Assembly: GCF_000024465.1 (NCBI RefSeq)
Contig: NC_014010.1
Coordinates: forward strand, 2,455,001-2,519,000
Source of the DNA: Candidatus Puniceispirillum marinum IMCC1322
Lineage (GTDB): Bacteria > Pseudomonadota > Alphaproteobacteria > Puniceispirillales > Puniceispirillaceae
DNA: 64,000 bases
Direction: 5' to 3'
Shown here: in pieces, positions 1 to 64,000 of the stretch
Layout: every line of letters starts with the position of its first letter
How positions within the stretch are numbered: the stretch's first letter is position 1
Made by a program: the position numbers and the translations under genes
The notes under the pieces: generated by a model
Told to the model about the DNA's origin: nothing
Seen by the model: only the letters and a program-made list of their open reading frames with translations
Databases searched by the model: none

Positions 1-2
1 GA

Positions 3-158
3 ATAGCGCCGCCTTCGCCCGCCGCTGATGACGTGCTGGACGAGGCACTTGGCAGGAATGCGTGGGTTATGTGGCTTAGCCGACCTGACAGAGTTTGCCT
101 GATGGGGCTGTTTCGGCATCTTAACGATAAATTTACCTCTCCTGCGCTAAGATATTAA
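3..158 (+). CDS. C-terminal end of an unidentified protein (partial)
   Basis: An open frame enters from the left edge of the window and closes at TAA 156-158 after about 51 residues. It contains no start that would clearly make it a separate small gene. The visible tail has an acidic stretch (ADDVLDEAL) followed by aromatic and basic residues (WVMWLSRPDRV), which reads like ordinary coding sequence. No family can be assigned from this fragment. It may also be a chance open frame, since the two other forward frames close within the first 30 bases. Confidence 0.35.
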   Translation: MAPPSPAADDVLDEALGRNAWVMWLSRPDRVCLMGLFRHLNDKFTSPALRY

Positions 159-243
159 GCATATACCCTTTGCGGTGTTGCGGGCATTGTACCTTCCGGC
201 GACCGAGATGTTTATTATCAACCAGTGGAAGCGTTGACGCGAT

Positions 244-3159
244 ATGACATTTGACCATTCAGAAAGCCCGGGCGGAGCGACGGCGAATATTCTTGTCTCG
301 GAAATGCCTGCCAATCCGCCTGCGGCGGGTAACGGCAAGCCATGCGGCCGGATCCAGCGCGATGTCACATCCCCGCTGATGTCCATCTGGACCCTTATCC
401 TTGCCGCCTGTGGCGGCGGTGGCGGTGGCGGTGGCGGTGGCGGCAATCCGCAGACCACAGGTAGTGCCGCGTCAACTGCGACAAAGGAAAAGCAGCAAGA
501 GGAAAGGCAAAAGTCTGATTCTGAACCCGGGCCCCTAATCGCCGGCCGGGTTGTCAACGGGCCGGTCAGGGATGCGCGGGTCTATCTCGATATCAATGAT
601 GATGGCCAGCTGGATGATGGCGATCTATATGTCGCGACTACGGACAATGGTGGACGTTTCGCAGAACGGAACATGGCCTTCAAGGGGCATGAAAACAAGG
701 CCCTTCTGGTTGATCTGAAGACCGATGCCAAGACTCAAGCGCACCCCTTTCTTGCCAGCAGGTCGCCCGACCTTCCCTATATCCTGCCTGACATATTGCG
801 CGCGCCTCCGGGATCGGATGTTGTGACGCCATTGACCGAACTGCTTGTTCAGCTTCATGGCCCGCGTCCCACCCCGGACCAGATCAAGGCCTTTTCTGTG
901 CGGTTTGGCCTTAATGACCGGCTGATTACCGAGACCGACCCGTTCGCGCCGTCCCTGATGGCGGGAGAACCCGCGCTGGCGGCAGGCCTACAGGCCGCTG
1001 CAAGGCGGGTTACCGAGATGATCCATACGAACAACCGGGACAATGCGGATGACCGCCCTGATAGCCGCGCCGGTGACCGCAAGACCCCCGACCAGATGCT
1101 GCGGGAGGCCGAACAGGTCGCGCGCGATCCTCCCAGGCCGACGATCACCGTGACCGTTGAACAGAGCACCAGCCAAATCCATGAGAATTTCCCAACAACG
1201 AAGTCGGTCTTTACCGCTCCGCAGGGGTACGAGTTGGTGGAAGGGTTTGAGGACAATCATCTGTTCCAGCTCGGCAACGATGGCCGCCTGTTCTTTACCA
1301 CCATGCCGGATTTTGAGGCCCCGGGCGACCTAGACCGGGACAATATCTACCGGATACGCCTCAGCAGGCGCGAGGAAGATGAGGATCTCAGCTTCATCAA
1401 CCTGTCGGTTACCGTTGGCGATCTGATCCACGAACTCTACACGCCGCACCCCATTGGCGAGGCGCACAATGATGTGGAGTTTGTTGCAGAGAACGCGAAG
1501 CCGACCTTGAGCTTCACCCGTGATGATGTGTTCGGACAAGGCCGGCCTGTGCCGGGGGCGTTGACGCAATATCTTCTGTCCGGTGTCGCCTGGCGTATGC
1601 CGGAACAGGGGCCGCTTGTTCTGACCTGGTCGCTTGTCACGGACAGCAACAAGCGGCAGACGGACGCCAATGATGTTGCTAGGTCGCCGGACGCCAACGG
1701 TAATTGGGGCTATCTTTCGGGGTACTTCATCAGGACGCAGGAACAGATTGATCAGGCGCGCCGTTACATCAAGGCCGTGCTTGCAGAGTTCGAGCGCGCC
1801 GCGAATGTTCGCTTCGTCGAGGTCGAGCATAGCCAGAACAACAGGGGCGATGTGCCCATCATCTATCTGTTTCTGCCAACGGATTACGTTCATATCCCGG
1901 GAACGCCCGGCGCATGGGCCGGCTATCCCGGCGCGTCAGCGCGTTTTGTGCAACATTTCGACCCCTCGAAACCCTACACGCATTACCGCGGTGAGCCTGT
2001 TCATGAAATCGGCCATATGATGGGGTTGCGGCATCCCTTTGACTCCAATGGCCAAAGACAGACAAGCTGGCCAGCCAGACCGGAATTGGAATCGGATTTC
2101 AGCACCATCATGAGCTATAGCCCGAAGACCAACTGGGTTGGCCTGACCCCGGCGGATATCGCGGTTCTGCAATTCCTCTATGGGGCACCGCAAGGAGAGC
2201 GGCCGGGCTCACAGCGTCCGGGCATTGAATCTTTCCTTGGTCACAGGGCGAATGGTGAACGTCCGGCGGTGGAGCAGGTCTTTCAACAGGATGAGCCTCT
2301 GCCCGCACCGCCGCAATTTCGTGCTGGCGCTGAGGTGATGATCGATCCCGATCAGAATTACAGCTTCAGGGCCGATGTCGAACCCGAAAACCTCGAAGTC
2401 CATTATTTTATCGTGCGGACACGCAACACAGCTCAAAAATTCAAGGTTTATGGCTTTGCAGAAGATGTTCTGCCCTTGCCTTTCCTTGTCGACAGGCAGA
2501 CGGGGGATGCTAAGTTCTACTGGTCGAGTCTTCTGGCGGACAGATTGCTCCATAAACAGCAGCTTGTCGCCGTGGCCATGGATCCGGACAGGCCCGATCT
2601 GTGGTCGCAGAGCATCAAGACGGTCTTTGCCCAATGGCCAAACATTGAAAAAATGTCGACCTATGACTTCGCCCTTCGCATTATTCTTGGCGATGTCAAA
2701 GCGGCTGACGATCCGGCCGAGAGCGCCAGGAAACATGCCGCGGCCCGTGAGATCATCGACCGGCTGTTGAAGACGGAGGACATCGATGATGACACGCCGG
2801 CCGGTGAGAAAATCGCCGACCTGTCGGCCTGGCCGCATGCGAAACTGATCTGGAAGGGCACCGACAGCAAGTTCCTGAAGGGTGTCGATCCCAGTGTCGA
2901 TGCGGAAATTTTCCCGGTCCTGAGTGATGCGCAATTCTTCGAGATCCGTGACGGGGGGCTCTATGTTCGCAACACGCCCTTGGACCATCAGACACCACGG
3001 GACCGGAACAGCGACAACAAATACGACCTGTTCATCGAATATGGCGCGGCCGGGGCCGAGAAACACATCGCCTTTCGCATCACCGTGACCGACGAGGCTT
3101 TTGAGGAAGAGGAATCGAGCGTCATGTCGCAGATGGTGGTGTCGATGGATGTGATGTGA
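244..3159 (+). CDS. Large lipoprotein-like M10-type metzincin metalloprotease
   Basis: Probable secreted or surface zinc protease. The zinc site HEIGHMMGLRHP is at residues 587-598 (ligands H587, H591, H597, catalytic E588), and a Met-turn IMSY lies around M623. This HExxHxxGxxHP plus Met-turn pairing defines metzincins of the serralysin type. No glycine-rich RTX repeats are visible, so it is not a classical type I secreted serralysin. LILAAC (C56) followed by 11 glycines resembles a lipobox with the poly-Gly tether of surface lipoproteins. An acidic EF-hand-like stretch (DINDDGQLDDGD) is near residue 118 and a cadherin-like region at about 320-405. The start is uncertain: ATG 244, 304 and 379 are all possible, and none gives a textbook signal peptide. 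Length is 971 residues. The next gene is convergent. Confidence 0.75.
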   Translation: MTFDHSESPGGATANILVSEMPANPPAAGNGKPCGRIQRDVTSPLMSIWTLILAACGGGGGGGGGGGNPQTTGSAASTATKEKQQEERQKSDSEPGPLIAGRVVNGPVRDARVYLDINDDGQLDDGDLYVATTDNGGRFAERNMAFKGHENKALLVDLKTDAKTQAHPFLASRSPDLPYILPDILRAPPGSDVVTPLTELLVQLHGPRPTPDQIKAFSVRFGLNDRLITETDPFAPSLMAGEPALAAGLQAAARRVTEMIHTNNRDNADDRPDSRAGDRKTPDQMLREAEQVARDPPRPTITVTVEQSTSQIHENFPTTKSVFTAPQGYELVEGFEDNHLFQLGNDGRLFFTTMPDFEAPGDLDRDNIYRIRLSRREEDEDLSFINLSVTVGDLIHELYTPHPIGEAHNDVEFVAENAKPTLSFTRDDVFGQGRPVPGALTQYLLSGVAWRMPEQGPLVLTWSLVTDSNKRQTDANDVARSPDANGNWGYLSGYFIRTQEQIDQARRYIKAVLAEFERAANVRFVEVEHSQNNRGDVPIIYLFLPTDYVHIPGTPGAWAGYPGASARFVQHFDPSKPYTHYRGEPVHEIGHMMGLRHPFDSNGQRQTSWPARPELESDFSTIMSYSPKTNWVGLTPADIAVLQFLYGAPQGERPGSQRPGIESFLGHRANGERPAVEQVFQQDEPLPAPPQFRAGAEVMIDPDQNYSFRADVEPENLEVHYFIVRTRNTAQKFKVYGFAEDVLPLPFLVDRQTGDAKFYWSSLLADRLLHKQQLVAVAMDPDRPDLWSQSIKTVFAQWPNIEKMSTYDFALRIILGDVKAADDPAESARKHAAAREIIDRLLKTEDIDDDTPAGEKIADLSAWPHAKLIWKGTDSKFLKGVDPSVDAEIFPVLSDAQFFEIRDGGLYVRNTPLDHQTPRDRNSDNKYDLFIEYGAAGAEKHIAFRITVTDEAFEEEESSVMSQMVVSMDVM

Positions 3160-3297
3160 CAGGGTCGTCCTGTGGTCAAAGGCTGGCCAGCATCTCATAC
3201 ATGGTAATCCCCTTGCTAAATTTAAGGTAGTTGAAAGCAAGGGAAGTGTGAGTAAAATTAAAGGGGTTAGTTCAACTTATTTTCAGTTTTTTGTCGA

Positions 3298-4332
3298 TCA
3301 GCCCATCGCCGCCAGCTGTGCTTCATAGGCGAATAGTGCCGCCGCGCCGCCTGTATGCAGGAACACGACATCCTTTGCATCGTCAAAAAAGCCCTGTTTG
3401 ACCATATTGATCAGACCGTCAAGACCCTTGCCCGAATAGACCGGATCAAACAGCAGGCCTTCCTGACGCGCGAAAAGCTCGATCGCGGCAAGGGTGCCCT
3501 CGGTTGGCAAGCCATAGCCAGCCCCGACATAGCCATCATCGACAATGATTTTTTCAACCGGCAAAGGCGTATCGGTCAGGGTCGCGGCGGTTTTGACCGC
3601 CAGCCCATGCACATTTTTCACCTGAATATCATGTGCCTGGCGTACGCTGACGCCCATAACCGGCACATCAGAACCCGCCGCATGCAAGCCGGCAACCAGA
3701 CCGGCCTGCGTCCCCGCACTGCCAGTGGCCATGACAATCCAGCCCAGATCAAGCCCCTGATCGGCAGATTGTTGAAGAATTTCACCAGCACAAGCGACAT
3801 AGCCCAGCGCGCCTATTTCATTCGAACCACCACCCGGAATGAAATAGGCCTTGCGCCCCGAAGCGTTCAGCTTTTCGGTCACGGCGATGGCTTCGGCATT
3901 CATATCAAGGCCGCTTGGACGATATTCGATGCTGGCACCAAATAGATGATCAAACAGCACATTGCCTGTCTGTTCGTATGAATCCGCACGATCCGGCACC
4001 CTACGTTCAAGCAGGGCATGACAACCGAGGCCGAATTTACAGGCCGCGGCGGCCGTCTGGCGGACGTGATTTGACTGGACGGCACCTTGCGTGACAACCA
4101 TATCGGCGCCAGCCTCGATAGCGGCGGCGATCAGAAATTCGAGCTTGCGCGTCTTGTTGCCGCCTGTTGCCAGACCCGTGCAATCATCGCGCTTGACCCA
4201 CAGTTTTGGCCCGCCCAGGGCTGTGGTTATGCGCGGCATAAATTCCAGCGCGGTTGGCTGGTGACATAGGCTGACGCGGGGGAAAGGAGCTAGTAAATCG
4301 GAAGTCGCATGCGACATTGATGTTTCAGACAC
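3298..4332 (-). CDS. PLP-dependent D-cysteine desulfhydrase / L-cysteate sulfo-lyase family
   Basis: Fold-type II PLP enzyme of the ACC deaminase/D-cysteine desulfhydrase family. The segment KRDDCTGLATGGNKTRKLE contains the PLP-binding lysine (K60), and TQGAVQSNHVRQTAAAA is the conserved cofactor/substrate loop. A glycine-rich stretch, GGGSNEIGALGY, lies mid-protein. Family members release ammonia, pyruvate and either sulfide (D-cysteine) or sulfite (L-cysteate, CuyA). Marine alphaproteobacteria use CuyA to degrade cysteate and sulfolactate, so that substrate is plausible, but sequence reading alone cannot separate the two. Length, 344 residues, is slightly above family norm because of an N-terminal extension. 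The first start is GTG, and an ATG six codons in (4317) is an alternative. It stands alone with no sulfite exporter beside it. Confidence 0.8.
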   Translation of the reverse strand: MSETSMSHATSDLLAPFPRVSLCHQPTALEFMPRITTALGGPKLWVKRDDCTGLATGGNKTRKLEFLIAAAIEAGADMVVTQGAVQSNHVRQTAAAACKFGLGCHALLERRVPDRADSYEQTGNVLFDHLFGASIEYRPSGLDMNAEAIAVTEKLNASGRKAYFIPGGGSNEIGALGYVACAGEILQQSADQGLDLGWIVMATGSAGTQAGLVAGLHAAGSDVPVMGVSVRQAHDIQVKNVHGLAVKTAATLTDTPLPVEKIIVDDGYVGAGYGLPTEGTLAAIELFARQEGLLFDPVYSGKGLDGLINMVKQGFFDDAKDVVFLHTGGAAALFAYEAQLAAMG

Positions 4333-4624
4333 GGTAAATTCTCTTTTAGGTTATGACTACAAATGATGTGTCGTTTGATTACGGCGGTGGTAAACGCCAG
4401 CCCCGAACAGCGACGAGAAACCTGACTATGCCTTATTTGCGTATATGAGGGCAATGGGCTTTAGATGATGTAACAGATAATCAGGTGCTGAATTGTTGGC
4501 TCATCAGGCTATAGGTTTAAATTATTAATCTCATTATTATTCCTAAATTACGACAAGCTGTTGACGCTAGGGGATGATGATGAGACAGGGTTTTAATTGG
4601 GTGATTGCCCAGACGCAGTGCTTT

Positions 4625-5338
4625 ATGACAGACACAATACGCCGTACATTTTTTACGGCTGGTTTGATGCTCAACCTTATAGGATTTGGCACAGCATTAT
4701 CAGCAAGCAACGCTTATGCGGCAACGGTATTTCTAGTTTGTGATGGTAACTTCAAAACCATTACCGGAATTTCAGATACCCGTACGCGCTCTGAAGGAAC
4801 GCGCGCCAGTCTTGGGTCTAGCTATTATGATGGTACTAATACAATGGGGCAGGAGGCCTTTACGATTGCTGCCGCGCTCGATAAGACCATCCCCGTCGAA
4901 GATGAGTTTAAGGGCGCTTTCTATTTATCAATAGATGGAAGTAATGGCGTTTTTAGCCGGGTGAAATTACAACCTTTCGAACGTGATGTGCGATTGCCTT
5001 CGCTAGATTTGCAACCCGAAGAAAGCATGGAGAATGGCATCATGCGGTCCGTCAATATCGTTGCAAGTGAAGATGAATTGCTGTTGAGTGCGCGAAGCGA
5101 GTCTGGTGGTCTGGTTGAAGCGCTGGTTGAAGGTCGTCCGATGACGCCAACCCGCGAAATTGTCAAAGACATGTCTTTGAGTCTGAACCGTTTTAATGGC
5201 CGCTTGGAGATCGAATGGAAAGATCACGAAGTGCGTGATTATAAGCCAGTTGGTGCCATCCGTAGCACGAAAAAACGCTATAGCGATGTCAAGCGGTTCG
5301 ATGCGATGTGTAAAACCATGCAAGAGCGGCTGTTTTAA
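4625..5338 (+). CDS. Exported protein of unknown function
   Basis: I do not recognise the family. The frame is open from ATG 4574, but ATG 4625 gives a good signal peptide: n-region MTDTIRR, a hydrophobic core, and a likely cleavage after NAYA before ATVFLV. The mature protein is about 205 residues, soluble-looking, with two cysteines (one close to the mature N-terminus, one near the C-terminus) that could form a disulfide. Periplasmic or secreted location is therefore likely. It is preceded by an AT-rich gap of 240 bases and followed by a convergent reductase gene, so it is probably transcribed alone. Confidence 0.6.
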   Translation: MTDTIRRTFFTAGLMLNLIGFGTALSASNAYAATVFLVCDGNFKTITGISDTRTRSEGTRASLGSSYYDGTNTMGQEAFTIAAALDKTIPVEDEFKGAFYLSIDGSNGVFSRVKLQPFERDVRLPSLDLQPEESMENGIMRSVNIVASEDELLLSARSESGGLVEALVEGRPMTPTREIVKDMSLSLNRFNGRLEIEWKDHEVRDYKPVGAIRSTKKRYSDVKRFDAMCKTMQERLF

Positions 5339-5370
5339 AACCTATATGACGGTAGCTGTATCGCTGATCC

Positions 5371-5946
5371 TCATATGGTCTGGCATGCGGATATGAGGCG
5401 GCGTGCCAGCGCGTCAAGGCTTGACTGCGCTTTTTCACTCTGCAGCCTACCTGACTTGTCAAAGGCCGTGGCCGCATGTGGCAAGGTAACAAAGCCAGGC
5501 ACGGCAACCGCGCCAAGTTCAGCCATATAGTCGCGTAGGCGCGGAATTACGCGCACACCGCCCAGACCACCAGGGCTGGTGGCCATCAAGCCCACGGGCA
5601 AGCCGTGAAATAGGGCGTTTGCGGCGGTATCCTGATAGGGGCGCGATACCCAGCTGAACATATTGACAAGTAATGGCGGCACAAAGCCGTTATATTCGGG
5701 AGTCGCCACCATCATACCGTCATGACTATGCAGAAGTGCGCGAAAGCGGATAACGGCGTCAGGCAAGCCGTTATTGGCTTCATTGTCCTGATGATAAAGC
5801 GGGGCTTCGTAATCGGCCAAATCGATAAAGCTGGCTTTACCGCCATGTAGATCAACCGTGCTGGCCGCAACCTGTGCCAGCTGTTTGGTGAAGCTTCCTT
5901 GTCGGGTTGAGCCAGAAAAAACTAGAATTGAGGGCGTATTTCGCAT
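5371..5946 (-). CDS. NADPH-dependent FMN reductase family protein
   Basis: Flavodoxin-fold oxidoreductase of the FMN_red family, which includes SsuE-like, ArsH-like and chromate/quinone reductases. The N-terminal ILVFSGSTRQGSFTKQLA is the phosphate-binding loop for FMN, and ATPEYNGFVPPLLVN is the conserved PEYN motif at the flavin isoalloxazine. Likely cytosolic, reducing quinones or free flavin with NAD(P)H. ATG 5946 is preferred because a GGAAAG ribosome site precedes it; an in-frame TTG at 5964 would add six residues. At 191 residues it matches the family. The true substrate cannot be read from sequence. Confidence 0.85.
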   Translation of the reverse strand: MRNTPSILVFSGSTRQGSFTKQLAQVAASTVDLHGGKASFIDLADYEAPLYHQDNEANNGLPDAVIRFRALLHSHDGMMVATPEYNGFVPPLLVNMFSWVSRPYQDTAANALFHGLPVGLMATSPGGLGGVRVIPRLRDYMAELGAVAVPGFVTLPHAATAFDKSGRLQSEKAQSSLDALARRLISACQTI

Positions 5947-6060
5947 GTCAGCTTTCCGTTTCAAATGACAGCATAGATATTAAAGTCTAGCAGACAGAGG
6001 TTAATCAGGTGTTAATGCTAGCCACTTGTTTTGTCAGATGCAGGGGGTATAATCGCCAGT

Positions 6061-6720
6061 ATGATTTCTGATTTTACACAAGCACTTGCTTTATTTGCTG
6101 TGACCGAATTTTTCCTGTCACTGGCACCAGGGCCAGCAGTTTTTCTGGTGATTTCAAAATCGCTTGGTGGTCGGTTTGGTGCTGGTATGGCAGTAACGGC
6201 AGGTATCATGTCGGTCAATGCCGTGTTCTTTTTATTATCGGCATTGGGTGTTGGTGCAGCGATTGTGGCGGCGCCCTGGCTGTTTATGATCATCAAGGTT
6301 ACTGGTGCAGCCTATCTTGCCTATCTTGGCGGGCGCGGGCTTTATGACGTCTGGCGGGTAAACCGGCAGCCGCAGAATGGTGATGCTGTTGTGATTGCGC
6401 CGATTGCAGCCGCGTCATTCGGACGTGATTTTATGGCGGCGGTTCTGGTGCAGGCATCAAGCCCCAAAAACATCATCATTTTTCTAGCCATCATTCCGCA
6501 ATTTGTCGATCCGGCGGGGCCGATATTTTTGCAATTTGCCGCTTTATGCGTGGTATCGTTGTTAGTTGAACTACCAATATTGGCTGGGTATGCCGCGCTG
6601 GCGGTCTATCTGGTGGGACGCGTCAAGCAAGCGCGAATTCGCAATGGGCTGGAATGTCTGGCAGGTGTGACCTTGGTAGTTCTGGGTGCCAGCTTGCTGT
6701 TTACCGGTTTGCCAACGTGA
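6061..6720 (+). CDS. LysE/RhtB family amino-acid exporter
   Basis: Inner-membrane efflux protein of the LysE/RhtB family. It starts MISDFTQALALFAVTEFF and carries the diagnostic SLAPGPAVFLVISKSLGGR near the first membrane segment. About six hydrophobic segments are visible across 219 residues, the usual size. The family exports homoserine, threonine, lysine or related amines, and the substrate here is unknown. The frame is open from a TTG at 6031, but ATG 6061 matches the family start. It is divergent from the upstream FMN reductase and convergent with the hydantoinase gene. Confidence 0.88.
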   Translation: MISDFTQALALFAVTEFFLSLAPGPAVFLVISKSLGGRFGAGMAVTAGIMSVNAVFFLLSALGVGAAIVAAPWLFMIIKVTGAAYLAYLGGRGLYDVWRVNRQPQNGDAVVIAPIAAASFGRDFMAAVLVQASSPKNIIIFLAIIPQFVDPAGPIFLQFAALCVVSLLVELPILAGYAALAVYLVGRVKQARIRNGLECLAGVTLVVLGASLLFTGLPT

Positions 6721-6728
6721 TGGAACGT

Positions 6729-8777
6729 TTAGGCAGCGCGGCCTTCGGCGGTGGCGTAAATCAGCGCTTCTATAAATAGATCCCTATCCGCACTAAGTGG
6801 AACCAGTTTTACATCTTCGCTAAGCGTTACATCGATTTGGGTGCCCCCCGCATTAAGGGCACGGTCGGATGCCAGCCGGTGTGCAGCATCGCGTGCCCGG
6901 ATCAGCGCATCTTCCATAATGCCTAGATCAACGGGCCCGTCAGGAAGATGCACGCGGAATTTACCTTCGGTTGGCTGCGTTACCGAAATCATTACACGCT
7001 GGCGTACCGATCCAGCCGCCGCCCCAACCGCGCCAGCCACATCAGCATGTTTGGGGACAGTCAGATCAAGATTCATCAAGCGGGCAATATGTGGATAATG
7101 TGTGGCGGCAGATGCGCCCAGCGCAATCAGGCTGGTATCAAGTTGCATGGAAACCGAAACCAGCTTTTTGGGCTTGTTGTCAGCCAGAAAACTGGATTGA
7201 GTATTGTCGCTATTCTGCGCGGTAGGTTGCGCTGTGAACATATCAGCCAGCAAGCTGTTGCTTGAGGCGATATTTTCACCAGCACCATCATGGGCAAAAG
7301 CGGCGTCGGTAAGTGCCAAGGCAGATTTACGATGCAATTCGGCCAGTGTCATGCGCGCAATATGTATTTCGTTTTCGGCAATTGGATCGCCAAAGCCGTT
7401 CTTCTGACGTGCCATGAGTGCCGCACCCAGAGATGCAGCTTCGGCGTCAAAATCGGTAAAGTCACCCGTGACATGGGTGGCATCGGTCGGAGTAAAGGAT
7501 GCTAGTGCTAACAAGCCCCGACTGATAAGTCGGTCAACCGCGCCAAGGGCAAGTTGCGTTGCCGCTAGATCAGCAATCGCCGATGGGCCGGTTTCAAGCG
7601 CCTTTTGCGCCAGGCGTGCTTCGGATCGGGTCAACCATGATGGGATTCCATCGGGCATGACCGGAATTACAAAACGGCCATCGGTCGCCATTGGCACTAT
7701 CAGGTCAAGCTGGGCCTTTAGGATGGTTTTTACCTCTGGCCAGCTTTGTGCCAGAATAGACAAGGGAATAGCGCGGCGTGGACCAAGCGTAATGCCGGTT
7801 GATCGGCCTCGTGAGATAGGTTGCACCTCGCTATCGCCGCCAAGACCACAGGTGCGAATTTCTGCTGCTTCAACCATGGTCTGCCAGCCGCCAACGAAGG
7901 CACCATCAGGTTTCAGGCGGGGGGCGCCATTCTGCAAAAAGGCAACATCGGTTGTGGTGCCGCCAATATCAGCGATCAAGGCTGTTTTGGTGCCCGCCAG
8001 AAAGGCGGCTCCTGACAGGCTGGCGGCGGGACCGGATAATACGGTCTCAACTGGGCGTGTGCGGGCAAAATCAGAATGCAGAAGTGAGCCATCGCCTTTG
8101 ACAACCATAAGCGGACAATCCAGCCCCTGTGATGTCATGATGGTTTCGGTGGCGGCGATCAATTGTTCCAGTAGATTGATCAGGCGGGCGTTCAGAATTG
8201 CAGTCAGAGCCCGACGTGGCCCGCCAAGGGATGACGACAATTCATGGCTACAAGTGACCGGACAGCCTGTCAGGTCGCGGATAAGGCGCCGGGCTTCGGT
8301 TTCATGCCCCGGGTTACGCGTGGCAAAATGGCTGGCCACGGCAAAGGCGGAAACATCTTTGCCAATGCTGGTAATGGCGGTGATCAGGGCATCTTTATCC
8401 AGCGGGGCTTGCTGGCCACCATCGGCTCTATGTCCGCCATTGATGAAATAGACAGGATCCTGACCAAGAGCACGGGCAAGATCAGCGCGCTCAAGCGCGG
8501 CCTCGTCAAAGCCGATCATAATCAGGCAAACACGCCCGCCAACGCCTTCAACAACGGCGTTGGTAGCAAGCGTTGTCGATAATGACACAAGGCCGATATC
8601 ACGCCGGTCACCGTCAAAGGCGTCAAGTGTTTTAGAGATTGCACCACTAAGGCCGATGGAAAGATCTTCACGCGTGGTCAGTGATTTTCCGGTTGCCAGT
8701 ACGGTGCCGGCCTTGGCATCAAGCAAAGCTGCATCGGTGAAGGTGCCGCCGGTATCAAGTCCAATCACAAGCGTCAT
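6729..8777 (-). CDS. Hydantoinase/oxoprolinase A-type protein
   Basis: ATPase of the hydantoinase A/oxoprolinase family, with an actin-like fold. IGLDTGGTFTDAAL at the N-terminus and IADIGGTTTDVAFL near residue 268 are the two phosphate-binding DxGGTxTD motifs. At 682 residues it has HyuA length. The enzyme class hydrolyses five-membered cyclic amides (hydantoins, 5-oxoproline, N-methylhydantoin) or carboxylates ketones with ATP, usually with a HyuB partner. No HyuB lies beside it here, which is unusual. The next gene on the same strand, 64 bases upstream of its start, is a glutamine amidotransferase, and the two may be cotranscribed. Substrate unknown. Confidence 0.88.
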   Translation of the reverse strand: MTLVIGLDTGGTFTDAALLDAKAGTVLATGKSLTTREDLSIGLSGAISKTLDAFDGDRRDIGLVSLSTTLATNAVVEGVGGRVCLIMIGFDEAALERADLARALGQDPVYFINGGHRADGGQQAPLDKDALITAITSIGKDVSAFAVASHFATRNPGHETEARRLIRDLTGCPVTCSHELSSSLGGPRRALTAILNARLINLLEQLIAATETIMTSQGLDCPLMVVKGDGSLLHSDFARTRPVETVLSGPAASLSGAAFLAGTKTALIADIGGTTTDVAFLQNGAPRLKPDGAFVGGWQTMVEAAEIRTCGLGGDSEVQPISRGRSTGITLGPRRAIPLSILAQSWPEVKTILKAQLDLIVPMATDGRFVIPVMPDGIPSWLTRSEARLAQKALETGPSAIADLAATQLALGAVDRLISRGLLALASFTPTDATHVTGDFTDFDAEAASLGAALMARQKNGFGDPIAENEIHIARMTLAELHRKSALALTDAAFAHDGAGENIASSNSLLADMFTAQPTAQNSDNTQSSFLADNKPKKLVSVSMQLDTSLIALGASAATHYPHIARLMNLDLTVPKHADVAGAVGAAAGSVRQRVMISVTQPTEGKFRVHLPDGPVDLGIMEDALIRARDAAHRLASDRALNAGGTQIDVTLSEDVKLVPLSADRDLFIEALIYATAEGRAA

Positions 8778-8797
8778 TATATTATCCTGTCACTATT

Positions 8798-8842
8798 TTG
8801 ATATAACTTGAGTTGATATAACCCTGGTTAATATAACCTAGT
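8798..8842. repeat. Three tandem 15-bp repeats (TTGATATAAC-type)
   Basis: Three head-to-tail 15-bp units occupy 8798-8812, 8813-8827 and 8828-8842. They share the core TTGATATAACNNNGG with small differences (the third begins TTAATATAAC). They fill the gap between the amidotransferase stop codon and the hydantoinase start, on the leader side of the hydantoinase gene. They may be regulator half-sites spaced by about 1.5 helical turns, or simple slippage repeats. Confidence 0.7.
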
Positions 8843-9582
8843 CAGGCGGCTTTGGCATGCTGGGCAAAGAAATTCATAATCCAGCGTCCCATCTGTTCGC
8901 CCTGATGCGTGTATTTCAATGTTGCATGCGCATCATCGATTGTTTCAGCATCAATCACATCACGCTTGAGATCAATCAGTGCGGCGGCATATTCATTGGT
9001 GAATTCTGGATGCCCCTGCATTGAAAACACAATATTATCGATCGCAAACATGGCGTTCTTGCAAAAATCCGAGGTGCCAACAAGCACAGCCTCATCAGGC
9101 AGGCTTGTCACCTGATCTTGATGAATATGGATCAGATCAACATTGTCATTTGAGGTGGCTTTAGCGTTGCCATCTGCCATCCACGGACAAGGCGCAAGCA
9201 ATTGTACAGGACGAATGCCAAGTCCCCAGCCTTCAGACCATTTCTGCGCATGTCCGCCCAGTGCGTGCGCAATGATCTGATGACCAAAACAAACACCAAC
9301 AAGGGGAATGCGGGCTTTGTAAATATCGCGTAGTAATACCATCAGTTTTGGGATAAAGGGCGCGTCATCATAAACGCCAAATGCCGAACCAGTAACAAGA
9401 TAGCCGTCATAATCATGCACATCGTCGGGAAACACATCTTCAATAACCGGAACAATTGAAAAATGTATTCCACATTCAGCGGCATAATCACCAAACAAGC
9501 TGCCAAACATATCCGGATAATTGATAAAATGCGCTGGCATTTTCTTGTTGGTGCGACCCGTCTCCAGAATGGCGATATGCAT
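8842..9582 (-). CDS. Class I glutamine amidotransferase-like protein
   Basis: Class I (triad) glutamine amidotransferase domain protein. The nucleophile elbow GVCFGHQIIAHALGG places the catalytic cysteine at C98, and MQGHPEF supplies H191 and E193, so the triad is intact. Such stand-alone domains of about 240 residues resemble the amidotransferase half of GMP synthase and gamma-glutamyl hydrolases such as PuuD. The gene lies upstream of the hydantoinase on the same strand, so a role in nitrogen-compound breakdown is possible. That link is inference. The start ATG at 9582 follows an AT-rich 128-base gap. Confidence 0.85.
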   Translation of the reverse strand: MHIAILETGRTNKKMPAHFINYPDMFGSLFGDYAAECGIHFSIVPVIEDVFPDDVHDYDGYLVTGSAFGVYDDAPFIPKLMVLLRDIYKARIPLVGVCFGHQIIAHALGGHAQKWSEGWGLGIRPVQLLAPCPWMADGNAKATSNDNVDLIHIHQDQVTSLPDEAVLVGTSDFCKNAMFAIDNIVFSMQGHPEFTNEYAAALIDLKRDVIDAETIDDAHATLKYTHQGEQMGRWIMNFFAQHAKAA

Positions 9583-9710
9583 CTGTTTGTCCTTTTACAT
9601 ATAATATGTACTGCTTAATAAGTGATGATCATATATGCGTATAGAATGTCGGCGTTGCTGTCTATATGCCGCAAAGCAGATTAACTTTGCGACATCATGA
9701 TGAATGTTCT

Positions 9711-9920
9711 TCACCCGTTATCATTTTGCGTAAGTTCGGCAAAAACAAACAACCGCAGGGCTGAAGACAGGCCACCATCACGGTTTTTGTCAATCTCGGT
9801 GATCAAGCTGGCCAGTGATTGCCCACGTTTTGTGGCGATCTCATTGAGACTGTCCCAGAACGGATCTTCCAGCGAAATGCTGGTGCGATGTCCATGAATG
9901 GTAACCGAACGCTTTTTCAC
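9711..9920 (-). CDS. Ribbon-helix-helix domain protein
   Basis: Small protein (69 residues) of the alphaproteobacterial RHH_4 type. The N-terminal SVTIHGHRTSISLEDPFWD forms the beta strand and first helix, followed by the second helix SLASLITEIDK. Proteins of this fold bind DNA as dimers through the paired strands, but the targets of this subfamily are mostly unknown. The start is GTG at 9920. It lies 30 bases downstream of the RlmD-like methyltransferase stop on the opposite reading side, and may share transcription with it since both are on the minus strand. Confidence 0.75.
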   Translation of the reverse strand: MKKRSVTIHGHRTSISLEDPFWDSLNEIATKRGQSLASLITEIDKNRDGGLSSALRLFVFAELTQNDNG

Positions 9921-9950
9921 TTTAGGGTCTTTGCTATCGTTGTTTCATAT

Positions 9951-11297
9951 TTAGATTTTAGTAAAGCGGGCAACAATTTCAAGGTGATTGCTGAACAAAA
10001 ACTGATCGATAATCTGCATCCAGTCAAGACGATAACCGCCATAGGTGAGCGCTTCGGCATCTCTGGCAAAGGTTGCCGGATTGCATGATACCATTGCAAT
10101 AACCGGAATATTAGATAGAGCAAGTTCGGCGCATTGTGCGGCAGCACCGTTGCGCGGCGGATCAATTATGGCCGCATCGAAATGATCCAGATCAACTGGC
10201 TGGATAGGTGCGTTCATCAGATCGCGTTGCATGGTTTTGACACGGGCGCCACATTTTGCTTTGTTGGCGCCAGCCTTGAGCGCGGCCAGACTAGCCGCGT
10301 CCTGTTCGACAGCTAGTAAATGTGTCAGCTGGCTGACCAGCGGCACGCTCAATGTGCCGCAGCCAGCAAACAGGTCAATCACACGCGATGCGCCTGCGGT
10401 GATTTCAGCTACCGCCGCCTGTAGGCTGGCCTCGCCATGCTGCGTTGCCTGAAGAAAGGCACCTGCTGGCGGATCAATGCCAATATCGCCAAATCGAATT
10501 TCAGCAGGTGTCGGGGCAAATAACAGCATAGGCACGTGCCCGTCATTTACCGATAAGCGCGCCAAGGGCGCACCTGCAAAGATTGGTTTGCTAGCCCAAT
10601 CAGTCAGCGCTGCTAAAAGTGAAGATGGCCATTTATCCTGCCCTGATAGCAACACACATAAACCGTTATCGAGGAGGTTGGCATGGGCGGTTAGTACGTT
10701 ACCAGCGTCAAGATGGGTGCTGGCAAAATCATGTAAAGCCGACTGCAGGTCAATAAGGGCGGGTTCGAGAATCACACAGCCATCCGGCGCAACAATGTGG
10801 TGGCTGTTGCGTTCATGAAATCCAACTATGGCTGAGTCCTTCATACGCTTTACCTGAAAGGTGGCGCGTCGCCGGCTGGCTGGAGGCGAGCTTTGCATGG
10901 GGCGCATCTGGTCTGGTTCAAGATCATGTCGTGACAGGAAATGCGCCACAAGATCATGTTTCCAGCTGGCAATCGCTGGCCGTGACCAATGTTGGAAATT
11001 GCATCCCCCACAGGCCGGAAAGCTGTTACAGCCCGGTGTCTGACGTTGATCGCTTTGGCGAACCAGTTCCAGAATCCGTGTCTTGATGCCCTGAGCATTG
11101 ATGCTGATAGGCTGGGCAAGAACAATTTCGCCAGGCAGGCTGGTAGGTACGAAAATGGTATATGTTTTGGTTTCGTATTTATGCGTGTAGCTAGCACTGC
11201 CAATACCATCGCCACGGCCGCCAATATGCGTGATTTCAACTTCTAGTGGGGGCGCATTGCGCGGAAGCTGGCCATCATTTCGCTTTGTTCGTCGCAT
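9951..11297 (-). CDS. 23S rRNA (uracil-5-)-methyltransferase, RlmD/RumA type
   Basis: SAM-dependent RNA m5U methyltransferase. An N-terminal TRAM-like beta-barrel occupies residues 15-75. Cysteines C90, C96 and C99 (Cx5Cx2C) with C174 match the 4Fe-4S cluster ligands of RlmD. The Rossmann motif VIDLFAGCGTLSVPL is at about 306-320, DPPRNG at 379-384, and the catalytic cysteine in MVSCNPATFARD is C405. It is expected to methylate a uridine of 23S rRNA. The exact position (747 or 1939 in E. coli numbering) cannot be told. Length is 448 residues. It immediately precedes the phage-derived cluster and probably marks its left chromosomal border. Confidence 0.88.
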   Translation of the reverse strand: MRRTKRNDGQLPRNAPPLEVEITHIGGRGDGIGSASYTHKYETKTYTIFVPTSLPGEIVLAQPISINAQGIKTRILELVRQSDQRQTPGCNSFPACGGCNFQHWSRPAIASWKHDLVAHFLSRHDLEPDQMRPMQSSPPASRRRATFQVKRMKDSAIVGFHERNSHHIVAPDGCVILEPALIDLQSALHDFASTHLDAGNVLTAHANLLDNGLCVLLSGQDKWPSSLLAALTDWASKPIFAGAPLARLSVNDGHVPMLLFAPTPAEIRFGDIGIDPPAGAFLQATQHGEASLQAAVAEITAGASRVIDLFAGCGTLSVPLVSQLTHLLAVEQDAASLAALKAGANKAKCGARVKTMQRDLMNAPIQPVDLDHFDAAIIDPPRNGAAAQCAELALSNIPVIAMVSCNPATFARDAEALTYGGYRLDWMQIIDQFLFSNHLEIVARFTKI

Positions 11298-11335
11298 GAA
11301 TCGAATACCTGTGTTTGGCGGTTATGGTCGGGTAC

Positions 11336-12097
11336 CTATAAATTACGGGCGAACCATACCACACGACCGATGATCTGTACCTCGTCAATCGTACGCTGAT
11401 AGTTTGTATAGGCCTGATTTTCCGAACAGATACGCAAAGTCTGGGGGCTGGTGCTGGGCACAAGCTCTATCCGCTTTGCCACAAGGCCAAGCCCATCATG
11501 CAAAATGAAAATACCTGGCGGGGTGGGGCGCGTTTGATCGGTATCCAGCATCACTGTATCGCCATGTTCAAGAACCGGTGCCATTGAATCGCCAGAAATA
11601 GTGATGAGTTTTAACGCGTCGGTTTTGCTTGGTGAGATTTTACGAAGCCATGAACGTGGAAAGGCAAGCGCCGCCGTTGCGGTGTCGGCAGACGCATCAA
11701 CAAGCGTACCGCCGCCTGCACTGGCGTGAATATCAAGAAATGGTACTGACGACATGGTCTGCAGACCAAGGGGCGCTGAATTTGTTGCCGTATGGGATAT
11801 ATCCGCATTACGCGCCCCTTTAGGCAAGCTATCATGGTGTGCCAATGTTGCCTGATCGACGCCTAGAATCGCAGCAAGCTGATAGCGAATGGCCTCGGGC
11901 AGATGGCGCGGTGAGCCCCGGTTCAGATATTGGTGTAAATAGGCGTCATTGCGGCCAATCGCGCGCGATGCCTGTTTTAGGGTCAACGGCGGTGTCTGCA
12001 TCGATAGCGCTACGCTTAAAGCCGTTCTGGCAGTGTCATTTGCCGGAATTTCGGCTAGATCATGCCGCATTTTATGTTTGGATTTAACCCTGTCCAT
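11336..12097 (-). CDS. S24 peptidase-domain phage-type repressor
   Basis: Transcriptional repressor of the cI/LexA-like S24 group, 253 residues. A helix-turn-helix region lies around residues 38-80 (LTLKQASRAIGRNDAYLHQY). The C-terminal self-cleavage domain has the Ser-Lys dyad: S171 in SGDSMAPVLEHGD and K208 in GLVAKRIE. The ASAGGG segment (A127-G128) corresponds to the usual start of the domain and a possible Ala-Gly cleavage point. Family knowledge predicts RecA-stimulated autocleavage after DNA damage. It is transcribed away from the structural genes. A palindromic site overlaps its start and another lies 32 bases upstream, which suggests autoregulation and control of the phage genes. Confidence 0.85.
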   Translation of the reverse strand: MDRVKSKHKMRHDLAEIPANDTARTALSVALSMQTPPLTLKQASRAIGRNDAYLHQYLNRGSPRHLPEAIRYQLAAILGVDQATLAHHDSLPKGARNADISHTATNSAPLGLQTMSSVPFLDIHASAGGGTLVDASADTATAALAFPRSWLRKISPSKTDALKLITISGDSMAPVLEHGDTVMLDTDQTRPTPPGIFILHDGLGLVAKRIELVPSTSPQTLRICSENQAYTNYQRTIDEVQIIGRVVWFARNL

Positions 12098-12111
12098 AGG
12101 AATAATCCTTT
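12096..12111. promoter_or_regulatory. Degenerate operator ATAGGA-N4-TCCTTT over repressor start
   Basis: ATAGGA at 12096-12101, spacer ATAA, TCCTTT at 12106-12111. It matches the perfect palindromes at 12129 and 12737 in 11 of 12 arm bases and overlaps the repressor start codon (12095-12097). It would suit negative autoregulation. Confidence 0.5.
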
Positions 12112-12128
12112 TTCGTTCTTTTCTTTAT

Positions 12129-12144
12129 ATAGGAAATATCCTAT
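12129..12144. promoter_or_regulatory. Palindromic operator ATAGGA-AATA-TCCTAT
   Basis: Perfect 6-bp inverted repeat with a 4-bp spacer in the divergent gap between the repressor and DUF6362 genes. The same arms and spacing recur at 12737-12752. A predicted binding site for the S24 repressor, by position and repetition. Confidence 0.7.
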
Positions 12145-12213
12145 CATGCTTTTCAGAAATTACAAGACTGTTTCCGTTACTGTGCCAACCATTAATCAGA
12201 TAGGAAATTTGCC

Positions 12214-12684
12214 ATGATACATACGCGTAAAGTACCCCCCCTCCGTACCAAAAGAAATAGCATAGATGAAAAAAGTCTGGCGCTTACACCAGCTGAGACG
12301 CTTTTGGCCAAACGGATGATGGCAGCGGCGATGACCTTGCGTGCGTTACCAAGGGATCAGCTGGCGATACCGAATGGCATTAGAAGTGCCTGGCCAGATA
12401 TGATACGCGAATCAGCCATTTTATACAGTAAAACAAGACGTTTATCGCAAGTACGCCCATCTCCACAGGCGATTGATTCGATGGATGTCATGTTGGCTTT
12501 GCTGTGGCATCTGGATTATGAAGCGCGTCAGCTTGTCTGGGCGCGTGCCAATAATATCCCATGGCGCATTCTGGTGGGGCGTTGCGGTAAAAGCCGATCT
12601 AGCCTTAATCGTGACTATAAAAAGGCTTTAGCCGCGCTCGAGACGATACAGAGTCAGCATGGCGTCGCCCAGTACCATGATTGA
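12214..12684 (+). CDS. DUF6362-like phage protein, possible small-terminase-like
   Basis: A 156-residue basic protein that resembles DUF6362 family members found beside phage terminase genes. Recognisable parts are MMAAAMTLRALPRDQLAIPN, RSAWPDMIRESA, SPQAIDSMDVMLALLW and the helix-turn-helix-like tail ARANNIPWRILVGRCGKSRS. DNA binding is likely. It could be a regulator or a packaging accessory protein. The start ATG 12214 has TAGGA eight bases upstream, which overlaps a half operator (ATAGGA at 12200). It is divergent from the repressor and is separated from the small terminase candidate by 123 bases that hold another operator. Confidence 0.65.
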   Translation: MIHTRKVPPLRTKRNSIDEKSLALTPAETLLAKRMMAAAMTLRALPRDQLAIPNGIRSAWPDMIRESAILYSKTRRLSQVRPSPQAIDSMDVMLALLWHLDYEARQLVWARANNIPWRILVGRCGKSRSSLNRDYKKALAALETIQSQHGVAQYHD

Positions 12685-12719
12685 TATGAACAAAGATGTA
12701 GGTTGATTGCGAAATCAGC

Positions 12720-12760
12720 TTGACAAATGACACAAAATAGGATAAATCCTATTATATACT
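12720..12760 (+). promoter_or_regulatory. Promoter with embedded repressor operator before terminase genes
   Basis: A consensus -35 hexamer TTGACA lies at 12720-12725. The perfect palindrome ATAGGA-TAAA-TCCTAT follows at 12737-12752 and would cover the spacer and -10 region (TAAATC at 17-bp spacing; TATACT further on at 12755). The structural genes start at 12808. A repressor bound here would block the whole packaging and structural operon. Confidence 0.65.
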
Positions 12761-12807
12761 GACAATCAATCCCTCCATATATGACATAGGCTAGGTTCAT
12801 TTCAAAA

Positions 12808-13245
12808 GTGACCCATGATGATTGCGAATGGCGACAAGCCTTTCTTGACTCCTTGCGGGTAACCGGAAATGTTAGCGCCGCCGCCCGGCTTGTTGGGAGA
12901 TCGCGTGCCTCTTTATACCGGATGCGGCGGGTCGATCCAGACTTTGCATCAGCCTGGCAAGATGCGCTTGAGGAAGCAGTTGACTGGCTGGAACTGGAAG
13001 CCTTGCGCCGCGCTGTTGAAGGCACCGAGGAAAACCGGTTTTCAAAGGGAGAGGTTGTTGGAACGATCACCCGCTATTCGGATAGCCTGTTGATGTTTTT
13101 GCTGAAAGCGCGGCGGCCCTGGCTGTATGACCGCCGGGTGCTACGAGGCGGACAGACCGATACGGACGAGGACAGTTTTGACGCATTACGATCAGCCCTT
13201 GAAGAAAAGCTGGATCGACTCGCTGATCCGCCTGCCAAAGACTGA
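12808..13245 (+). CDS. Terminase small subunit-like protein
   Basis: A 145-residue protein with an N-terminal helix-turn-helix: AFLDSLRVTGNVSAAARLVG and RSRASLYRMRRVDPDFASAW. This is typical of small terminases and of the gp1 protein at the head of GTA operons. A C-terminal acidic helix (SFDALRSALEEKLDRL) could contact the large subunit. The family role is to recognise DNA and regulate the motor; in GTAs this recognition has lost sequence specificity. The start is GTG with no strong ribosome site, so start confidence is low. The 3' end overlaps the large terminase frame. Confidence 0.72.
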   Translation: MTHDDCEWRQAFLDSLRVTGNVSAAARLVGRSRASLYRMRRVDPDFASAWQDALEEAVDWLELEALRRAVEGTEENRFSKGEVVGTITRYSDSLLMFLLKARRPWLYDRRVLRGGQTDTDEDSFDALRSALEEKLDRLADPPAKD

Positions 13246-14491
13246 CCGCACAGCCTTTATTGACGGGCTGGCTCCTGAGCAGATTAATCTGTTGTTATAT
13301 GAATGGCAGTTATGGGCGCGGCCAAAACAATTGCCACCAGCAGGTGATTGGCGTGTCTGGTTATTGATGGCAGGACGCGGCTTTGGCAAAACCCGGGCTG
13401 GCGCCGAATGGATAAGGTGGCTGGCACAAAGCGGGCGGGCGCGGCGTATTGCGCTGGTGGGTGAGACTTTTGATGATGCCCGTCAGGTCATGGTCGAGGG
13501 TGCGTCAGGCATTTTGTCGGTATGCCCGAACTGGGCACGGCCAGCATGGCGGGCAGGGCAAAGAACATTGATCTGGCCGTCAGGAACAATTGCACGTTGT
13601 TATTCGGCAGATGATCCCGAACAGCTTCGCGGCCCCGAATTTGATTATGGGTGGGCGGATGAGATTGCCAAATGGCGTTATCCAAGCGCATGGGACAATC
13701 TGATGCTGGCATTGCGTATTGGCAAAAGCCCACAATGTATAGCAACAACAACGCCGCGTCCGGTACGTTGGCTGGCCGATCTAGCGGCCGCTGAAGATAC
13801 GGTGCTTGTGCAAGGGGCTAGCCGCGAAAATGCGGCTAATCTGTCACCTGCTTTTATGGCAGCCATGCACCGGCGATTTGGTGATAGCTATCTGGCGCGT
13901 CAGGAGCTTGAGGGCATAATGATGTCAAATCTGCCCGATGCGTTATGGTGCCGAAATGATATTCTACGTCTGCATCGGCCGATGCCAAAGCGGCATCGAT
14001 TTATCCGGATTGTGATCGGTGTTGATCCGGCGATGGGCGGTGGTGATGAAACAGGCATCATAACCGCCGGCAAGGATCAGGATGGCCATATCTGGATTCT
14101 GGCCGATGATTCACTTCATGCGACGCCAGATAGGTGGGCAGTACAAATACAAAGGGTTTTTCGACAATGGCGCGCTGACAGTGTGATCGCCGAAATCAAT
14201 CAGGGTGGCAGTTTGATCCGTACGCTTTTGGCACAGGCAGGGTGTGCATTGCCGGTACGTGAAGTGCGGGCAATGCGGTCAAAATCAATTCGCGCCGAAC
14301 CAGTGGCTGCTGCCTATGCCCGCGGTGATGTTTCGCATGCCGGGCAATTCGGTGCACTTGAAGATCAGATGTGTGCCTGTGTGCCAGGCCAACGGCAAAC
14401 GCCGTCACCGGATCGGCTCGATGCGATGGTCTGGGCGGTTAATGCCCTGCTGGGCGGGATTGAAACCGCCACTAAAGAGATGGCGTTTTAA
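13127..14491 (+). CDS. Terminase large subunit (DNA packaging ATPase/nuclease)
   Basis: Motor that pumps DNA into the prohead. Walker A is AGRGFGKT (residues 82-89) and Walker B ends at D178-E179 in YGWADEIAKW. The C-terminal RNase H-like nuclease begins at VIGVDPAMGGGDETGI with its first catalytic Asp. Acidic residues later in the domain (around SVIAEINQGG and DRLDAMVWA) complete the site. The sequence from WIDSLIRLPK onward resembles GTA and related phage terminases. ATG 13127 gives the longest product, but a TTG at 13199 gives LKKSWIDSL, closer to the family N-terminus. It overlaps the small subunit gene, as in coupled translation. Confidence 0.92.
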   Translation: MTAGCYEADRPIRTRTVLTHYDQPLKKSWIDSLIRLPKTDRTAFIDGLAPEQINLLLYEWQLWARPKQLPPAGDWRVWLLMAGRGFGKTRAGAEWIRWLAQSGRARRIALVGETFDDARQVMVEGASGILSVCPNWARPAWRAGQRTLIWPSGTIARCYSADDPEQLRGPEFDYGWADEIAKWRYPSAWDNLMLALRIGKSPQCIATTTPRPVRWLADLAAAEDTVLVQGASRENAANLSPAFMAAMHRRFGDSYLARQELEGIMMSNLPDALWCRNDILRLHRPMPKRHRFIRIVIGVDPAMGGGDETGIITAGKDQDGHIWILADDSLHATPDRWAVQIQRVFRQWRADSVIAEINQGGSLIRTLLAQAGCALPVREVRAMRSKSIRAEPVAAAYARGDVSHAGQFGALEDQMCACVPGQRQTPSPDRLDAMVWAVNALLGGIETATKEMAF

Positions 14492-14536
14492 CGTTCTTCA
14501 CCTGTCGTGAGATACGACATTATTCGAGGATTACTG

Positions 14537-15886
14537 ATGACAGATAATGTGGCAACCCCGGGGATTGCGCATCGGGCGATGGCGGCCGAACTGGATTTGC
14601 TGGCCGATTTAATGGGCGGCACCTTGAGCATGCGCGCTGCTGGACAACGCTGGCTTCCGCGTGAAGCTGCCGAAAGCTGGACAGCATGGCGTGTCCGCTT
14701 GCAACGAACCGTCTTGTTTAACGGCTTGTCACGAACAGTGCAGGCATTGTCAGGACGCCCCTTTGCCCGCCCTGTGACGCTGGAGTCAGCGCATCCGGCT
14801 TTGCAAAAGTTGACCGAAAATTGTGACAAGGAAGGCACGTCGCTGAGTGATTTTGCCAAGCGGCTTCTGCAACGGTTACTGATCGATGGCATGGTGCATA
14901 TTCTGGTTGATCGACCAGTTGCGGGCGGTGCGCCTTATCTGGTCATGGTTACTGCCAGTCAGTTGATCGGAGCCACCCGAGATGATGACGGGCTTAGCGA
15001 AATCAGAATTGCCGAAACGCATATCAGGCGCGTTGGTCGCTTTGGTGAAGAAACCAGTCAAGCGGTTCGTGTGATTGGGCGTCATGCGTGGCAAGTATGG
15101 CACCCACGCGGTGATCTTGATAGTAGCGTTATTGGCACATGGCATGTCGCCACCGAAGGCCAGCATGATTATGGTCGCCCGCCGCTTATCACTTTGAATG
15201 TTGCCCCGTCAGGTTTCATGCAGTCGCGCCCACCCTTGATTGATCTGGCTTGGCTTAATCTTGCGCATTGGCAATCGGCTAGTGATCAGCGCCATATTCT
15301 GCATGTGGCACGGGTGCCTATTTTGTTTGGCCGGGCGTTGCAGGCAGCCGAAGGCGATATAGAAATCGGCCCTAACCGCCTGATAATGGCGGATGACCCG
15401 GCGGCTGATTTGCGTTTTGTCGAACATTCGGGTGCCGCCATTAACGCTGGCCGACAGGATCTTATCGATCTTGAGGATCGCATGGCTGTATTGGGTCTGG
15501 ATATGTTGCGCCGTCGCCCAGGCAACGAAACCGCGACAGGTCGTGCGATTGATGCGGCCGAAGCGCATGCCGCCCTGACAGGCGTGATCACAACCTTGCG
15601 CGATGGCTTGCAGGCGGCTTTTGAAATGGCAGCGGACTGGCTGGACGTGCCTGATGGTGCGGCCGGACAGATCCAGATTGCCCGTCATTTTCCCGTCAGC
15701 GATGACGCGGCTAATGAGGCCGACATTCTGTTAAGGGCACGGCTGGCTGGTGAAATCAGTCAGGAAGCCTTTCTGGCCGAAATCACCCGCCGCGGCATTT
15801 TGGCGGCAGGCGGTGGCATTTCCGCCCCGACACAGGCGTCAAACATCACGCCAAAAATCCGAAACCAAAGAGGTAATCATGAATGA
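14537..15886 (+). CDS. Phage portal protein, DUF4055 type
   Basis: Probably the dodecameric portal ring at the head vertex. It resembles DUF4055 family proteins: LPREAAESWTAWRVRLQRTV, FNGLSRTVQALSGRPFAR, RLLIDGMVHILVDRPV, and the late MAVLGLDMLRRRPGNETATG. Members occupy the portal slot after terminase in P22-coat-like phages. The 449-residue length fits. ATG 14537 is chosen because CGAGGA lies six bases upstream; a GTG at 14507 would add ten residues. The standard Rhodobacter GTA portal is a different (HK97-type) family. It overlaps the next gene by eight bases. Confidence 0.75.
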   Translation: MTDNVATPGIAHRAMAAELDLLADLMGGTLSMRAAGQRWLPREAAESWTAWRVRLQRTVLFNGLSRTVQALSGRPFARPVTLESAHPALQKLTENCDKEGTSLSDFAKRLLQRLLIDGMVHILVDRPVAGGAPYLVMVTASQLIGATRDDDGLSEIRIAETHIRRVGRFGEETSQAVRVIGRHAWQVWHPRGDLDSSVIGTWHVATEGQHDYGRPPLITLNVAPSGFMQSRPPLIDLAWLNLAHWQSASDQRHILHVARVPILFGRALQAAEGDIEIGPNRLIMADDPAADLRFVEHSGAAINAGRQDLIDLEDRMAVLGLDMLRRRPGNETATGRAIDAAEAHAALTGVITTLRDGLQAAFEMAADWLDVPDGAAGQIQIARHFPVSDDAANEADILLRARLAGEISQEAFLAEITRRGILAAGGGISAPTQASNITPKIRNQRGNHE

Positions 15887-16223
15887 TACAGACTTGAATA
15901 AAGAAACAGACAAGCACGATAATCTATCACCTCATGCCAGTATCCCAGATGCAGATCATGAGCCGCAAAGTGACAAACCGGATGCGGAAACTGACAAAGT
16001 TGCCAATGCGGCGGCGTCGATAACCGACAGCCCCAACATATCTGAAAAATCAGATAATCCGCATAATCCCGACACATCCATTTCCGACATGAAAGTTGGA
16101 ACTGGCGCGGGCATGTCGGATGCGGTGATGACGAATAGCATTAATGCGTCGGATGGCGATGCAATCAACAACAATCTGGAGGCGTTGGCCAGCGGCCGCA
16201 TGACTTTGCATATCGGCGCATAG
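15879..16223 (+). CDS. Small acidic protein, possible scaffold
   Basis: A 114-residue protein rich in Asp, Asn, Ser and Lys and very poor in hydrophobic residues (starts MNDTDLNKETDKHDNL). No family is recognised. Its place between portal and coat is where tailed phages encode scaffold or head-maturation protease. A charged, disordered sequence would suit a scaffold, and P22-like coats need a scaffold but no protease. The C-terminal LEALASGRMTLHIGA is the only ordered-looking part and could be a coat-binding helix. Function is inference from position. The start overlaps the portal stop and has AGAGGT upstream. Confidence 0.55.
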   Translation: MNDTDLNKETDKHDNLSPHASIPDADHEPQSDKPDAETDKVANAAASITDSPNISEKSDNPHNPDTSISDMKVGTGAGMSDAVMTNSINASDGDAINNNLEALASGRMTLHIGA

Positions 16224-16294
16224 CGCACTGACATTGTTATCGGAACAATCATTTCAAACTGCCTAGTAACCATTTCATTCGAAAGGAGAGACTT

Positions 16295-17479
16295 TTGCCA
16301 AACCAATTAGAAACCCTGATGCCACGTATTGTTGCGCGTGGTCTTTTACATTTTCGCGAACGTGCAATCTTGCCACGTCTTGTCAATAGCAGCTTTTCCA
16401 GCGATGCCGCCCGTCGGGGTGACGCCATCGATGTGCCGGTCAGCAGTCCGGTAGCGGTAAGTGACGTGACGCCGGGCAAGACATTTACGGGTAATATTCC
16501 TGATACATCGATTTCATCGGTGTCAATCACGCTGGATAATTGGAAACGCGCCGCATTTTATCTAACTGACGATGAAATGGCCAAAATCGAAAGCAGCGCC
16601 GATTTTATTCCGATGCAGATGGCCGAAGCGATCCATGCGCTGGCAGGAGCCGTGAATCAGTCAATCATTGATACGCATAAATTGATTGCCCATGGGCTTG
16701 GGTTGCCAGGTGAAATACCGTTTCAGCCGATGCCGTCCACCATTGCAGATGTCAAAGACTGGCATGGCGCCACTTGTGCCATTCAGGCACGACGTTTCCT
16801 GAACAAGGCAGCCGCTCCCAAAACCGGTCGTTTTGCCATTATTGACTATGATATGGAGGCTAATGCGCTTGGGCTGCCTCAATTCCATGACGCTGATAAA
16901 GCTGGCTCCACTAGCGTGCCGATGGAAGGTGAAATTGGCCGCAAATTTGGGATCGACTGGTTTTCTAGTGATCTATTGCCAAATGCGGGTAACAGCGTTG
17001 GTGAGGTCGCTATAACCCAAACCGCAAGAGCACAGGCGATGACAATTACAGTTAATGCCAGCCATAGCAACATCAATCCTGGTGATAGTTTCGTTATCAA
17101 GAATGATGCAGACCAAACCGTGCATCGTGTTAAATCGGTTGCTGCTTCCAGCAATTCTGCACATAGCGACATCACGCTTCATATGCCTATTGGGCAAGCA
17201 CTAAATACAAGTCACAAAGTCATTTTCAAGCCAACGCACAAGGTCGGGCTGGTTCTGCATCGTGACGCGGTTGCGCTGGCGATGCGGCCCTTATCTGCCG
17301 CAGGTCTTGAAAGCGGGCTGAATGGCCAGATCATGTCGGTGTCTGACCCGCAGACTGGACTATCGCTAAGGCTGGAGGTTACACGCCAATATAAACAGAC
17401 CATGTGGGAGTTTGATGTGCTTTGGGGTGTGGCTATGATGCGCCCCGAATTAGCCTGTGTGATTTACGGCGATGCGTGA
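16295..17479 (+). CDS. Major capsid protein, P22 coat-like
   Basis: Shell protein, 394 residues, similar in pattern to the P22 gene 5 coat group: GDAIDVPVSSPVAVSDVTPG, SVSITLDNWKRAAFYLTDDE, then an inserted beta-rich domain at about residues 240-310 (ITVNASHSNINPGDSFVIKN), and a C-terminal HRDAVALAMRPL. A small domain inserted in an HK97 fold is characteristic of P22-type coats. The start is TTG at 16295 with the strongest ribosome site of the cluster, AAGGAG at 16283-16288. No head protease gene is present, in line with this coat type. RcGTA instead uses a protease-processed HK97-type capsid. Confidence 0.78.
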   Translation: MPNQLETLMPRIVARGLLHFRERAILPRLVNSSFSSDAARRGDAIDVPVSSPVAVSDVTPGKTFTGNIPDTSISSVSITLDNWKRAAFYLTDDEMAKIESSADFIPMQMAEAIHALAGAVNQSIIDTHKLIAHGLGLPGEIPFQPMPSTIADVKDWHGATCAIQARRFLNKAAAPKTGRFAIIDYDMEANALGLPQFHDADKAGSTSVPMEGEIGRKFGIDWFSSDLLPNAGNSVGEVAITQTARAQAMTITVNASHSNINPGDSFVIKNDADQTVHRVKSVAASSNSAHSDITLHMPIGQALNTSHKVIFKPTHKVGLVLHRDAVALAMRPLSAAGLESGLNGQIMSVSDPQTGLSLRLEVTRQYKQTMWEFDVLWGVAMMRPELACVIYGDA

Positions 17480-17708
17480 AGCCGGTGTCCATAAAGCAGA
17501 TGCGGTTATATCTGATAAGGCTGTTATCATTCAGCATTCCCGAACCGAACAGCAGATGGTGGTGCCGCTAGCCGATTACCAGCTTTATGCCGCTGCCCGT
17601 TTCCGCAATTGGCGTTTGTCTGAACGCAATAATGGCTTTCGGCCGCCAACAACCATTTCAGAGTTTCTGTATGCAAATGATGGTGCTGTGCAGGAGCGGG
17701 TAAGATGA
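17472..17708 (+). CDS. Small phage protein of unknown function after coat gene
   Basis: A 78-residue protein, not recognised. It is mildly basic and contains VVPLADYQLYAAARFRNWR. It begins inside the last codons of the coat gene (8-base overlap) and its stop overlaps the following adaptor start (ATGA), so it is translated as part of the operon. Position suggests a head-associated or connector role. Confidence 0.55.
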   Translation: MREAGVHKADAVISDKAVIIQHSRTEQQMVVPLADYQLYAAARFRNWRLSERNNGFRPPTTISEFLYANDGAVQERVR

Positions 17709-18163
17709 GTGCCGCCTATCTTGATGTTGTGGCGGCTGATCGCTGGTGCCAGATACGTGCCTATGGTGACTGGGCGGATGCTAACAGCATGATCAAGGCG
17801 GCTGCTTTGGTAAAGGCGGCTGATCTTATTGATACGCATTTTACCTTTCGGGGGTATCGGCAAGCAGTCGATCAACTGCGTGCCTGGCCACGTACCGGCA
17901 TTAAGGATAAGGCAGGACGTACCATCAGCGGAATCCCGTCTGCAGTGAAAGATGCCAATTGCGTTCTAGCGCTTGCCTTGATTGAGGATGCTGGGGGCGT
18001 CGCCGAACTGCTTGGTCTTCGTGGGGCGGTTCTGTCTGAGCGCATAGGGTCAGTCGCCGTAAGCTATGACGCTAGCAGATCGTCGTCATCGCAAAGCCGG
18101 ATCAAGGCCTTGCTATCACCATTTCTGGAAACAACCAGCTCTTCAAGGATTAAGCGAACATGA
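17705..18163 (+). CDS. Head-tail adaptor, DnaT-like phage family
   Basis: A 152-residue protein with the signature of the phage family often labelled DnaT-like ssDNA-binding protein: ALVKAADLIDTHFTFRGYR, QLRAWPRTGIKDKAGR, GIPSAVKDANCVLALAL. In P22-coat-type phages this gene follows the capsid and acts as the first connector ring (adaptor) rather than in replication. It overlaps both neighbours by four bases. It is not a replication protein here, judging by its place in a structural operon. Confidence 0.72.
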   Translation: MSAAYLDVVAADRWCQIRAYGDWADANSMIKAAALVKAADLIDTHFTFRGYRQAVDQLRAWPRTGIKDKAGRTISGIPSAVKDANCVLALALIEDAGGVAELLGLRGAVLSERIGSVAVSYDASRSSSSQSRIKALLSPFLETTSSSRIKRT

Positions 18164-18489
18164 TACCGATTCATGACAAGCGTCTGCGCGAAGTTCTGTC
18201 ACGTTATGGACGGAAAGGATTATTAAGGGCAGGCGCCGACCCATCTGGACAAGACAACACCATTTATGTGCTGATCAATCGTTTGCGGGCGGTTGAGCAT
18301 GAAAATCTGCCCGCTGATATGCGTGAGGCCGAAGCGTTGTTGCTGGTGGCTGACGCCACTGTTCTGCCCAAGCAAGGTGATGCGGTCATAATCGAAAATG
18401 AACGCTGGCGGCTAAGCAGTGCCTTGCGGATCGGGGAGGCTGGATCACGTCTGTTTCAGGCGCAACTATCCAGTGCTGACATACAGTAA
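18160..18489 (+). CDS. Probable head-closure (stopper) protein
   Basis: A 109-residue protein without a confidently recognised family. The pattern is an N-terminal helix (IHDKRLREVLSRYGRKGLLR) followed by a beta-rich half (TVLPKQGDAVIIENERWRLS). This resembles small beta-barrel stopper proteins that sit under the adaptor. The order adaptor - this gene - tail terminator supports that role. Start and stop overlap the neighbours. Confidence 0.5.
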   Translation: MIPIHDKRLREVLSRYGRKGLLRAGADPSGQDNTIYVLINRLRAVEHENLPADMREAEALLLVADATVLPKQGDAVIIENERWRLSSALRIGEAGSRLFQAQLSSADIQ

Positions 18490-18884
18490 TGAGCAGGACT
18501 GTCCGTGACGAATTGCAGGCGGCTGTGACCGCATGCTGGCAGGATCGAAGCCCGCTTATATGGGAAAATGCCCAGGCTGATGATCTATCATTTATGGCAG
18601 ATGGATATCTGAAGTTTGCGGTCTCGCTATTGGGGGCTTCGGAAATGTTCATGGCATCAGATCTGGTATCCGAGGGACAGATGTTCCTTACGCTGGCGGT
18701 GCCGCTGGGCAAAGGTATGGTGCAAGCTGATAGTGGCGTTGCCCAGCTTGATACATGCCTTTCAAACAAACAATTTGGCAAGGTGCGCACCACCAATCTG
18801 CGGGTTCAGCCAGCCTATGCGTCAGCCGGATTTTGGCTCACAGACATCGAACTTGATTTTCTGCTCTGGGAAGGAACAGCGTAA
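18489..18884 (+). CDS. Probable tail terminator protein (DUF4128-like)
   Basis: A 131-residue protein. It resembles DUF4128/tail-terminator proteins in length, in the N-terminal VRDELQAAVTACWQD helix and in the late AYASAGFWLTDIELDF strand. It directly precedes the tail tube gene, the usual site for the terminator ring. Stop and start overlaps of one base with both neighbours indicate coupled translation. The family call is moderate. Confidence 0.55.
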   Translation: MSRTVRDELQAAVTACWQDRSPLIWENAQADDLSFMADGYLKFAVSLLGASEMFMASDLVSEGQMFLTLAVPLGKGMVQADSGVAQLDTCLSNKQFGKVRTTNLRVQPAYASAGFWLTDIELDFLLWEGTA

Positions 18885-19909
18885 TGCGGATACGACTGGG
18901 ACAGGATATGTGCTTGGGAATTGGCAAGGAGGCAAGTTGGACTATGCCGCCAACTGCCTATAAACCCCTGACTGTTTTGCAGCAAAATCTTGCTGAGATT
19001 GCGTCGCGTCGCCGACGGCAGAATCTGGGTGGTGGACAATTTGCGACTAAAAGCCAGCTTATTCATGCCCATATAGGCGGCGATATTAGCTTGCAACTGG
19101 CTTTTGGAAATGGTGATGATCTGCTGGCTTCTGGGGTTGGTGGTCTGTGGCGTAATAGAGATATATCGGGATTGCTGACTATGCTGCCTCGTGGCGCCAG
19201 ATTATCATCGCTGAGCCCTGATATGGGGACAGGCCAGACGGCGCCCTCATTCAGTTTATTGCGGCGCTTTGATAGGCGCGATGATTGGCAGCATTTTTAC
19301 GGTCTGAAGTCATCACGTCTGCGGTTGACGATCGGTACTGGCGGTGAAGCGGTGCTGGGGGCGACGATGATTGGTAAAATGTCATCGCCAGCGCATAGAA
19401 CAGCAAGTCAATTGGGTAACGCCATGCCTTTGGCGACAGTTAGCCCGCCTTTCAATCTTAATCATGCGCCGTCAGCATTAGCTATCCAGATACTGGGCGC
19501 TGAGTCGCGGTTGTTGCACTCAACCGGTGATTTTGTCCTTTCGCATCTGACGCTGACTATGACGCGTGGGGGCATGACACCCTTATTCGGGCTTAGCGCG
19601 ATGTCGCCACTTGGCATTACGGACGGATTGCTGGCCATTGATGGCGCCTTACATCTTCTTTACACACCATCTTTAGCCACCCTATTGCGTGCAGATACGC
19701 GGTTGAAAATTCAGCTCACAATATATGATGAAGCGGGTCATGCTGTGGTGGTTCTGCTACCCAGTAATCTTATCACCAATAGCGAAATCGAAACATCAAG
19801 TCCGGCTTTGCCACCTCTATTGAGAGTTCAGTTTGAAAGCCATCACGACCCAGAAGATTCGTCATCCCCGCTTATTGCGATTGGTATGGCCGAACTGGAT
19901 GCAGACTAA
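18884..19909 (+). CDS. Major tail tube protein (Phage_tube_2-like)
   Basis: A 341-residue beta-rich protein. Segments include an N-terminal LGIGKEASWTMPPTAYKPLT, HIGGDISLQLAFGNGDDLL, RRFDRRDDWQHFYGLKSSRL and LTIGTGGEAVLGATMIGKMS. This succession matches the tube-protein family seen in many siphoviruses of Proteobacteria. Hexamers would stack into the tail tube. It overlaps the tape measure gene by one base, leaving no room for the tail assembly chaperone genes that normally lie between the two. Confidence 0.7.
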   Translation: MRIRLGQDMCLGIGKEASWTMPPTAYKPLTVLQQNLAEIASRRRRQNLGGGQFATKSQLIHAHIGGDISLQLAFGNGDDLLASGVGGLWRNRDISGLLTMLPRGARLSSLSPDMGTGQTAPSFSLLRRFDRRDDWQHFYGLKSSRLRLTIGTGGEAVLGATMIGKMSSPAHRTASQLGNAMPLATVSPPFNLNHAPSALAIQILGAESRLLHSTGDFVLSHLTLTMTRGGMTPLFGLSAMSPLGITDGLLAIDGALHLLYTPSLATLLRADTRLKIQLTIYDEAGHAVVVLLPSNLITNSEIETSSPALPPLLRVQFESHHDPEDSSSPLIAIGMAELDAD

Positions 19910-20508
19910 TGGCACGGCGTTATCACATGCGCCGACGTAGCGGTAGGGGAGCTGATCATATGTCCCGACAGCTTGACGATATAGTTCGTTTGCTAAGTGG
20001 GCGCGGGTCGATTGAACGCATTTTTGAGCGACAGATCAAACGTGTTGAACAACGGCTTCAGGCCCAGCTTGAAACACATCTTAAACAAAGTGTCGAACAG
20101 CTATTTTCAGGTGTGCTGGGGGGCAATCAAGGTATTGCCGGGTCACTATTTGGCCTTTTGCAAGGTGGATCATTGCCAGGTTTTGCCGCTGGTGGCGTTG
20201 TCGATGGCGCGCAAATTCTGGCACTGGCAGGCGAAAAAGGCCCCGAAGCCATTTTGCCATTGCGGCGCGGTGCCGATGGTCAACTTGGTGTGGCCAGCAT
20301 ATCAGCAGACCAGCCAAAAGTAGAGCCACAGCCCATAACTATAAATGTCACTACTGATAAGGCTGAAGCTTTGGATGATACAGATATCGATAATATGGCG
20401 TCAGTTGTTTCACAGGCGTTGAATGAGGCACTGGATCAGGCCGTGGCTGTACGGGTTGAGACTTATCTGCGGGATGGCGGTTTGCTGAATCCCCTTGGGC
20501 GGCGTTGA
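19909..20508 (+). CDS. Very short tape measure protein
   Basis: Only 199 residues. It has a basic N-terminus, an amphipathic coiled-coil-like helix (residues 20-65), a small hydrophobic stretch (FSGVLGGNQGIAGSLFGLL) and the conserved C-terminal signature ALAGEKGPEAILPLRRGADG (106-125). That signature is common to GTA and phage tape measures. Lambda gpH has 853 residues for a roughly 135-nm tail, so at about 0.15 nm per residue this protein predicts a tail near 30 nm. Short tape measures are typical of GTAs. Overlaps of one base (upstream) and one base (downstream ATG at 20508) tie it into the operon. Confidence 0.7.
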   Translation: MARRYHMRRRSGRGADHMSRQLDDIVRLLSGRGSIERIFERQIKRVEQRLQAQLETHLKQSVEQLFSGVLGGNQGIAGSLFGLLQGGSLPGFAAGGVVDGAQILALAGEKGPEAILPLRRGADGQLGVASISADQPKVEPQPITINVTTDKAEALDDTDIDNMASVVSQALNEALDQAVAVRVETYLRDGGLLNPLGRR

Positions 20509-20834
20509 TGGCGCGCTTTCCGTCCATTGAGGCCAGTCAGACATCCTTTCTGCAGGTCAAGCATCGCGTGTCCGAAGCCCAGTTCGGTAACGGGTTTCGA
20601 CAGCGGTTTGGGCATATTGGGGCGCATCGGCGTATCTGGCATGTCACATTTCTGGATAAGCCTGTTGCCGACATAGCGCGCATTGACCAATTTCTGGACC
20701 GGCTTTCAGGAAGTACGCCGTTTTTCTGGCATCCGCCGCACGCAACTATGGCGCAGTTTGTCTGTAGCGAATGGAAGATCACGCCTGTTAATCAGGCACT
20801 AGCGTCACTAGAAGCGCTGTTCATCGAAGCCTAA
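20508..20834 (+). CDS. Minor tail protein M-like
   Basis: A 108-residue protein of the lambda gpM family (Phage_min_tail): KHRVSEAQFGNGFRQRFG, then HRRIWHVTFLDKPV, FLDRLSGSTPFFWHPP and a final CSEWKITPVN. It is part of the tail-tip initiator in siphoviruses. ATG 20508 overlaps the tape measure stop (TGATG); a TTG just upstream (20505) is in frame but unneeded. The next gene begins after a 32-base gap. Confidence 0.82.
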   Translation: MARFPSIEASQTSFLQVKHRVSEAQFGNGFRQRFGHIGAHRRIWHVTFLDKPVADIARIDQFLDRLSGSTPFFWHPPHATMAQFVCSEWKITPVNQALASLEALFIEA

Positions 20835-20866
20835 CTCAGGCCCATCAACCCAGATATAGGTATAGT

Positions 20867-21616
20867 ATGACACAACGATCAGGTCATATTTCAGGTGCAA
20901 CGCCTGGCAAAATCAGCTCTGCAAAGATGATTTCAGCAGATGATGCCTCGGCGCCATTTCCGGGCAAGCTGGTGCATCTGTTTGAAATTGACATCAAGCC
21001 CACCCCTTTCCGGTTTGTTGCCGAGGCAGTGCAAGGCGGTGGGGTAAATTTTGCGGGAGCCGCCTATCGCAGCTTTCCCATCATGGCAAGCAGGTTTTCA
21101 TGGTCAGCAGAAGGCCCTCCAGCGCGCCCCGTTCTGGAAGTTTCGAATGTAACAGGCCTGTTTAATGATGCCGTAACGCATGATCAATTGCGCGGTATTG
21201 CGGTGCGCCGGATCATGACATTGACCAGCGAACTTGACCCACCACATGGTGAAGGTGGCGGCAATTGCTTTCCGGTCGAACGTTGGGTGATTGATCGCAT
21301 TGCAAGGCTTGAACGTGCTGTTATGCGGCTTGAATTATGCGCCGAAGCAAGCCTTGAAGGCAAACAGTTCCCACAGCGTGTCATGCTTCGCGATTTATGC
21401 CAGCATGTTTATCGACGCTGGGATGCGTCACAGGCGGCGTTCGATTATTCTGGCGTGACATGCCCCTATCAGGGCGATAGCTATTTTACCGCCGATGGTG
21501 CCGAAACGACTGACCCTGCCAAGGATGAATGCAGCCTGCATTTGATGAGTGGATGCCGGAAACGGTTTTTGTTCAATCTGCCATTTCTGGGCTTTCCCGG
21601 GGTGCGCCGCCTATGA
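20867..21616 (+). CDS. Minor tail protein L-like (cysteine cluster)
   Basis: A 249-residue lambda gpL-type tail-tip protein. The N-terminal half contains LVHLFEIDIKPTPFRFVAE and VTGLFNDAVTHDQLRGIAVR. The C-terminal half carries C178, C199, C222 and C230 in the family context CPYQGDSYFTADG and CSLHLMSGCRKRF. Lambda gpL binds a 4Fe-4S cluster with four C-terminal cysteines, so a metal cluster is likely here. The first start is ATG 20867. The stop overlaps the K gene start as ATGA. Confidence 0.85.
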   Translation: MTQRSGHISGATPGKISSAKMISADDASAPFPGKLVHLFEIDIKPTPFRFVAEAVQGGGVNFAGAAYRSFPIMASRFSWSAEGPPARPVLEVSNVTGLFNDAVTHDQLRGIAVRRIMTLTSELDPPHGEGGGNCFPVERWVIDRIARLERAVMRLELCAEASLEGKQFPQRVMLRDLCQHVYRRWDASQAAFDYSGVTCPYQGDSYFTADGAETTDPAKDECSLHLMSGCRKRFLFNLPFLGFPGVRRL

Positions 21617-22404
21617 ATAAGTCTGCGAGCATGTTTGGTCAGGATATTGACGCGGCAATCATGGCATATGCCAATGATAATGCGCATGAAGAAATCTGCG
21701 GTGTTGTTCGCAAGGGTTCAGGCGGTCATTTTTTCCAGCCGCTACCCAATCAGGCGGTTGACCGCACCCTGTGTTTTGAAATGTCCGAAAAGGCTGTGTT
21801 TTCTGGCGATAATGCCTGCGCCATTGTTCATTCGCATCCAAAAGGCCCGGCGTTTCCGTCACGGCACGACATGGTTCAGCAACAGGCTAGCCAGCTTCCC
21901 TGGGCGATCACCATTCCCACAGGCCAAACACATGCAGGTGTGTTCTGGTTTGGCGGTGCCCCAGCACCATTGATGACGCGTGGCTATAGGCATGGTGTGA
22001 CAGATTGCTATGCGCTGATCCGCGACTGGTTTGCCAGCCAGCGCCAGATCAGCTTGCCTGATTATCCGCGTGCATGGGAATGGTGGATCGGCACTGGTGC
22101 CGGCTCTGGAGACGATGATAGTGATGGCAGGGGCAGACGTCATCAGGCCAATCTGTATCGTGATAATTTTGCCGCATATGGTTTCCGCGCGCTCGAAGAT
22201 GATGTGCCGCGTGAAATAGGGGATGTTGCGATGATGCGTATTCTGGGTCCGGTGATTAATCATGCGGCGGTCTGGGTCGGTCAGGGGTTGATCCTGCATC
22301 ATCTTGCCGGACGCCACGGCTATGCGCCGCACAGGCTACCGCGCCAAGAACCAGCCGAACGCTGGTATCGCTATATTGATTTCTGGGTGCGCTATGGGGG
22401 TTAA
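21613..22404 (+). CDS. Tail tip assembly protein K-like: JAMM peptidase + NlpC/P60
   Basis: Two-domain lambda gpK-type protein, 263 residues from ATG 21613. The N-terminal JAMM domain has E26/E27, H73, H75, S83 and D86 in HSHPKGPAFPSRHD, so the zinc site is intact. The C-terminal NlpC/P60 domain has C132 in YRHGVTDCYALIRDW and H216 in INHAAVWVG. Family role: tail-tip assembly and local peptidoglycan cutting during DNA entry. The frame is open 28 codons further upstream, but ATG 21613 overlaps the L stop in the usual way. Confidence 0.87.
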   Translation: MNKSASMFGQDIDAAIMAYANDNAHEEICGVVRKGSGGHFFQPLPNQAVDRTLCFEMSEKAVFSGDNACAIVHSHPKGPAFPSRHDMVQQQASQLPWAITIPTGQTHAGVFWFGGAPAPLMTRGYRHGVTDCYALIRDWFASQRQISLPDYPRAWEWWIGTGAGSGDDDSDGRGRRHQANLYRDNFAAYGFRALEDDVPREIGDVAMMRILGPVINHAAVWVGQGLILHHLAGRHGYAPHRLPRQEPAERWYRYIDFWVRYGG

Positions 22405-23026
22405 AACGATTTATCTACATGGTGCCTTGGCACAGTTTGGCCAGTTATTCAAACTGCATATAGACAGCCCGCATGAAGCCATAAGCGCACTGGAAAATCA
22501 ATGTGACGGCTTTGCCGCGGCCATAAGGCAAGGACGGTTTTCAGTCGCAACAGGATTGGCGGATCGCCTGACCCCGCTTGATGGGGCAAATATGTTTGCG
22601 CCTTTTGCCGAACCCGACCTGCATATCTGGCCTGATATAGCTGGGCATGGCAAAGGCGATGGCAAAATGCTGCTAGGGCTGACGTTGCTGGGTCTATCAT
22701 TTATCCCCGGCGTTCAGGCAGGCATAGGAAGCCAGTTTTCACGATTGGGGACAACGCTTGGCGGTGCGGGCGTTGGTGAGGCGGCTGGATTTTTTGGCAG
22801 CAAACTGCTGGGTGGGGCGGCGACTTGGCTGATCCTGTCATCGGCAAGCGACAGTCTGGCACCACAGATCCATGCGCCAGCTGGTACCGTTGAATCAGAT
22901 GTGATAGCCGCCTCGGCATCAAGTGCCGAGGGCACACCGATCCCGCTTGTTTATGGCATGGTCAGGGTGACGCAACCGCCAGTTATTTCTGCCGGATTAA
23001 GCGTCGCTATCGAAAAACTAACATAA
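22394..23026 (+). CDS. Tail assembly protein I-like
   Basis: Lambda gpI-type tail tip assembly protein, 210 residues. It starts MGVKTIYLHGALAQFGQLF, contains the ubiquitin-like N-terminal domain followed by SPHEAISALENQCDGFAAAI, a glycine-rich membrane-like middle (MLLGLTLLGLSFIPGVQAG) and the conserved end AEGTPIPLVYGMVRV. The ATG at 22394 overlaps the end of K by 11 bases. It is required in related phages for assembling J into the tip. Confidence 0.8.
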   Translation: MGVKTIYLHGALAQFGQLFKLHIDSPHEAISALENQCDGFAAAIRQGRFSVATGLADRLTPLDGANMFAPFAEPDLHIWPDIAGHGKGDGKMLLGLTLLGLSFIPGVQAGIGSQFSRLGTTLGGAGVGEAAGFFGSKLLGGAATWLILSSASDSLAPQIHAPAGTVESDVIAASASSAEGTPIPLVYGMVRVTQPPVISAGLSVAIEKLT

Positions 23027-23045
23027 TCGAAACATCAGGATATCC

Positions 23046-26000
23046 ATGGTCATGAATGATGCAACAATGATTAGCGGCCGCGGGGGAAAATCTGGTGGCG
23101 GTGGCGGTGACTGGCAGGTGCCACAGGTTACCGAGGTAGCTGACAGTATCCGGTCTTCAGGTACGGCGCGGGTGCAATTTCTGCTATCAGCAGGGCCAAT
23201 TGGCGGGCTGCGTGATGGTGCCAAATCGATCTTTCTTGACGATGTGCCATTGCAATCGCCAGATGGTACCGCGAATTTTGAAGGTGTTGGCTGGATGCAG
23301 ACCTACGGCACCCCGGATCAGAATCCAGTATCTATGCCCGGCTTTAACGTTGTCGAACAGGTGCAAAATACAGGCTGGATCATGCGCGCTGGATTGGCAC
23401 GGGTGGCCAGCCGGGCACGCGTTGATGCGGCGCGTCTGACATTGCGCTTTGGCCGCGGGCTTGTGCATCGGCGCGGGCATGTGATTACCGGTGCGGCAGT
23501 GACCTTGCGGATTGATGTCTGGCATAGTGGTCAATGGCACGAGGCCGTGCGTAAGACGGTGAGTGAAAAACAGTCCGGTCCTTTTGAAATACAAATGCAG
23601 GTCGGTTTCAGCGCGGTTGACGATGATATAACGGCGGTGCGTAAATTCCGGCTTGTACGGATGACAGCCAACAGCAATAGCCGCGATTTGATCAATGATG
23701 TGACCTGTACAAGCATCACCTGGCTGACATGGGATGCTCTGCGTTATCCCGGTATGGCGACAGTCGCGTTGAGCCTTGATGCGCGGGGCTTTGCTGGTCG
23801 CCCACCTGTAGTCAGTTTTGACACAAAGGGACGATTGCTTGCCGTGCCCCGAAATTATGATCCGGAAAGGCGGCATTATAACGGGATATGGGATGGGCAG
23901 TTTAAAACCGCATGGTCAGATAATCCGGCATGGGTGATATATGATATTCTGACGGCGCGTGACTGGGGACTGGGGCTGCCGCCTGAAAGTGTTGATAAAT
24001 TTGATCTCTATACGATTGCGCGCTATTGCGATGCGCCAGTCAGCGATGATGATGACAATCCGCGCTTTCGGTTCAATGCCGTTATCAAGACACGTAAATC
24101 GGCGGCTGTGCTGATGGCCGAATTATGTGCGGCGATCCATGTGCTGTTTTACTGGTCAGGCGGGCGGCTTCGGTTTCGTGCTGACAAACCAACAGCGCCC
24201 AGTATTCTGGTCACATCTGCGAATGTGATTAATGGGGATTTTGTGTATCATGGGCCAGCAAGACAGGCGGAAATCAGCCATGCCTTTGTGACTTTCCGCG
24301 AGGCGGCAAACGGCGGGCAGATCAGTGTCGAAAGCGCGGTTGATCAAGATAGTTTTCAGCGTTTTGGTTATCGCCCCTATGAAGTGTCCTTGCTGGGTTG
24401 CACTAACCGCGCCGAAGCCCAGCGTCATGCACGGTGGCTGATCGAAACAGCGCGAAGCCAGCGTCATGCGATCAGCTATCGTGCCAGCCTTGATCATTTT
24501 GCCGAGGCGCCGGTGCGGCCAGGCGATGTCGTGCTAATTGCCGATCCAGCGCTTAATGATAGCCCAATCATTCAGGCGCGGATCAGCGCCACACCATTGA
24601 CGCCTGCGGGCAAAGCGGCATGGCGACGCAACAAGCCGGATATTGGCAAGTCGGCGCGGCTGGTACCGCTTGATCTTGCTGATGATAGGGGGCTGGCTAA
24701 CATGCCGGATCAGGCGGTTATGTGCCTATATGAAGCTGGCCGTAAAAAAAGCACCGGACGCGATGTGCACAGCCCGATTGCCCATCAAAGAGGGCATTTA
24801 TATATCGATGCAGTGTCTATGTCCGCGCTATTGGTGCTAGCCACCGATGCGCCGCGTCCACGCGCGCATACGCCCCTTGTCATGCGCCCGATATCAGCAG
24901 ATGCAAGCACAAACAACCATGTTGAAGGCAAACCCTATCGTGTTGTCTCGGTGCGCGAGGCCGAAAACCATATCGTTGAAATTGGCGGGATACTGCATGA
25001 TCCGGATAAATATGCACGGATCGATGCTGCTGTAGATTTGCCAGCCTTGCCGCGTTTACCGCTACCTGACTTTTCAGCGCCTCTGCCAGCCGCCACGCAA
25101 ATCCGACTTGAGGTGGCGGAAATTCGGCGCAGTACGGGACTGGCACAACAGCTCTATATCACATGGGAAAGCCCGCATGATGCCCGCCTGTCTGGCTGGC
25201 ATGTGACAGCAACGGCGCCTGATGGCACGGTGCAGAGCGCCCAAACCAGTGCCCCTGCGGTGATGTTCGATGTGATAGGTGATGATGGTGTGGATGCGAA
25301 TTTATCTGCTAGTGACAGACAGGCATGGCGGTTTTCGATTGCGCCAATCAGCTGGACAAGCCGTCGCGGGGTGCCTGTGCATCATCATGCGCCTTTGCCC
25401 GTCCCCGCACCAACAGAGGCAGTGGCGGCACCATTGGGATTGCGGGCAATCGCTGGTCAGGGGTTGGTTCAATTGCGCTGGACGGCGGTGGCGGATAGCG
25501 GCTTGGCACATTATGAGATATGGGCACAGCAAGGACGTGATAGCGAAACCAAGCTGGGTCAAACGACAGCCACAGCATGGACGGCGGCAGGGTTGACGCC
25601 GGGTCGGTCTGTCCATTTCCGTCTGCGCTATATCCGGCATACAGGCCAGATATCGGCATTTTCAACACCCGTGACAGCCACCGCATTAGCGCCCGTGGCA
25701 GGGCCAAAGGGTGATCGGGGGCTACAAGGCCCGCAAGGGGCAAGGGGCGCTAGAGGTATTCAGGGGCCAAAAGGGCCAAAGGGGCCACAGGGCGAAGGTG
25801 TTGATGATAACGGGATTATTGTTGCCCCGCGCATCATCATGCCGACGCAAAAGGGAACAGGTTTTCATACCTTTACGCAAGATCGCAAAATCAGTGCACC
25901 AAAATCACCCGCCAGGGGCGGCATGTTCACCTTTGGCCCGCTTCGGGTTGCGCCAGATGCCTTTTCCAATACGCTGTCTGATACAAATGCCCAGATTCTG

Positions 26001-26555
26001 ACCTTTGATGACCCGCACGGTGCTAACCGCCAAGATAATGAACAGGGCTATTTCAGCCGGTTCTGGTCACGCGCACCTAAATTAACTTTATCCAGCTTTT
26101 ACCGCCCTGATGCGGGTGCCCAGCCTTGGGGCGATATTTTGCGGGGGTTCCGTTGTCCGGTCGAAATCTTTATCGGCATGCCGGATCGTGGCGGTGTGAT
26201 GGTTGCCCGGGCGCACCGTATCCGGTCAGGGCTGTTTGATGCGACGGCCTATCATGATGCCGAAACCGAACATTATGCCACCTATCGGCAGTTTGATGGC
26301 ATTGTAAGCGTCAAACTGGCGCGTGTGCATGTGCCTAGACCTAGTGGCGCATCGCTTAATGCGCGGGCTGGCTATACCGCCGAATATCGCCTTGCTATCG
26401 ATATGGCACCGCATCTGGTTATCCCGCGTGGTCGATCACATCAGCCGATTTATATCCGGCTTCGGCTATCGGTCACCGGAACCGGACGGTTGCGATCTGG
26501 CGGCTTTACGCATTTATATGATAATTTCGCGCTGGCAGGATCAACATTGCGATAA
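23046..26555 (+). CDS. Host specificity protein J-like with collagen-like tract
   Basis: Central tail-tip fibre of 1169 residues (lambda gpJ has 1132). The N-terminal gpJ core is clear: GGKSGGGGGDWQVPQVTEVA, IGGLRDGAKSIFLDDVPLQ, and AWVIYDILTARDWGLGLPPE near residue 300. Fibronectin III-like domains lie at about 675-880. Residues 886-918 form eleven Gly-X-Y triplets (GPKGDRGLQGPQ and on), a collagen-like trimer stalk. A C-terminal receptor-binding region of about 250 residues of unknown fold follows. It closes the structural operon. The fused stalk plus head suggests the particle still recognises a cell-surface receptor. Confidence 0.87.
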   Translation: MVMNDATMISGRGGKSGGGGGDWQVPQVTEVADSIRSSGTARVQFLLSAGPIGGLRDGAKSIFLDDVPLQSPDGTANFEGVGWMQTYGTPDQNPVSMPGFNVVEQVQNTGWIMRAGLARVASRARVDAARLTLRFGRGLVHRRGHVITGAAVTLRIDVWHSGQWHEAVRKTVSEKQSGPFEIQMQVGFSAVDDDITAVRKFRLVRMTANSNSRDLINDVTCTSITWLTWDALRYPGMATVALSLDARGFAGRPPVVSFDTKGRLLAVPRNYDPERRHYNGIWDGQFKTAWSDNPAWVIYDILTARDWGLGLPPESVDKFDLYTIARYCDAPVSDDDDNPRFRFNAVIKTRKSAAVLMAELCAAIHVLFYWSGGRLRFRADKPTAPSILVTSANVINGDFVYHGPARQAEISHAFVTFREAANGGQISVESAVDQDSFQRFGYRPYEVSLLGCTNRAEAQRHARWLIETARSQRHAISYRASLDHFAEAPVRPGDVVLIADPALNDSPIIQARISATPLTPAGKAAWRRNKPDIGKSARLVPLDLADDRGLANMPDQAVMCLYEAGRKKSTGRDVHSPIAHQRGHLYIDAVSMSALLVLATDAPRPRAHTPLVMRPISADASTNNHVEGKPYRVVSVREAENHIVEIGGILHDPDKYARIDAAVDLPALPRLPLPDFSAPLPAATQIRLEVAEIRRSTGLAQQLYITWESPHDARLSGWHVTATAPDGTVQSAQTSAPAVMFDVIGDDGVDANLSASDRQAWRFSIAPISWTSRRGVPVHHHAPLPVPAPTEAVAAPLGLRAIAGQGLVQLRWTAVADSGLAHYEIWAQQGRDSETKLGQTTATAWTAAGLTPGRSVHFRLRYIRHTGQISAFSTPVTATALAPVAGPKGDRGLQGPQGARGARGIQGPKGPKGPQGEGVDDNGIIVAPRIIMPTQKGTGFHTFTQDRKISAPKSPARGGMFTFGPLRVAPDAFSNTLSDTNAQILTFDDPHGANRQDNEQGYFSRFWSRAPKLTLSSFYRPDAGAQPWGDILRGFRCPVEIFIGMPDRGGVMVARAHRIRSGLFDATAYHDAETEHYATYRQFDGIVSVKLARVHVPRPSGASLNARAGYTAEYRLAIDMAPHLVIPRGRSHQPIYIRLRLSVTGTGRLRSGGFTHLYDNFALAGSTLR
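25701..25799 (+). repeat. Collagen-like Gly-X-Y coding repeat
   Basis: Eleven consecutive Gly-X-Y codon triplets inside the J-like gene (residues 886-918), many of them GPK, GPQ or GAR. In phage fibres such tracts form rigid triple helices between the tail and the receptor-binding head. Confidence 0.85.
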
Positions 26556-26936
26556 TGCCTATCCGACATGGATAAGGGCAACAGGTAGATTGGCAGAAAT
26601 CCGCGATTTTTGTAAATACGCTTATTTAGAATAATCTAAATAGTTGTAATTATGCAACAAAAATATTCGTGTCTATAGCCAAAACACATTGTAAAAATTG
26701 AATAAATTTACCCAAGGGCGCACTCATAACAAGAGATATGCGGCATGGTGCCGTGTGTCTTTCACGTTATGGTTCGGCCTTTTCTTTTCCGTTGCCACGT
26801 TATGCGATCCCTACCTGTCTTAAGGCATCCGCCTTTGAAGGGTCTGGTTCATGATTTGTCGGAAAAGCTGTTTTGTTCGCACTCCCCGTTACGCCGTTCC
26901 GTTTGACATTTCATCAAACCGAAAGGGAGTTTCGAG
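26556..26936 (+). promoter_or_regulatory. Gap before porin: long leader with a 20-bp palindrome
   Basis: No gene is seen in these 381 bases. The first part is AT-rich. A perfect 8-bp inverted repeat, TATTTAGA-ATAA-TCTAAATA, lies at 26623-26642. It lacks a downstream T-run, so it looks more like an operator than a terminator. The second part is more GC-rich and would be a leader of some 200 bases if transcription starts near 26700. AAGGGAG at 26923-26929 is the porin ribosome site. Confidence 0.5.
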
Positions 26937-27986
26937 ATGAAAAAACTATTAATGACAACGACAGCCTTGATTGCGCTGGGCGGTGTTACATCGGCACTAG
27001 CTGATCTTAGCATCAGCGGTAATGCCCGCTGGACCTATACAACATGGACAGACAAGACTCTTGATGATGCCGGTTCAGGTGCTAATAACACATCAATGGG
27101 CGAGGTTTTACAACTTTGGTTCAATGCCGATGAAACGGCTGATAGCGGCATGACCTATGGTGCCGCCGCACGTTTGCGGCAGGTAAAGGATGGTTTTGAC
27201 CGTAACTGGATCTATGTTGGCGATGATTGGGGCAAGGTCTCTCTTGGTCGTCAATTCTCACCTTTTACGACCGGATCGCTTGGCGCGAACTGGCGCGGTA
27301 CAATTTCGGGCGTCCAGCCTGGTGTGGGTGATGTTACCGGTAATGCCGGTCTGATTACCACATCTTGGGTTAACCCATCGGGCACTGCACCAAAGTTCAT
27401 CTATAATTCGCCTAATATCGCTGGTATTACTCTCGGATTTTCGATGGCTGATGGTGGAACAAAAGTAGCAACGGCTGATGATGGAACAAAGAGTGGCGGT
27501 AAAGCCGATTCAACCGCTATGCGGGTGAATTACAGCACCGATATCATGGATGGTACAGGCTTGACGCTTGGTTATGCAACCGAGACCACCAAAGCTGTGG
27601 ATGGTGCGGCTGATTCAGCTAAGACAGACCATTCTGAAGTTGGTGCGGCTGTGACCAGCGGCGATCTAACCGCGTCAGTGATCCAGCTTGGCAAATCGCA
27701 AAAGCCCAATGTTGGTGCAACCACTTCGGATCAAAAGGCAACTGAGCTTGAAGTCGCTTATGCCATGTCGGATGCTTTGACCGTGAATGTGATCATGCTC
27801 AATTCAAAGGAAAACAAAGGTACGAAAAAAGGTGACAAGTTTTCATCTACCGAGCTTGGTGCCAAATACACTATCGCACCTGGTCTGACAGCTAACCTTA
27901 TTTATACCAAAGCCAGCCACACGCCAAATATGGGTGCAAAGAATACTGGTAATTCAACCCAACTTCAGATGCGGGTGAACTTCTAA
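26937..27986 (+). CDS. Outer-membrane porin
   Basis: General diffusion porin of the alphaproteobacterial Gram-negative porin family. MKKLLMTTTALIALGGVTSALA is the signal peptide, followed by the first strand DLSISGNARWTYT. The family motif YVGDDWGKVSLGRQFSPF is near residues 88-105. The chain alternates short amphipathic strands and ends in a C-terminal aromatic strand (LQMRVNF) with the terminal Phe used for BAM recognition. At 349 residues it is a typical trimeric porin. It lies between the tail-tip operon and the lysis cassette and has its own terminator. Lambdoid phages (Lc of PA-2, nmpC of DLP12) also carry porins next to lysis genes, so this may belong to the element. Confidence 0.88.
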   Translation: MKKLLMTTTALIALGGVTSALADLSISGNARWTYTTWTDKTLDDAGSGANNTSMGEVLQLWFNADETADSGMTYGAAARLRQVKDGFDRNWIYVGDDWGKVSLGRQFSPFTTGSLGANWRGTISGVQPGVGDVTGNAGLITTSWVNPSGTAPKFIYNSPNIAGITLGFSMADGGTKVATADDGTKSGGKADSTAMRVNYSTDIMDGTGLTLGYATETTKAVDGAADSAKTDHSEVGAAVTSGDLTASVIQLGKSQKPNVGATTSDQKATELEVAYAMSDALTVNVIMLNSKENKGTKKGDKFSSTELGAKYTIAPGLTANLIYTKASHTPNMGAKNTGNSTQLQMRVNF

Positions 27987-28020
27987 TTATCTGAAATTGG
28001 ATAGATTCATATCATTAAGG

Positions 28021-28048
28021 AAAGAGGGGTCTTTGACCCCTCTTTTTG
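28021..28048 (+). terminator. Rho-independent terminator after porin
   Basis: Stem GAGGGGTC (28024-28031) and GACCCCTC (28035-28042) with loop TTT, extended by AAA/TTT pairing and followed by a T-rich run. It ends the porin transcript, so the downstream lysis genes need their own promoter or readthrough. Confidence 0.88.
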
Positions 28049-28117
28049 TGTTTTATTGACCTCAAATATATCCGCGTGACTAGCTGATACCCCCATAACC
28101 CCTGACCGGACTTGCCC

Positions 28118-28432
28118 ATGCCGCCATCGCGTTCATCCTTGCCGCCATCGCCATTGGTGCCGACTGCGGACAAGCTGGAAACGGGCAAGGCAGAACCCGA
28201 TCATGACACCCAAATGCAAGCGGCCATTGATGCCGTAATCACCAGAAGGCTGGCCGATCTGGGGCTGGATGATGCCGATGCCCGTGCTGATCTGGCCGAT
28301 CTGCGCGCCGGACTAGCCAGCTTGCGGAAATTGCGCTTTGGCCTGATCCAGAAATGTGTTGGCTGGTTTGTGCAGGCCGCCTTGATGCTCATGGGGCTGG
28401 GGATATTGGTGATCCTGTCGCATCAGCAATAA
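28118..28432 (+). CDS. DUF6127-like small membrane protein of the lysis cassette
   Basis: A 104-residue protein with a Pro/Ser-rich disordered N-terminus, a charged helical middle (ADARADLADLRAGLASLRKL) and one C-terminal membrane segment (AALMLMGLGILVIL). This layout matches DUF6127 proteins found with GTA and phage holin genes. The function is unknown; a holin partner or spanin-like role is possible. ATG 28118 is chosen over the upstream TTG 28112. It lies 130 bases after the porin stop and 54 bases before the holin frame. Confidence 0.6.
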   Translation: MPPSRSSLPPSPLVPTADKLETGKAEPDHDTQMQAAIDAVITRRLADLGLDDADARADLADLRAGLASLRKLRFGLIQKCVGWFVQAALMLMGLGILVILSHQQ

Positions 28433-28486
28433 TCACGCCCGCCCTTTGCCCCGAAACACATATTCATGACAGTTGAAAGGAAGATG

Positions 28487-28918
28487 ATGCCACTTCTTGA
28501 TATGATGACGCGCATATTCGCGCCGCTTGCCAGTCTGATCGACGATCTGCATACCTCGGATGAAGAACGCGATGCCGCGCGCATGGCGCTGGTCGCCGCG
28601 CAGAATCAGGCGTTGGCGCTGACCCTCGATCTGGAACGTGAAAAGCTGGCGGCGCGCGCCAGCCTGATCGCCGCCGAAATTGGTGGGCAGTCATGGTTGC
28701 AACGAAACTGGCGTCCGATCACGATGCTGAGCTTTCTGGCATTGGTGATCCTTGATTCGTTTGGCCTACTGGTATTTCGCCTGTCGGATGAGGCATGGTT
28801 GCTGTTGCAGATCGGTCTTGGCGGTTATGTGGTGGGGCGTAGCGCCGAAAAGATAGTGCCGTCAATCAGGCCAACTGGTCATAGGGATCAAGGTGTGCAA
28901 GGTGTGCATCATGACTAA
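28487..28918 (+). CDS. GTA-type holin (3TM holin family)
   Basis: A 143-residue protein. An N-terminal charged helix (HTSDEERDAARMALVAAQNQ) is followed by the family hallmark GGQSWLQRNWRPITM at about 66-80, then hydrophobic segments at about 80-97 and 102-117. This corresponds to the Pfam family named after the GTA holin of three TMs. It would form membrane lesions that let the endolysin out. ATG 28487 is preferred (AGGA five bases before), though ATG 28466 and 28484 are in frame. Its end overlaps the endolysin start by eight bases. Confidence 0.78.
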   Translation: MPLLDMMTRIFAPLASLIDDLHTSDEERDAARMALVAAQNQALALTLDLEREKLAARASLIAAEIGGQSWLQRNWRPITMLSFLALVILDSFGLLVFRLSDEAWLLLQIGLGGYVVGRSAEKIVPSIRPTGHRDQGVQGVHHD

Positions 28919-29366
28919 ATCAAAGTCTTTGCCAGCGATAGGCCAATCTGACCGCGATCTGGCCGCCATGCTCGAACGGCATGAAGGGCGGCGGGCGCAT
29001 CCCTATCGCGATCAGGTCGGTAAGCTGACCATCGGGGTGGGGCGCAATCTGGATGATCGCGGCCTGAGCGCTGAGGAAATCGACATGCTGCTGGCACATG
29101 ATATCGCTATTGCCCGCGCCGGATGCCGGGCATTATTCCCCGCTTTTGATGGCTTTGGCCGGAAACGTCAGGCGGCGTTGATATCGATGGCTTTCAATCT
29201 GGGGCAAACGCGCCTAGCCTGTTTCCGGCGTATGCGCGCCGCGATCAATGATGGTAACTGGATAGGTGCCAGCCATGAGGCGCTGGATAGCTATTGGGCA
29301 GGTCAGGTTGGCCACCGCGCACAGGAGATAGCGACACTGTTGCGATCATCCAGCAAGCCCGGATAA
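28911..29366 (+). CDS. GH24 endolysin (phage-type lysozyme)
   Basis: Muramidase of the T4 lysozyme type (GH24), 151 residues. The catalytic triad E25-D34-T40 in ERHEGRRAHPYRDQVGKLT keeps the exact T4 spacing of +9 and +15. IGVGRNL and the C-terminal helix ALISMAFNLGQTRLACFRRM are family features. There is no signal peptide or signal-arrest segment, so release depends on the holin. ATG 28911 is preferred over the GTG at 28893. It is the last gene before the convergent polyprenyl synthase and probably the right border of the element. Confidence 0.88.
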   Translation: MTKSKSLPAIGQSDRDLAAMLERHEGRRAHPYRDQVGKLTIGVGRNLDDRGLSAEEIDMLLAHDIAIARAGCRALFPAFDGFGRKRQAALISMAFNLGQTRLACFRRMRAAINDGNWIGASHEALDSYWAGQVGHRAQEIATLLRSSSKPG

Positions 29367-29388
29367 CGCCATGATCATGAAGCGGGTC

Positions 29389-30462
29389 TTAGGTGCGCCG
29401 GAAAGCGGCAAAGGCGGCGGTTTCCGCTAGTGCCTGTGCTAGTTCAGCCTGATCCGGTGCATCGAAAATGGCCAATGCGGCCTTGGCCTTATTGGCATAT
29501 GACGTGGCGGCTTCAAGTGATGCTTCAATCGCCTTGTGATGCGACAGAATAGACTGTGCTTTGGCAAAATCCTCGGCGGCAAAGTTGCCATCGCCTATGG
29601 TGCGGTGCCAGAAACCGCGTTCTTCGTCATTGGCTTTCTGATAGGCCAGAATAACCGGCATGGTAATTTTCTGGTCAAGAAAGTCATCACCAGCGTTTTT
29701 GCCCATCTGCGCGCTATCGGCCGTATAATCGAGCGCGTCATCCATGATCTGGAATGCCAGCCCCAGATTTAATCCATACATATGCATCGCCTGCGTAATC
29801 TGCTCATCGGCACCGGAAATTCTGGCACCTGATGCGGCGGCGGCGGCAAACAGAATGGCGGTCTTGCCTTCAATCACATCAAGATAATCTTCAAGTCGGG
29901 TATCCGGATTGCCAGCGACCGTCATTTGCTTGATTTCGGCCTCGGTGATCCGTGCCGAAGCCGATGACAAGGTGCCAAGCACATCAATATTGCCGCTTTC
30001 GACCATCAGCTCGAAAGCCCGCGCAAACAGAAAATCACCCACCAGAACTGACGCATCATTACCCCATAGCGCATTCGCTGTGTCCTGGCCGCGGCGCATA
30101 TTCGATTCATCAATCACATCATCATGTAACAAGGTCGCCGAATGAATGAATTCGACGGCGGTTGCCAGTTTGATCGCCGCAACAGAACAGCTTGTTGTGT
30201 TGGGGCTGGCTATGCGGGCACCTGCCAGTGTCATCAAGGGGCGCATACGTTTGCCGCCTGAGGTAATCAGATGTCCGGCCAGTTGCGGGATCAGTGGCAC
30301 GTCGCTGGTCATGCGCGCCATGATTGTCTCATTGACCTGAGCCATATCATCAGCAAGCAGATTGACCAAGGCCGTCAAGGATGGCGGCTGTTTCAGAGCA
30401 TCATCGTCCAGCTTTGATGCGACCTGCGTCATGCCCTCAGCCGTAATGGATTGTGCAACCAT
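29389..30462 (-). CDS. ispB: Polyprenyl (octaprenyl-type) diphosphate synthase
   Basis: Trans-isoprenyl diphosphate synthase, which makes the long side chain of ubiquinone. The first Asp-rich motif LLHDDVIDESNMRRG and the second FQIMDDALDYTAD bind Mg-diphosphate. GGKRMRPLMTLAGARIA is the conserved IPP-binding region. At 357 residues it carries a slightly long N-terminus; an ATG ten codons in (MTQVASKL) is an alternative start. Chain length (C40 or C50) cannot be read. It is divergent from the DUF2007 gene. Confidence 0.9.
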   Translation of the reverse strand: MVAQSITAEGMTQVASKLDDDALKQPPSLTALVNLLADDMAQVNETIMARMTSDVPLIPQLAGHLITSGGKRMRPLMTLAGARIASPNTTSCSVAAIKLATAVEFIHSATLLHDDVIDESNMRRGQDTANALWGNDASVLVGDFLFARAFELMVESGNIDVLGTLSSASARITEAEIKQMTVAGNPDTRLEDYLDVIEGKTAILFAAAAASGARISGADEQITQAMHMYGLNLGLAFQIMDDALDYTADSAQMGKNAGDDFLDQKITMPVILAYQKANDEERGFWHRTIGDGNFAAEDFAKAQSILSHHKAIEASLEAATSYANKAKAALAIFDAPDQAELAQALAETAAFAAFRRT

Positions 30463-30690
30463 CTTTTCTACCCAATATTAATCACTAACATATGTGCATG
30501 ATGACATGTTTCACTATGTTGTCTAGATATGCCTCTGCTATGGCAGGGACAAGCAAAATTTATACTCAATTAACAAATTTTAGCAAAATTTAAGCAATGA
30601 ACCCAGATATATGTCGAGGTACTACGATCTCATTTCATAATTTGATCACTAACAGCTTGGATATGGCATGATAATACGCGATATTGGGCT

Positions 30691-30906
30691 ATGGTCACAA
30701 TTATCCGCACGACAAATATGGTCAGGCTGTCTTTTCTGCGCGCGTTGCTTAATGATGCGGGGATCAAAAATGAGGTTTTTGACAGTCACATCTCGGCTTT
30801 GGAAGGTGGCATTGGCGCGTTCCCCTGTCGTCTGGTTGTTGCTGATGCCTATAAGCTGAGCGCCGAGCGTGTGCTTGATGATGCGGGTGAATTGTATGAT
30901 GACTGA
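30691..30906 (+). CDS. DUF2007 family small protein
   Basis: A 71-residue protein with the DUF2007 pattern: IIRTTNMVRLSFLRALLNDA, an acidic middle and PCRLVVADAYKLSAERVL. The domain resembles small regulatory folds such as PII-like signal proteins, but its function is unknown. It overlaps the following methyltransferase by 11 bases, an association common in alphaproteobacteria. Confidence 0.75.
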   Translation: MVTIIRTTNMVRLSFLRALLNDAGIKNEVFDSHISALEGGIGAFPCRLVVADAYKLSAERVLDDAGELYDD

Positions 30907-31657
30907 TCCCGATAGTGACGTGACACATGACCATCTGTTGAATAAAACGGTTGCTATAACCCAGCCAAAAAATGGTTATCGGGTTGGCACTGATGCCATT
31001 TTGCTGGCCGCGGCAGTGCCGCAACGAACCAAACGCATTCTTGACATGGGGTGCGGTGTAGGCGGGGTCGCATTGTGCATTGCCAAGCGACTGCCCGATG
31101 TTCATGTCACTGCGGTAGAAATTGATCCGGATATGCTAGCGTTGGCCGAACGCAATATCAAAGATAACAATCTGGCGGCGCAGATTCGATTACTAACCGG
31201 GGATATAAAAGCGCTATCGCCTGTACTGGCGAACAGCTTTGACCATGTGGTTAGTAACCCACCCTATCATGATACACGGGGAACACGCCCGCAAAACCGT
31301 AGCCGCGCTCTGGCGCATATGGGCGAGGATACCAAACTTGCCGATTGGGTAAAGGCGGCGATCTGGGCCACAAAACCACGCGGTAGAATCAGCTTTATTT
31401 GTCGGGCAGACCGGGCGTCGGAATTAATCACGGCGTTTGAAACAAACGGTGCTGGTGAAACGTTGCTATGCCCATTATGGCCACGTCATGATACCCCCGC
31501 CAGCCGGGTCATTATTCAGGTGCGTAAAACCATAACTGGCCCTGGCGCCATTTTGCCTGGTCTGGTTCTGCATAATGATAGCGGTGACTATACGCAAAGT
31601 GCCAGTCGCATCATGCAAGGGGGTGCGCTATATCTGACGCATCCGGCACGATCCTGA
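30896..31657 (+). CDS. TrmN6-like SAM-dependent methyltransferase
   Basis: Class I methyltransferase of the tRNA1(Val) (adenine-37-N6) type. YRVGTDAILLAAAV near residue 29, the SAM motif ILDMGCGVGGVALCIA and the catalytic NPPYHD motif (N6-adenine class) are clear. The protein has 253 residues from ATG 30896; ATG 30899 and a GTG at 30869 are alternatives. The substrate could be tRNA or another nucleic acid. Translation is probably coupled to DUF2007. Confidence 0.82.
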   Translation: MMTDPDSDVTHDHLLNKTVAITQPKNGYRVGTDAILLAAAVPQRTKRILDMGCGVGGVALCIAKRLPDVHVTAVEIDPDMLALAERNIKDNNLAAQIRLLTGDIKALSPVLANSFDHVVSNPPYHDTRGTRPQNRSRALAHMGEDTKLADWVKAAIWATKPRGRISFICRADRASELITAFETNGAGETLLCPLWPRHDTPASRVIIQVRKTITGPGAILPGLVLHNDSGDYTQSASRIMQGGALYLTHPARS

Positions 31658-31711
31658 TCTGCGCCCTATCGACTCTGTGTCCTGAATTGAAAAACCGGTC
31701 TTTACGTTAGG

Positions 31712-31808
31712 AATAATAGCATGCCAAAAATAATAGCATGCCAAAAATAATAGCATGCCAAAAATAATAGCATGCCAAAAATAATAGCATGCCAAAAATA
31801 ATAGCATG
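31712..31808. repeat. 17-bp tandem repeat, six copies
   Basis: The unit AATAATAGCATGCCAAA repeats head-to-tail starting at 31712, 31729, 31746, 31763, 31780 and 31797. The last copy is cut after AATAATAGCATG. Five copies are identical. The core GCATGC is itself a palindrome. The block lies between the methyltransferase stop and the S49 peptidase start. A 17-bp period does not preserve reading frame, so it is non-coding. Confidence 0.95.
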
Positions 31809-31868
31809 TGAGTCGGATATGTTGCATTGTCTTTGCAGCTATCTAACAACTGACGAGTCATTGGCATT

Positions 31869-32711
31869 ATGGGTGTATTTAACCGGATTTTCTTTTGGCG
31901 TAAAAAAAAGCCGGTTGTGCCGGTTGTCCGGCTTGGTGGTGTGATCGCCGCGTCGGGCAGTGGCATGCGGCGGGGGATTTCGCTGGAAACGGTCGAACCG
32001 CAATTGAAAAAAGCCTTTTCAATCAAACGCGCCAAGGCAGTGGCATTGATTATCAATTCACCAGGCGGGTCACCTGTGCAATCTTCGCTGATTGGGCGCC
32101 GTATCCGCGATCTGGCCAAACGGGCTGATGTGCCGGTTTTGGCCTTTTGTGAAGATGTTGCGGCCAGTGGTGGCTATTGGCTAGCTGCCAGTGCGGATGA
32201 AATTTATGCTGATCCGGCCTCGATCATCGGGTCGATTGGCGTAGTGTCTGCCGGTTTTGGTTTTGACAAAGCGATCAAGAAAATCGGTGTTGACCGGCGT
32301 GTGCATACAGCAGGTGAATCCAAAATGATCCTTGATCCGTTTCAGCCCGAACAAAGCGAAGAAGTCGAACGGCTAAAGGCATTGCAGGCAGAAATCCATA
32401 CCCAGTTTATTGCCCACATTGAAAACCGACGTGGTGCCAAGTTGAAAGGCGATCGAGCTGAATTGTTCAGTGGCGCGTTCTGGACTGGTGAAACCGCGGT
32501 CAAGCTGGGGCTGGTTGATGCGGTTGGTGAAATCAGACAGACAATCAATAGCCGGTTTGGCGATGATACCGAACTGATGATGATCGAACCGAAACGAAAA
32601 TTGCTGCCTTTCGGGCTGACCAATCTGTCAGGACAGATGGCCAGTGGTATTGTTAATGAAGCTTCTGATATTGCCATCGAGCGCGTCTATCTATCGCGCT
32701 TTGGCCTGTAA
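31869..32711 (+). CDS. S49 family serine peptidase (SppA/SohB type)
   Basis: Peptidase with the Ser-Lys dyad of family S49. S100 lies in EDVAASGGYWLAAS and K152 in TAGESKMILDPF, and NSPGGSPVQSS (63-73) is the conserved oxyanion segment. At 280 residues it is the short, SohB/half-SppA form. A short N-terminal hydrophobic stretch is weak (VFNRIFFWRKKKP), so membrane attachment is peripheral or absent. The family degrades signal peptides and membrane-protein fragments. A 17-bp tandem repeat lies 60 bases upstream of the start. Confidence 0.87.
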   Translation: MGVFNRIFFWRKKKPVVPVVRLGGVIAASGSGMRRGISLETVEPQLKKAFSIKRAKAVALIINSPGGSPVQSSLIGRRIRDLAKRADVPVLAFCEDVAASGGYWLAASADEIYADPASIIGSIGVVSAGFGFDKAIKKIGVDRRVHTAGESKMILDPFQPEQSEEVERLKALQAEIHTQFIAHIENRRGAKLKGDRAELFSGAFWTGETAVKLGLVDAVGEIRQTINSRFGDDTELMMIEPKRKLLPFGLTNLSGQMASGIVNEASDIAIERVYLSRFGL

Positions 32712-32758
32712 TTGGGGCGTATTATGTCAAAATCTATCATGGTGAAAGGCTGAATGTG

Positions 32759-32992
32759 ATGCTGTCCTTACCCAAGCTTATTGGCCTATGTCTTATTTTG
32801 TGGATTGTATGGCGGGTGTTCCGGGCGATTGATGCGCGCAAAGCCAATCTTGCCACTAAAAATGACCAGACAGACACTGGCAACGAGACGCAACAAAAGG
32901 CGCATCGTGCTTCGATTGACCTTGAAGAATGTACGATTTGCAAAGCTTGGGTAGCACGTGAAAATTGTGGTCGTAATGATTGCCCTTATTAG
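32759..32992 (+). CDS. Small membrane-anchored protein with four cysteines
   Basis: A 77-residue protein. One N-terminal membrane helix (LPKLIGLCLILWIVWRVF) is followed by a charged linker and a C-terminal ECTICKAWVARENCGRNDCPY. The four cysteines (CxxC...C...C) look like a zinc ribbon or rubredoxin-like knuckle on the cytosolic face. No named family can be assigned with confidence. It may be cotranscribed with the S49 peptidase 47 bases upstream. Confidence 0.65.
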   Translation: MLSLPKLIGLCLILWIVWRVFRAIDARKANLATKNDQTDTGNETQQKAHRASIDLEECTICKAWVARENCGRNDCPY

Positions 32993-33079
32993 CCCTAGCT
33001 AGGGTTGCATTTAACAGGTGTTTGCGAGTAGTTTGCGGGCAACCGATCCGGTTCAAGACATCATAGACGGTCTTAGATT

Positions 33080-34000
33080 ATGACAAAGACGCACATTTCA
33101 GAAGCAGGCACTGATTTTCAGTCAATTATATTAAACTTGCAGCTTTATTGGGCTAAACAGGGCGCCGTTATTCTGCAACCTTATGATATGGAAGTTGGCG
33201 CAGGAACATTTCATCCGGCGACGACCTTGCGGGCATTGGGACCTGACAAGGTCTGGCGTGCGGCCTATGTCCAGCCTTCGCGTCGCCCAACCGATGGCCG
33301 CTATGGCGAAAATCCGAACCGGCTTCAGCATTACTATCAGTTTCAGGCCATTTTCAAACCATCGCCAGCCGACTCACAGGCTATGTATCTCGGGTCTTTG
33401 CGTGCCATCGGTCTTGATCCGGATGCACATGATATCCGCTTTGTCGAGGATGACTGGGAATCGCCGACATTAGGCGCATGGGGACTTGGCTGGGAAGTAT
33501 GGTGTGACGGTATGGAAGTGTCGCAATTCACCTATTTTCAGCAGGTCGGTGGTATCGAATGTAACCCAGTGCCGCTGGAATTAACCTATGGTCTTGAACG
33601 TCTGGCGATGTTCATTCAGGGCGTTGATAATGTCTATGATCTTGATTGGGATGGTGTTGCGGCCGAAGATGGTGGCAAATGCTATGGTGATATTTTTCAT
33701 CGCGCCGAAGTCGAATTTTCCAGCTGGAATTTTGAACATGCTGAAACTGACATTTTACTGCAGCATTTCAAGGATGCTGAAGCCGAATGCGGTGCCTTGC
33801 TTGACCATGATGTGCCACTGGCCTTGCCAGCCTATGATCAATGTATGAAAGCTAGCCATTTGTTCAATCTGCTTGATGCGCGTGGTGTTATTTCGGTGAC
33901 CGAACGTGCGTCCTATATTGGTCGTGTGCGGGCGCTTGCCAAGGGATGTTGCGAAGCGTGGATCGGGCAATCATCTGACAGCCAGAAGCAAGAGGCGTAA
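33080..34000 (+). CDS. glyQ: Glycyl-tRNA synthetase alpha subunit
   Basis: Catalytic subunit of the bacterial alpha2beta2 glycyl-tRNA synthetase, which charges tRNA-Gly. [19 protein letters not shown] and [15 protein letters not shown] near the N-terminus, and [20 protein letters not shown], are nearly invariant in the family. At 306 residues it has normal length. It is immediately followed by glyS with no gap, so the two subunits are co-translated. Confidence 0.97.
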
Positions 34001-36112
34001 ATGGCGGATCTGTTTATCGAACTTGTTAGCGAAGACATTCCGGCCCGCATGCAGGTAAAGGCCTGTGCCGATCTGCAACGGCTTGTTTATGCGGGGCTTG
34101 ATGACCTTGGCCTTGGTTATACCAAAGCTGATGATACGGATGCCTGTCTGGTGTCGTCACGGCATCTGGCATTGTATGTGGTGGGCGTTGATGATCGGCA
34201 AGCTGACCGTATCGTCGAAAAACGTGGCCCCCGTGTTGATGCGCCCGAACAGGCGATTAACGGGTTTTTGGCCTCGACCGGCTTGACCCGCGATCAACTG
34301 GTTGAAGAAGATACGCCCAAAGGCCGTTTCCTGTTTGCCCGTTCGGAGTCGAAAGGCGCGCAGACTGCCGATCTGCTTGCCTCTATGATTGCCGGCATTC
34401 TGAATAGTTTTCCCTGGCCGAAAAGTCAGCGTTGGGGAACATCACGGTTTCGCTGGGTGCGTCCGTTACATCGGATCAATGTGCTGTTTGGTGGCAAGCG
34501 GCTTGATGGTGCGCTGGCACTTGGCGGCGATGATGATGCCGCTATTGCCTTTGGTGATAAAAGCTGTGGTCATTTCTTTGAAAGCCCGGGGGATGTTGAT
34601 CTTGATGGTCTGAAAAATGCTCAGGATTATTTAGGCCGCCTGAAAAAAGCGCATGTGCTGGTTAATCACAATGAGCGTATCCAAACGGTTATGGATCAGG
34701 CACGCAAACTGGCCGCCGATATGGGCTGTAGCGTCAAAAGCGGTGACGCGCAAATAGCCGAAACAGCTAATCTTGTCGAATGGCCAAACTTGCTGGTTGG
34801 CAAGATCGAAGACCGGTTTATGCAATTGCCAGCCGAGGTTCTGCAATCATCAATCCAGACGCATCAGAAATATATCACGCTGGAACATATCAGCGATGGT
34901 TCGATGTCACCGCATTTCATCATTGTTGCCAATCGTATCGCCGATCATGTGCGTGATGATGTCATCAAGGCAGGGAACCAACGTGTGTTGCGCGCCCGTC
35001 TTGCCGATGCCGAATTTTTCTGGACGCAGGATAAAGCCAGAACATTAGAAGATTATCTGCCGCAGCTTACCGATATCACCTTTTATGACGGACTTGGGTC
35101 AGTTCATGACAAAGCGCGCCGTATAGAAAAACTGGCTGGTGATATTGCGCCTTTCATTGACGGTTGTGATCTGGCCAAGGCACAACGCGCGGGCTTGCTG
35201 GCAAAAGCCGACCTAGTGACAGGCATGGTGGGTGAATTCCCCGAATTGCAAGGTATAATGGGTGGCTATTATGCGATAGCAGCAGGCGAAGATGATGACA
35301 TAGCGGCGGCGGTCGCGTCACATTATCGTCCGCAAGGGCCGCAGGATGCGGTGCCAGCATTGCCCGAGGCCATGACGGTATCGCTGGCCGACAAGATCGA
35401 TACACTGGTTGGTTTCTTTGGTGCTGGTGCCAAGCCCACCGGATCAAAAGATCCCTATGCCTTGCGCCGTGCCGCCCTTGGTGTGATTGCCATTATTCTT
35501 GAAAGTCATACCCGTATCCCGCTTGCCAAGATTTTTGCCAAGGCTGCGGCATATCACGGATTTGATCATGTTGATGATGCCTTGCTGCCATTTTTACGTG
35601 AGCGATTGCGTGTCAGTTTGCTGGATCAGAATGTTGCGCATGATGTAGCTGCTTCGGTCTTGCAAACAGCAACGACGGATGATGTGTTGCTACTGGCGGA
35701 TACCGCACATGCTTTGGCTATTTTTCTGGCAACAGAGGATGGCGTTGGCCTGTTGGCTGGATGGCGACGTGCGGCAAGTATTCTGGCCGCAGAAGAAAGT
35801 AAAGAAGACAGGGTCTTTGCCCCCACTATTGACCCGAACCTGTTTGTGCATGATGCCGAGCGCGGATTGATGTCAGCCATTGATATTCTTGGCAGTCATG
35901 ATGCGGATGAGCAAACAGAAATTCCTGACAAAGCTCAGCTTCTGCAACAAATGCAGGCGCTTGGTCAGTTGCGGACGCCTATTGACCATTTCTTTACCGA
36001 AGTTGTGGTAAATGATGACGATCCCGCAATTCGGGAAAACAGGTTGGGACTTCTGGCACTCATCAGGTCACATATGCAGAATATTGCCGATTTTTCAAAA
36101 ATCGAAGGGTGA
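34001..36112 (+). CDS. glyS: Glycyl-tRNA synthetase beta subunit
   Basis: tRNA-binding subunit of glycyl-tRNA synthetase, 703 residues, starting directly after the glyQ stop. LFIELVSEDIPARMQVKAC (family usually LLELFTEELPP), GTSRFRWVRPLHRINVLFGG and GVTGKADPYALRR-like GSKDPYALRRAALGVI are recognised. A C-terminal anticodon-binding region ends the protein. It works only with GlyQ. Confidence 0.95.
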   Translation: MADLFIELVSEDIPARMQVKACADLQRLVYAGLDDLGLGYTKADDTDACLVSSRHLALYVVGVDDRQADRIVEKRGPRVDAPEQAINGFLASTGLTRDQLVEEDTPKGRFLFARSESKGAQTADLLASMIAGILNSFPWPKSQRWGTSRFRWVRPLHRINVLFGGKRLDGALALGGDDDAAIAFGDKSCGHFFESPGDVDLDGLKNAQDYLGRLKKAHVLVNHNERIQTVMDQARKLAADMGCSVKSGDAQIAETANLVEWPNLLVGKIEDRFMQLPAEVLQSSIQTHQKYITLEHISDGSMSPHFIIVANRIADHVRDDVIKAGNQRVLRARLADAEFFWTQDKARTLEDYLPQLTDITFYDGLGSVHDKARRIEKLAGDIAPFIDGCDLAKAQRAGLLAKADLVTGMVGEFPELQGIMGGYYAIAAGEDDDIAAAVASHYRPQGPQDAVPALPEAMTVSLADKIDTLVGFFGAGAKPTGSKDPYALRRAALGVIAIILESHTRIPLAKIFAKAAAYHGFDHVDDALLPFLRERLRVSLLDQNVAHDVAASVLQTATTDDVLLLADTAHALAIFLATEDGVGLLAGWRRAASILAAEESKEDRVFAPTIDPNLFVHDAERGLMSAIDILGSHDADEQTEIPDKAQLLQQMQALGQLRTPIDHFFTEVVVNDDDPAIRENRLGLLALIRSHMQNIADFSKIEG

Positions 36113-36227
36113 TAGATGAAGGGTCTGTAGCGTCACATATGTATTTTGCGTTTTTTGACATTGTTTGTTGATGTCAGGCTCGTAAAAGTTACGTGACATA
36201 ATCTAATGGTGGAAAAGGGACTAAATC

Positions 36228-38894
36228 ATGGCTCAGTGGGTATATAGCTTTGGTGCGAATGGTACGGATGGCGACAGTTCCATGCGTAATCTTTTAGGTG
36301 GCAAAGGATCAAACCTTGCCGAGATGAGTGGGATCGGCTTGCCAGTGCCGCCAGGATTTACCATCACGACCGAAGTCTGCACCTATTTCTATGATAATGA
36401 TCACAGCTATCCGGACTCGCTAAAAAAAGATGTGGCTGCCGCGATTGCGCTGATTGAAGCCGAAACCGGCACATTGTTTGCCGATGCGGAAAATCCGCTT
36501 CTGGTATCGGTTCGTTCAGGCGCGCGCGCTTCGATGCCGGGCATGATGGATACGGTGCTTAATCTGGGTTTGAATGATGACACTGCTGCGGGGCTTGCCG
36601 CGCGTGCTGACGATATCCGCTTTGCCTATGATAGCTACCGCCGCTTTATCCAGATGTATGCCGATGTGGTCATGGATGTCGATCATGGGCTGTTTGAGGA
36701 CGTGCTGGAAGATATGAAGCGTGCCCGTGGTATTTTTGACGATACCAAGCTGACCGGGGCAGATCTGCAGGAACTGGTCGGGCTTTATAAGACTATTGTC
36801 GAGGAAGAAGCTGGCACCGCATTTCCACAGGACCCTTGGGAACAGCTATGGGGGGCTGTGGGTGCGGTCTTTACCAGCTGGATGAATACGCGTGCAAAAA
36901 CCTATAGGCGTCTGAACAATATTCCGGCTGCCTGGGGCACGGCGGTTAACGTACAGGCTATGGTGTTTGGCAATATGGGTGATGATTGTGCAACAGGCGT
37001 TGCCTTTACCCGCGATCCATCGACAGGTGAAAATAGTTTCTATGGCGAATTTTTGATCAATGCCCAAGGCGAAGATGTTGTTGCGGGCATCCGTACCCCA
37101 TTACCACTGACCACTGAAGCGCGGCGCAAAGCGGGCGGTGATGAACTGTCGATGCAAGAAGCTATGCCCGACGTATTTAACCAGCTTGACGCTGTGCGCA
37201 TCCGTCTTGAGGCGCATTATTGCGATATGCAGGATCTGGAATTCACCGTTCAGCAAGGGCGTCTTTATATGTTGCAGACACGAAGTGGCAAACGTACTGC
37301 CGAGGCTGCAATCCGCATGGCTGTCGAAATGGCTGATGAAGGGCTGATTTCAAAAGATGAAGCGATTTGCCGTGTTGATCCATTGGCGCTAGACCAGCTA
37401 TTGCACCCAACGCTTGATCCTGATGCCCAGAAGACGTTATTGACACGCGGCTTGCCGGCATCACCTGGCGCGGCCTGTGGGCAGATTGTTCTGAACGCCG
37501 ACAAGGCCGAGGAAATGGCGTCACATGGCCATCAGGTTATTCTGGTGCGGCTGGAAACCAGTCCTGAAGATATTCATGGGATGCATGCTGCTGCTGGTAT
37601 TCTGACCGCACGTGGCGGGATGACAAGTCATGCGGCTGTAGTTGCCCGTGGCATGGGGCGCCCTTGCGTATCGGGCAGTGGTGATCTCAGCTTTGACGAG
37701 GTCAGTGGTAAAATCTTTATCCTTGGCACTGAATTGTCTGAGGGCGATATTCTGACGATCGATGGCAGTAACGGTAATGTTTATCTTGGCGAGGTGGCAA
37801 CGATTCAGCCGCGCATGTCGGATGCGTTTGCCACGCTCATGTCATGGGCAGATCAGGCTAGACGGATGCGGGTGCGCACCAACGCTGAAACCCCGGCAGA
37901 TGCGCGTGTTGCGGTTGATTTTGGCGCCGAAGGTATTGGCCTTTGCCGTACCGAGCATATGTTTTTCGATAGTGACCGTATTATCGCCATGCGCGAAATG
38001 ATTATGGCGGCGGATACTGAGGGGCGTGAAACGGCGTTAGCCAAATTATTGCCCATGCAAAGACAGGATTTCATGTCGCTGTTCGAGATCATGGCAGGGT
38101 TGCCCGTGACGATACGGTTACTTGATCCGCCTTTGCATGAATTCTTGCCGCATTCTCAAGATGAACTGGCTGAAGTTGCCAAAGCGTCAGGCATCACATT
38201 GGAAACCGCACGCCAACGTGCGATAAAACTGGCCGAATCGAATCCTATGCTTGGCCATCGTGGGTGTCGTCTGGCGGTGACCTATCCGGAAATCTGTCGG
38301 ATGCAGGCGCGTGCTATTTTCGAAGCCGTCTGTGCTATAGCGAAAAAGCTGGGAACAGCCCCGATTCCCGAAATCATGGTGCCATTGGCTGCAACAGCGC
38401 GCGAGATTGCGCTATGCAAGGTGGAAATCATTGCCGCAGCTGATGCGGTGATGGCAGAAACCGGTCAGAAGATCGACTATCTGATTGGCACGATGGTTGA
38501 ATTGCCGCGGGCCGCTATATGTGCAGGTGAGCTTGCCGATGAAGCGGAATTCTTTTCTTTTGGCACGAATGATTTGACACAAACAGCCCTTGGAATCAGC
38601 CGTGATGATGCGGGGGCGTTCCTTCATCATTATGCCGATGCCGAAATCTATCCGGTTGATCCCTTTGTTTCGATTGATCGTGATGGTGTTGGGGCGCTGG
38701 TTCGGCTTGGCGTTGAAAATGGCAAGGCCGCACGTCCCGATATCAAGCTAGGTATCTGCGGGGAACATGGGGGTGATCCGGACTCGATCAGTTTCTTTGA
38801 AGAGGTTGGGCTTGATTATGTGTCCTGTTCACCGTTCCGCGTGCCTGCCGCCCGACTGGCCGCCGCACAGGCGCATATCAGGCAGAAAAGCTAG
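36228..38894 (+). CDS. ppdK: Pyruvate phosphate dikinase
   Basis: Interconverts pyruvate, ATP and phosphate with PEP, AMP and PPi. The N-terminal ATP-grasp domain starts FGANGTDGDSSMRNLLGGKG. The swivelling domain has the catalytic histidine in GGMTSHAAVVARGMGRPCVSG-type context (GGMTSHAAVVARG). The C-terminal PEP domain has FGTNDLTQTALGISRDDAG and the catalytic cysteine in GICGEHGGDP. At 888 residues it has full length. It could support gluconeogenesis or anaplerosis. A bidirectional terminator follows. Confidence 0.97.
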   Translation: MAQWVYSFGANGTDGDSSMRNLLGGKGSNLAEMSGIGLPVPPGFTITTEVCTYFYDNDHSYPDSLKKDVAAAIALIEAETGTLFADAENPLLVSVRSGARASMPGMMDTVLNLGLNDDTAAGLAARADDIRFAYDSYRRFIQMYADVVMDVDHGLFEDVLEDMKRARGIFDDTKLTGADLQELVGLYKTIVEEEAGTAFPQDPWEQLWGAVGAVFTSWMNTRAKTYRRLNNIPAAWGTAVNVQAMVFGNMGDDCATGVAFTRDPSTGENSFYGEFLINAQGEDVVAGIRTPLPLTTEARRKAGGDELSMQEAMPDVFNQLDAVRIRLEAHYCDMQDLEFTVQQGRLYMLQTRSGKRTAEAAIRMAVEMADEGLISKDEAICRVDPLALDQLLHPTLDPDAQKTLLTRGLPASPGAACGQIVLNADKAEEMASHGHQVILVRLETSPEDIHGMHAAAGILTARGGMTSHAAVVARGMGRPCVSGSGDLSFDEVSGKIFILGTELSEGDILTIDGSNGNVYLGEVATIQPRMSDAFATLMSWADQARRMRVRTNAETPADARVAVDFGAEGIGLCRTEHMFFDSDRIIAMREMIMAADTEGRETALAKLLPMQRQDFMSLFEIMAGLPVTIRLLDPPLHEFLPHSQDELAEVAKASGITLETARQRAIKLAESNPMLGHRGCRLAVTYPEICRMQARAIFEAVCAIAKKLGTAPIPEIMVPLAATAREIALCKVEIIAAADAVMAETGQKIDYLIGTMVELPRAAICAGELADEAEFFSFGTNDLTQTALGISRDDAGAFLHHYADAEIYPVDPFVSIDRDGVGALVRLGVENGKAARPDIKLGICGEHGGDPDSISFFEEVGLDYVSCSPFRVPAARLAAAQAHIRQKS

Positions 38895-38931
38895 GATCAA
38901 TTTAGCTGGAAACATTTCGGCATAAACACAA

Positions 38932-38965
38932 AAAAGCCGGCAATCCATGAAGGATGCCGGCTTTT
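38932..38965. terminator. Bidirectional rho-independent terminator between ppdK and rpmE
   Basis: AAAAGCCGGC (38932-38941) pairs with GCCGGCTTTT (38956-38965), and ATCC/GGAT extend the stem around a five-base loop. T-runs on both strands let it end both ppdK and the convergent rpmE transcripts. Confidence 0.9.
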
Positions 38966-38984
38966 ATTTTGGATTACACCCGAA

Positions 38985-39206
38985 TTACTTGGTGCCAAGA
39001 CCTGCAAAGCGCTTGTTAAAGCGGGCAACCTGACCACCTGAATCAACAATCCGGTGCTGGCCTGTCCATGCTGGATGTGTCAGCGGGTCGATATCAAGCT
39101 TGATAACGTCACCTTCTTTACCCATGGTCGAACGTGTCTTGCGCTCGCTACCATCAGTCATCACAACTGTAATTTCATGATAATCAGGATGAATATCTTT
39201 TTTCAT
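38985..39206 (-). CDS. rpmE: 50S ribosomal protein L31
   Basis: Ribosomal protein L31, 73 residues, [20 protein letters not shown] at the start and [14 protein letters not shown] in the middle. It lacks the CxxC pair, so it is the zinc-free form. ATG 39206 has AAGGAG six bases upstream, which decides the start over a longer open frame reaching 39371. Confidence 0.95.
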
Positions 39207-39403
39207 TATGCTCTCCTTAAAGCCTGACGCTGCCGCCAGGCTCTGGGTCTCTTCCGGCAAGCCGGATATTAAATCTATGTGCCGCATCACAAGTCCCAAG
39301 GCGTGTCTTTTGACACTGTGCGGGGCTGGTCTTTCAGCAGTGCGGGTGGTATATCGCCTATGGCGTTGCAAAGCAAGCCCTTAACGAACGTAACAGGTAT
39401 GTA

Positions 39404-41218
39404 ATGACAAACCGTAACACCGATGTCTCTTATGATGCTACTAAGGCTGACAGCGCCGAGGCAGCAATGACAAGCGGTGAACTATTACGGTTTTTCTGGC
39501 CGTATCTGGCTCCGCATAAAAAGCGAATCATGTTGGCGGTATTGTCACTATTCATGGTGGCGGGGGCGTTACTATTCATGGGGCGCGGGCTAGCTTTTCT
39601 GGTTGATGAAGGTCTTGGAAAACAGGATCCAGCTTTGCTAGATCGTGCCGTTATGGCCACCAGCCTGATTGCTCTGGTGCTAGCCTTTGGCAGTTATTTG
39701 CGCACCACCATGGTCAATCAGATTGGCGAAATGGTGCTAGCTGATATTCGGCGTGCTGTATTTGCGCATGTGACCCGACTGTCAATTGGATGGTTTGAAA
39801 CTGCGCGCACAGGTGACGTTCTGGCGCGGATAACCAGCGATACCGCAACCGTTCAGATGGTTATGACATCAACGCTGTCAATGGCTGCACGCAATGTGAT
39901 TTTGCTGTTTGGCGGGCTGGTTATGGTGGTGCTTTCAAGCCCAAAAATGTCTTTGGTCGTGTTGGTCGTCGTGCCACTTGTGGTGGTGCCATTGATCTTG
40001 CTAGGGCGGCGTTTGCGGGTGGCGTCGCGACGCGCGCAGGATCGCCTTGGGGATGTTTCGGTCGAAGCCGAGGAGGTGGTTAGCGCCATCCGTACGGTTC
40101 AGGCATTCGGGCGTGAAAGCTTTGTACGGGCACATTTTGACAAGGCTGTTGATGACAGCCTAGACGCGGCTTTGTCGCGGGTGCGTTTGCGGGGCCTGTT
40201 ATCGGGCATCCTGATCTTTCTGGTCTTTAGTGGTATTTCAGCGATTCTGTGGATTGGCGGACAGGACCTTCTTGCCGGACGCATAAGCGCCGGAGATTTA
40301 TCATCATTTATTTTCTATGCCTTTCTAGTTGCAAGCTCGACCGGCTTTTTGTCTGAGCTGGCTGGTGATCTGCAGCGTGCAGCTGGCGCGGCAGACCGGA
40401 TCGCTCAGCTTCTGACAACGGATGCCATCGTGCCTGAATTACCCAACACACAAAAGCTGGATGCGACACATCCGGTAGCGTGCCGGTTTGATAAGGTGTC
40501 ATTTTCCTATCCAGCCGCGGCTAACCGGCCAGCGATTGATAACGTTAGTTTCCAGATAAATGCGGGTGAACGGGTTGCGTTGGTAGGGCCTAGCGGGGCT
40601 GGCAAATCGACCCTGTTTCATTTGTTGTTGCGTTTTTATGACCCGATCACAGGCGTGATTTCAATCGGTGATACCGATATCCGCGCGGTTAAGCTTGCTG
40701 ATGTCCGCGCCCAGATCGGATTGGTGCCACAGGATCCGGCATTATTTTCTGCAACAATCCGGGAAAATCTGGTCTTTGGCCGACCTGATGCCAATATGGA
40801 TACGATTATCGAGGCGGCAAAAAAAGCGCAAGCGCATGATTTTATCATGGCTATTCCGGATGGTTATGAAGCGATGGTTGGCGAAAAGGGCGTGCGCCTT
40901 TCTGGTGGCCAACGCCAGCGTGTGGCCATTGCACGTGCTATATTGCGTAATCCCAGATTGTTATTGCTTGATGAGGCCACCAGCGCCCTTGACGCGCAAT
41001 CTGAAGCCGCTGTGCAGGGAGCGCTGGAAAATCTAATGTATGAGCGCACGTCATTGGTGATCGCGCATCGTCTGGCCACAGTCGTGCGGGCTGATCGGAT
41101 CCTTTTAATGGATCAAGGGCGAATCATTGCCGAAGGTACGCATGAAATGCTGATGGTTGAATCCAGCCTTTATCGTACCTTGGCAGATCTGCAATTTTCA
41201 GTGCCACGGCGCGCCTGA
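39404..41218 (+). CDS. ABC exporter, fused membrane and ATPase domains
   Basis: ABCB/MsbA-type half-transporter of 604 residues. Six membrane segments span about residues 40-320, followed by an ATPase domain with Walker A GPSGAGKSTLF, Q-loop GLVPQDPALFSATIRENL, signature LSGGQRQRVAIARA, and Walker B LLLLDEATSALD. It acts as a homodimer to export lipids, lipopeptides or drugs; the substrate is not evident. It is divergent from rpmE and convergent with the next gene. Confidence 0.93.
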   Translation: MTNRNTDVSYDATKADSAEAAMTSGELLRFFWPYLAPHKKRIMLAVLSLFMVAGALLFMGRGLAFLVDEGLGKQDPALLDRAVMATSLIALVLAFGSYLRTTMVNQIGEMVLADIRRAVFAHVTRLSIGWFETARTGDVLARITSDTATVQMVMTSTLSMAARNVILLFGGLVMVVLSSPKMSLVVLVVVPLVVVPLILLGRRLRVASRRAQDRLGDVSVEAEEVVSAIRTVQAFGRESFVRAHFDKAVDDSLDAALSRVRLRGLLSGILIFLVFSGISAILWIGGQDLLAGRISAGDLSSFIFYAFLVASSTGFLSELAGDLQRAAGAADRIAQLLTTDAIVPELPNTQKLDATHPVACRFDKVSFSYPAAANRPAIDNVSFQINAGERVALVGPSGAGKSTLFHLLLRFYDPITGVISIGDTDIRAVKLADVRAQIGLVPQDPALFSATIRENLVFGRPDANMDTIIEAAKKAQAHDFIMAIPDGYEAMVGEKGVRLSGGQRQRVAIARAILRNPRLLLLDEATSALDAQSEAAVQGALENLMYERTSLVIAHRLATVVRADRILLMDQGRIIAEGTHEMLMVESSLYRTLADLQFSVPRRA

Positions 41219-41222
41219 AAAT

Positions 41223-42149
41223 CTATTCATTGGCAGATTTGAAATGGCCAATGAGGCCTGATTCCAGATCAAAATGACTTGCCGCAAAATGGCCAACCGA
41301 GCCAGTTGCACGCGGGCCATCGATAGCCCCTTTAATCGAGGCATTCCAGCTATGTATATCACCACCATCAATCTGGAATTGAATATTTGCATCTTTGCTG
41401 CTGAATAAATTATCGCTAGCTGGTGGCAGGGTGAAATCAAGGGCGCCATCAAAGCGGCTTCCAGTGTCATTGGTCAGGGAGATCGATCGTAACGTGCCTT
41501 TTTGATCCGGAAAATCAAGTATCAGATTTCCTGTGCCATGCCATTTGATGGGTGCTGTGTTACCTTGGCAAAGACATGCCACTTTGACATTGACTGCCAA
41601 AGCAACAGCATGCTCTGGCATGATGTCGATGGTTTGAACAGGATATATGTCTTTAAAAAATTCCAATACATATAGATCTTCCTCAATCCAGGCGAAAAGA
41701 TCGCTATCATCGTCGCTGAAGGATGGCGTCAGAATGGCTTGCTGTTCAATGTCACCGAATTCGTAAAGCGCGCTCACCAGTAATATATGTGCATCGGGGA
41801 TGAAAGGCGGTGGTGCATGCTTGTCTGGGAGAGGTGCTGTTTCTTCAATCGGCTCAAGGATAAAGCGCTGATGATCAAGATGTGGATGTTCGTCTTCAAA
41901 CCGAATATCTGGATATGGATGTCCGCAACGCATCAACAACTCTGTTCGTGGTGTCAGGTTATCGGCAGAATCATGGCATAGGGCGGCTGCCGCAGCCGCG
42001 GCAAATCCAAAACAGCCAGTCACACATAAAATAATATAGCCTGAAAATAGCAGGATGGCGGTTGCCATCGGTCGTGCCGCATTTCGGGCGTTAACATAAA
42101 ACAGATAGATTACCGACCTTGGCTGTTCATATGGCCAATTCGTTATCAT
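41223..42149 (-). CDS. Membrane-anchored or exported protein of unknown function
   Basis: A 308-residue protein, family not recognised. A hydrophobic segment at about residues 30-56 (MATAILLFSGYIILCV then alanine-rich) could be a signal-anchor or signal peptide; if the start is the internal ATG at 42068 it becomes N-terminal. The rest is acidic and extracytoplasmic-looking. The last 80 residues (GSRFDGALDFTLPP, GAIDGPRATGSVGHFAASHF) look like a small beta-barrel resembling the C-lobe of transferrin-binding-like lipoproteins, but this is weak. It is convergent with the ABC exporter and adjacent to the MotB-like gene. Confidence 0.5.
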   Translation of the reverse strand: MITNWPYEQPRSVIYLFYVNARNAARPMATAILLFSGYIILCVTGCFGFAAAAAAALCHDSADNLTPRTELLMRCGHPYPDIRFEDEHPHLDHQRFILEPIEETAPLPDKHAPPPFIPDAHILLVSALYEFGDIEQQAILTPSFSDDDSDLFAWIEEDLYVLEFFKDIYPVQTIDIMPEHAVALAVNVKVACLCQGNTAPIKWHGTGNLILDFPDQKGTLRSISLTNDTGSRFDGALDFTLPPASDNLFSSKDANIQFQIDGGDIHSWNASIKGAIDGPRATGSVGHFAASHFDLESGLIGHFKSANE

Positions 42150-42193
42150 ACCAAAGGATAGTCCGTTTAGGATATGATGGCAAATATGGCTAT

Positions 42194-43363
42194 CTACTTG
42201 GCTGATACTCTTTGTGTGATTTTCAGCTCAATACGACGGTTTTTCTGACGCGCATCTTCACTGTTCTCATTGATCAGCGGTTGATGTTCGCCATAGCCAG
42301 TTGCGGCAAGGCGGTTTGGTGGCAAACCTTGTGATATCAGAAACCGCACTACAGATAAGGCGCGCTCGGTTGAAAGATCCCAGTTATCTGCATAGCGCCC
42401 AGCGCGGATCGGAATATCGTCGGTATGCCCATCTACCTGTAAAACCCAGTTTATATCATCAGGTATTTCCCTGGCAATTTCAGCCAATGCAACAGCGAGT
42501 TTGGTCATTTGTTCGCGGCCACTATCACCGATATCGGCCTGACCGGGGGCGAATAGGACCTCGGACTGGAATACAAATCGATCACCGACAATCTGTACGT
42601 CATTCCGGCCTTTGAGAATATCACGAAGCCGCCCAAAGAATTCGGACCGGAACCGCTGTAATTCCTGAACACGGCTTGCCAGCGCATTGTTAAGTGACTT
42701 GCCAAGATTGGCGATGGCAATTTTATCTTTAGTGGCTTGGGCTTCTTTTTCAGCCAGCAAATTTTGCAGACTTTCCAATTGTGCTTTTAGCGCGGCAAGC
42801 GCATTTGTCATTTGTGCAATTTCGGCGCGCGATGCGTTGGTTTCGGCCTTGAGATTGTCGATCGTTTGACTGTCTGTTTTCGCGCGGGCATCAGCGATCG
42901 CCAGCGTGCCTTCGACAATATGCAGTTGCTCTTCACGTTCAGCCAGATTTTTCTGGGCATCATTCAAGGCGGTTTCCGTATCGGACTGTAACAGCATCAG
43001 GCGGTCGATTTCAGCATTCCGCGCATCAAGATCGCTTGTTAGAATGGTAAGCTGAGAGCTTATTTCCTCATTTTCAGCATTGCTAAGCGCAAGTTGATTA
43101 TTGATCTGCGCAAGGTTAGCGGCAAGGTCGGCGCTGGCATTGCGTTCAAGGTTCAACAATTCGGTGAGGCTGGCCAGTTGCTGGCGCATAGCGGTCAATG
43201 TATCATCCTGGCCAGATACACGATAGGCTAGGTTAACCTGTATCAGAACGAACACCATCAAGACAAAAATAATGACCATTAATAGCGTCGCTAATGCATC
43301 GACAAACCCCGGCCAGGTGTAGTTTTCAGTGCGTCGTGAACCAGTTGTGCGAGATAACGCCAT
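42194..43363 (-). CDS. MotB/OmpA-like peptidoglycan-binding protein
   Basis: A 389-residue protein. A single membrane helix (FVDALATLLMVIIFVLMVFV) has the plug-type Asp of ion-driven stators. A long coiled coil of about residues 55-230 follows, then an OmpA/MotB domain with VDGHTDDIPIRAGRYADNWD and LSTERALSVVRFLI. It would pair with the MotA-like protein encoded three bases upstream to make an envelope-spanning, proton-driven complex. No flagellar genes are near, so a non-flagellar role is likely. The same arrangement beside suhB occurs in other alphaproteobacteria. Confidence 0.82.
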   Translation of the reverse strand: MALSRTTGSRRTENYTWPGFVDALATLLMVIIFVLMVFVLIQVNLAYRVSGQDDTLTAMRQQLASLTELLNLERNASADLAANLAQINNQLALSNAENEEISSQLTILTSDLDARNAEIDRLMLLQSDTETALNDAQKNLAEREEQLHIVEGTLAIADARAKTDSQTIDNLKAETNASRAEIAQMTNALAALKAQLESLQNLLAEKEAQATKDKIAIANLGKSLNNALASRVQELQRFRSEFFGRLRDILKGRNDVQIVGDRFVFQSEVLFAPGQADIGDSGREQMTKLAVALAEIAREIPDDINWVLQVDGHTDDIPIRAGRYADNWDLSTERALSVVRFLISQGLPPNRLAATGYGEHQPLINENSEDARQKNRRIELKITQRVSAK

Positions 43364-43366
43364 GGT

Positions 43367-44431
43367 TTACTTGGACCCCTGACCAGATGATTTAGCCGAC
43401 AGCATGGCCCCGATTGAGCTTGAGAGGCCGCGTAATTCTGATGCGACAACATCGGTTTGCCGATTTCGATCATTTCGCAAATCTTCAGATAGTTGCGTAA
43501 TGTTGGTGTTTAACTGCACCAGATGGTCACGAAGGCGGCGATCATCAGCCAGCATTTCAGCAAGGCTAGCCATATTTGTGTTTAGTCGTGATACCTGATC
43601 TAGCAGATGTTCACGGTTATCTTCCCCTTTGGCTATAGCTTGTGATAAGGACAAAAGCGCGCGCGCGGCTTCTTCGCTCATGCCATGCGCCAACGGGCTA
43701 AGCGATTGGGGCTGACCATTTTGGGCTGGGCTATTGTCGGTAAAGCGCGCAAAGGCCGAAAGCCAGTCTTCCAACTCATTGAAAAAGCGTCCCATGGCCT
43801 GACCAAGTTGCAGATCAAGAAACCCTAGGATAAGCGACCCAGCCAGGCCGAAAAGTGACGACGAAAAGGCAGTCGCCATACCCGATAATGGGGCATCAAG
43901 ACCGGTGCGTAGCTGACCCATCATGGCGGTAAAATCGCTGTTATTCGCGTCGATCGAATTGACCACGCCGCCAACGGCACTAATTGTTTGTAGCAGCCCC
44001 CAGAAGGTGCCAAGCAGACCCAGAAACACCAGCAAGCCAATCATATAGCGGGAAATTTCCCGCCCTTCATCAAGGCGCGCAGCCACCCCATCAAGCACCG
44101 AGCGCATGGATAGGGCAGATAATTGTGTGTCCTGACGCGAGTCAGCAAGCATGGCATAGACAGTGGCCAGCAGAACAGGGCGCGCGCCAGGTGGGTCAAG
44201 CTGGCTTGTCTCTTGAACGGCGGTGATCCATTTGCGCTCAGGAACAAGGCGCAAATTCTGTCGGATGATATAGGCAATACCCAATGCCAAAGTCAGCAAA
44301 ATCATCCCATTCAAGGCCGCATTGCCAAGAAAGGCGTCGCTAAGCGGTGCGTGTAATAGAATGGCAATTATACTAACCGCCACTAAAAACAAAAACATGC
44401 GAACAAGGTAACGTCGTGGGTCGGTGATCAT
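43367..44431 (-). CDS. MotA/TolQ/ExbB-like proton channel protein
   Basis: Partner of the MotB-like protein. It has hydrophobic segments near residues 10-30 and 35-55, then a MotA/ExbB core LVFLGLLGTFWGLLQTISAV and a second pair around MATAFSSSLFGLAGSLILGF. This is the conserved TolQ-type ion path. The C-terminal half is a soluble helical tail. ATG 44431 (MITDPRR) has AGGAG eight bases before it; an upstream frame to 44521 exists but has no support. The domain pair resembles ZorA/ZorB of Zorya, but no Zorya effector genes are present. Confidence 0.78.
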   Translation of the reverse strand: MITDPRRYLVRMFLFLVAVSIIAILLHAPLSDAFLGNAALNGMILLTLALGIAYIIRQNLRLVPERKWITAVQETSQLDPPGARPVLLATVYAMLADSRQDTQLSALSMRSVLDGVAARLDEGREISRYMIGLLVFLGLLGTFWGLLQTISAVGGVVNSIDANNSDFTAMMGQLRTGLDAPLSGMATAFSSSLFGLAGSLILGFLDLQLGQAMGRFFNELEDWLSAFARFTDNSPAQNGQPQSLSPLAHGMSEEAARALLSLSQAIAKGEDNREHLLDQVSRLNTNMASLAEMLADDRRLRDHLVQLNTNITQLSEDLRNDRNRQTDVVASELRGLSSSIGAMLSAKSSGQGSK

Positions 44432-44599
44432 TGTCATATCTCCTATGCCTAGTTGGGCGCCTCTTGGAAATGCCAGCACAACTATATACAAAAGAATGGC
44501 AGGAATATGGTGACAGGCCAACCCCTGCCGACAGCATTTGTCAGCTACATGGCATTAACAATTGTGATAATGCGGCATAGCGGGCTTGACTAGGGGTGG

Positions 44600-45400
44600 C
44601 TAGCTCCGCAAGGCTCTCAATAACTCGGCATGCAAAGTCGGGTTAGCGGTAACCACATCACCTGTTTCAAGAGCCTTGTCACGAGATGCAAAGTCCGACA
44701 CAAAACCACCAGCCTCGCGGACAAGCAGAAAACCAGCGGCTATATCCCATATTTGCAGACCATGTTCCCAGAAACCATCAAGCCGACCAGCGGCAACCCA
44801 TGCCATATCAAGCGCGGCAGCGCCATAGCGGCGAATGCCCGCACAGCGCGGCATGACGTTACTAAGCTCATGAATGAATTGCTTGTGATCATCTTCAGTG
44901 CCCCGACCAAGGAAGGGGATGCCTGTACCAAACAGGGACTCAGACATATGGCGCCGACCAGACACCCGAAGCCGTCGTTCGTTCAGATAAGCACCCTGTC
45001 CACGCTCGGCATAGAATAACTCATTGCGGATGGGGTCAAAAACGGATCCGGCTGTAATCACACCCTTGTCCATTACGGCAATCGAAATGGCAAACTGGGG
45101 AATGCCATGCAGAAAGTTCGTGGTGCCATCAAGCGGATCAACAATCCAGACAGGCGCGTCACTATCAGCCCCTGCCGTTTCACCGCTTTCTTCCATCAGA
45201 AATCCCCAGTCAGGCCGCGCCTTATGCAGTTCAGCCTTGATAACACGCTCGGCATTGGTATCGGCACGCGAGACGAAATCAGCTGGCCCCTTGCGGCTTA
45301 CCTGTAAATTTTCAGTTTCGCCAAAATCGCGTAACATGCCCCGTGAAGCTGCGGTAGATGCTTTTTGCATCACATTTATTAGTGCGGAACGCGTTGCCAT
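44600..45400 (-). CDS. suhB: Inositol-1-monophosphatase family protein
   Basis: Mg-dependent phosphatase of 266 residues. Metal ligands lie in LMEESGE and in WIVDPLDGTTNFLHGIPQFA, and the C-terminal motif is LDMAWVAAGRLDGFWE. It dephosphorylates inositol or related sugar phosphates; SuhB in E. coli also aids rRNA transcription complexes. It is located between the MotAB-like pair and efp on the same strand. Confidence 0.93.
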   Translation of the reverse strand: MATRSALINVMQKASTAASRGMLRDFGETENLQVSRKGPADFVSRADTNAERVIKAELHKARPDWGFLMEESGETAGADSDAPVWIVDPLDGTTNFLHGIPQFAISIAVMDKGVITAGSVFDPIRNELFYAERGQGAYLNERRLRVSGRRHMSESLFGTGIPFLGRGTEDDHKQFIHELSNVMPRCAGIRRYGAAALDMAWVAAGRLDGFWEHGLQIWDIAAGFLLVREAGGFVSDFASRDKALETGDVVTANPTLHAELLRALRS

Positions 45401-45542
45401 AAAGAGGTCCTGTAAGATAAATCGTCGGTGATAATCAGATTAAACCCGTTCTAGCAGAAATGGATTTTTTCTCTATCTATTTATTTATATTGTGGGCATT
45501 GGCGATGCGTTTTGCCCTTTTTATCAGCGGTTGGATAATGCC

Positions 45543-46109
45543 CTAGTCTTTGGCTCGCTCGACATAGGTGGCATCTTCAGGGCGCACAACAATACGGGTG
45601 CCTGTTTCAATATGTGGTGGCACCATGACACGCACACCGTTTTCAAGCACGGCTGGTTTGTATGATGACGAGGCTGTTTGACCTTTGACGACAGCGTCAG
45701 CTTCAACAACTTCCATCGCAACCGTGTCAGGCAGTGATACCGAAATCGGGTCACCCTCATAGCTTTCCATGGTTACAGTCATGCCATCCTGCAAAAAGGC
45801 GGCGCGGTCACCAACCATGCTGTTTGCGATGCTGATTTGTTCGAAGCTGACCGAATGCATGAACACCAGATTATCACCTTCATCATATAAAAAGGTACAT
45901 TCGGCTTCATCCAGAATGACCCGTTCGACTGTTTCAGAAGACCGGAAACGTTCGTTCAACTTGGTGCCGTCGCGAATGTCACGAAGCTCTATCTGGGCAA
46001 AGGCCCCCCCTTTGCCAGGCTTAACATGCGCAACTTTAACGGCTGTCCATAGCCGGCCATTATGCTCGATTACATTGCCGGGCTTAACGGCATTTCCATT
46101 CAATTTCAT
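45543..46109 (-). CDS. efp: Elongation factor P
   Basis: Relieves ribosome stalling at proline runs. It is 188 residues with three beta-barrel domains. The N-terminal loop VKPGKGGAFAQ carries K33, the residue that EpmA/EpmB modify in many bacteria, and the C-terminal signature is EYETGT-like IETGTRIVVRPEDATYVERA. ATG 46109 is preceded by AGGAGAC. No epmA or epmB is visible in this window. Confidence 0.96.
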   Translation of the reverse strand: MKLNGNAVKPGNVIEHNGRLWTAVKVAHVKPGKGGAFAQIELRDIRDGTKLNERFRSSETVERVILDEAECTFLYDEGDNLVFMHSVSFEQISIANSMVGDRAAFLQDGMTVTMESYEGDPISVSLPDTVAMEVVEADAVVKGQTASSSYKPAVLENGVRVMVPPHIETGTRIVVRPEDATYVERAKD

Positions 46110-46147
46110 GTCAGTCTCCTAAAATCGTCTAAATACATGTCTCACTA

Positions 46148-47158
46148 TCAAGATAAAGTGTTACCGATCAAGGCTGCATTATCCAACATGCGGCAAGAAA
46201 AGCCCCATTCATTATCATACCATGCCAGAACCCGCACTAATCTATTGTTCAGAACGCTAGTCTGTTCAAGGTCGGCAATCGAAGAATGCGGGTTATGATT
46301 AAAATCGACTGACACAAGTGGGCGTTCGTTTATATCCAAGACGCCTTTCAATGAGACCTTGGCTGCCGCCGCGAGCAGGTCGTTCACTTCGTCAGTGCTG
46401 GTGTCGCGTGCTGTCATGACAGTGAGGTCGATCACCGATACATTGGCGGTTGGCACCCGAATGGCAGAACCGTTCATCTTGCCTTTCAGTTCAGGTAGCA
46501 CCTCGCCAACAGCTGACGTGGCACCGGTTGATGTCGGAATCATCGATAATCCGGCAGCCCGCGCCCGGCGCAGGTCTGGATGGCTGGCATCCAATGTTGG
46601 CTGATCGCCTGTATAGGCATGAATGGTGGTCATGTAACCTGCCTCTATGCCCAGCCCATCCGATAGAACTTTGGCGACAGGTGCCAGCCCATTTGTCGTG
46701 CATGATGCGTTTGACAGAATAACCGAATCTGAACGCAATTGATGGTGATTGACGCCATAAACGATGGTCTGGTCAGCTGTTCTGCATGGCGCAGATATCA
46801 AGACTTTTTTGGCACCAGCTTCAATATGCGCGGCGGATTTTTCACGATCATTGAACTTGCCTGAACATTCAAGCACAACATCGATGCCAAGATCCTTATG
46901 CGGGATGTCAGCCGGATTACGCTGGCGTGACATATGGATCTTGCCGCGGCCAATATCCAGCCAGTCATCACCATGCGTGACATTAGAATGGGCACGGCCA
47001 TGCACCGAGTCGAATTCATAAAGATGCGCGGATGTTGCGACCGGCCCTGGGCTGTTGATCAGCACCACCTCAATATCTTCACGCGCGCTTTCTTCCAACG
47101 CGCGCAAGGTCATCCGCCCAATACGGCCAAAACCGCTGATTGCCAAACGTAATGTCAA
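46148..47158 (-). CDS. gap: Glyceraldehyde-3-phosphate dehydrogenase
   Basis: NAD-dependent glycolytic dehydrogenase. LAISGFGRIGRMTLRAL is the N-terminal dinucleotide fold. SNASCTTNGLAPVAKVL includes the active-site cysteine, and WYDNEWGFSCRMLD is near the C-terminus. The start is TTG at 47158 (MTLRLAIS), set by AGGAG at 47166-47170 seven bases upstream; a second TTG at 47164 is too close to that site. Length is 336 residues. It lies downstream of tkt on the same strand, joining sugar-phosphate genes. Confidence 0.95.
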   Translation of the reverse strand: MTLRLAISGFGRIGRMTLRALEESAREDIEVVLINSPGPVATSAHLYEFDSVHGRAHSNVTHGDDWLDIGRGKIHMSRQRNPADIPHKDLGIDVVLECSGKFNDREKSAAHIEAGAKKVLISAPCRTADQTIVYGVNHHQLRSDSVILSNASCTTNGLAPVAKVLSDGLGIEAGYMTTIHAYTGDQPTLDASHPDLRRARAAGLSMIPTSTGATSAVGEVLPELKGKMNGSAIRVPTANVSVIDLTVMTARDTSTDEVNDLLAAAAKVSLKGVLDINERPLVSVDFNHNPHSSIADLEQTSVLNNRLVRVLAWYDNEWGFSCRMLDNAALIGNTLS

Positions 47159-47252
47159 AATCAAACTCCTATCAAAGCATGAGTGTTATTTCATTCCGGT
47201 TGGGGGATGTTTAGCCACACAGAGTGATGTTTGGTTTATACCCGGAAATTGG

Positions 47253-49241
47253 TTATTTGGTTATGGCCCTTGCTTGTTCGACAACAGCTTCACTCGTGAT
47301 ACCAAAATGAGTGTATAAATCATTTATTGGGGCAGATGCGCCAAAGCTGTCCATGCCGATAAAGCCATCATTTTCAGACAGTAGTCGGTCCCAGCATTGC
47401 CGCATACCAGCTTCGATAACGATGCGGGGGCTGTTACCAAGAACCGCTTTGCGATAATCAGCATTCTGCATCCAGAAAAGCTCAAGACAGGGAACAGATA
47501 CAACAGCGGCAGCAATGCCCACCGCCGCCAGTTTGCTTTGCGCGTCAATCGCGATACCAACCTCGGAACCCGAAGCCATTAAAGTGACAGCACGGTCGCC
47601 ATCTGCTTCAACTGCCACATAGGCGCCCAAAGCGGTTTTATTTTCAGCCATATCGCCATGACGAAATTGTGCCATACCCTGGCGGCTGAGTGCCAGAATC
47701 GATGGTGCTGTTGTTGACGCAAGCGCGCATTGCCACGCTTCGGCAGCTTCGACAACGTCGCCAGGACGGAATACCAGAAGGTTGGGTATCACGCGCAAGG
47801 CAGATAGATGCTCAACAGGTTGATGCGTCGGTCCATCTTCGCCAAGGCCGATAGAATCATGTGTCATCACGTAAATGACACGTTGCTTCATCAGGGCAGA
47901 CAGGCGGATTGAGGGACGGCAATAATCAGTAAAGACCATAAAGGTGCCACCATAGGGAATGGTGCCGCCATGCAAGGCAATACCATTCATGGCAGCGGCC
48001 ATACCATGTTCACGAACACCGTAATGGATATAGTTGCCAGCATAATTACCATTACGACCCTGATCAAAAATCTCATGTGCGGCGACCCGGGTATTGTTCG
48101 ATCCGGTCAAATCTGCCGAACCACCAAACAATATTGGACAGGCAGGCATGATAGCTTCAATCGCTTTTTGGCTGGCGACACGTGTTGCCAGCTTTTGTGG
48201 CTCAGCGGCATAGGCGTTTTTCAATGCGATTACAGCATCATTTATGTCACTGCTGAAATCGCCTGTCATAGCGGCGTCAAAAGCAGAAGCGGACGCAGAG
48301 GCCGCATGTCGGCTTTGCCAAGCTTCACGTTCAGCACTGCCGCGACGACCAGCATCTCGCCAGTCTGAAAGAATATCATCTGGCACAATAAACGGTTCAT
48401 GCGCCCATCCAAGCGCGTCACGGGCACCAGCAATTTCGTCACCGCCAAGCGGTGCGCCATGTACGCCAGCTGTACCTGCTTTTGTGGGGGCGCCATAGCC
48501 AATGGTTGTTTTACAGCGGATTATAGTCGGCTGGCTTGTATGCGCCTTGGCGGCCGATAGGGCTGACGAAACAGCCGCCATATCATGGCCATCAACGCTG
48601 AGTACCTGCCATCCATAGGCCTCAAAACGCTGGCTAATATCATCTGATACGGCCAGATCGGTGCTTCCATCAATCGAAATGCTGTTATCGTCAAACAGGA
48701 CGATCAGCTTGCCAAGACCAAAATGTCCAGCGATAGAGGCAGCTTCATGGCTGATGCCTTCCATAAGGCACCCATCGCCAGCAATCACATAGGTGTGGTG
48801 ATCAACAAGATCATCACCATAACGCGCGGCCAGATGGCGCTCGGCCATAGCCATGCCAACCGCATTGGCAATACCTTGACCCAGTGGGCCTGTGGTTGTT
48901 TCAATGCCGGTTGCATGTCCGAATTCAGGATGACCAGCAGTGCGCGATCCCAGCTGCCGGAAGTTACGCACTTCATCCATGGTCATATCTTTATAACCTG
49001 TTAGGTGAAGCAAGGCATAAATAAGCATCGATCCATGCCCAGCTGATAGCACAAACCGGTCACGATCAGGCCAATGCGGGTCAGCGGCATCAAATTTCAT
49101 ATGTTCGTCAAACAGAACAGTCGCCGCATCGGCCATGCCCATGGGCATGCCAGGATGCCCGGATTTTGCAGCTTCCACAGCATCCATAGACAACGCCCGA
49201 ATGGCATTAGCCATGTTTTGTTTTGATGCTGCATTCGTCAT
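47253..49241 (-). CDS. tkt: Transketolase
   Basis: TPP-dependent transketolase, 662 residues. SGHPGMPMGMADAATVLF near residue 27, TGPLGQGIANAVGMAMAE, the TPP motif GDGCLMEGISHEAASIAGHF and THDSIGLGEDGPTHQPVEHL are all present. It moves two-carbon units in the pentose phosphate pathway. It is the first gene of tkt-gap, with an AT-rich divergent promoter region upstream. Confidence 0.97.
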   Translation of the reverse strand: MTNAASKQNMANAIRALSMDAVEAAKSGHPGMPMGMADAATVLFDEHMKFDAADPHWPDRDRFVLSAGHGSMLIYALLHLTGYKDMTMDEVRNFRQLGSRTAGHPEFGHATGIETTTGPLGQGIANAVGMAMAERHLAARYGDDLVDHHTYVIAGDGCLMEGISHEAASIAGHFGLGKLIVLFDDNSISIDGSTDLAVSDDISQRFEAYGWQVLSVDGHDMAAVSSALSAAKAHTSQPTIIRCKTTIGYGAPTKAGTAGVHGAPLGGDEIAGARDALGWAHEPFIVPDDILSDWRDAGRRGSAEREAWQSRHAASASASAFDAAMTGDFSSDINDAVIALKNAYAAEPQKLATRVASQKAIEAIMPACPILFGGSADLTGSNNTRVAAHEIFDQGRNGNYAGNYIHYGVREHGMAAAMNGIALHGGTIPYGGTFMVFTDYCRPSIRLSALMKQRVIYVMTHDSIGLGEDGPTHQPVEHLSALRVIPNLLVFRPGDVVEAAEAWQCALASTTAPSILALSRQGMAQFRHGDMAENKTALGAYVAVEADGDRAVTLMASGSEVGIAIDAQSKLAAVGIAAAVVSVPCLELFWMQNADYRKAVLGNSPRIVIEAGMRQCWDRLLSENDGFIGMDSFGASAPINDLYTHFGITSEAVVEQARAITK

Positions 49242-49610
49242 GTCAAACCCCTAAGCGTATGTGCCGATGTGACCGAAGCACGCGTGGCAAACTGTATGTA
49301 ATAAACTTTATTAGAACTATCCCCGCAATTTGCATTTCTATAACCGTTTCGTCAATGCGGCATTCATTCTATTGAAGATTATCATTAATATTTTTTTCAG
49401 GGGATTATATTGTGATGCCAGTTCAATTTCTTGACTTTTGTGATGGTAGGATAGAATGGGGGTTTATTTCAATTGTATCTTAGTGCAAGCTTCATCTCAT
49501 AACATATTATGAACAAGACAGAATATGATTTTTGAGTAATAAACCGATATAAGTAAGTTAACGTTTGTTATTAAGCTAATAAGATGAATTTGTTTGGGAT
49601 TTTGAACTAA
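49242..49610. promoter_or_regulatory. AT-rich divergent intergenic region between tkt and coiled-coil/zapA operon
   Basis: No gene or RNA is recognised in these 369 bases. The region is markedly AT-rich with several TATA-like stretches on both strands, as expected for two divergent promoters. I could not fix a -35/-10 pair with confidence. Confidence 0.45.
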
Positions 49611-49856
49611 ATGACACGACTTGAAGACGCATTAACCCAATTCGAAAATGCTGTGGCTAATTTGGAACGGTCGATAGAATCGGTTCAGGAATCGGCCACC
49701 AATGCCAAAATGGCAAAGCCGGATGCTACCACCATGTCAGCGTCGTTTCAAAATGAGCTGAGCGCACTTGAAGAAAAACTCGATCAGGCGGTTGCCATTA
49801 TCGCCAAAGTTGTTAACAGCGGGGCGCAACAAGACAAAGTGACCGAAGTCAAATGA
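49611..49856 (+). CDS. Small coiled-coil protein upstream of zapA
   Basis: An 81-residue helical protein (TRLEDALTQFENAVANLERS, then FQNELSALEEKLDQAVAIIA). The heptad pattern resembles DUF4164 proteins that commonly precede zapA in alphaproteobacteria. Likely a cell-division accessory, by position. Its stop overlaps the zapA start as ATGA. Confidence 0.7.
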   Translation: MTRLEDALTQFENAVANLERSIESVQESATNAKMAKPDATTMSASFQNELSALEEKLDQAVAIIAKVVNSGAQQDKVTEVK

Positions 49857-50176
49857 CCAGCTCTGTAGTAACCATCCGCCTGAATGGCAAACCTTACCAA
49901 ATCGGTTGTGACGCGGGCGAAGAAGCTCATGTCTCCAAGCTGGGTGCCGAAGTTGATGCGGTCATGCAATCACTGGTCGATTCGGTCGGCCAGATTGGTG
50001 AGGCCCGTTTGCTGGCAATGACAGCTTTGATAATTGCGGATCGTTCGTCGAACGGGTCGGCAGGTGGCTCATCACCCTCGGTTGATGCCGGACAAGATGC
50101 CGAAGCTACCGCTATTGTCTTGGAAAAAGCAGCGGCACGGCTGACAGAGCTTGCATCTAAGCTAACAACACCTTAA
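49853..50176 (+). CDS. zapA: Cell division protein ZapA
   Basis: FtsZ-ring-bundling protein, 107 residues. VTIRLNGKPYQIGCDAGEEA and VSKLGAEVDAVMQSLVDS form the N-terminal dimerisation and FtsZ-binding part, followed by a helix with RLLAMTALIIADR. The C-terminal coiled coil is short. It is followed directly by the 6S RNA locus. Confidence 0.88.
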   Translation: MTSSVVTIRLNGKPYQIGCDAGEEAHVSKLGAEVDAVMQSLVDSVGQIGEARLLAMTALIIADRSSNGSAGGSSPSVDAGQDAEATAIVLEKAAARLTELASKLTTP

Positions 50177-50185
50177 ATCAACAAT

Positions 50186-50347
50186 GCGCGGCGACTGTAC
50201 TTTCGCGTTTGGTTTTTCAATCCCTGGGGCCATAAATTTCTCTCGGGAGCTGTCTCTGGCTGAGCCGTGGTTCAGTTATTCGCGGCGCCCACCTGTTAAT
50301 CAGGTCACAGAGGATGTTTACACTGACGGTTAGCGTGGTCGCCGCCA
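50186..50347 (+). ncRNA. ssrS: 6S RNA
   Basis: About 160 nt between zapA and the 5-formyl-THF cyclo-ligase gene, the classic 6S site. The ends pair perfectly: GCGGCGAC at 50188-50195 with GTCGCCGC at 50338-50345. Inside are ATCCCTGGGGCC and the conserved CCCACCTG...CAGGTCACAG side, around an interior region that would form the promoter-mimic bubble. 6S RNA binds sigma70 holoenzyme in stationary phase. Exact ends are estimated. Confidence 0.82.
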
Positions 50348-50373
50348 CCACTGTTATTGCAGGAAGTTGTGAA

Positions 50374-50970
50374 ATGACGTCTCAAAACGTATCAGTCGAT
50401 CCTGCCGACGAAAAGCAGGCGCTACGACGCGCCGCAACAAAAACCCGCAAAATTCTTTTTGAACAGCAAACCCACGCAGATATGGCGATAGCAGATTATG
50501 CTGATAGACTATTGGGCCAATTTGGCCGTGGTATATATGCAGCCTATCTTCCTATACGCAGTGAGCTGTCACCTTTGCCGCTGGTTGCTCGTCTGGCTGA
50601 TTCATCCGTGCAGACTGCTATGCCGATTACGCCTGCACCTGGTAATCCGCTTGATTTCAGATTATGGGCACCTGGCGATAAGCTGGATGATGGCCCTTAT
50701 GATACGAAACAGCCCTCAACCACGGCTCCTGTTTGCGCCCCAGATGTGATTCTGGCGCCAATGCTGGCCTTTGATAGTGCATGCTGGCGCCTTGGTTATG
50801 GTGGTGGGTTTTATGATCGTTCGATTGGTGGACTGCGCCAGACTGGCCATAAGGTCGTTACCATTGGCGTCGCCTTTTCCGGTCAACAGGTCGAACAAAT
50901 ACCCACCGGACCCTATGATATGGCACTTGATGCCGTCTTAACCCCGGATGGGCTGATAATGCCAGTGTGA
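50374..50970 (+). CDS. ygfA: 5-formyltetrahydrofolate cyclo-ligase
   Basis: Converts 5-formyl-THF to 5,10-methenyl-THF with ATP. ALRRAATKTRKILFEQQ at the N-terminus and the signature MLAFDSACWRLGYGGGFYDR near the C-terminus are typical. ATG 50374 follows AGGA; the frame extends upstream to 50314 but that part overlaps the 6S RNA. At 198 residues it fits the family. Close linkage to 6S RNA is widely conserved. Confidence 0.92.
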   Translation: MTSQNVSVDPADEKQALRRAATKTRKILFEQQTHADMAIADYADRLLGQFGRGIYAAYLPIRSELSPLPLVARLADSSVQTAMPITPAPGNPLDFRLWAPGDKLDDGPYDTKQPSTTAPVCAPDVILAPMLAFDSACWRLGYGGGFYDRSIGGLRQTGHKVVTIGVAFSGQQVEQIPTGPYDMALDAVLTPDGLIMPV

Positions 50971-51004
50971 AGCTATGGCTAATGCGTGATAGGAGTTTGT
51001 CCAA

Positions 51005-51829
51005 ATGCGGGTTCTGTTTTTAGGTGATATTGTGGGGCGATCAGCACGCCAAGCTGTGATTGAGCAGATGTCGTCATTACGCGAAAGTCTGGCGCTCGAT
51101 TTCATTGTCGTTAATTGTGAAAATGCCGCCGGGGGCTTTGGCATTACGCCCGCAATCTGTGATTTACTGTTTGAAGCTGGGGCTGATGTACTGACCACAG
51201 GCAATCATGTATGGGATAAGCGCGAAATCATTGATTATATCGCCAATGAACCACGCTTGTTGCGCCCAATAAACATGGCCGAAGGGACACCTGGTGTTGG
51301 TGTGACGACCATTACAAATGAGGCTGGTGCCCGTTTATGCGTGATCAATGTGATGACCAATTTATTTATGGCACCAAATGATCCGGCCTTTTTAGCGCTT
51401 GATGATAGTCTGGTGCGAAATAAATTGGGGCGCGATGCAGATTTTATCCTTGTAGATGCGCATGGTGAAGCAACCTCCGAGAAGATGGCGCTTGGGCATC
51501 TAGCTGATGGCCGAGCCTCGATGCTGGTCGGAACGCATACCCATATACCAACGGCTGACCATCATATCCTGCCGGGCGGCACCGCCTATCAAACCGATGC
51601 GGGCATGTGTGGGGATTATGATAGCGTGATCGGTATGGAAAAGCAGGCCGCGACAGCCCGTTTCATAGGGCGAAGTAATCCGCGCCTTTCGGTGGCGCTT
51701 GGCACACCGACATTATGCGGGCTTGTGGTGGAAAGTGATGATAGCGGTCTAGCTATTTCGGTGGCACCTTTTCGCGTTGGCGGCCATCTATCGCCTACCG
51801 CAGGCACTGATGTGATCGGGCGGATATAG
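51005..51829 (+). CDS. YmdB/TIGR00282-family metallophosphoesterase
   Basis: Calcineurin-like phosphodiesterase of 274 residues. MRVLFLGDIVGRSARQAV, NCENAAGGFGI, TTGNHVWDKREI and VGTHTHIPTADHH are the metal-ligand motifs. Characterised relatives hydrolyse cyclic nucleotides such as 2',3'-cAMP. It lies 34 bases after ygfA on the same strand. Confidence 0.9.
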   Translation: MRVLFLGDIVGRSARQAVIEQMSSLRESLALDFIVVNCENAAGGFGITPAICDLLFEAGADVLTTGNHVWDKREIIDYIANEPRLLRPINMAEGTPGVGVTTITNEAGARLCVINVMTNLFMAPNDPAFLALDDSLVRNKLGRDADFILVDAHGEATSEKMALGHLADGRASMLVGTHTHIPTADHHILPGGTAYQTDAGMCGDYDSVIGMEKQAATARFIGRSNPRLSVALGTPTLCGLVVESDDSGLAISVAPFRVGGHLSPTAGTDVIGRI

Positions 51830-51917
51830 TTTTGACCACTAGCGGCTAGGCGTTCTGCCTTGCGTCTGCTATATGACATTATAGCAAAGTTAACCGCATA
51901 AACAGAAGTTAGAAACC

Positions 51918-52658
51918 ATGGCAGGCCACTCCAAATTCAAAAATATCCAGCACCGTAAAGGCGCACAGGACAAAAAACGCGCCAAGATTTTTGGTCGTCT
52001 TATCAAGGAACTCACTGTTGCAGCACGTAGCAGCACCGACCCAGACTCAAATCCACGACTACGTACGGCTTTGTCTGCCGCGCGCGCGGCGAATATGCCG
52101 AAGGACAATATTGAACGTGTGCTCAAGCGCGCTGAAGGCGGCGAGGGCGAGAACTATGATGAAATTCGTTATGAGGGTTATGGCCCCGGGGGTACGGCAT
52201 TAATTGTCGATGCGATGACGGATAACCGTAATCGAACAGCGTCTGAAGTACGTTCGGCTTTTACGAAATATGGTGGTTCGCTTGGTGAAACAGGATCGGT
52301 TAGCTTTATGTTTGATCGGGTTGGCCAGATGATTTTTCCATCTGACGTTGCAAGTGCAGATGATATGTTTGAGGCCGCGCTTGAGGCTGGCGCAGATAAT
52401 GTTGAGTCCGATGAGTCAAGCCATGAAGTGACCTGTGCGCCCGAAGATTTCAACAATGTGCGCGAAGCCATGGAAAACGCCTTTGGCGCACCCGAAGAAT
52501 CCGGTCTGATCTGGAAACCGCAAAATACCATCGAAGTGAGCGAGGCGCATGCCATAACTTTGCTCAAGTTACTTGATGTGCTTGATGATAATGATGACGT
52601 GCAGAACGTATCGTCCAATTTCGATATATCTGACGACATTCTGGCCTCATTGACCTAA
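51918..52658 (+). CDS. yebC: YebC/PmpR-family protein
   Basis: A 246-residue protein of the YebC/TACO1 family. [20 protein letters not shown] and [16 protein letters not shown] are near invariant, as is [18 protein letters not shown]. Members act as transcription regulators or translation factors that help ribosomes at proline stretches. It is next to ruvC as in most proteobacteria. Confidence 0.96.
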
Positions 52659-52666
52659 GGCTGGCG

Positions 52667-53272
52667 GTGATGCGCGTTCTTGGTATCGACCCTGGATTGC
52701 GCGCCACTGGATGGGGCGTCATTGATGTCACAGCTGGACGGCTGATTCACGTTGCCAATGGTGTCATCAAGCCTAACCACAAAGAGCCCGACGCCCAGCG
52801 TCTTGGCCGGATCGCTGATGATCTTTCGGCCATTATTGCGGCGCATCAACCAACCTATGCGGCGATTGAAGAAATCTTTGTTGCCAAGTCAGCCAAGTCG
52901 GCGCTGAAGCTGGGCATGGCGCGTGGCGTGGGGATCATGATCTGCGGTCAGGCTGGGCTTGAGGTGCACGAGCTGGCGGCCCGTTTGGTGAAAAAATCAA
53001 TCACGGGCACTGGCACTGCCGATAAACGGCAAATACAGGATATGGTGTCACGCTTGCTGGGGGTGACGCCCGCCAATGCTGATGCAGCAGATGCGTTGGC
53101 GATAGCCATTGCCGCTAGCAATGGTGCCGGACAGATTATTGGTGATGGTGCTGGCAAAGCGGCGTCTGTGCGTGTAGGTTCGACAAGGAATGCAGAGGCC
53201 GATAGTGGCCTGTCCCAAGCTATTGCGGCGGCGTTGGCGCGCGACGCACAGGATAATGAGGGTAATCCATGA
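52667..53272 (+). CDS. ruvC: Holliday junction resolvase RuvC
   Basis: Endonuclease resolving Holliday junctions, 201 residues. MRVLGIDPGLRATGWGVID gives the first catalytic Asp, AAIEEIFVAKSAKSALKLG the Glu, and NADAADALAIAIA the C-terminal acidic pair. The stop overlaps the ruvA start by four bases. A C-terminal extension of about 30 residues is unusual but plausible. Confidence 0.96.
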   Translation: MMRVLGIDPGLRATGWGVIDVTAGRLIHVANGVIKPNHKEPDAQRLGRIADDLSAIIAAHQPTYAAIEEIFVAKSAKSALKLGMARGVGIMICGQAGLEVHELAARLVKKSITGTGTADKRQIQDMVSRLLGVTPANADAADALAIAIAASNGAGQIIGDGAGKAASVRVGSTRNAEADSGLSQAIAAALARDAQDNEGNP

Positions 53273-53892
53273 TTGCGCAGCTTCGCGGTATCTTATCTCA
53301 TACAGCCGATACGCATGCCATTATCGATGTTCAAGGCGTCGGATATCTGGTCAATATTTCGAGTCGTACCCAAGGTCAGCTTGCGGCACAGGATGGTGCG
53401 GTTACCGTTCTGACCGAAATGATCGTGCGTGAAGACAGCATGACGCTCTATGGCTTTCATGATGCGTCCGAGCGTGACGCCTTTCGGTTATTGATAACGG
53501 TGCAAGGGGTTGGGGCGAAAGCCGCGATGGCGATCTTATCGGTATTATCTCCAGCCGATCTGAGTAGCGCCATCATGGCAGGTGACAAGGCAATGGTGGC
53601 ACGCGCTGATGGTGTTGGCCCCAAAATTGCCCAGCGTGTTGTGAATGAGCTAGCTGAAAAAATTGGCCGCTTCCCGTCGCTTGGTGATGGTCTTACAATC
53701 AATATATCTGGCGTTACAGGCGGCGAAGATTTGCCTGGTGCAAGCGCGATGGGTGACGCATTGTCGGCTCTGATAAATCTGGGATACGGACGATCTGAGG
53801 CACATGCAGCGTTGCTTCGGGTACAGCAGGCTGGCGACGCAGATGATCTGTCTGGATTAATCGCTGCCGCCTTACGCGAAATCGGGGGCTAG
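53269..53892 (+). CDS. ruvA: Holliday junction branch-migration protein RuvA
   Basis: Tetrameric junction-binding subunit, 207 residues. An OB-fold N-terminus (MIAQLRGILSHTADTHAIID) is followed by two helix-hairpin-helix motifs: LLITVQGVGAKAAMAILS and ADGVGPKIAQRVVNELAEKI. The C-terminal third domain, EAHAALLRVQQ, contacts RuvB. It overlaps ruvC and is 10 bases before ruvB. Confidence 0.96.
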   Translation: MIAQLRGILSHTADTHAIIDVQGVGYLVNISSRTQGQLAAQDGAVTVLTEMIVREDSMTLYGFHDASERDAFRLLITVQGVGAKAAMAILSVLSPADLSSAIMAGDKAMVARADGVGPKIAQRVVNELAEKIGRFPSLGDGLTINISGVTGGEDLPGASAMGDALSALINLGYGRSEAHAALLRVQQAGDADDLSGLIAAALREIGG

Positions 53893-53902
53893 GAACGTTT
53901 AG

Positions 53903-54955
53903 ATGAATGAAGATGAACGCCTTGTGAATCCGGATCATGTCGAGCGTGGCGATAATGCGTTGCGGCCAACGTCGCTTGGCGAATTTATCGGTCAGGGTAA
54001 TGGCCGGCAAAATCTGGAAACCTTTATCCATGCGGCGCGTGATCGTGGCGATGCGATGGACCACACATTGTTGCATGGCCCTCCCGGGCTTGGCAAAACA
54101 ACGCTTGCCCAGATTGTATCGTCAGAACTTGGGGTTGGTTTTCGTGGCACGTCGGGGCCGGTCATTGCACGTGCTGGTGATCTGGCAGCCTTGCTGACCA
54201 ATCTGCGTCCTCGTGACGTTCTGTTTATTGATGAAATTCACCGTCTTGCCCCTGTGGTTGAAGAGGTGCTGTATCCTGCGATGGAAGATTTTCAGCTTGA
54301 TCTGATTATCGGTGAGGGGCCGTCTGCACGGTCTGTTCGGATTGACTTGCCGCCCTTTACCCTGGTTGGTGCAACAACGCGGTCTGGTCTATTGACAACG
54401 CCATTACGTGACCGCTTTGGCATCCAGATGCGGATGCAATTTTATACCCGAGATGAACTCGCGCTGATTTTACATCGGCAGGCTGTAAAGCTGGGTCTCG
54501 ATTTGGCGGCAGATGGCGCCAGCGAGATTGCAGGCCGGGCGCGCGGAACCCCCCGTGTTGCGGGACGTCTGCTGCGGCGGGTACGCGATATTGCGGCGGT
54601 GGCTGGGCATAACAGGGTCACAGCCGAGATTGCTGACACAGCGCTTCATCGTCTCGAAGTCGATGCGGCAGGTCTTGACGCAATGGATCGTCGTTACCTG
54701 TCATGTCTGGCTGAGTCCTATGCTGGCGGGCCGGTTGGTGTTGAAACATTAGCGGCGGTTCTGTCCGAACAACGCGACGTGCTTGAAGAGGTAATCGAAC
54801 CCTATTTGATGCAAACAGGTCTGTTGATGCGGACGCCGCGCGGTCGATGCCTGTCGAGTGGTGGCTGGTCCTATCTGGGCATCACACCGCCAGCGTCGGC
54901 AACGCAGCAACTTGATTTGTTGCAGGCCGATGACGAAAATGGTGATGATCATTAA
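53903..54955 (+). CDS. ruvB: Holliday junction helicase RuvB
   Basis: AAA+ motor for branch migration, 350 residues. Walker [15 protein letters not shown], Walker [11 protein letters not shown], sensor [18 protein letters not shown] and the winged-helix C-terminal GYIERTPRGR-like [11 protein letters not shown] are present. It is followed without gap by ybgC. Confidence 0.97.
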
Positions 54956-55426
54956 ATGATGAATGTGCCTGAGCAACAAAAACAACATCTTGATGGCTGG
55001 CTTGAGGGTGATACTCATGGGTACTGTTTGCGTGTTCAATATGAAGACACCGATGCAGGTGGTATTACCTATCATGCGCAATATCTAGCGTTTGCCGAGC
55101 GCGCACGGTCAGCCTATCTGCGCCTTCTTGGCGTGGATCAGCCCAGCTTGCTTGCACAGCAGAGTCAGGGATTTGTGGTGCGCCATATTGAGATCGACTA
55201 TCTGCAAGCGGCCCCATATGACAGCCTGCTTTGTGTTGAGACAAAGCTTATCAAAATGCGTGGTGCCTCATTTAAATTACAACAAATTATAAATAATAAT
55301 GCACATCGCCACATTGTTGCCCGACTTTTCGTGGACATAGTCTTTGTAACATTCGACGAAAACCGGAAAACAAAACCTGAAAAGATTTCAAAGGCGATTA
55401 TAAACAAGCTGACTTTAACCGAATAG
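54956..55426 (+). CDS. ybgC: Tol-Pal-associated acyl-CoA thioesterase YbgC
   Basis: Hotdog-fold thioesterase, 156 residues. VQYEDTDAGGITYHAQYLAF carries the catalytic Asp of the 4HBT family, and ERARSAYLRLLGVD follows. It is the conserved first gene of tol-pal clusters, acting on acyl-CoA or acyl-ACP. Its ATG starts immediately after the ruvB stop; the next gene, tolQ, is 122 bases away and probably has its own promoter. Confidence 0.94.
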   Translation: MMNVPEQQKQHLDGWLEGDTHGYCLRVQYEDTDAGGITYHAQYLAFAERARSAYLRLLGVDQPSLLAQQSQGFVVRHIEIDYLQAAPYDSLLCVETKLIKMRGASFKLQQIINNNAHRHIVARLFVDIVFVTFDENRKTKPEKISKAIINKLTLTE

Positions 55427-55547
55427 GCAATGCACTAAGCCATGATGAAAGACTATGTGAGAGTTGGTGTTAGTTAGCTAGCTGACAAAATCAGAACTTA
55501 ATCTATGACTATCAATATCACTGTTAGGGTGAGAACAGGGGAAATTA

Positions 55548-56273
55548 ATGAATTCAGCCGATTTAACCGTTACCAGTTCAGCGTCGGATCTTAGCACGTG
55601 GGGCTTGTTCCTTGCTGCCGACCCATTGGTCAAATTTGTTATGCTTTTGTTGGTGCTGGCCTCAATCTGGTGCTGGGCAATTATTATTGAAAAGATTTCA
55701 TCAGTGCGTCGTGAACGCCGCTTTGCCCAGCAATTTGAAGATGCCTTCTGGGCAGGTGGGTCACTTGATCAGCTGTACGATGATACCGGCCCTGACGCAG
55801 AAGGATCCATGTCCAAGGTTTTTGTTGCCGCCATGCGGGAATGGCGGCGCGCATCAGCACGTGGCCTGGCCAGTAGCACCCGCTCGGATTTGAGGGCATC
55901 ACTGGTCAGCCGGATCGAGCGTTCGATGAATTTCACCATCACCCGTGAGATGGAGCGACTTGAACGTGGCATGAATTTTCTGGCTTCGATCGGTTCGGTG
56001 TCGCCTTTTGTTGGTCTGTTTGGAACGGTATGGGGTATCATGAGTTCCTTTCAGTCGATTGCCGAGTCCAAAAACACGTCGCTTGCCGTTGTTGCCCCCG
56101 GCATTGCCGAAGCGTTGTTCGCAACCGCGCTTGGTCTGGCTGCCGCGATACCAGCCGTTACAGCCTATAATAAATTTGCAGGTGATCTTGAGCGACACAG
56201 CGCGCGTCTAGAAACATTTGCGCAGGAATTCAGCACTTTGCTTGGGCGTCAGCTTGACGAGGGAGATAACTAA
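55548..56273 (+). CDS. tolQ: Tol-Pal system protein TolQ
   Basis: Inner-membrane proton-channel subunit, 241 residues, three membrane segments: VKFVMLLLVLASIWCWAII at 28-46, then LASIGSVSPFVGLFGTVWGI and a third at about 178-200 (ALFATALGLAAAIPAVTAY). It forms the motor with TolR that energises TolA. The last base overlaps the tolR start. Confidence 0.96.
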   Translation: MNSADLTVTSSASDLSTWGLFLAADPLVKFVMLLLVLASIWCWAIIIEKISSVRRERRFAQQFEDAFWAGGSLDQLYDDTGPDAEGSMSKVFVAAMREWRRASARGLASSTRSDLRASLVSRIERSMNFTITREMERLERGMNFLASIGSVSPFVGLFGTVWGIMSSFQSIAESKNTSLAVVAPGIAEALFATALGLAAAIPAVTAYNKFAGDLERHSARLETFAQEFSTLLGRQLDEGDN

Positions 56274-56701
56274 TGGGCGCAAATGTAAAGCGATCTGGCA
56301 GAGGTGGACGACATCGCCCGATGGGTGAAATCAATGTCACACCTTTTGTTGACGTTATGCTGGTGCTGTTGATTGTTTTCATGGTGACAGCCCCGTTGCT
56401 GACTGTTGGTGTGGAAGTTGATTTACCAAAAACACGGGCAGGCAGCATCAATGCAGATGCGGCGCCTCTGGTTGTGTCAATTAAGGCTGATGGCGAACTG
56501 TATCTGCAGGAAACAATGATCGAATCCGACAAATTGATTCCTCGTTTGAAAGCCATTTCGCAAGCCAATCCGGCGGTGCGTATTTTTGTGCGTGGTGATA
56601 CATCGGTAATGTATGGCGATGTGCTTGGGGTTATGGGTCGCATTCAATCAGCTGGTTTCGAGAAAGTAGCACTGGTCGCGCGGCTGCCCGAACAGGAATA
56701 G
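56273..56701 (+). CDS. tolR: Tol-Pal system protein TolR
   Basis: Single-pass motor subunit, 142 residues. EINVTPFVDVMLVLLIVFMV has the membrane-embedded Asp essential for proton flow. The periplasmic domain (VEVDLPKTRAG...) dimerises. It overlaps tolQ by one base, with tolA 21 bases downstream. Confidence 0.96.
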   Translation: MGANVKRSGRGGRHRPMGEINVTPFVDVMLVLLIVFMVTAPLLTVGVEVDLPKTRAGSINADAAPLVVSIKADGELYLQETMIESDKLIPRLKAISQANPAVRIFVRGDTSVMYGDVLGVMGRIQSAGFEKVALVARLPEQE

Positions 56702-56722
56702 ATCAAAATTGGATCACTCTAT

Positions 56723-57718
56723 ATGACGTCTCGTCCGGTCATAATTTCAGTAACTTTGCATATCGCAATAGCGGTATTGTTTGCGGTTGGCTTGCCGTCT
56801 ATCAAACGCAAGCTTCCCGAAGAACAGCCGATCATCGCGATGGAAATTGTGCAGACTGTGCCGATTTCGAATTTGACCGAAGGCGCACAGGAAAGCACTG
56901 CCAAAAAAGCACAGGAACCTGCCAAACGTAAAAATACCCCGCCGCCGCCACCGCCAAAAGCTGCGCCTAAATCGAAACCCGTCAAGCCTGTTGCCAAGGT
57001 AAAGCCAAAGTCAGTGCCGACGCCAAAGGCACCAGACAAGACAGCTGAAATCATTCCTGATAAGGCAAAGCCAAAACCCAAGGTGAAGCCCAAGCCAGCA
57101 CCGGTCAAAACGCCAACACCGCCCCAAACAAAACCAAAGCGCACGGAAGCGGCAGCAGCCCCAACCAAACTGCCTAAAGCGCCGCCACGTCGCGAAAACA
57201 AAATGGCCAAAGCCAGCAAACAAAAGAAAAAACAGGCGCAGGCGTTAACGGGTGTTATGCAAAATCTTGCCAAGGCAAAACAGGTCAATGAGGAAGCCGA
57301 AAAGAAGCGCCGCGCCCAAGAGCGTAAAAAGGCGGCTGAAAAGGTTAACAAGACATTGACTGCTACAACTGGCAATGCGCTGAAAGCACCAAAGGCACCT
57401 GTGATTGCACCGATGGGCGCATCAGATTTTGACCTGCTACGGGCGCATTTGTCTAAATGCTGGGATTTGCCAGTGGGCAGCGCTGGTGCCGATACCCTTA
57501 TTGTTGACATAATTGTAACGTCAGATAGGGACGGAACAGTACTGAGCGCGGAGATTAAAAACAAAACACGATATAAAATTGATCGTGCTTTCAAAGCAGC
57601 AGCGGCAGAAGCGCAACGGGCGACTTTGGAATGTTCGCCATTGCCATTGCCACCAGAAAAATATGATCAATGGAAATCGTTTGTTTTTGCCTTTGACCCG
57701 CGTTCGCTGTCCAGATAA
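56723..57718 (+). CDS. tolA: Tol-Pal system protein TolA
   Basis: Envelope-spanning protein of 331 residues. An N-terminal membrane helix (VIISVTLHIAIAVLFAVGLP) is followed by a long Pro/Lys/Ala-rich helix, with PPPPPPKAAPKSKPVKPV near residue 74 and charged repeats to about residue 210. A C-terminal TonB/TolA-like globular domain (FDLLRAHLSKCWDLPVGSAG) ends it. TolA links TolQR to TolB-Pal. The sequence composition also creates long proline-free open frames on the opposite strand, which are not genes. Confidence 0.93.
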   Translation: MTSRPVIISVTLHIAIAVLFAVGLPSIKRKLPEEQPIIAMEIVQTVPISNLTEGAQESTAKKAQEPAKRKNTPPPPPPKAAPKSKPVKPVAKVKPKSVPTPKAPDKTAEIIPDKAKPKPKVKPKPAPVKTPTPPQTKPKRTEAAAAPTKLPKAPPRRENKMAKASKQKKKQAQALTGVMQNLAKAKQVNEEAEKKRRAQERKKAAEKVNKTLTATTGNALKAPKAPVIAPMGASDFDLLRAHLSKCWDLPVGSAGADTLIVDIIVTSDRDGTVLSAEIKNKTRYKIDRAFKAAAAEAQRATLECSPLPLPPEKYDQWKSFVFAFDPRSLSR

Positions 57719-57862
57719 TGGCTTGAAACAAGATATCTTGTGACATTCTGATGGATGAAATGGGTGAACTTTAATGTTAGTACAACGTGTTTTCGCTATA
57801 TTAGCTATAAGCTGAAAATTGTGTTTTGATGAAATTAATGTGGTTATTTGGATGTGATGCAA

Positions 57863-59197
57863 ATGAAACTTTCAATACGTAATTTTATGTTTCGGGTTTT
57901 GATGATAATGACCGTTATGGTCGCTGGGGTCGCCCACGCCCAATTGCGTGTCGTCATCACCGAAGGTCAGGTTGCCCCAACACCTATCGCGATTGCTGAT
58001 TTTACCGGTCCGGATGGCGAGGTTACCGAAATTGGCCGCCAGATGTCGGCGATTATCTCGAATGATCTTGAAAGTTCAGGCTTGTTTCAGCCCATTGACA
58101 GTGCGGCCTTTATCTCACCGCCAAAAGCGCCGTCCATTCGGCCTAATTTTTCTGACTGGACACCTGTTGGGGCAAAGGGGTTGCTTGTGGGTTCGGCCTA
58201 TACCGATGAAAACGGTATGCTTCAGGTCGAATTTGTGCTGTGGGATGTTGTAACGCAAAAGGATATCACCCAGGGAAGCGGAAATTCCGATCCAGCAGGT
58301 TTGCGGCAGTTGTCACATAAGATCGCAGATTATGTTTACGAAGAATTCACCGGTGATACTGGCTATTTCGACACCCAGATTGTTTACGTTGCAGAAAGTG
58401 GATCACAGTCCCAGCGCGTCAAGCGCCTAGCAATCATGGATCAAGATGGTCACAATCATCGTTACCTGACCAATGGTCTTGATCTGGTGCTGACGCCGCG
58501 GTTTTCACCAACCGCCAATGAGGTTGCCTATCTGAATTATTTCAATGAGGAGCCGAATGTCTATTTGCTGGATGTGTTTACCGCGCGCACCGAACGGCTT
58601 GGTTCATTTCCGGGGATGACATTTGCTCCGCGTTTTGGTCCAGATGGCGACAAGCTGATTATGAGCCTAGCCAAAGACGGCCTGACCGATATCTATGAAA
58701 TGGATATGCGCACGCAATCAATAACTCAGTTAACCAAATCAGCATCAATTGATACGTCACCCTCATATTCGCCTGATGGGAAACGCATTGTCTTCAATTC
58801 GGATCGTGGAGGAAGCCAACAGCTATATGTCATGAATGCTGATGGTAGCAATGTAAAGCGGATCAGCTATGGTGATGGCCGTTATGCTACTCCTGTATGG
58901 TCGCCTCGTGGTGACATCGTTGCCTTTACCAAGATGACAGGTGGTACATTCTATATTGGCGTGATGAATATTGATGGAACTGGCGAGCGGCTTTTGGCGC
59001 AGGGGTTTCTTGTAGAAGGTCCAACATGGGCGCCAAATGGGCGCGTTTTGATGTATTTCAAGCAACAGCCTTTCAAGGATGACGGTTCGGGTGGCAAGAC
59101 AGCTTTATATCGGGTCGATATAACCGGCTTTAACGAGCGCCGAATAATAACACCGTCAGACGCATCAGATCCAGCATGGTCACCGTTACTGCGGTAA
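57863..59197 (+). CDS. tolB: Tol-Pal system beta-propeller protein TolB
   Basis: Periplasmic TolB of 444 residues. A signal peptide ends VAGVAHA before QLRVVITEG. The N-terminal domain [20 protein letters not shown] precedes a six-bladed propeller with repeated [20 protein letters not shown] motifs. Binds Pal and TolA. ATG 57863 (MKLSIRNF) starts a clean signal peptide; ATG 57857 and TTG 57848 are less likely. Confidence 0.95.
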
Positions 59198-59608
59198 ATG
59201 GTAAAGTAGCAAGCAAGATGAAGTGCTGAATGAAAGGCAATATTGCGAAAATAGCCCCAAAATAGATATGTTTACTTTAATATGTTCGCAAATTGGCGAA
59301 ATTACGTTGCTTTTAGAGCAAAATTAATGTTTCTTAAGGGCGTTATGTTGTGTAATATTAGCCAGCAAAAATAAAGTTGGTCTATAACAAAACATTTTTT
59401 GGATATTTACTTTTAAATGTATTTACGTTTGGTCAATGAAACCTTGGTTATTATTGCATGGCTTGGTTAAATTGTATTATTGAGCACTAAAAGTAATTTT
59501 TACGGAGTTGGCCGCCAGCCTCCGTTAACAAAAGGCCATAGATAATGACTATTTTGAAACTATGAACAACAAAACCGGGATACTGGTAAACAAATCGAGG
59601 GCATAAAA
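59198..59608 (+). promoter_or_regulatory. AT-rich intergenic region before pal
   Basis: No gene is seen in 411 bases. It is strongly AT-rich for the first 300 bases, then an imperfect GC hairpin (GGAGTTGGC / GCCAGCCTCC at about 59503-59523) lies before the pal leader. Such a large gap suggests pal is expressed from its own strong promoter, as fits the abundance of Pal. The promoter hexamers cannot be fixed. Confidence 0.4.
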
Positions 59609-60169
59609 ATGGTACAACGCCTGATAGCTATTCTTTCTGCAGCTTTTCTTCTAGGGGCTTGTGAAACAGCTTCAACAACTTCAAGTGATAGCGCCAGCGA
59701 CAGCGCGTCATCATCTGCTTCAGGCGCTGCAACAGCGTCCGCTTCATCAACTGACACTAGTTCATCAAGTGCATCTTCAAGCGCATCTTCAAGCTCATCA
59801 AGCGCTGATGATGCGATGACAACTGCTGAAAAGCTGGCAAGAGTTGGCAACACAGTCTATTTCGACTTTGATAGTGCAGTGCTCAGCTATGATGCGCAGG
59901 TAACTTTGTCGCGTCAGTCTGCGTTCCTACAGCTTAACCCTGAAGCGGTGGTTGTGATCGAGGGACATTGTGATGAGCGCGGCACACGCGAATATAACCT
60001 CGCACTTGGTGATCGTCGTGCCTCAGCAGCGCGCGATTTTCTTCTTGCCAAAGGTATCGATGCTGCGCGTATCCGTACCGTATCCTACGGCAAAGAGCGC
60101 CCTGCAATGCTAGGTTCAAACGAAGAATCTTGGGCTAAGAACCGTCGCGCTGCGACCGTGCTTAACTAA
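59609..60169 (+). CDS. pal: Peptidoglycan-associated lipoprotein Pal
   Basis: Outer-membrane lipoprotein, 186 residues. Lipobox LLGAC gives lipidated C18 after a signal MVQRLIAILSAAF. A long Ser/Ala-rich linker (about residues 20-68, low-complexity codons) precedes the OmpA-like domain with VIEGHCDERGTREYNLALGD and RRASAARDFLLAKGI. It anchors the outer membrane to peptidoglycan and binds TolB. The linker is unusually serine-rich. A terminator follows. Confidence 0.95.
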   Translation: MVQRLIAILSAAFLLGACETASTTSSDSASDSASSSASGAATASASSTDTSSSSASSSASSSSSSADDAMTTAEKLARVGNTVYFDFDSAVLSYDAQVTLSRQSAFLQLNPEAVVVIEGHCDERGTREYNLALGDRRASAARDFLLAKGIDAARIRTVSYGKERPAMLGSNEESWAKNRRAATVLN

Positions 60170-60197
60170 GCTGTAACCGTTAATGATCTAATTTTAG

Positions 60198-60223
60198 AAA
60201 AGGGGCTGTATGGCCCCTTTTTT
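60198..60223 (+). terminator. Rho-independent terminator after pal
   Basis: AAAGGGGC (60199-60206) and GCCCCTTT (60213-60220), loop TGTATG, followed by a T-run. It ends the pal transcript; ybgF 65 bases downstream must use its own promoter or readthrough. Confidence 0.9.
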
Positions 60224-60287
60224 GTGCCTAATTTTTGCCTAAAAGTTAGGCTATTGTAATGACTCGCTATTATTTGAGGCTTCTAAC

Positions 60288-61538
60288 ATGTTCCTACGTT
60301 CACATTCCATTCGCATTTTGAGCCTGTGGCTTCTGTTAGCGGCTATGTCAGTCGAAACATCTTTTGCGCAAAGTGCGGCTACAGGTACCACTGGAAATAG
60401 TGATACGACAAGCGCGCTACTCACCCGACATCAGCAACGCATGGATATTCTTGAAGCCGGTTTAAAGGAAATCCGCGGTGTGCTGGAAAAAGACCTGCGT
60501 GAAATCGGTATGAAGATTCAGCAACTTGATAGTAGTGCAGCAAAAGGTGACAGCACTAAAAGTGCCGATATGCAGATGCTCAATGACAAGATGGAACGTC
60601 TGACTGACATGATCGCGATGACAAACCGCCGGATGGAACGAACTCTTGAAATAACATCCGATACGGAATTTCGTCTTTTGCGCTTGGAAAAGCGCATGCA
60701 AACCTTGCTGTCGCTGGGCAGTGACAGTTTGGCAAATGCTGTAATCGGGCAGGACACAAATCCGGCAAAGCCGCGCGCTGATGTTTTGATGAATCGCAGT
60801 GAAGGATCGGATGGCACCACCTGGTCAGTTGACGAAAAGGCACTTGCCGATAAAATGCAGGAAAATACGAACACCAATAACAATTCTGGCAGTGTGACGG
60901 CTAGTGGGGCCGCTGGACTTACGGCAGGGTCTGATCCCTCAGGTAATGCTGGCCAGAATGATGATATGGCAAATGTAAATGCACTTGACGTTGCCGGCGT
61001 GGGACGTGATCCAGATGTCACCGCGCAGGGGAACGATATGTCGGCAAAAGATAAGACCGTGGCAAATACGGATACCACACAGATTGGCAGAGATACAAAA
61101 CAATCAGAAGAAGTTGTTGTACCGGCAAAGCCAGTGGTTTTGCCAGATTCAAGCCCTGAAGAGCAATATCGTTTTGCCCTTGGTCGGGCTTTGCAGAATG
61201 ATTTGGAAACAGCCGAAGCGGCCTTTGCCGAATTCAAACAGTTAAATAAAGGGCATGAGCGCGAGGCTGATGCCGTTTACTGGCTTGGGCGTGTTCAGTT
61301 CATGCGCAAAAAATATGAAAAGGCAGCTATGACCTTTTCCGAATTCAATGGTGATTTTCCCGGTGATGCCCGCCTTGTTGATACAACGATGTGGATTGCT
61401 GAATCGGTTTCACATTTTGCTGAACCAGAACAAGCCTGCGCTATCTATGAATCTTTGCCGCAATTGCTTGACGCACCGCCTGAAGCATTCCTAAAGCAAC
61501 TGGCGACGCTTAGTGCTACGGCGAAGTGCGGTAGTTAG
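60288..61538 (+). CDS. ybgF: Cell division coordinator CpoB/YbgF
   Basis: Periplasmic partner of TolA, 416 residues. A signal peptide ends SVETSFA before QSAATG. A coiled coil lies at about 40-150 (MEILEAGLKEIRGVLEKDLR-like), a long low-complexity linker at 165-275, and C-terminal TPR repeats (PEEQYRFALGRALQNDLETA and EREADAVYWLGRVQF). The linker is longer than in E. coli. It coordinates wall synthesis with Tol constriction. TilS follows in the same direction, eight bases away. Confidence 0.9.
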   Translation: MFLRSHSIRILSLWLLLAAMSVETSFAQSAATGTTGNSDTTSALLTRHQQRMDILEAGLKEIRGVLEKDLREIGMKIQQLDSSAAKGDSTKSADMQMLNDKMERLTDMIAMTNRRMERTLEITSDTEFRLLRLEKRMQTLLSLGSDSLANAVIGQDTNPAKPRADVLMNRSEGSDGTTWSVDEKALADKMQENTNTNNNSGSVTASGAAGLTAGSDPSGNAGQNDDMANVNALDVAGVGRDPDVTAQGNDMSAKDKTVANTDTTQIGRDTKQSEEVVVPAKPVVLPDSSPEEQYRFALGRALQNDLETAEAAFAEFKQLNKGHEREADAVYWLGRVQFMRKKYEKAAMTFSEFNGDFPGDARLVDTTMWIAESVSHFAEPEQACAIYESLPQLLDAPPEAFLKQLATLSATAKCGS

Positions 61539-61546
61539 ATGATGTC

Positions 61547-62881
61547 ATGCGCGGATTCACAGCTGATGCGCTGACGCGCCTTGATACGGAATTTGCCGCC
61601 GCCATGTCGGCTGCGGGTTTAGACCAGCATATTTCCTTTGTTTCGGCCTTGTCCGGTGGGGCGGATAGTACCGCTTTATGCTTGTTAATGTCTCGTTTTG
61701 CGGTGGCGTCAGGTAAGGCGCATCGCGCTATCATTGTCGATCATGGTATTCGCGAAAATGCTGGCGCCGAAGCGGCGCGCGTTGCCGCACGGATGCAGAA
61801 ATTTGGCATCAATGTAAAAATCGAAAAGGTCAGCGATAAGGCACCAGAAACTGGTATTCAGGCATGGGCACGTCGGCAGCGCTTTGAGATTATGCTTGCA
61901 CATGCCCGCCGTGATAATGCGGCATTATTGGTTGGCCATCACGCTGGTGATCAGGCCGAAACGATTGCCATGCGGCTTGGCAAAGACTCGGGTCTGGTGG
62001 GGCTTGCCGGCATGAAACGCACAAGCTGGCGCGCTGGCGTACCGATCGGGCGTCCATTGCTAGATTGGCCAGCTGATCGTATGGCCGACATATGCCGGAT
62101 TTTTGCGTGTGAATTTGAAGATGACCCCAGTAATTTAGATCGTCGATTTGAAAGGATACGGTTGCGTCAATTTATGATGCAAGACAAAGCCTATGGCGCA
62201 AAACTATGCCGACTTGGTGATGCGGCACGGCAGCTTCTGGCCATGCTGGATCAGACATTGGCTGACAGCCTTGCCAGAGATATAAGACTTGATGCGGCTG
62301 GTTATGCGCGCTTGCCAGATTATCGAACTGATACCAAACATGACGCCACTACATATCTTGCTGACATGCCAGAAATTGCTTGGCATCGCGCTATGGGGCG
62401 TCTGCTTCATCAGGTGGGCGGGCAAACCTATGCCCCTAGCTATGAGGCACTATGTAGACTTCGTACGCGAATGCAACGCGGATTAAGTAGCACCTTGTCA
62501 GCTTGTCTGGTTACACCTGCTGGCAACACGGATTATCTGGTTGTCAGAGAGGTGGGTAGGACGTTACAGGAACAGCCTGTAGAGACAGATTTAGATGCTA
62601 TTTTTGCTGGTTGCTGGCATGTTACTAGCAAGATTCCGGGCAAGGTTTTGGCCTTTGGGCATACGAAATTGGCACAAACGCCATCCCGGGCAGCACTACC
62701 GCCAGAATGGGATGTGATCCCGCATATTATCCGCCAGTCGATTCCTGTCATTCAAAGTCTTGACGAAGAGGTCTTTTATCCCCAAATAATGGATAGTACG
62801 AATAACCATAACGCGCTTGATGCGCCTGCAAATGCTAGATTCTTGCCATTGGCACCGGGACAGGCACTGCAACCAATGTAA
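61547..62881 (+). CDS. tilS: tRNA(Ile)-lysidine synthetase
   Basis: Modifies C34 of tRNA-Ile(CAU) to lysidine, an essential decoding function. The PP-loop SALSGGADSTALCLLMS (SGGxDS) binds ATP; VGHHAGDQAETIAMRLGKDS and DDPSNLDRRFERIRLR are family features. The length, 444 residues, includes the C-terminal domain. The tilS-ftsH order is widely conserved. Confidence 0.93.
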   Translation: MRGFTADALTRLDTEFAAAMSAAGLDQHISFVSALSGGADSTALCLLMSRFAVASGKAHRAIIVDHGIRENAGAEAARVAARMQKFGINVKIEKVSDKAPETGIQAWARRQRFEIMLAHARRDNAALLVGHHAGDQAETIAMRLGKDSGLVGLAGMKRTSWRAGVPIGRPLLDWPADRMADICRIFACEFEDDPSNLDRRFERIRLRQFMMQDKAYGAKLCRLGDAARQLLAMLDQTLADSLARDIRLDAAGYARLPDYRTDTKHDATTYLADMPEIAWHRAMGRLLHQVGGQTYAPSYEALCRLRTRMQRGLSSTLSACLVTPAGNTDYLVVREVGRTLQEQPVETDLDAIFAGCWHVTSKIPGKVLAFGHTKLAQTPSRAALPPEWDVIPHIIRQSIPVIQSLDEEVFYPQIMDSTNNHNALDAPANARFLPLAPGQALQPM

Positions 62882-62929
62882 AATATGACGGTAGCTAATG
62901 CCGTCAAAACGATGAAGGGTCTGTGAATC

Positions 62930-64000
62930 GTGAACAATATGGGACGTAATATTATTATCTGGCTCATTTTTGGAGCGGCCTTATTTGGGCTTTTTAATCT
63001 GTTCCAACAGCCATCAACGACACCGCAGACCAATCAGGTTGCCTATTCTGATTTTATCGCTGAGGTCGAAGGCCAGCAGATTGTCGAAGTTGTTATCGAT
63101 GGTCGCAACCTGACAGGTAAATCCAAATCAGGCCGGATCGTGTCCAGTGTCATGCCTGAGGGAACCGATGTTGTGACGGTACTTGACGCAAATGATGTCC
63201 GCATCATTGCCAGTCCCGAAGAAAGTAATATGCCGGGGCTGTTCTCGATTCTTCTGTCATGGTTCCCGATGCTTTTATTCATCGGCGTCTGGATTTTCTT
63301 CATGCGACAGATGCAAGGTGGCTCACGCGGTGCGATGGGCTTTGGCAAATCACGTGCAAAATTGCTGACCGAACATCAGGGTCGCACAACTTTTGAAGAT
63401 GTTGCCGGCATTGATGAAGCCAAGACCGAGCTTGAAGAAGTTGTCGAGTTTCTGAAAGATCCCGGTAAATTTCAGCGTCTAGGTGGTAAAATTCCTAAAG
63501 GTGTTTTGCTGGTGGGACCGCCAGGAACTGGTAAAACATTGCTTGCTAAAGCTATCGCTGGCGAGGCGAATGTTCCGTTCTTTACCATTTCAGGTTCTGA
63601 TTTTGTCGAAATGTTTGTTGGTGTTGGCGCCAGCCGTGTTCGTGACATGTTCGAGCAAGGCAAAAAGAACGCGCCATGTATTATTTTCATCGATGAAATC
63701 GACGCCGTTGGCCGGCATCGTGGTGCTGGTCTTGGCGGGGGTAATGACGAACGCGAACAGACCTTGAACCAGATGCTTGTTGAGATGGATGGTTTCGAAG
63801 CGAATGAAGGGGTAATCCTGATCGCCGCAACGAACCGTCCGGATGTGCTTGATCCGGCTTTATTACGCCCTGGGCGTTTTGACCGTCAGGTTGTGGTGCC
63901 AAACCCGGATGTAATGGGTCGTGAAAAAATTCTTAAAGTGCATATGCGCAAAACACCGCTTGCCGAAGGTGTAGAGCCACGTATTATCGCCCGCGGTACC
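62930..64000 (+). CDS. ftsH: ATP-dependent zinc protease FtsH (3' end outside window)
   Basis: Membrane-anchored AAA+ protease, 357 residues visible and open to the end of the window. GTG 62930 gives [20 protein letters not shown], the family N-terminus with the first membrane helix; the second ([19 protein letters not shown]) is near residue 110. Walker [19 protein letters not shown], Walker [15 protein letters not shown] and the second region of homology [19 protein letters not shown] are intact. The HExxH protease site lies beyond the window. It degrades membrane and heat-shock proteins. Confidence 0.96.

Follow-up and report, generated by a model that had tools for sequence, protein, structure and literature searches.

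Gene content of the particle cluster

The window analyzed here is a 64,000-nucleotide stretch of the genome of Candidatus Puniceispirillum marinum IMCC1322, a member of the SAR116 clade (Puniceispirillales). Positions 11336-29366 carry a complete particle gene set (repressor, packaging, head, connector, tail, and lysis) with intact frames, and in the cluster core most genes abut or overlap. All modules that a first-pass annotation had named in this region were recovered at the positions it gave. Profile searches thus identified genes of phage origin for an entire DNA-packaging particle, as expected of a gene transfer agent (GTA). The features, in window coordinates, are as follows.

9951-11297, minus: rlmD-like methyltransferase, left host flank (PF05958)
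11336-12097, minus: cluster repressor, HTH + S24, LexA/cI-like (PF00717, E 2e-11; phrog_4, E 1e-27)
12097-12110, unstranded: degenerate operator copy at repressor start (pattern match, 2 mismatches)
12129-12144, unstranded: operator O1 (ATAGGAAATATCCTAT) between repressor and DUF6362, conserved in relatives
12214-12684, plus: DUF6362 protein, HTH-like, candidate regulator between repressor and TerS (PF19889, E 3e-21)
12720-12751, plus: structural-operon promoter; TTGACA at 12720-12725, O2 (12737-12751) over the predicted -10 region
12808-13245, plus: small terminase, TerS (phrog_4044, E 7e-32)
13127-14491, plus: large terminase, TerL (PF03237, PF17289)
14507-15886, plus: portal, DUF4055 (PF13264, E 2e-45; phrog_145, E 8e-94)
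15879-16223, plus: scaffold-like protein, short, acidic, 114 aa (by position between portal and coat)
16295-17479, plus: major coat protein, P22-like (PF11651; phrog_283, E 4e-59)
17472-17708, plus: 78-aa conserved head protein, kept among relatives
17705-18163, plus: head-tail adaptor Ad1 (PF20557; phrog_477, E 3e-26)
18160-18489, plus: head closure Hc1-like (phrog_161, weak, E 0.009; dN/dS 0.05)
18489-18884, plus: tail terminator-like (PF13554, weak, E 0.015)
18884-19909, plus: tail tube, Phage_tube_2 (PF18906, E 6e-25)
19909-20508, plus: tape measure protein, very short, 199 aa (phrog_1716, C-terminus only)
20505-20834, plus: gpM-like minor tail protein (PF05939, E 1e-15)
20867-21616, plus: gpL-like minor tail protein (PF05100, E 8e-26)
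21529-22404, plus: gpK-like tail tip peptidase, JAB + NlpC/P60 (PF14464, PF00877)
22304-23026, plus: gpI-like tail assembly protein (phrog_32, E 2e-20)
23046-26555, plus: gpJ-like tail tip attachment protein with FN3 and collagen-like repeats (PF13550, PF24801, PF00041, PF01391)
26937-27986, plus: porin, moron-like (PF13609, E 3e-25), with its own terminator at 28019-28047
28112-28432, plus: small membrane protein, possible lysis accessory (phrog_10540, E 8e-8)
28466-28918, plus: holin, GTA_holin_3TM family (PF11351, E 2e-8; phrog_3427, E 1e-33)
28893-29366, plus: endolysin, phage lysozyme (PF00959, E 2e-11; phrog_7)
29389-30462, minus: ispB-like polyprenyl synthase, right host flank (matched in 82 of 101 relatives)

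The C-terminal part of the scaffold-like protein is conserved in five relatives (L010, L014, L212, L214, and L217), and no protease gene lies beside the coat gene. Sequence searches for PDB relatives of the coat and TerL returned weak matches or none. The small size of the tape measure (199 aa), the DUF6362 gene, and the porin with its own terminator had gone unmentioned in the first-pass annotation.

No tyrosine integrase was found in the window (genome-wide, the closest lie ~210 kb downstream and ~350 kb upstream), profile searches detected no replication gene in the cluster, and the cluster contains neither a tRNA nor an Rfam RNA. No flanking direct repeat exceeds 13 nt; the longest word common to the cluster ends (13 nt) lies away from the junctions and was rejected as an att repeat. 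By gene content, the clusters of G010, G061, and G067 likewise lack integration and replication genes. The earlier reading of the region as free of mobility genes is therefore borne out: the autonomous integration or replication genes that a GTA lacks were not found, nor was the integrase/att or replication module that marks a temperate phage.

Repressor, operators, and promoter

In alignments, the cluster repressor has the autoprotease dyad, Ser (GDSM) and Lys (VAKR). These catalytic residues are lost in the f2 and f4 members, as they are in RogA (CCNA_00080) of Caulobacter, a GTA-controlling repressor that acts on gafYZ at a separate locus and whose targets carry GGAA-N4-TTCC (PMC9632790). 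RogA and the cluster repressor are alike in layout (HTH + S24) and in the half-site GGAA/TTCC, and it is by these two features only that we liken them (PMC9632790). The SAR116 operator is AGGAWWWWTCCT, in contrast to the RogA sites; a search of the whole 2.75-Mb genome found the pair at the two cluster promoters only. The operators and the TTGACA promoter are conserved in 13 aligned SAR116 loci of two families. A second promoter-like match lies at 12727-12755.

Two other identities for the regulators were considered. The repressor might be a pure host gene, which fits f4, where it is present without the cluster, but elsewhere it travels with DUF6362-terS-terL, which speaks against this. Equating DUF6362 with GafY/GafZ was not supported, and the family gives no match in the Caulobacter control genome. 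S24 repressors are equally normal in temperate phages, and the porin inside the cluster resembles a phage moron; we counted both against a GTA.

Comparison with known GTAs and phages

Vertical inheritance and the lack of an integrase are common to the SAR116 cluster and to the Rhodobacter GTA (RcGTA) and Rhodogtaviriformidae, the alphaproteobacterial type I GTAs (PMC9662315, PMC7296036). The TerL belongs to the same broad group as that of RcGTA and is 46% identical to an RcGTA-like TerL, and both systems have an NlpC/P60 tail peptidase, a holin of the GTA_holin_3TM family, and a very short tape measure: 199 aa in the SAR116 cluster and, by residue counts, 216 aa in RcGTA (PMC7296036). The 199-aa protein resembles phage tape measures of ~1000 aa only over their last ~100 aa, and it aligns at 32% over 151 aa with its short counterpart in an RcGTA-like record. 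Across seven aligned relatives its length is 190-200 aa; elsewhere, tape measures reach 829 aa (phage Mallos) and 1033-1173 aa (related clusters). Its AlphaFold model is of low confidence (pLDDT 60), the usable part being a helix-loop-helix layout.

The other particle genes set the two systems apart. The SAR116 head combines a P22-like coat with a short scaffold, versus the HK97-type MCP and protease of RcGTA; the portal is of the DUF4055 family, unlike that of RcGTA; the tail tip is of the lambda type (M-L-K-I-J) versus DUF2460/DUF2163/megatron; and lysis genes and repressor lie inside the cluster, again unlike RcGTA. The differences in coat, portal, and tail tip are those that the first-pass annotation had described. 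RcGTA itself is absent from the IMCC1322 genome, 60 of 61 genomes (IMCC1322 among them) lack its marker GTA_TIM, and no match to the capsid or protease of the RcGTA-like record L198 was found. The combination that characterizes Rhodogtaviriformidae, i.e., an HK97-type MCP with prohead protease and a DUF2460/DUF2163/GTA_TIM baseplate, was thus not found. The non-homologous capsid, portal, and tail-tip genes argue for the independent domestication proposed earlier, and so, marginally, does the TerL tree, in which a joint clade with one RcGTA-like TerL was rejected only at p-AU 0.036.

Tailed phages have been domesticated independently elsewhere too, as the Bartonella GTA (Bartogtaviriformidae) and as Brachyspira BhGTA/VSH-1 (PMC9662315). 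These occur in other hosts and have distinct TerL clades, a separation that we draw from their description in PMC9662315 only. Among Caudoviricetes, Siphoviridae ctIqW946 has a coat 37% identical to that of the cluster and Mesyanzhinovviridae phage Mallos a portal 37% identical, with a similar portal-scaffold-coat-connectors-tube order; unlike the cluster, their 56-59 kb genomes carry replication or DNA-metabolism genes. We found no described SAR116 GTA or IMCC1322 prophage in the open-access papers searched.

Locus and distribution among relatives

The arrangement rlmD/cluster/ispB is common to six genomes (G001, G010, G061, G067, G064, and G019) spanning two families of the order, and all five environmental contigs that extend past the repressor (L013, L208, L210, L212, and L215) have the same locus. 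Among the other f1/f2 intervals readable in full, from relatives without the full cluster, 23 of 30 hold remnants between rlmD/GATase and ispB, consisting of repressor, DUF6362, terS, terL, and endolysin pieces. That most relatives retain remnants at this site implies that the cluster was present ancestrally. The search at this locus in sister genomes was one that the first-pass annotation had suggested. The cluster has also turned out to be older and more widespread than that annotation supposed. The whole cluster is kept in only 4 of 43 high-quality genomes of the order, so selection for it has often been lost, a point against the GTA reading. In f2, lysis function is kept through non-orthologous replacement by an M15 peptidase and a GTA_holin_3TM holin.

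A shared location could also be the attachment site used by a temperate phage or satellite that is still alive and relies on help in trans to integrate at this single site. Phage-like features do exist, namely the S24 repressor, the lysis genes, and the porin as cargo, and related clusters with long tape measures lie near rlmD in other alphaproteobacterial families. We nevertheless consider this very unlikely: integrase, att repeat, and replication gene were not found, host and cluster trees agree (see below), and the remnants point to ancestral presence. In IMG/VR, moreover, SAR116-type portals (≥60% identity) occur only on contigs of ≤11.6 kb, and long phage contigs carry relatives at ≤40% only.

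Inheritance and selection

The cluster tree equals the host tree, built from eight proteins, for the five shared genomes, and all inner branches of the cluster tree are starred. Copies in the two families are intact and syntenic at 50-70% protein identity. The dN/dS of the structural genes, a calculation proposed in the first-pass annotation, is 0.05-0.4 (portal, 0.09; coat, 0.11). Both long-term vertical inheritance, from locus and congruent trees, and purifying selection on structural genes, as expected of a GTA, were therefore observed.

These results bear on the main alternative named earlier, a defective prophage, whether recent or old, whose mobility genes are gone and which decays neutrally. 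Patchy presence, the truncated remnants of many relatives, and the loss from G001 of the tail genes together with some of the coat would fit such decay. Neutral decay over such a span would leave no intact copies, however, and intact copies exist; together with the low dN/dS, the conserved operators and promoter, and a cluster tree that tracks the hosts, this makes a defective prophage very unlikely.

A host-maintained cluster with its own lysis genes could instead encode a particle domesticated for another role, either killing or programmed lysis, with no transfer of DNA. The terminase, portal, and coat genes are retained under constraint, yet a tail-only bacteriocin needs none of them, and G001 and G019 keep head genes while losing tail genes, the reverse of a tailocin. 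We give this explanation little credence. Scarcely more than marginal, and the least probable of all, is a GTA whose cluster also spreads between lineages by homologous recombination at conserved flanks, with inheritance only partly vertical: GTA-type particles would carry the cluster locus like any other and identical flanks ease replacement, but cluster and host trees show no conflict, although five genomes give little power.

A candidate SAR116 gene transfer agent

Anatomy, locus, inheritance, purifying selection, operators, and promoter are read directly from the sequences. On this basis the region is very probably a host-maintained, vertically inherited particle cluster, and most likely, if with less assurance, a previously undescribed, ancient SAR116 GTA domesticated independently of RcGTA. 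The candidate GTA of the first-pass annotation thus gains support, having withstood the search for an integrase or att sites and for absence of the cluster from the locus in sister genomes. On the best reading, this GTA survives intact in a minority of SAR116 members and is decaying in the others. The capacity of a P22-type T=7 head could exceed 18 kb and so the length of the cluster, which we counted against the GTA reading.

Repressor binding, induction, packaged DNA, and transfer are inferred. The S24 repressor would bind O1, at the repressor/DUF6362 promoter, and O2, at the terS/structural promoter, keeping the cluster silent. DNA damage or another stress would relieve repression, by self-cleavage in lineages with the Ser/Lys dyad, and DUF6362 may assist activation. 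A P22-type scaffolded capsid with a DUF4055 portal and a very short siphovirus-type tail would then be assembled, TerS/TerL would load heads with producer DNA, probably by unspecific headful packaging, and holin and endolysin would lyse the producer. The lambda-type tip with its NlpC/P60 peptidase would deliver the DNA to relatives. Most likely, the particles would be small and carry pieces of bacterial DNA between cells.

More tentatively, and at slightly under even chances, all repressor-DUF6362-terS-terL clusters (found in f1, f2, f100, f111, and f138, with a remnant in f125) may trace back to a single integration next to rlmD, older than these alphaproteobacterial lineages. That would make them one more GTA family, class-wide and of greater age than the SAR116 order, with the tail shrunk in SAR116 and repeated parallel loss.

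GTAs are known from few lineages, with three origins classified as independent (PMC9662315). The SAR116 cluster, if truly a GTA, would add one more such origin, in an ocean clade of very high abundance, and it would combine another head type and a self-contained switch with many sister genomes at successive steps of loss. It would also serve as a warning that short chromosomal GTA pieces get filed as viruses: SAR116-type pieces sit in the viral collection IMG/VR. Because the operator pair is unique, induction can be tested directly in the cultured strain, and the system would offer a direct route to why GTAs stay or vanish and to how much marine DNA moves in this way.

Organization of the cluster

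Within the window (G000:C1:2455001-2519000, in the closed genome of 2,753,527 bp), the cluster's head part encoded, in order, a repressor, DUF6362, small and large terminase (TerS and TerL), a DUF4055 portal, a short acidic scaffold-like protein, a P22-like coat and connectors. These were followed by tube, tape measure, a gpM-L-K-I-J tip, porin, small membrane protein, holin and lysozyme. This content bears out the module-by-module description of the first-pass annotation, with weak assignments for two genes, Hc1 and the tail terminator. At 199 aa, the tape measure resembles only the C-terminal end of ~1000-aa phage tape measures. The reported absence of integrase and flanking repeats also held: no repeat >13 nt surrounds the cluster, and the nearest tyrosine integrase in the genome is ~210 kb away. 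tRNA and Rfam searches found no tRNA or Rfam RNA in the cluster. No published description was found in the open-access papers searched.

In copies from families f1 (which includes G000) and f2, a porin gene separates gpJ from the lysis genes (window 26937-27986; L026:7370-8536; L027:10190-11383; L285:12534-13163). The porin gene of the window has a strong terminator of its own, and another site in the genome encodes a 36% paralogue of it; candidate roles are receptor, exclusion or cargo. In three copies (L023:11317-12225, L026:6926-7312, L027:11677-12210), gpJ is followed by a small protein carrying a P-loop-like motif (e.g., GTRPGAGVSTK). The two of these that were tested have no Pfam match, and no such protein was seen in the window.

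Conservation, inheritance, and selection

The portal was matched in 7 of 136 genomes of SAR116, the host order, counting the window's own; one further match was due to chance. In all seven, rlmD/GATase and ispB-methyltransferase flank the cluster or its pieces wherever the contigs extend that far, which answers the proposed search for the same locus in sister genomes in the affirmative. The cluster is largely complete in G000 and G010 (f1) and in G061 and G067 (f2), the integrity of G010 being less sure because its tape-measure frame has 137 aa and its tube is read in two separate stretches. G001 lacks the tail genes, and G064 and G019 hold pieces. Among 30 complete rlmD-ispB intervals from f1/f2 genomes without a full cluster, 23 contain remnants of varying extent and seven none. 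In family f4 the interval keeps a repressor homologue only, and in f3 ispB directly adjoins rlmD. This pattern argues for an ancestral cluster with many losses rather than repeated arrival.

The lone f4 homologues (L096-L103) have no particle genes beside them, and those aligned have lost the S24 catalytic residues; they are either leftovers that took on another role or the host's original regulator.

IMG/VR portal relatives of 60-87% identity occur on contigs of at most 11.6 kb, and portals of ≤40% identity on contigs of up to 76 kb. All five contigs extending left of the repressor (L013, L208, L210, L212, L215) reach rlmD. Given these lengths and flanks, the close relatives resemble chromosomal fragments catalogued as viruses.

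The TerL+portal+coat tree, ((G061,G067),(G010,(G000,(L013,(G001,L011))))), with all inner branches starred, gave the same relations as an eight-host-protein tree for the five shared genomes, an agreement which with five taxa is modest evidence by itself. The suggested dN/dS comparison, here made against L014, the closest environmental copy (68-88% protein identity), yielded 0.05-0.40: Hc1 0.05, portal 0.09, coat 0.11, Ad1 0.13, tube fragment and terminator 0.26 each, and a 78-aa protein 0.40. For the remaining environmental copies, the majority of gene pairs gave values of 0.08-0.5.

Predicted regulation

Two predicted operators of the S24 repressor were located:

O1, 12129-12144, between repressor and DUF6362, palindrome with core AGGAWWWWTCCT
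O2, 12737-12751, between DUF6362 and terS, palindrome with core AGGAWWWWTCCT

With one mismatch allowed, the palindrome occurs in the whole genome only at O1 and O2; with ≤2 mismatches the window holds 8 matches (0.94 expected), of which seven fall within 12097-12751. Nearly all f1 copies that span this stretch have both operators. Of the f2 copies, G061 and G064 have O2; the exact core was not found in G067. TTGACA stands upstream of O2 in 12 of 13 aligned loci, placing the predicted operator over the expected -10 region. The evidence for this promoter is its conservation, since a generic promoter scan found no more sites than in shuffles. The repressor's Ser/Lys dyad is kept in the window, G001, G018 and L013 and gone in f2, so self-cleavage is not a universal trigger. 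The operator also lies directly upstream of a related repressor in other families (L134/L175 in G279; L136 in G147), where no cluster was seen nearby.

Relation to known elements

The Rhodobacter GTA (RcGTA) was ruled out as the cluster's identity: two features defining the RcGTA family are lacking, the HK97-type MCP with prohead protease and the DUF2460/DUF2163/GTA_TIM baseplate, in line with the earlier statement that the gene families differ. Against the RcGTA-like record MW091529.1, just two proteins gave real matches: TerL at 46%, and the short tape measure at 32% over 151 aa. In the TerL tree, SAR116 groups with clusters of families f100, f111 and f138, apart from phages and RcGTA-like TerL (support 93/96). 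Placement of TerL is the third family feature, and here the rejection of a shared clade with one RcGTA-like TerL was marginal (p 0.036). A tailocin was likewise ruled out because the head genes are constrained and outlast the tail genes in G001 and G019.

MW091529.1 (L198), a sewage record of 18,183 bp entered under the name 'Bacteriophage sp. 103231', has RcGTA-type gene order and content (protease, MCP, 181-aa tape measure, peptidase, glycoside hydrolase). The single GTA_TIM match in the searched order genomes (L104-L105, G076:C85) shares its contig with a DUF6362 gene; candidate explanations are a different prophage, an element of RcGTA-like type, and a binning error.

Outside the order, the repressor-DUF6362-terS-terL-portal-coat head recurs in G242 and G512 (f111), G231 (f100) and G269/G369/G450 (f138). 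The G231, G242 and G512 clusters, whose frames were read through, span ~18 kb with a tail tip unlike that of SAR116; judged from frame length and position, their tape measures are 1033-1173 aa long. No integrase was found among their tested proteins. rlmD adjoins the repressor in G231 and G242, whose opposite cluster ends carry matching DUF3108-type genes. In G450, rlmD and ispB-methyltransferase bracket the cluster, which is the SAR116 arrangement with additional genes in between. Hydantoinase genes adjoin the repressor in several of these clusters. The rlmD-adjacent copies may mark a preferred site of a phage group; one old integration, shared with SAR116, best explains them.

Family f45 (G302, G398, G474; L158-L163) joins a P22-like coat and related portal to an RcGTA-type tail, read through in G302 (DUF2460, NlpC/P60, Rcc01698_C, and a 238-aa frame at the tape-measure position). 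Besides G302, two species of that genus have the coat and portal. This is perhaps another, chimeric candidate GTA.

Proposed function

Release of the repressor would allow expression from O2, assembly of short-tailed particles, headful packaging unspecific for DNA, and lysis of the cell by holin and endolysin. In f2 an M15 peptidase replaces lysozyme, with the GTA_holin_3TM holin retained in G067, which suggests that the lysis function itself is selected. The locus almost certainly represents a host-maintained, vertically inherited particle cluster. The first-pass proposal of a candidate GTA emerges stronger than originally framed: the cluster displays every GTA feature that can be judged from sequence, and it is probably a GTA.
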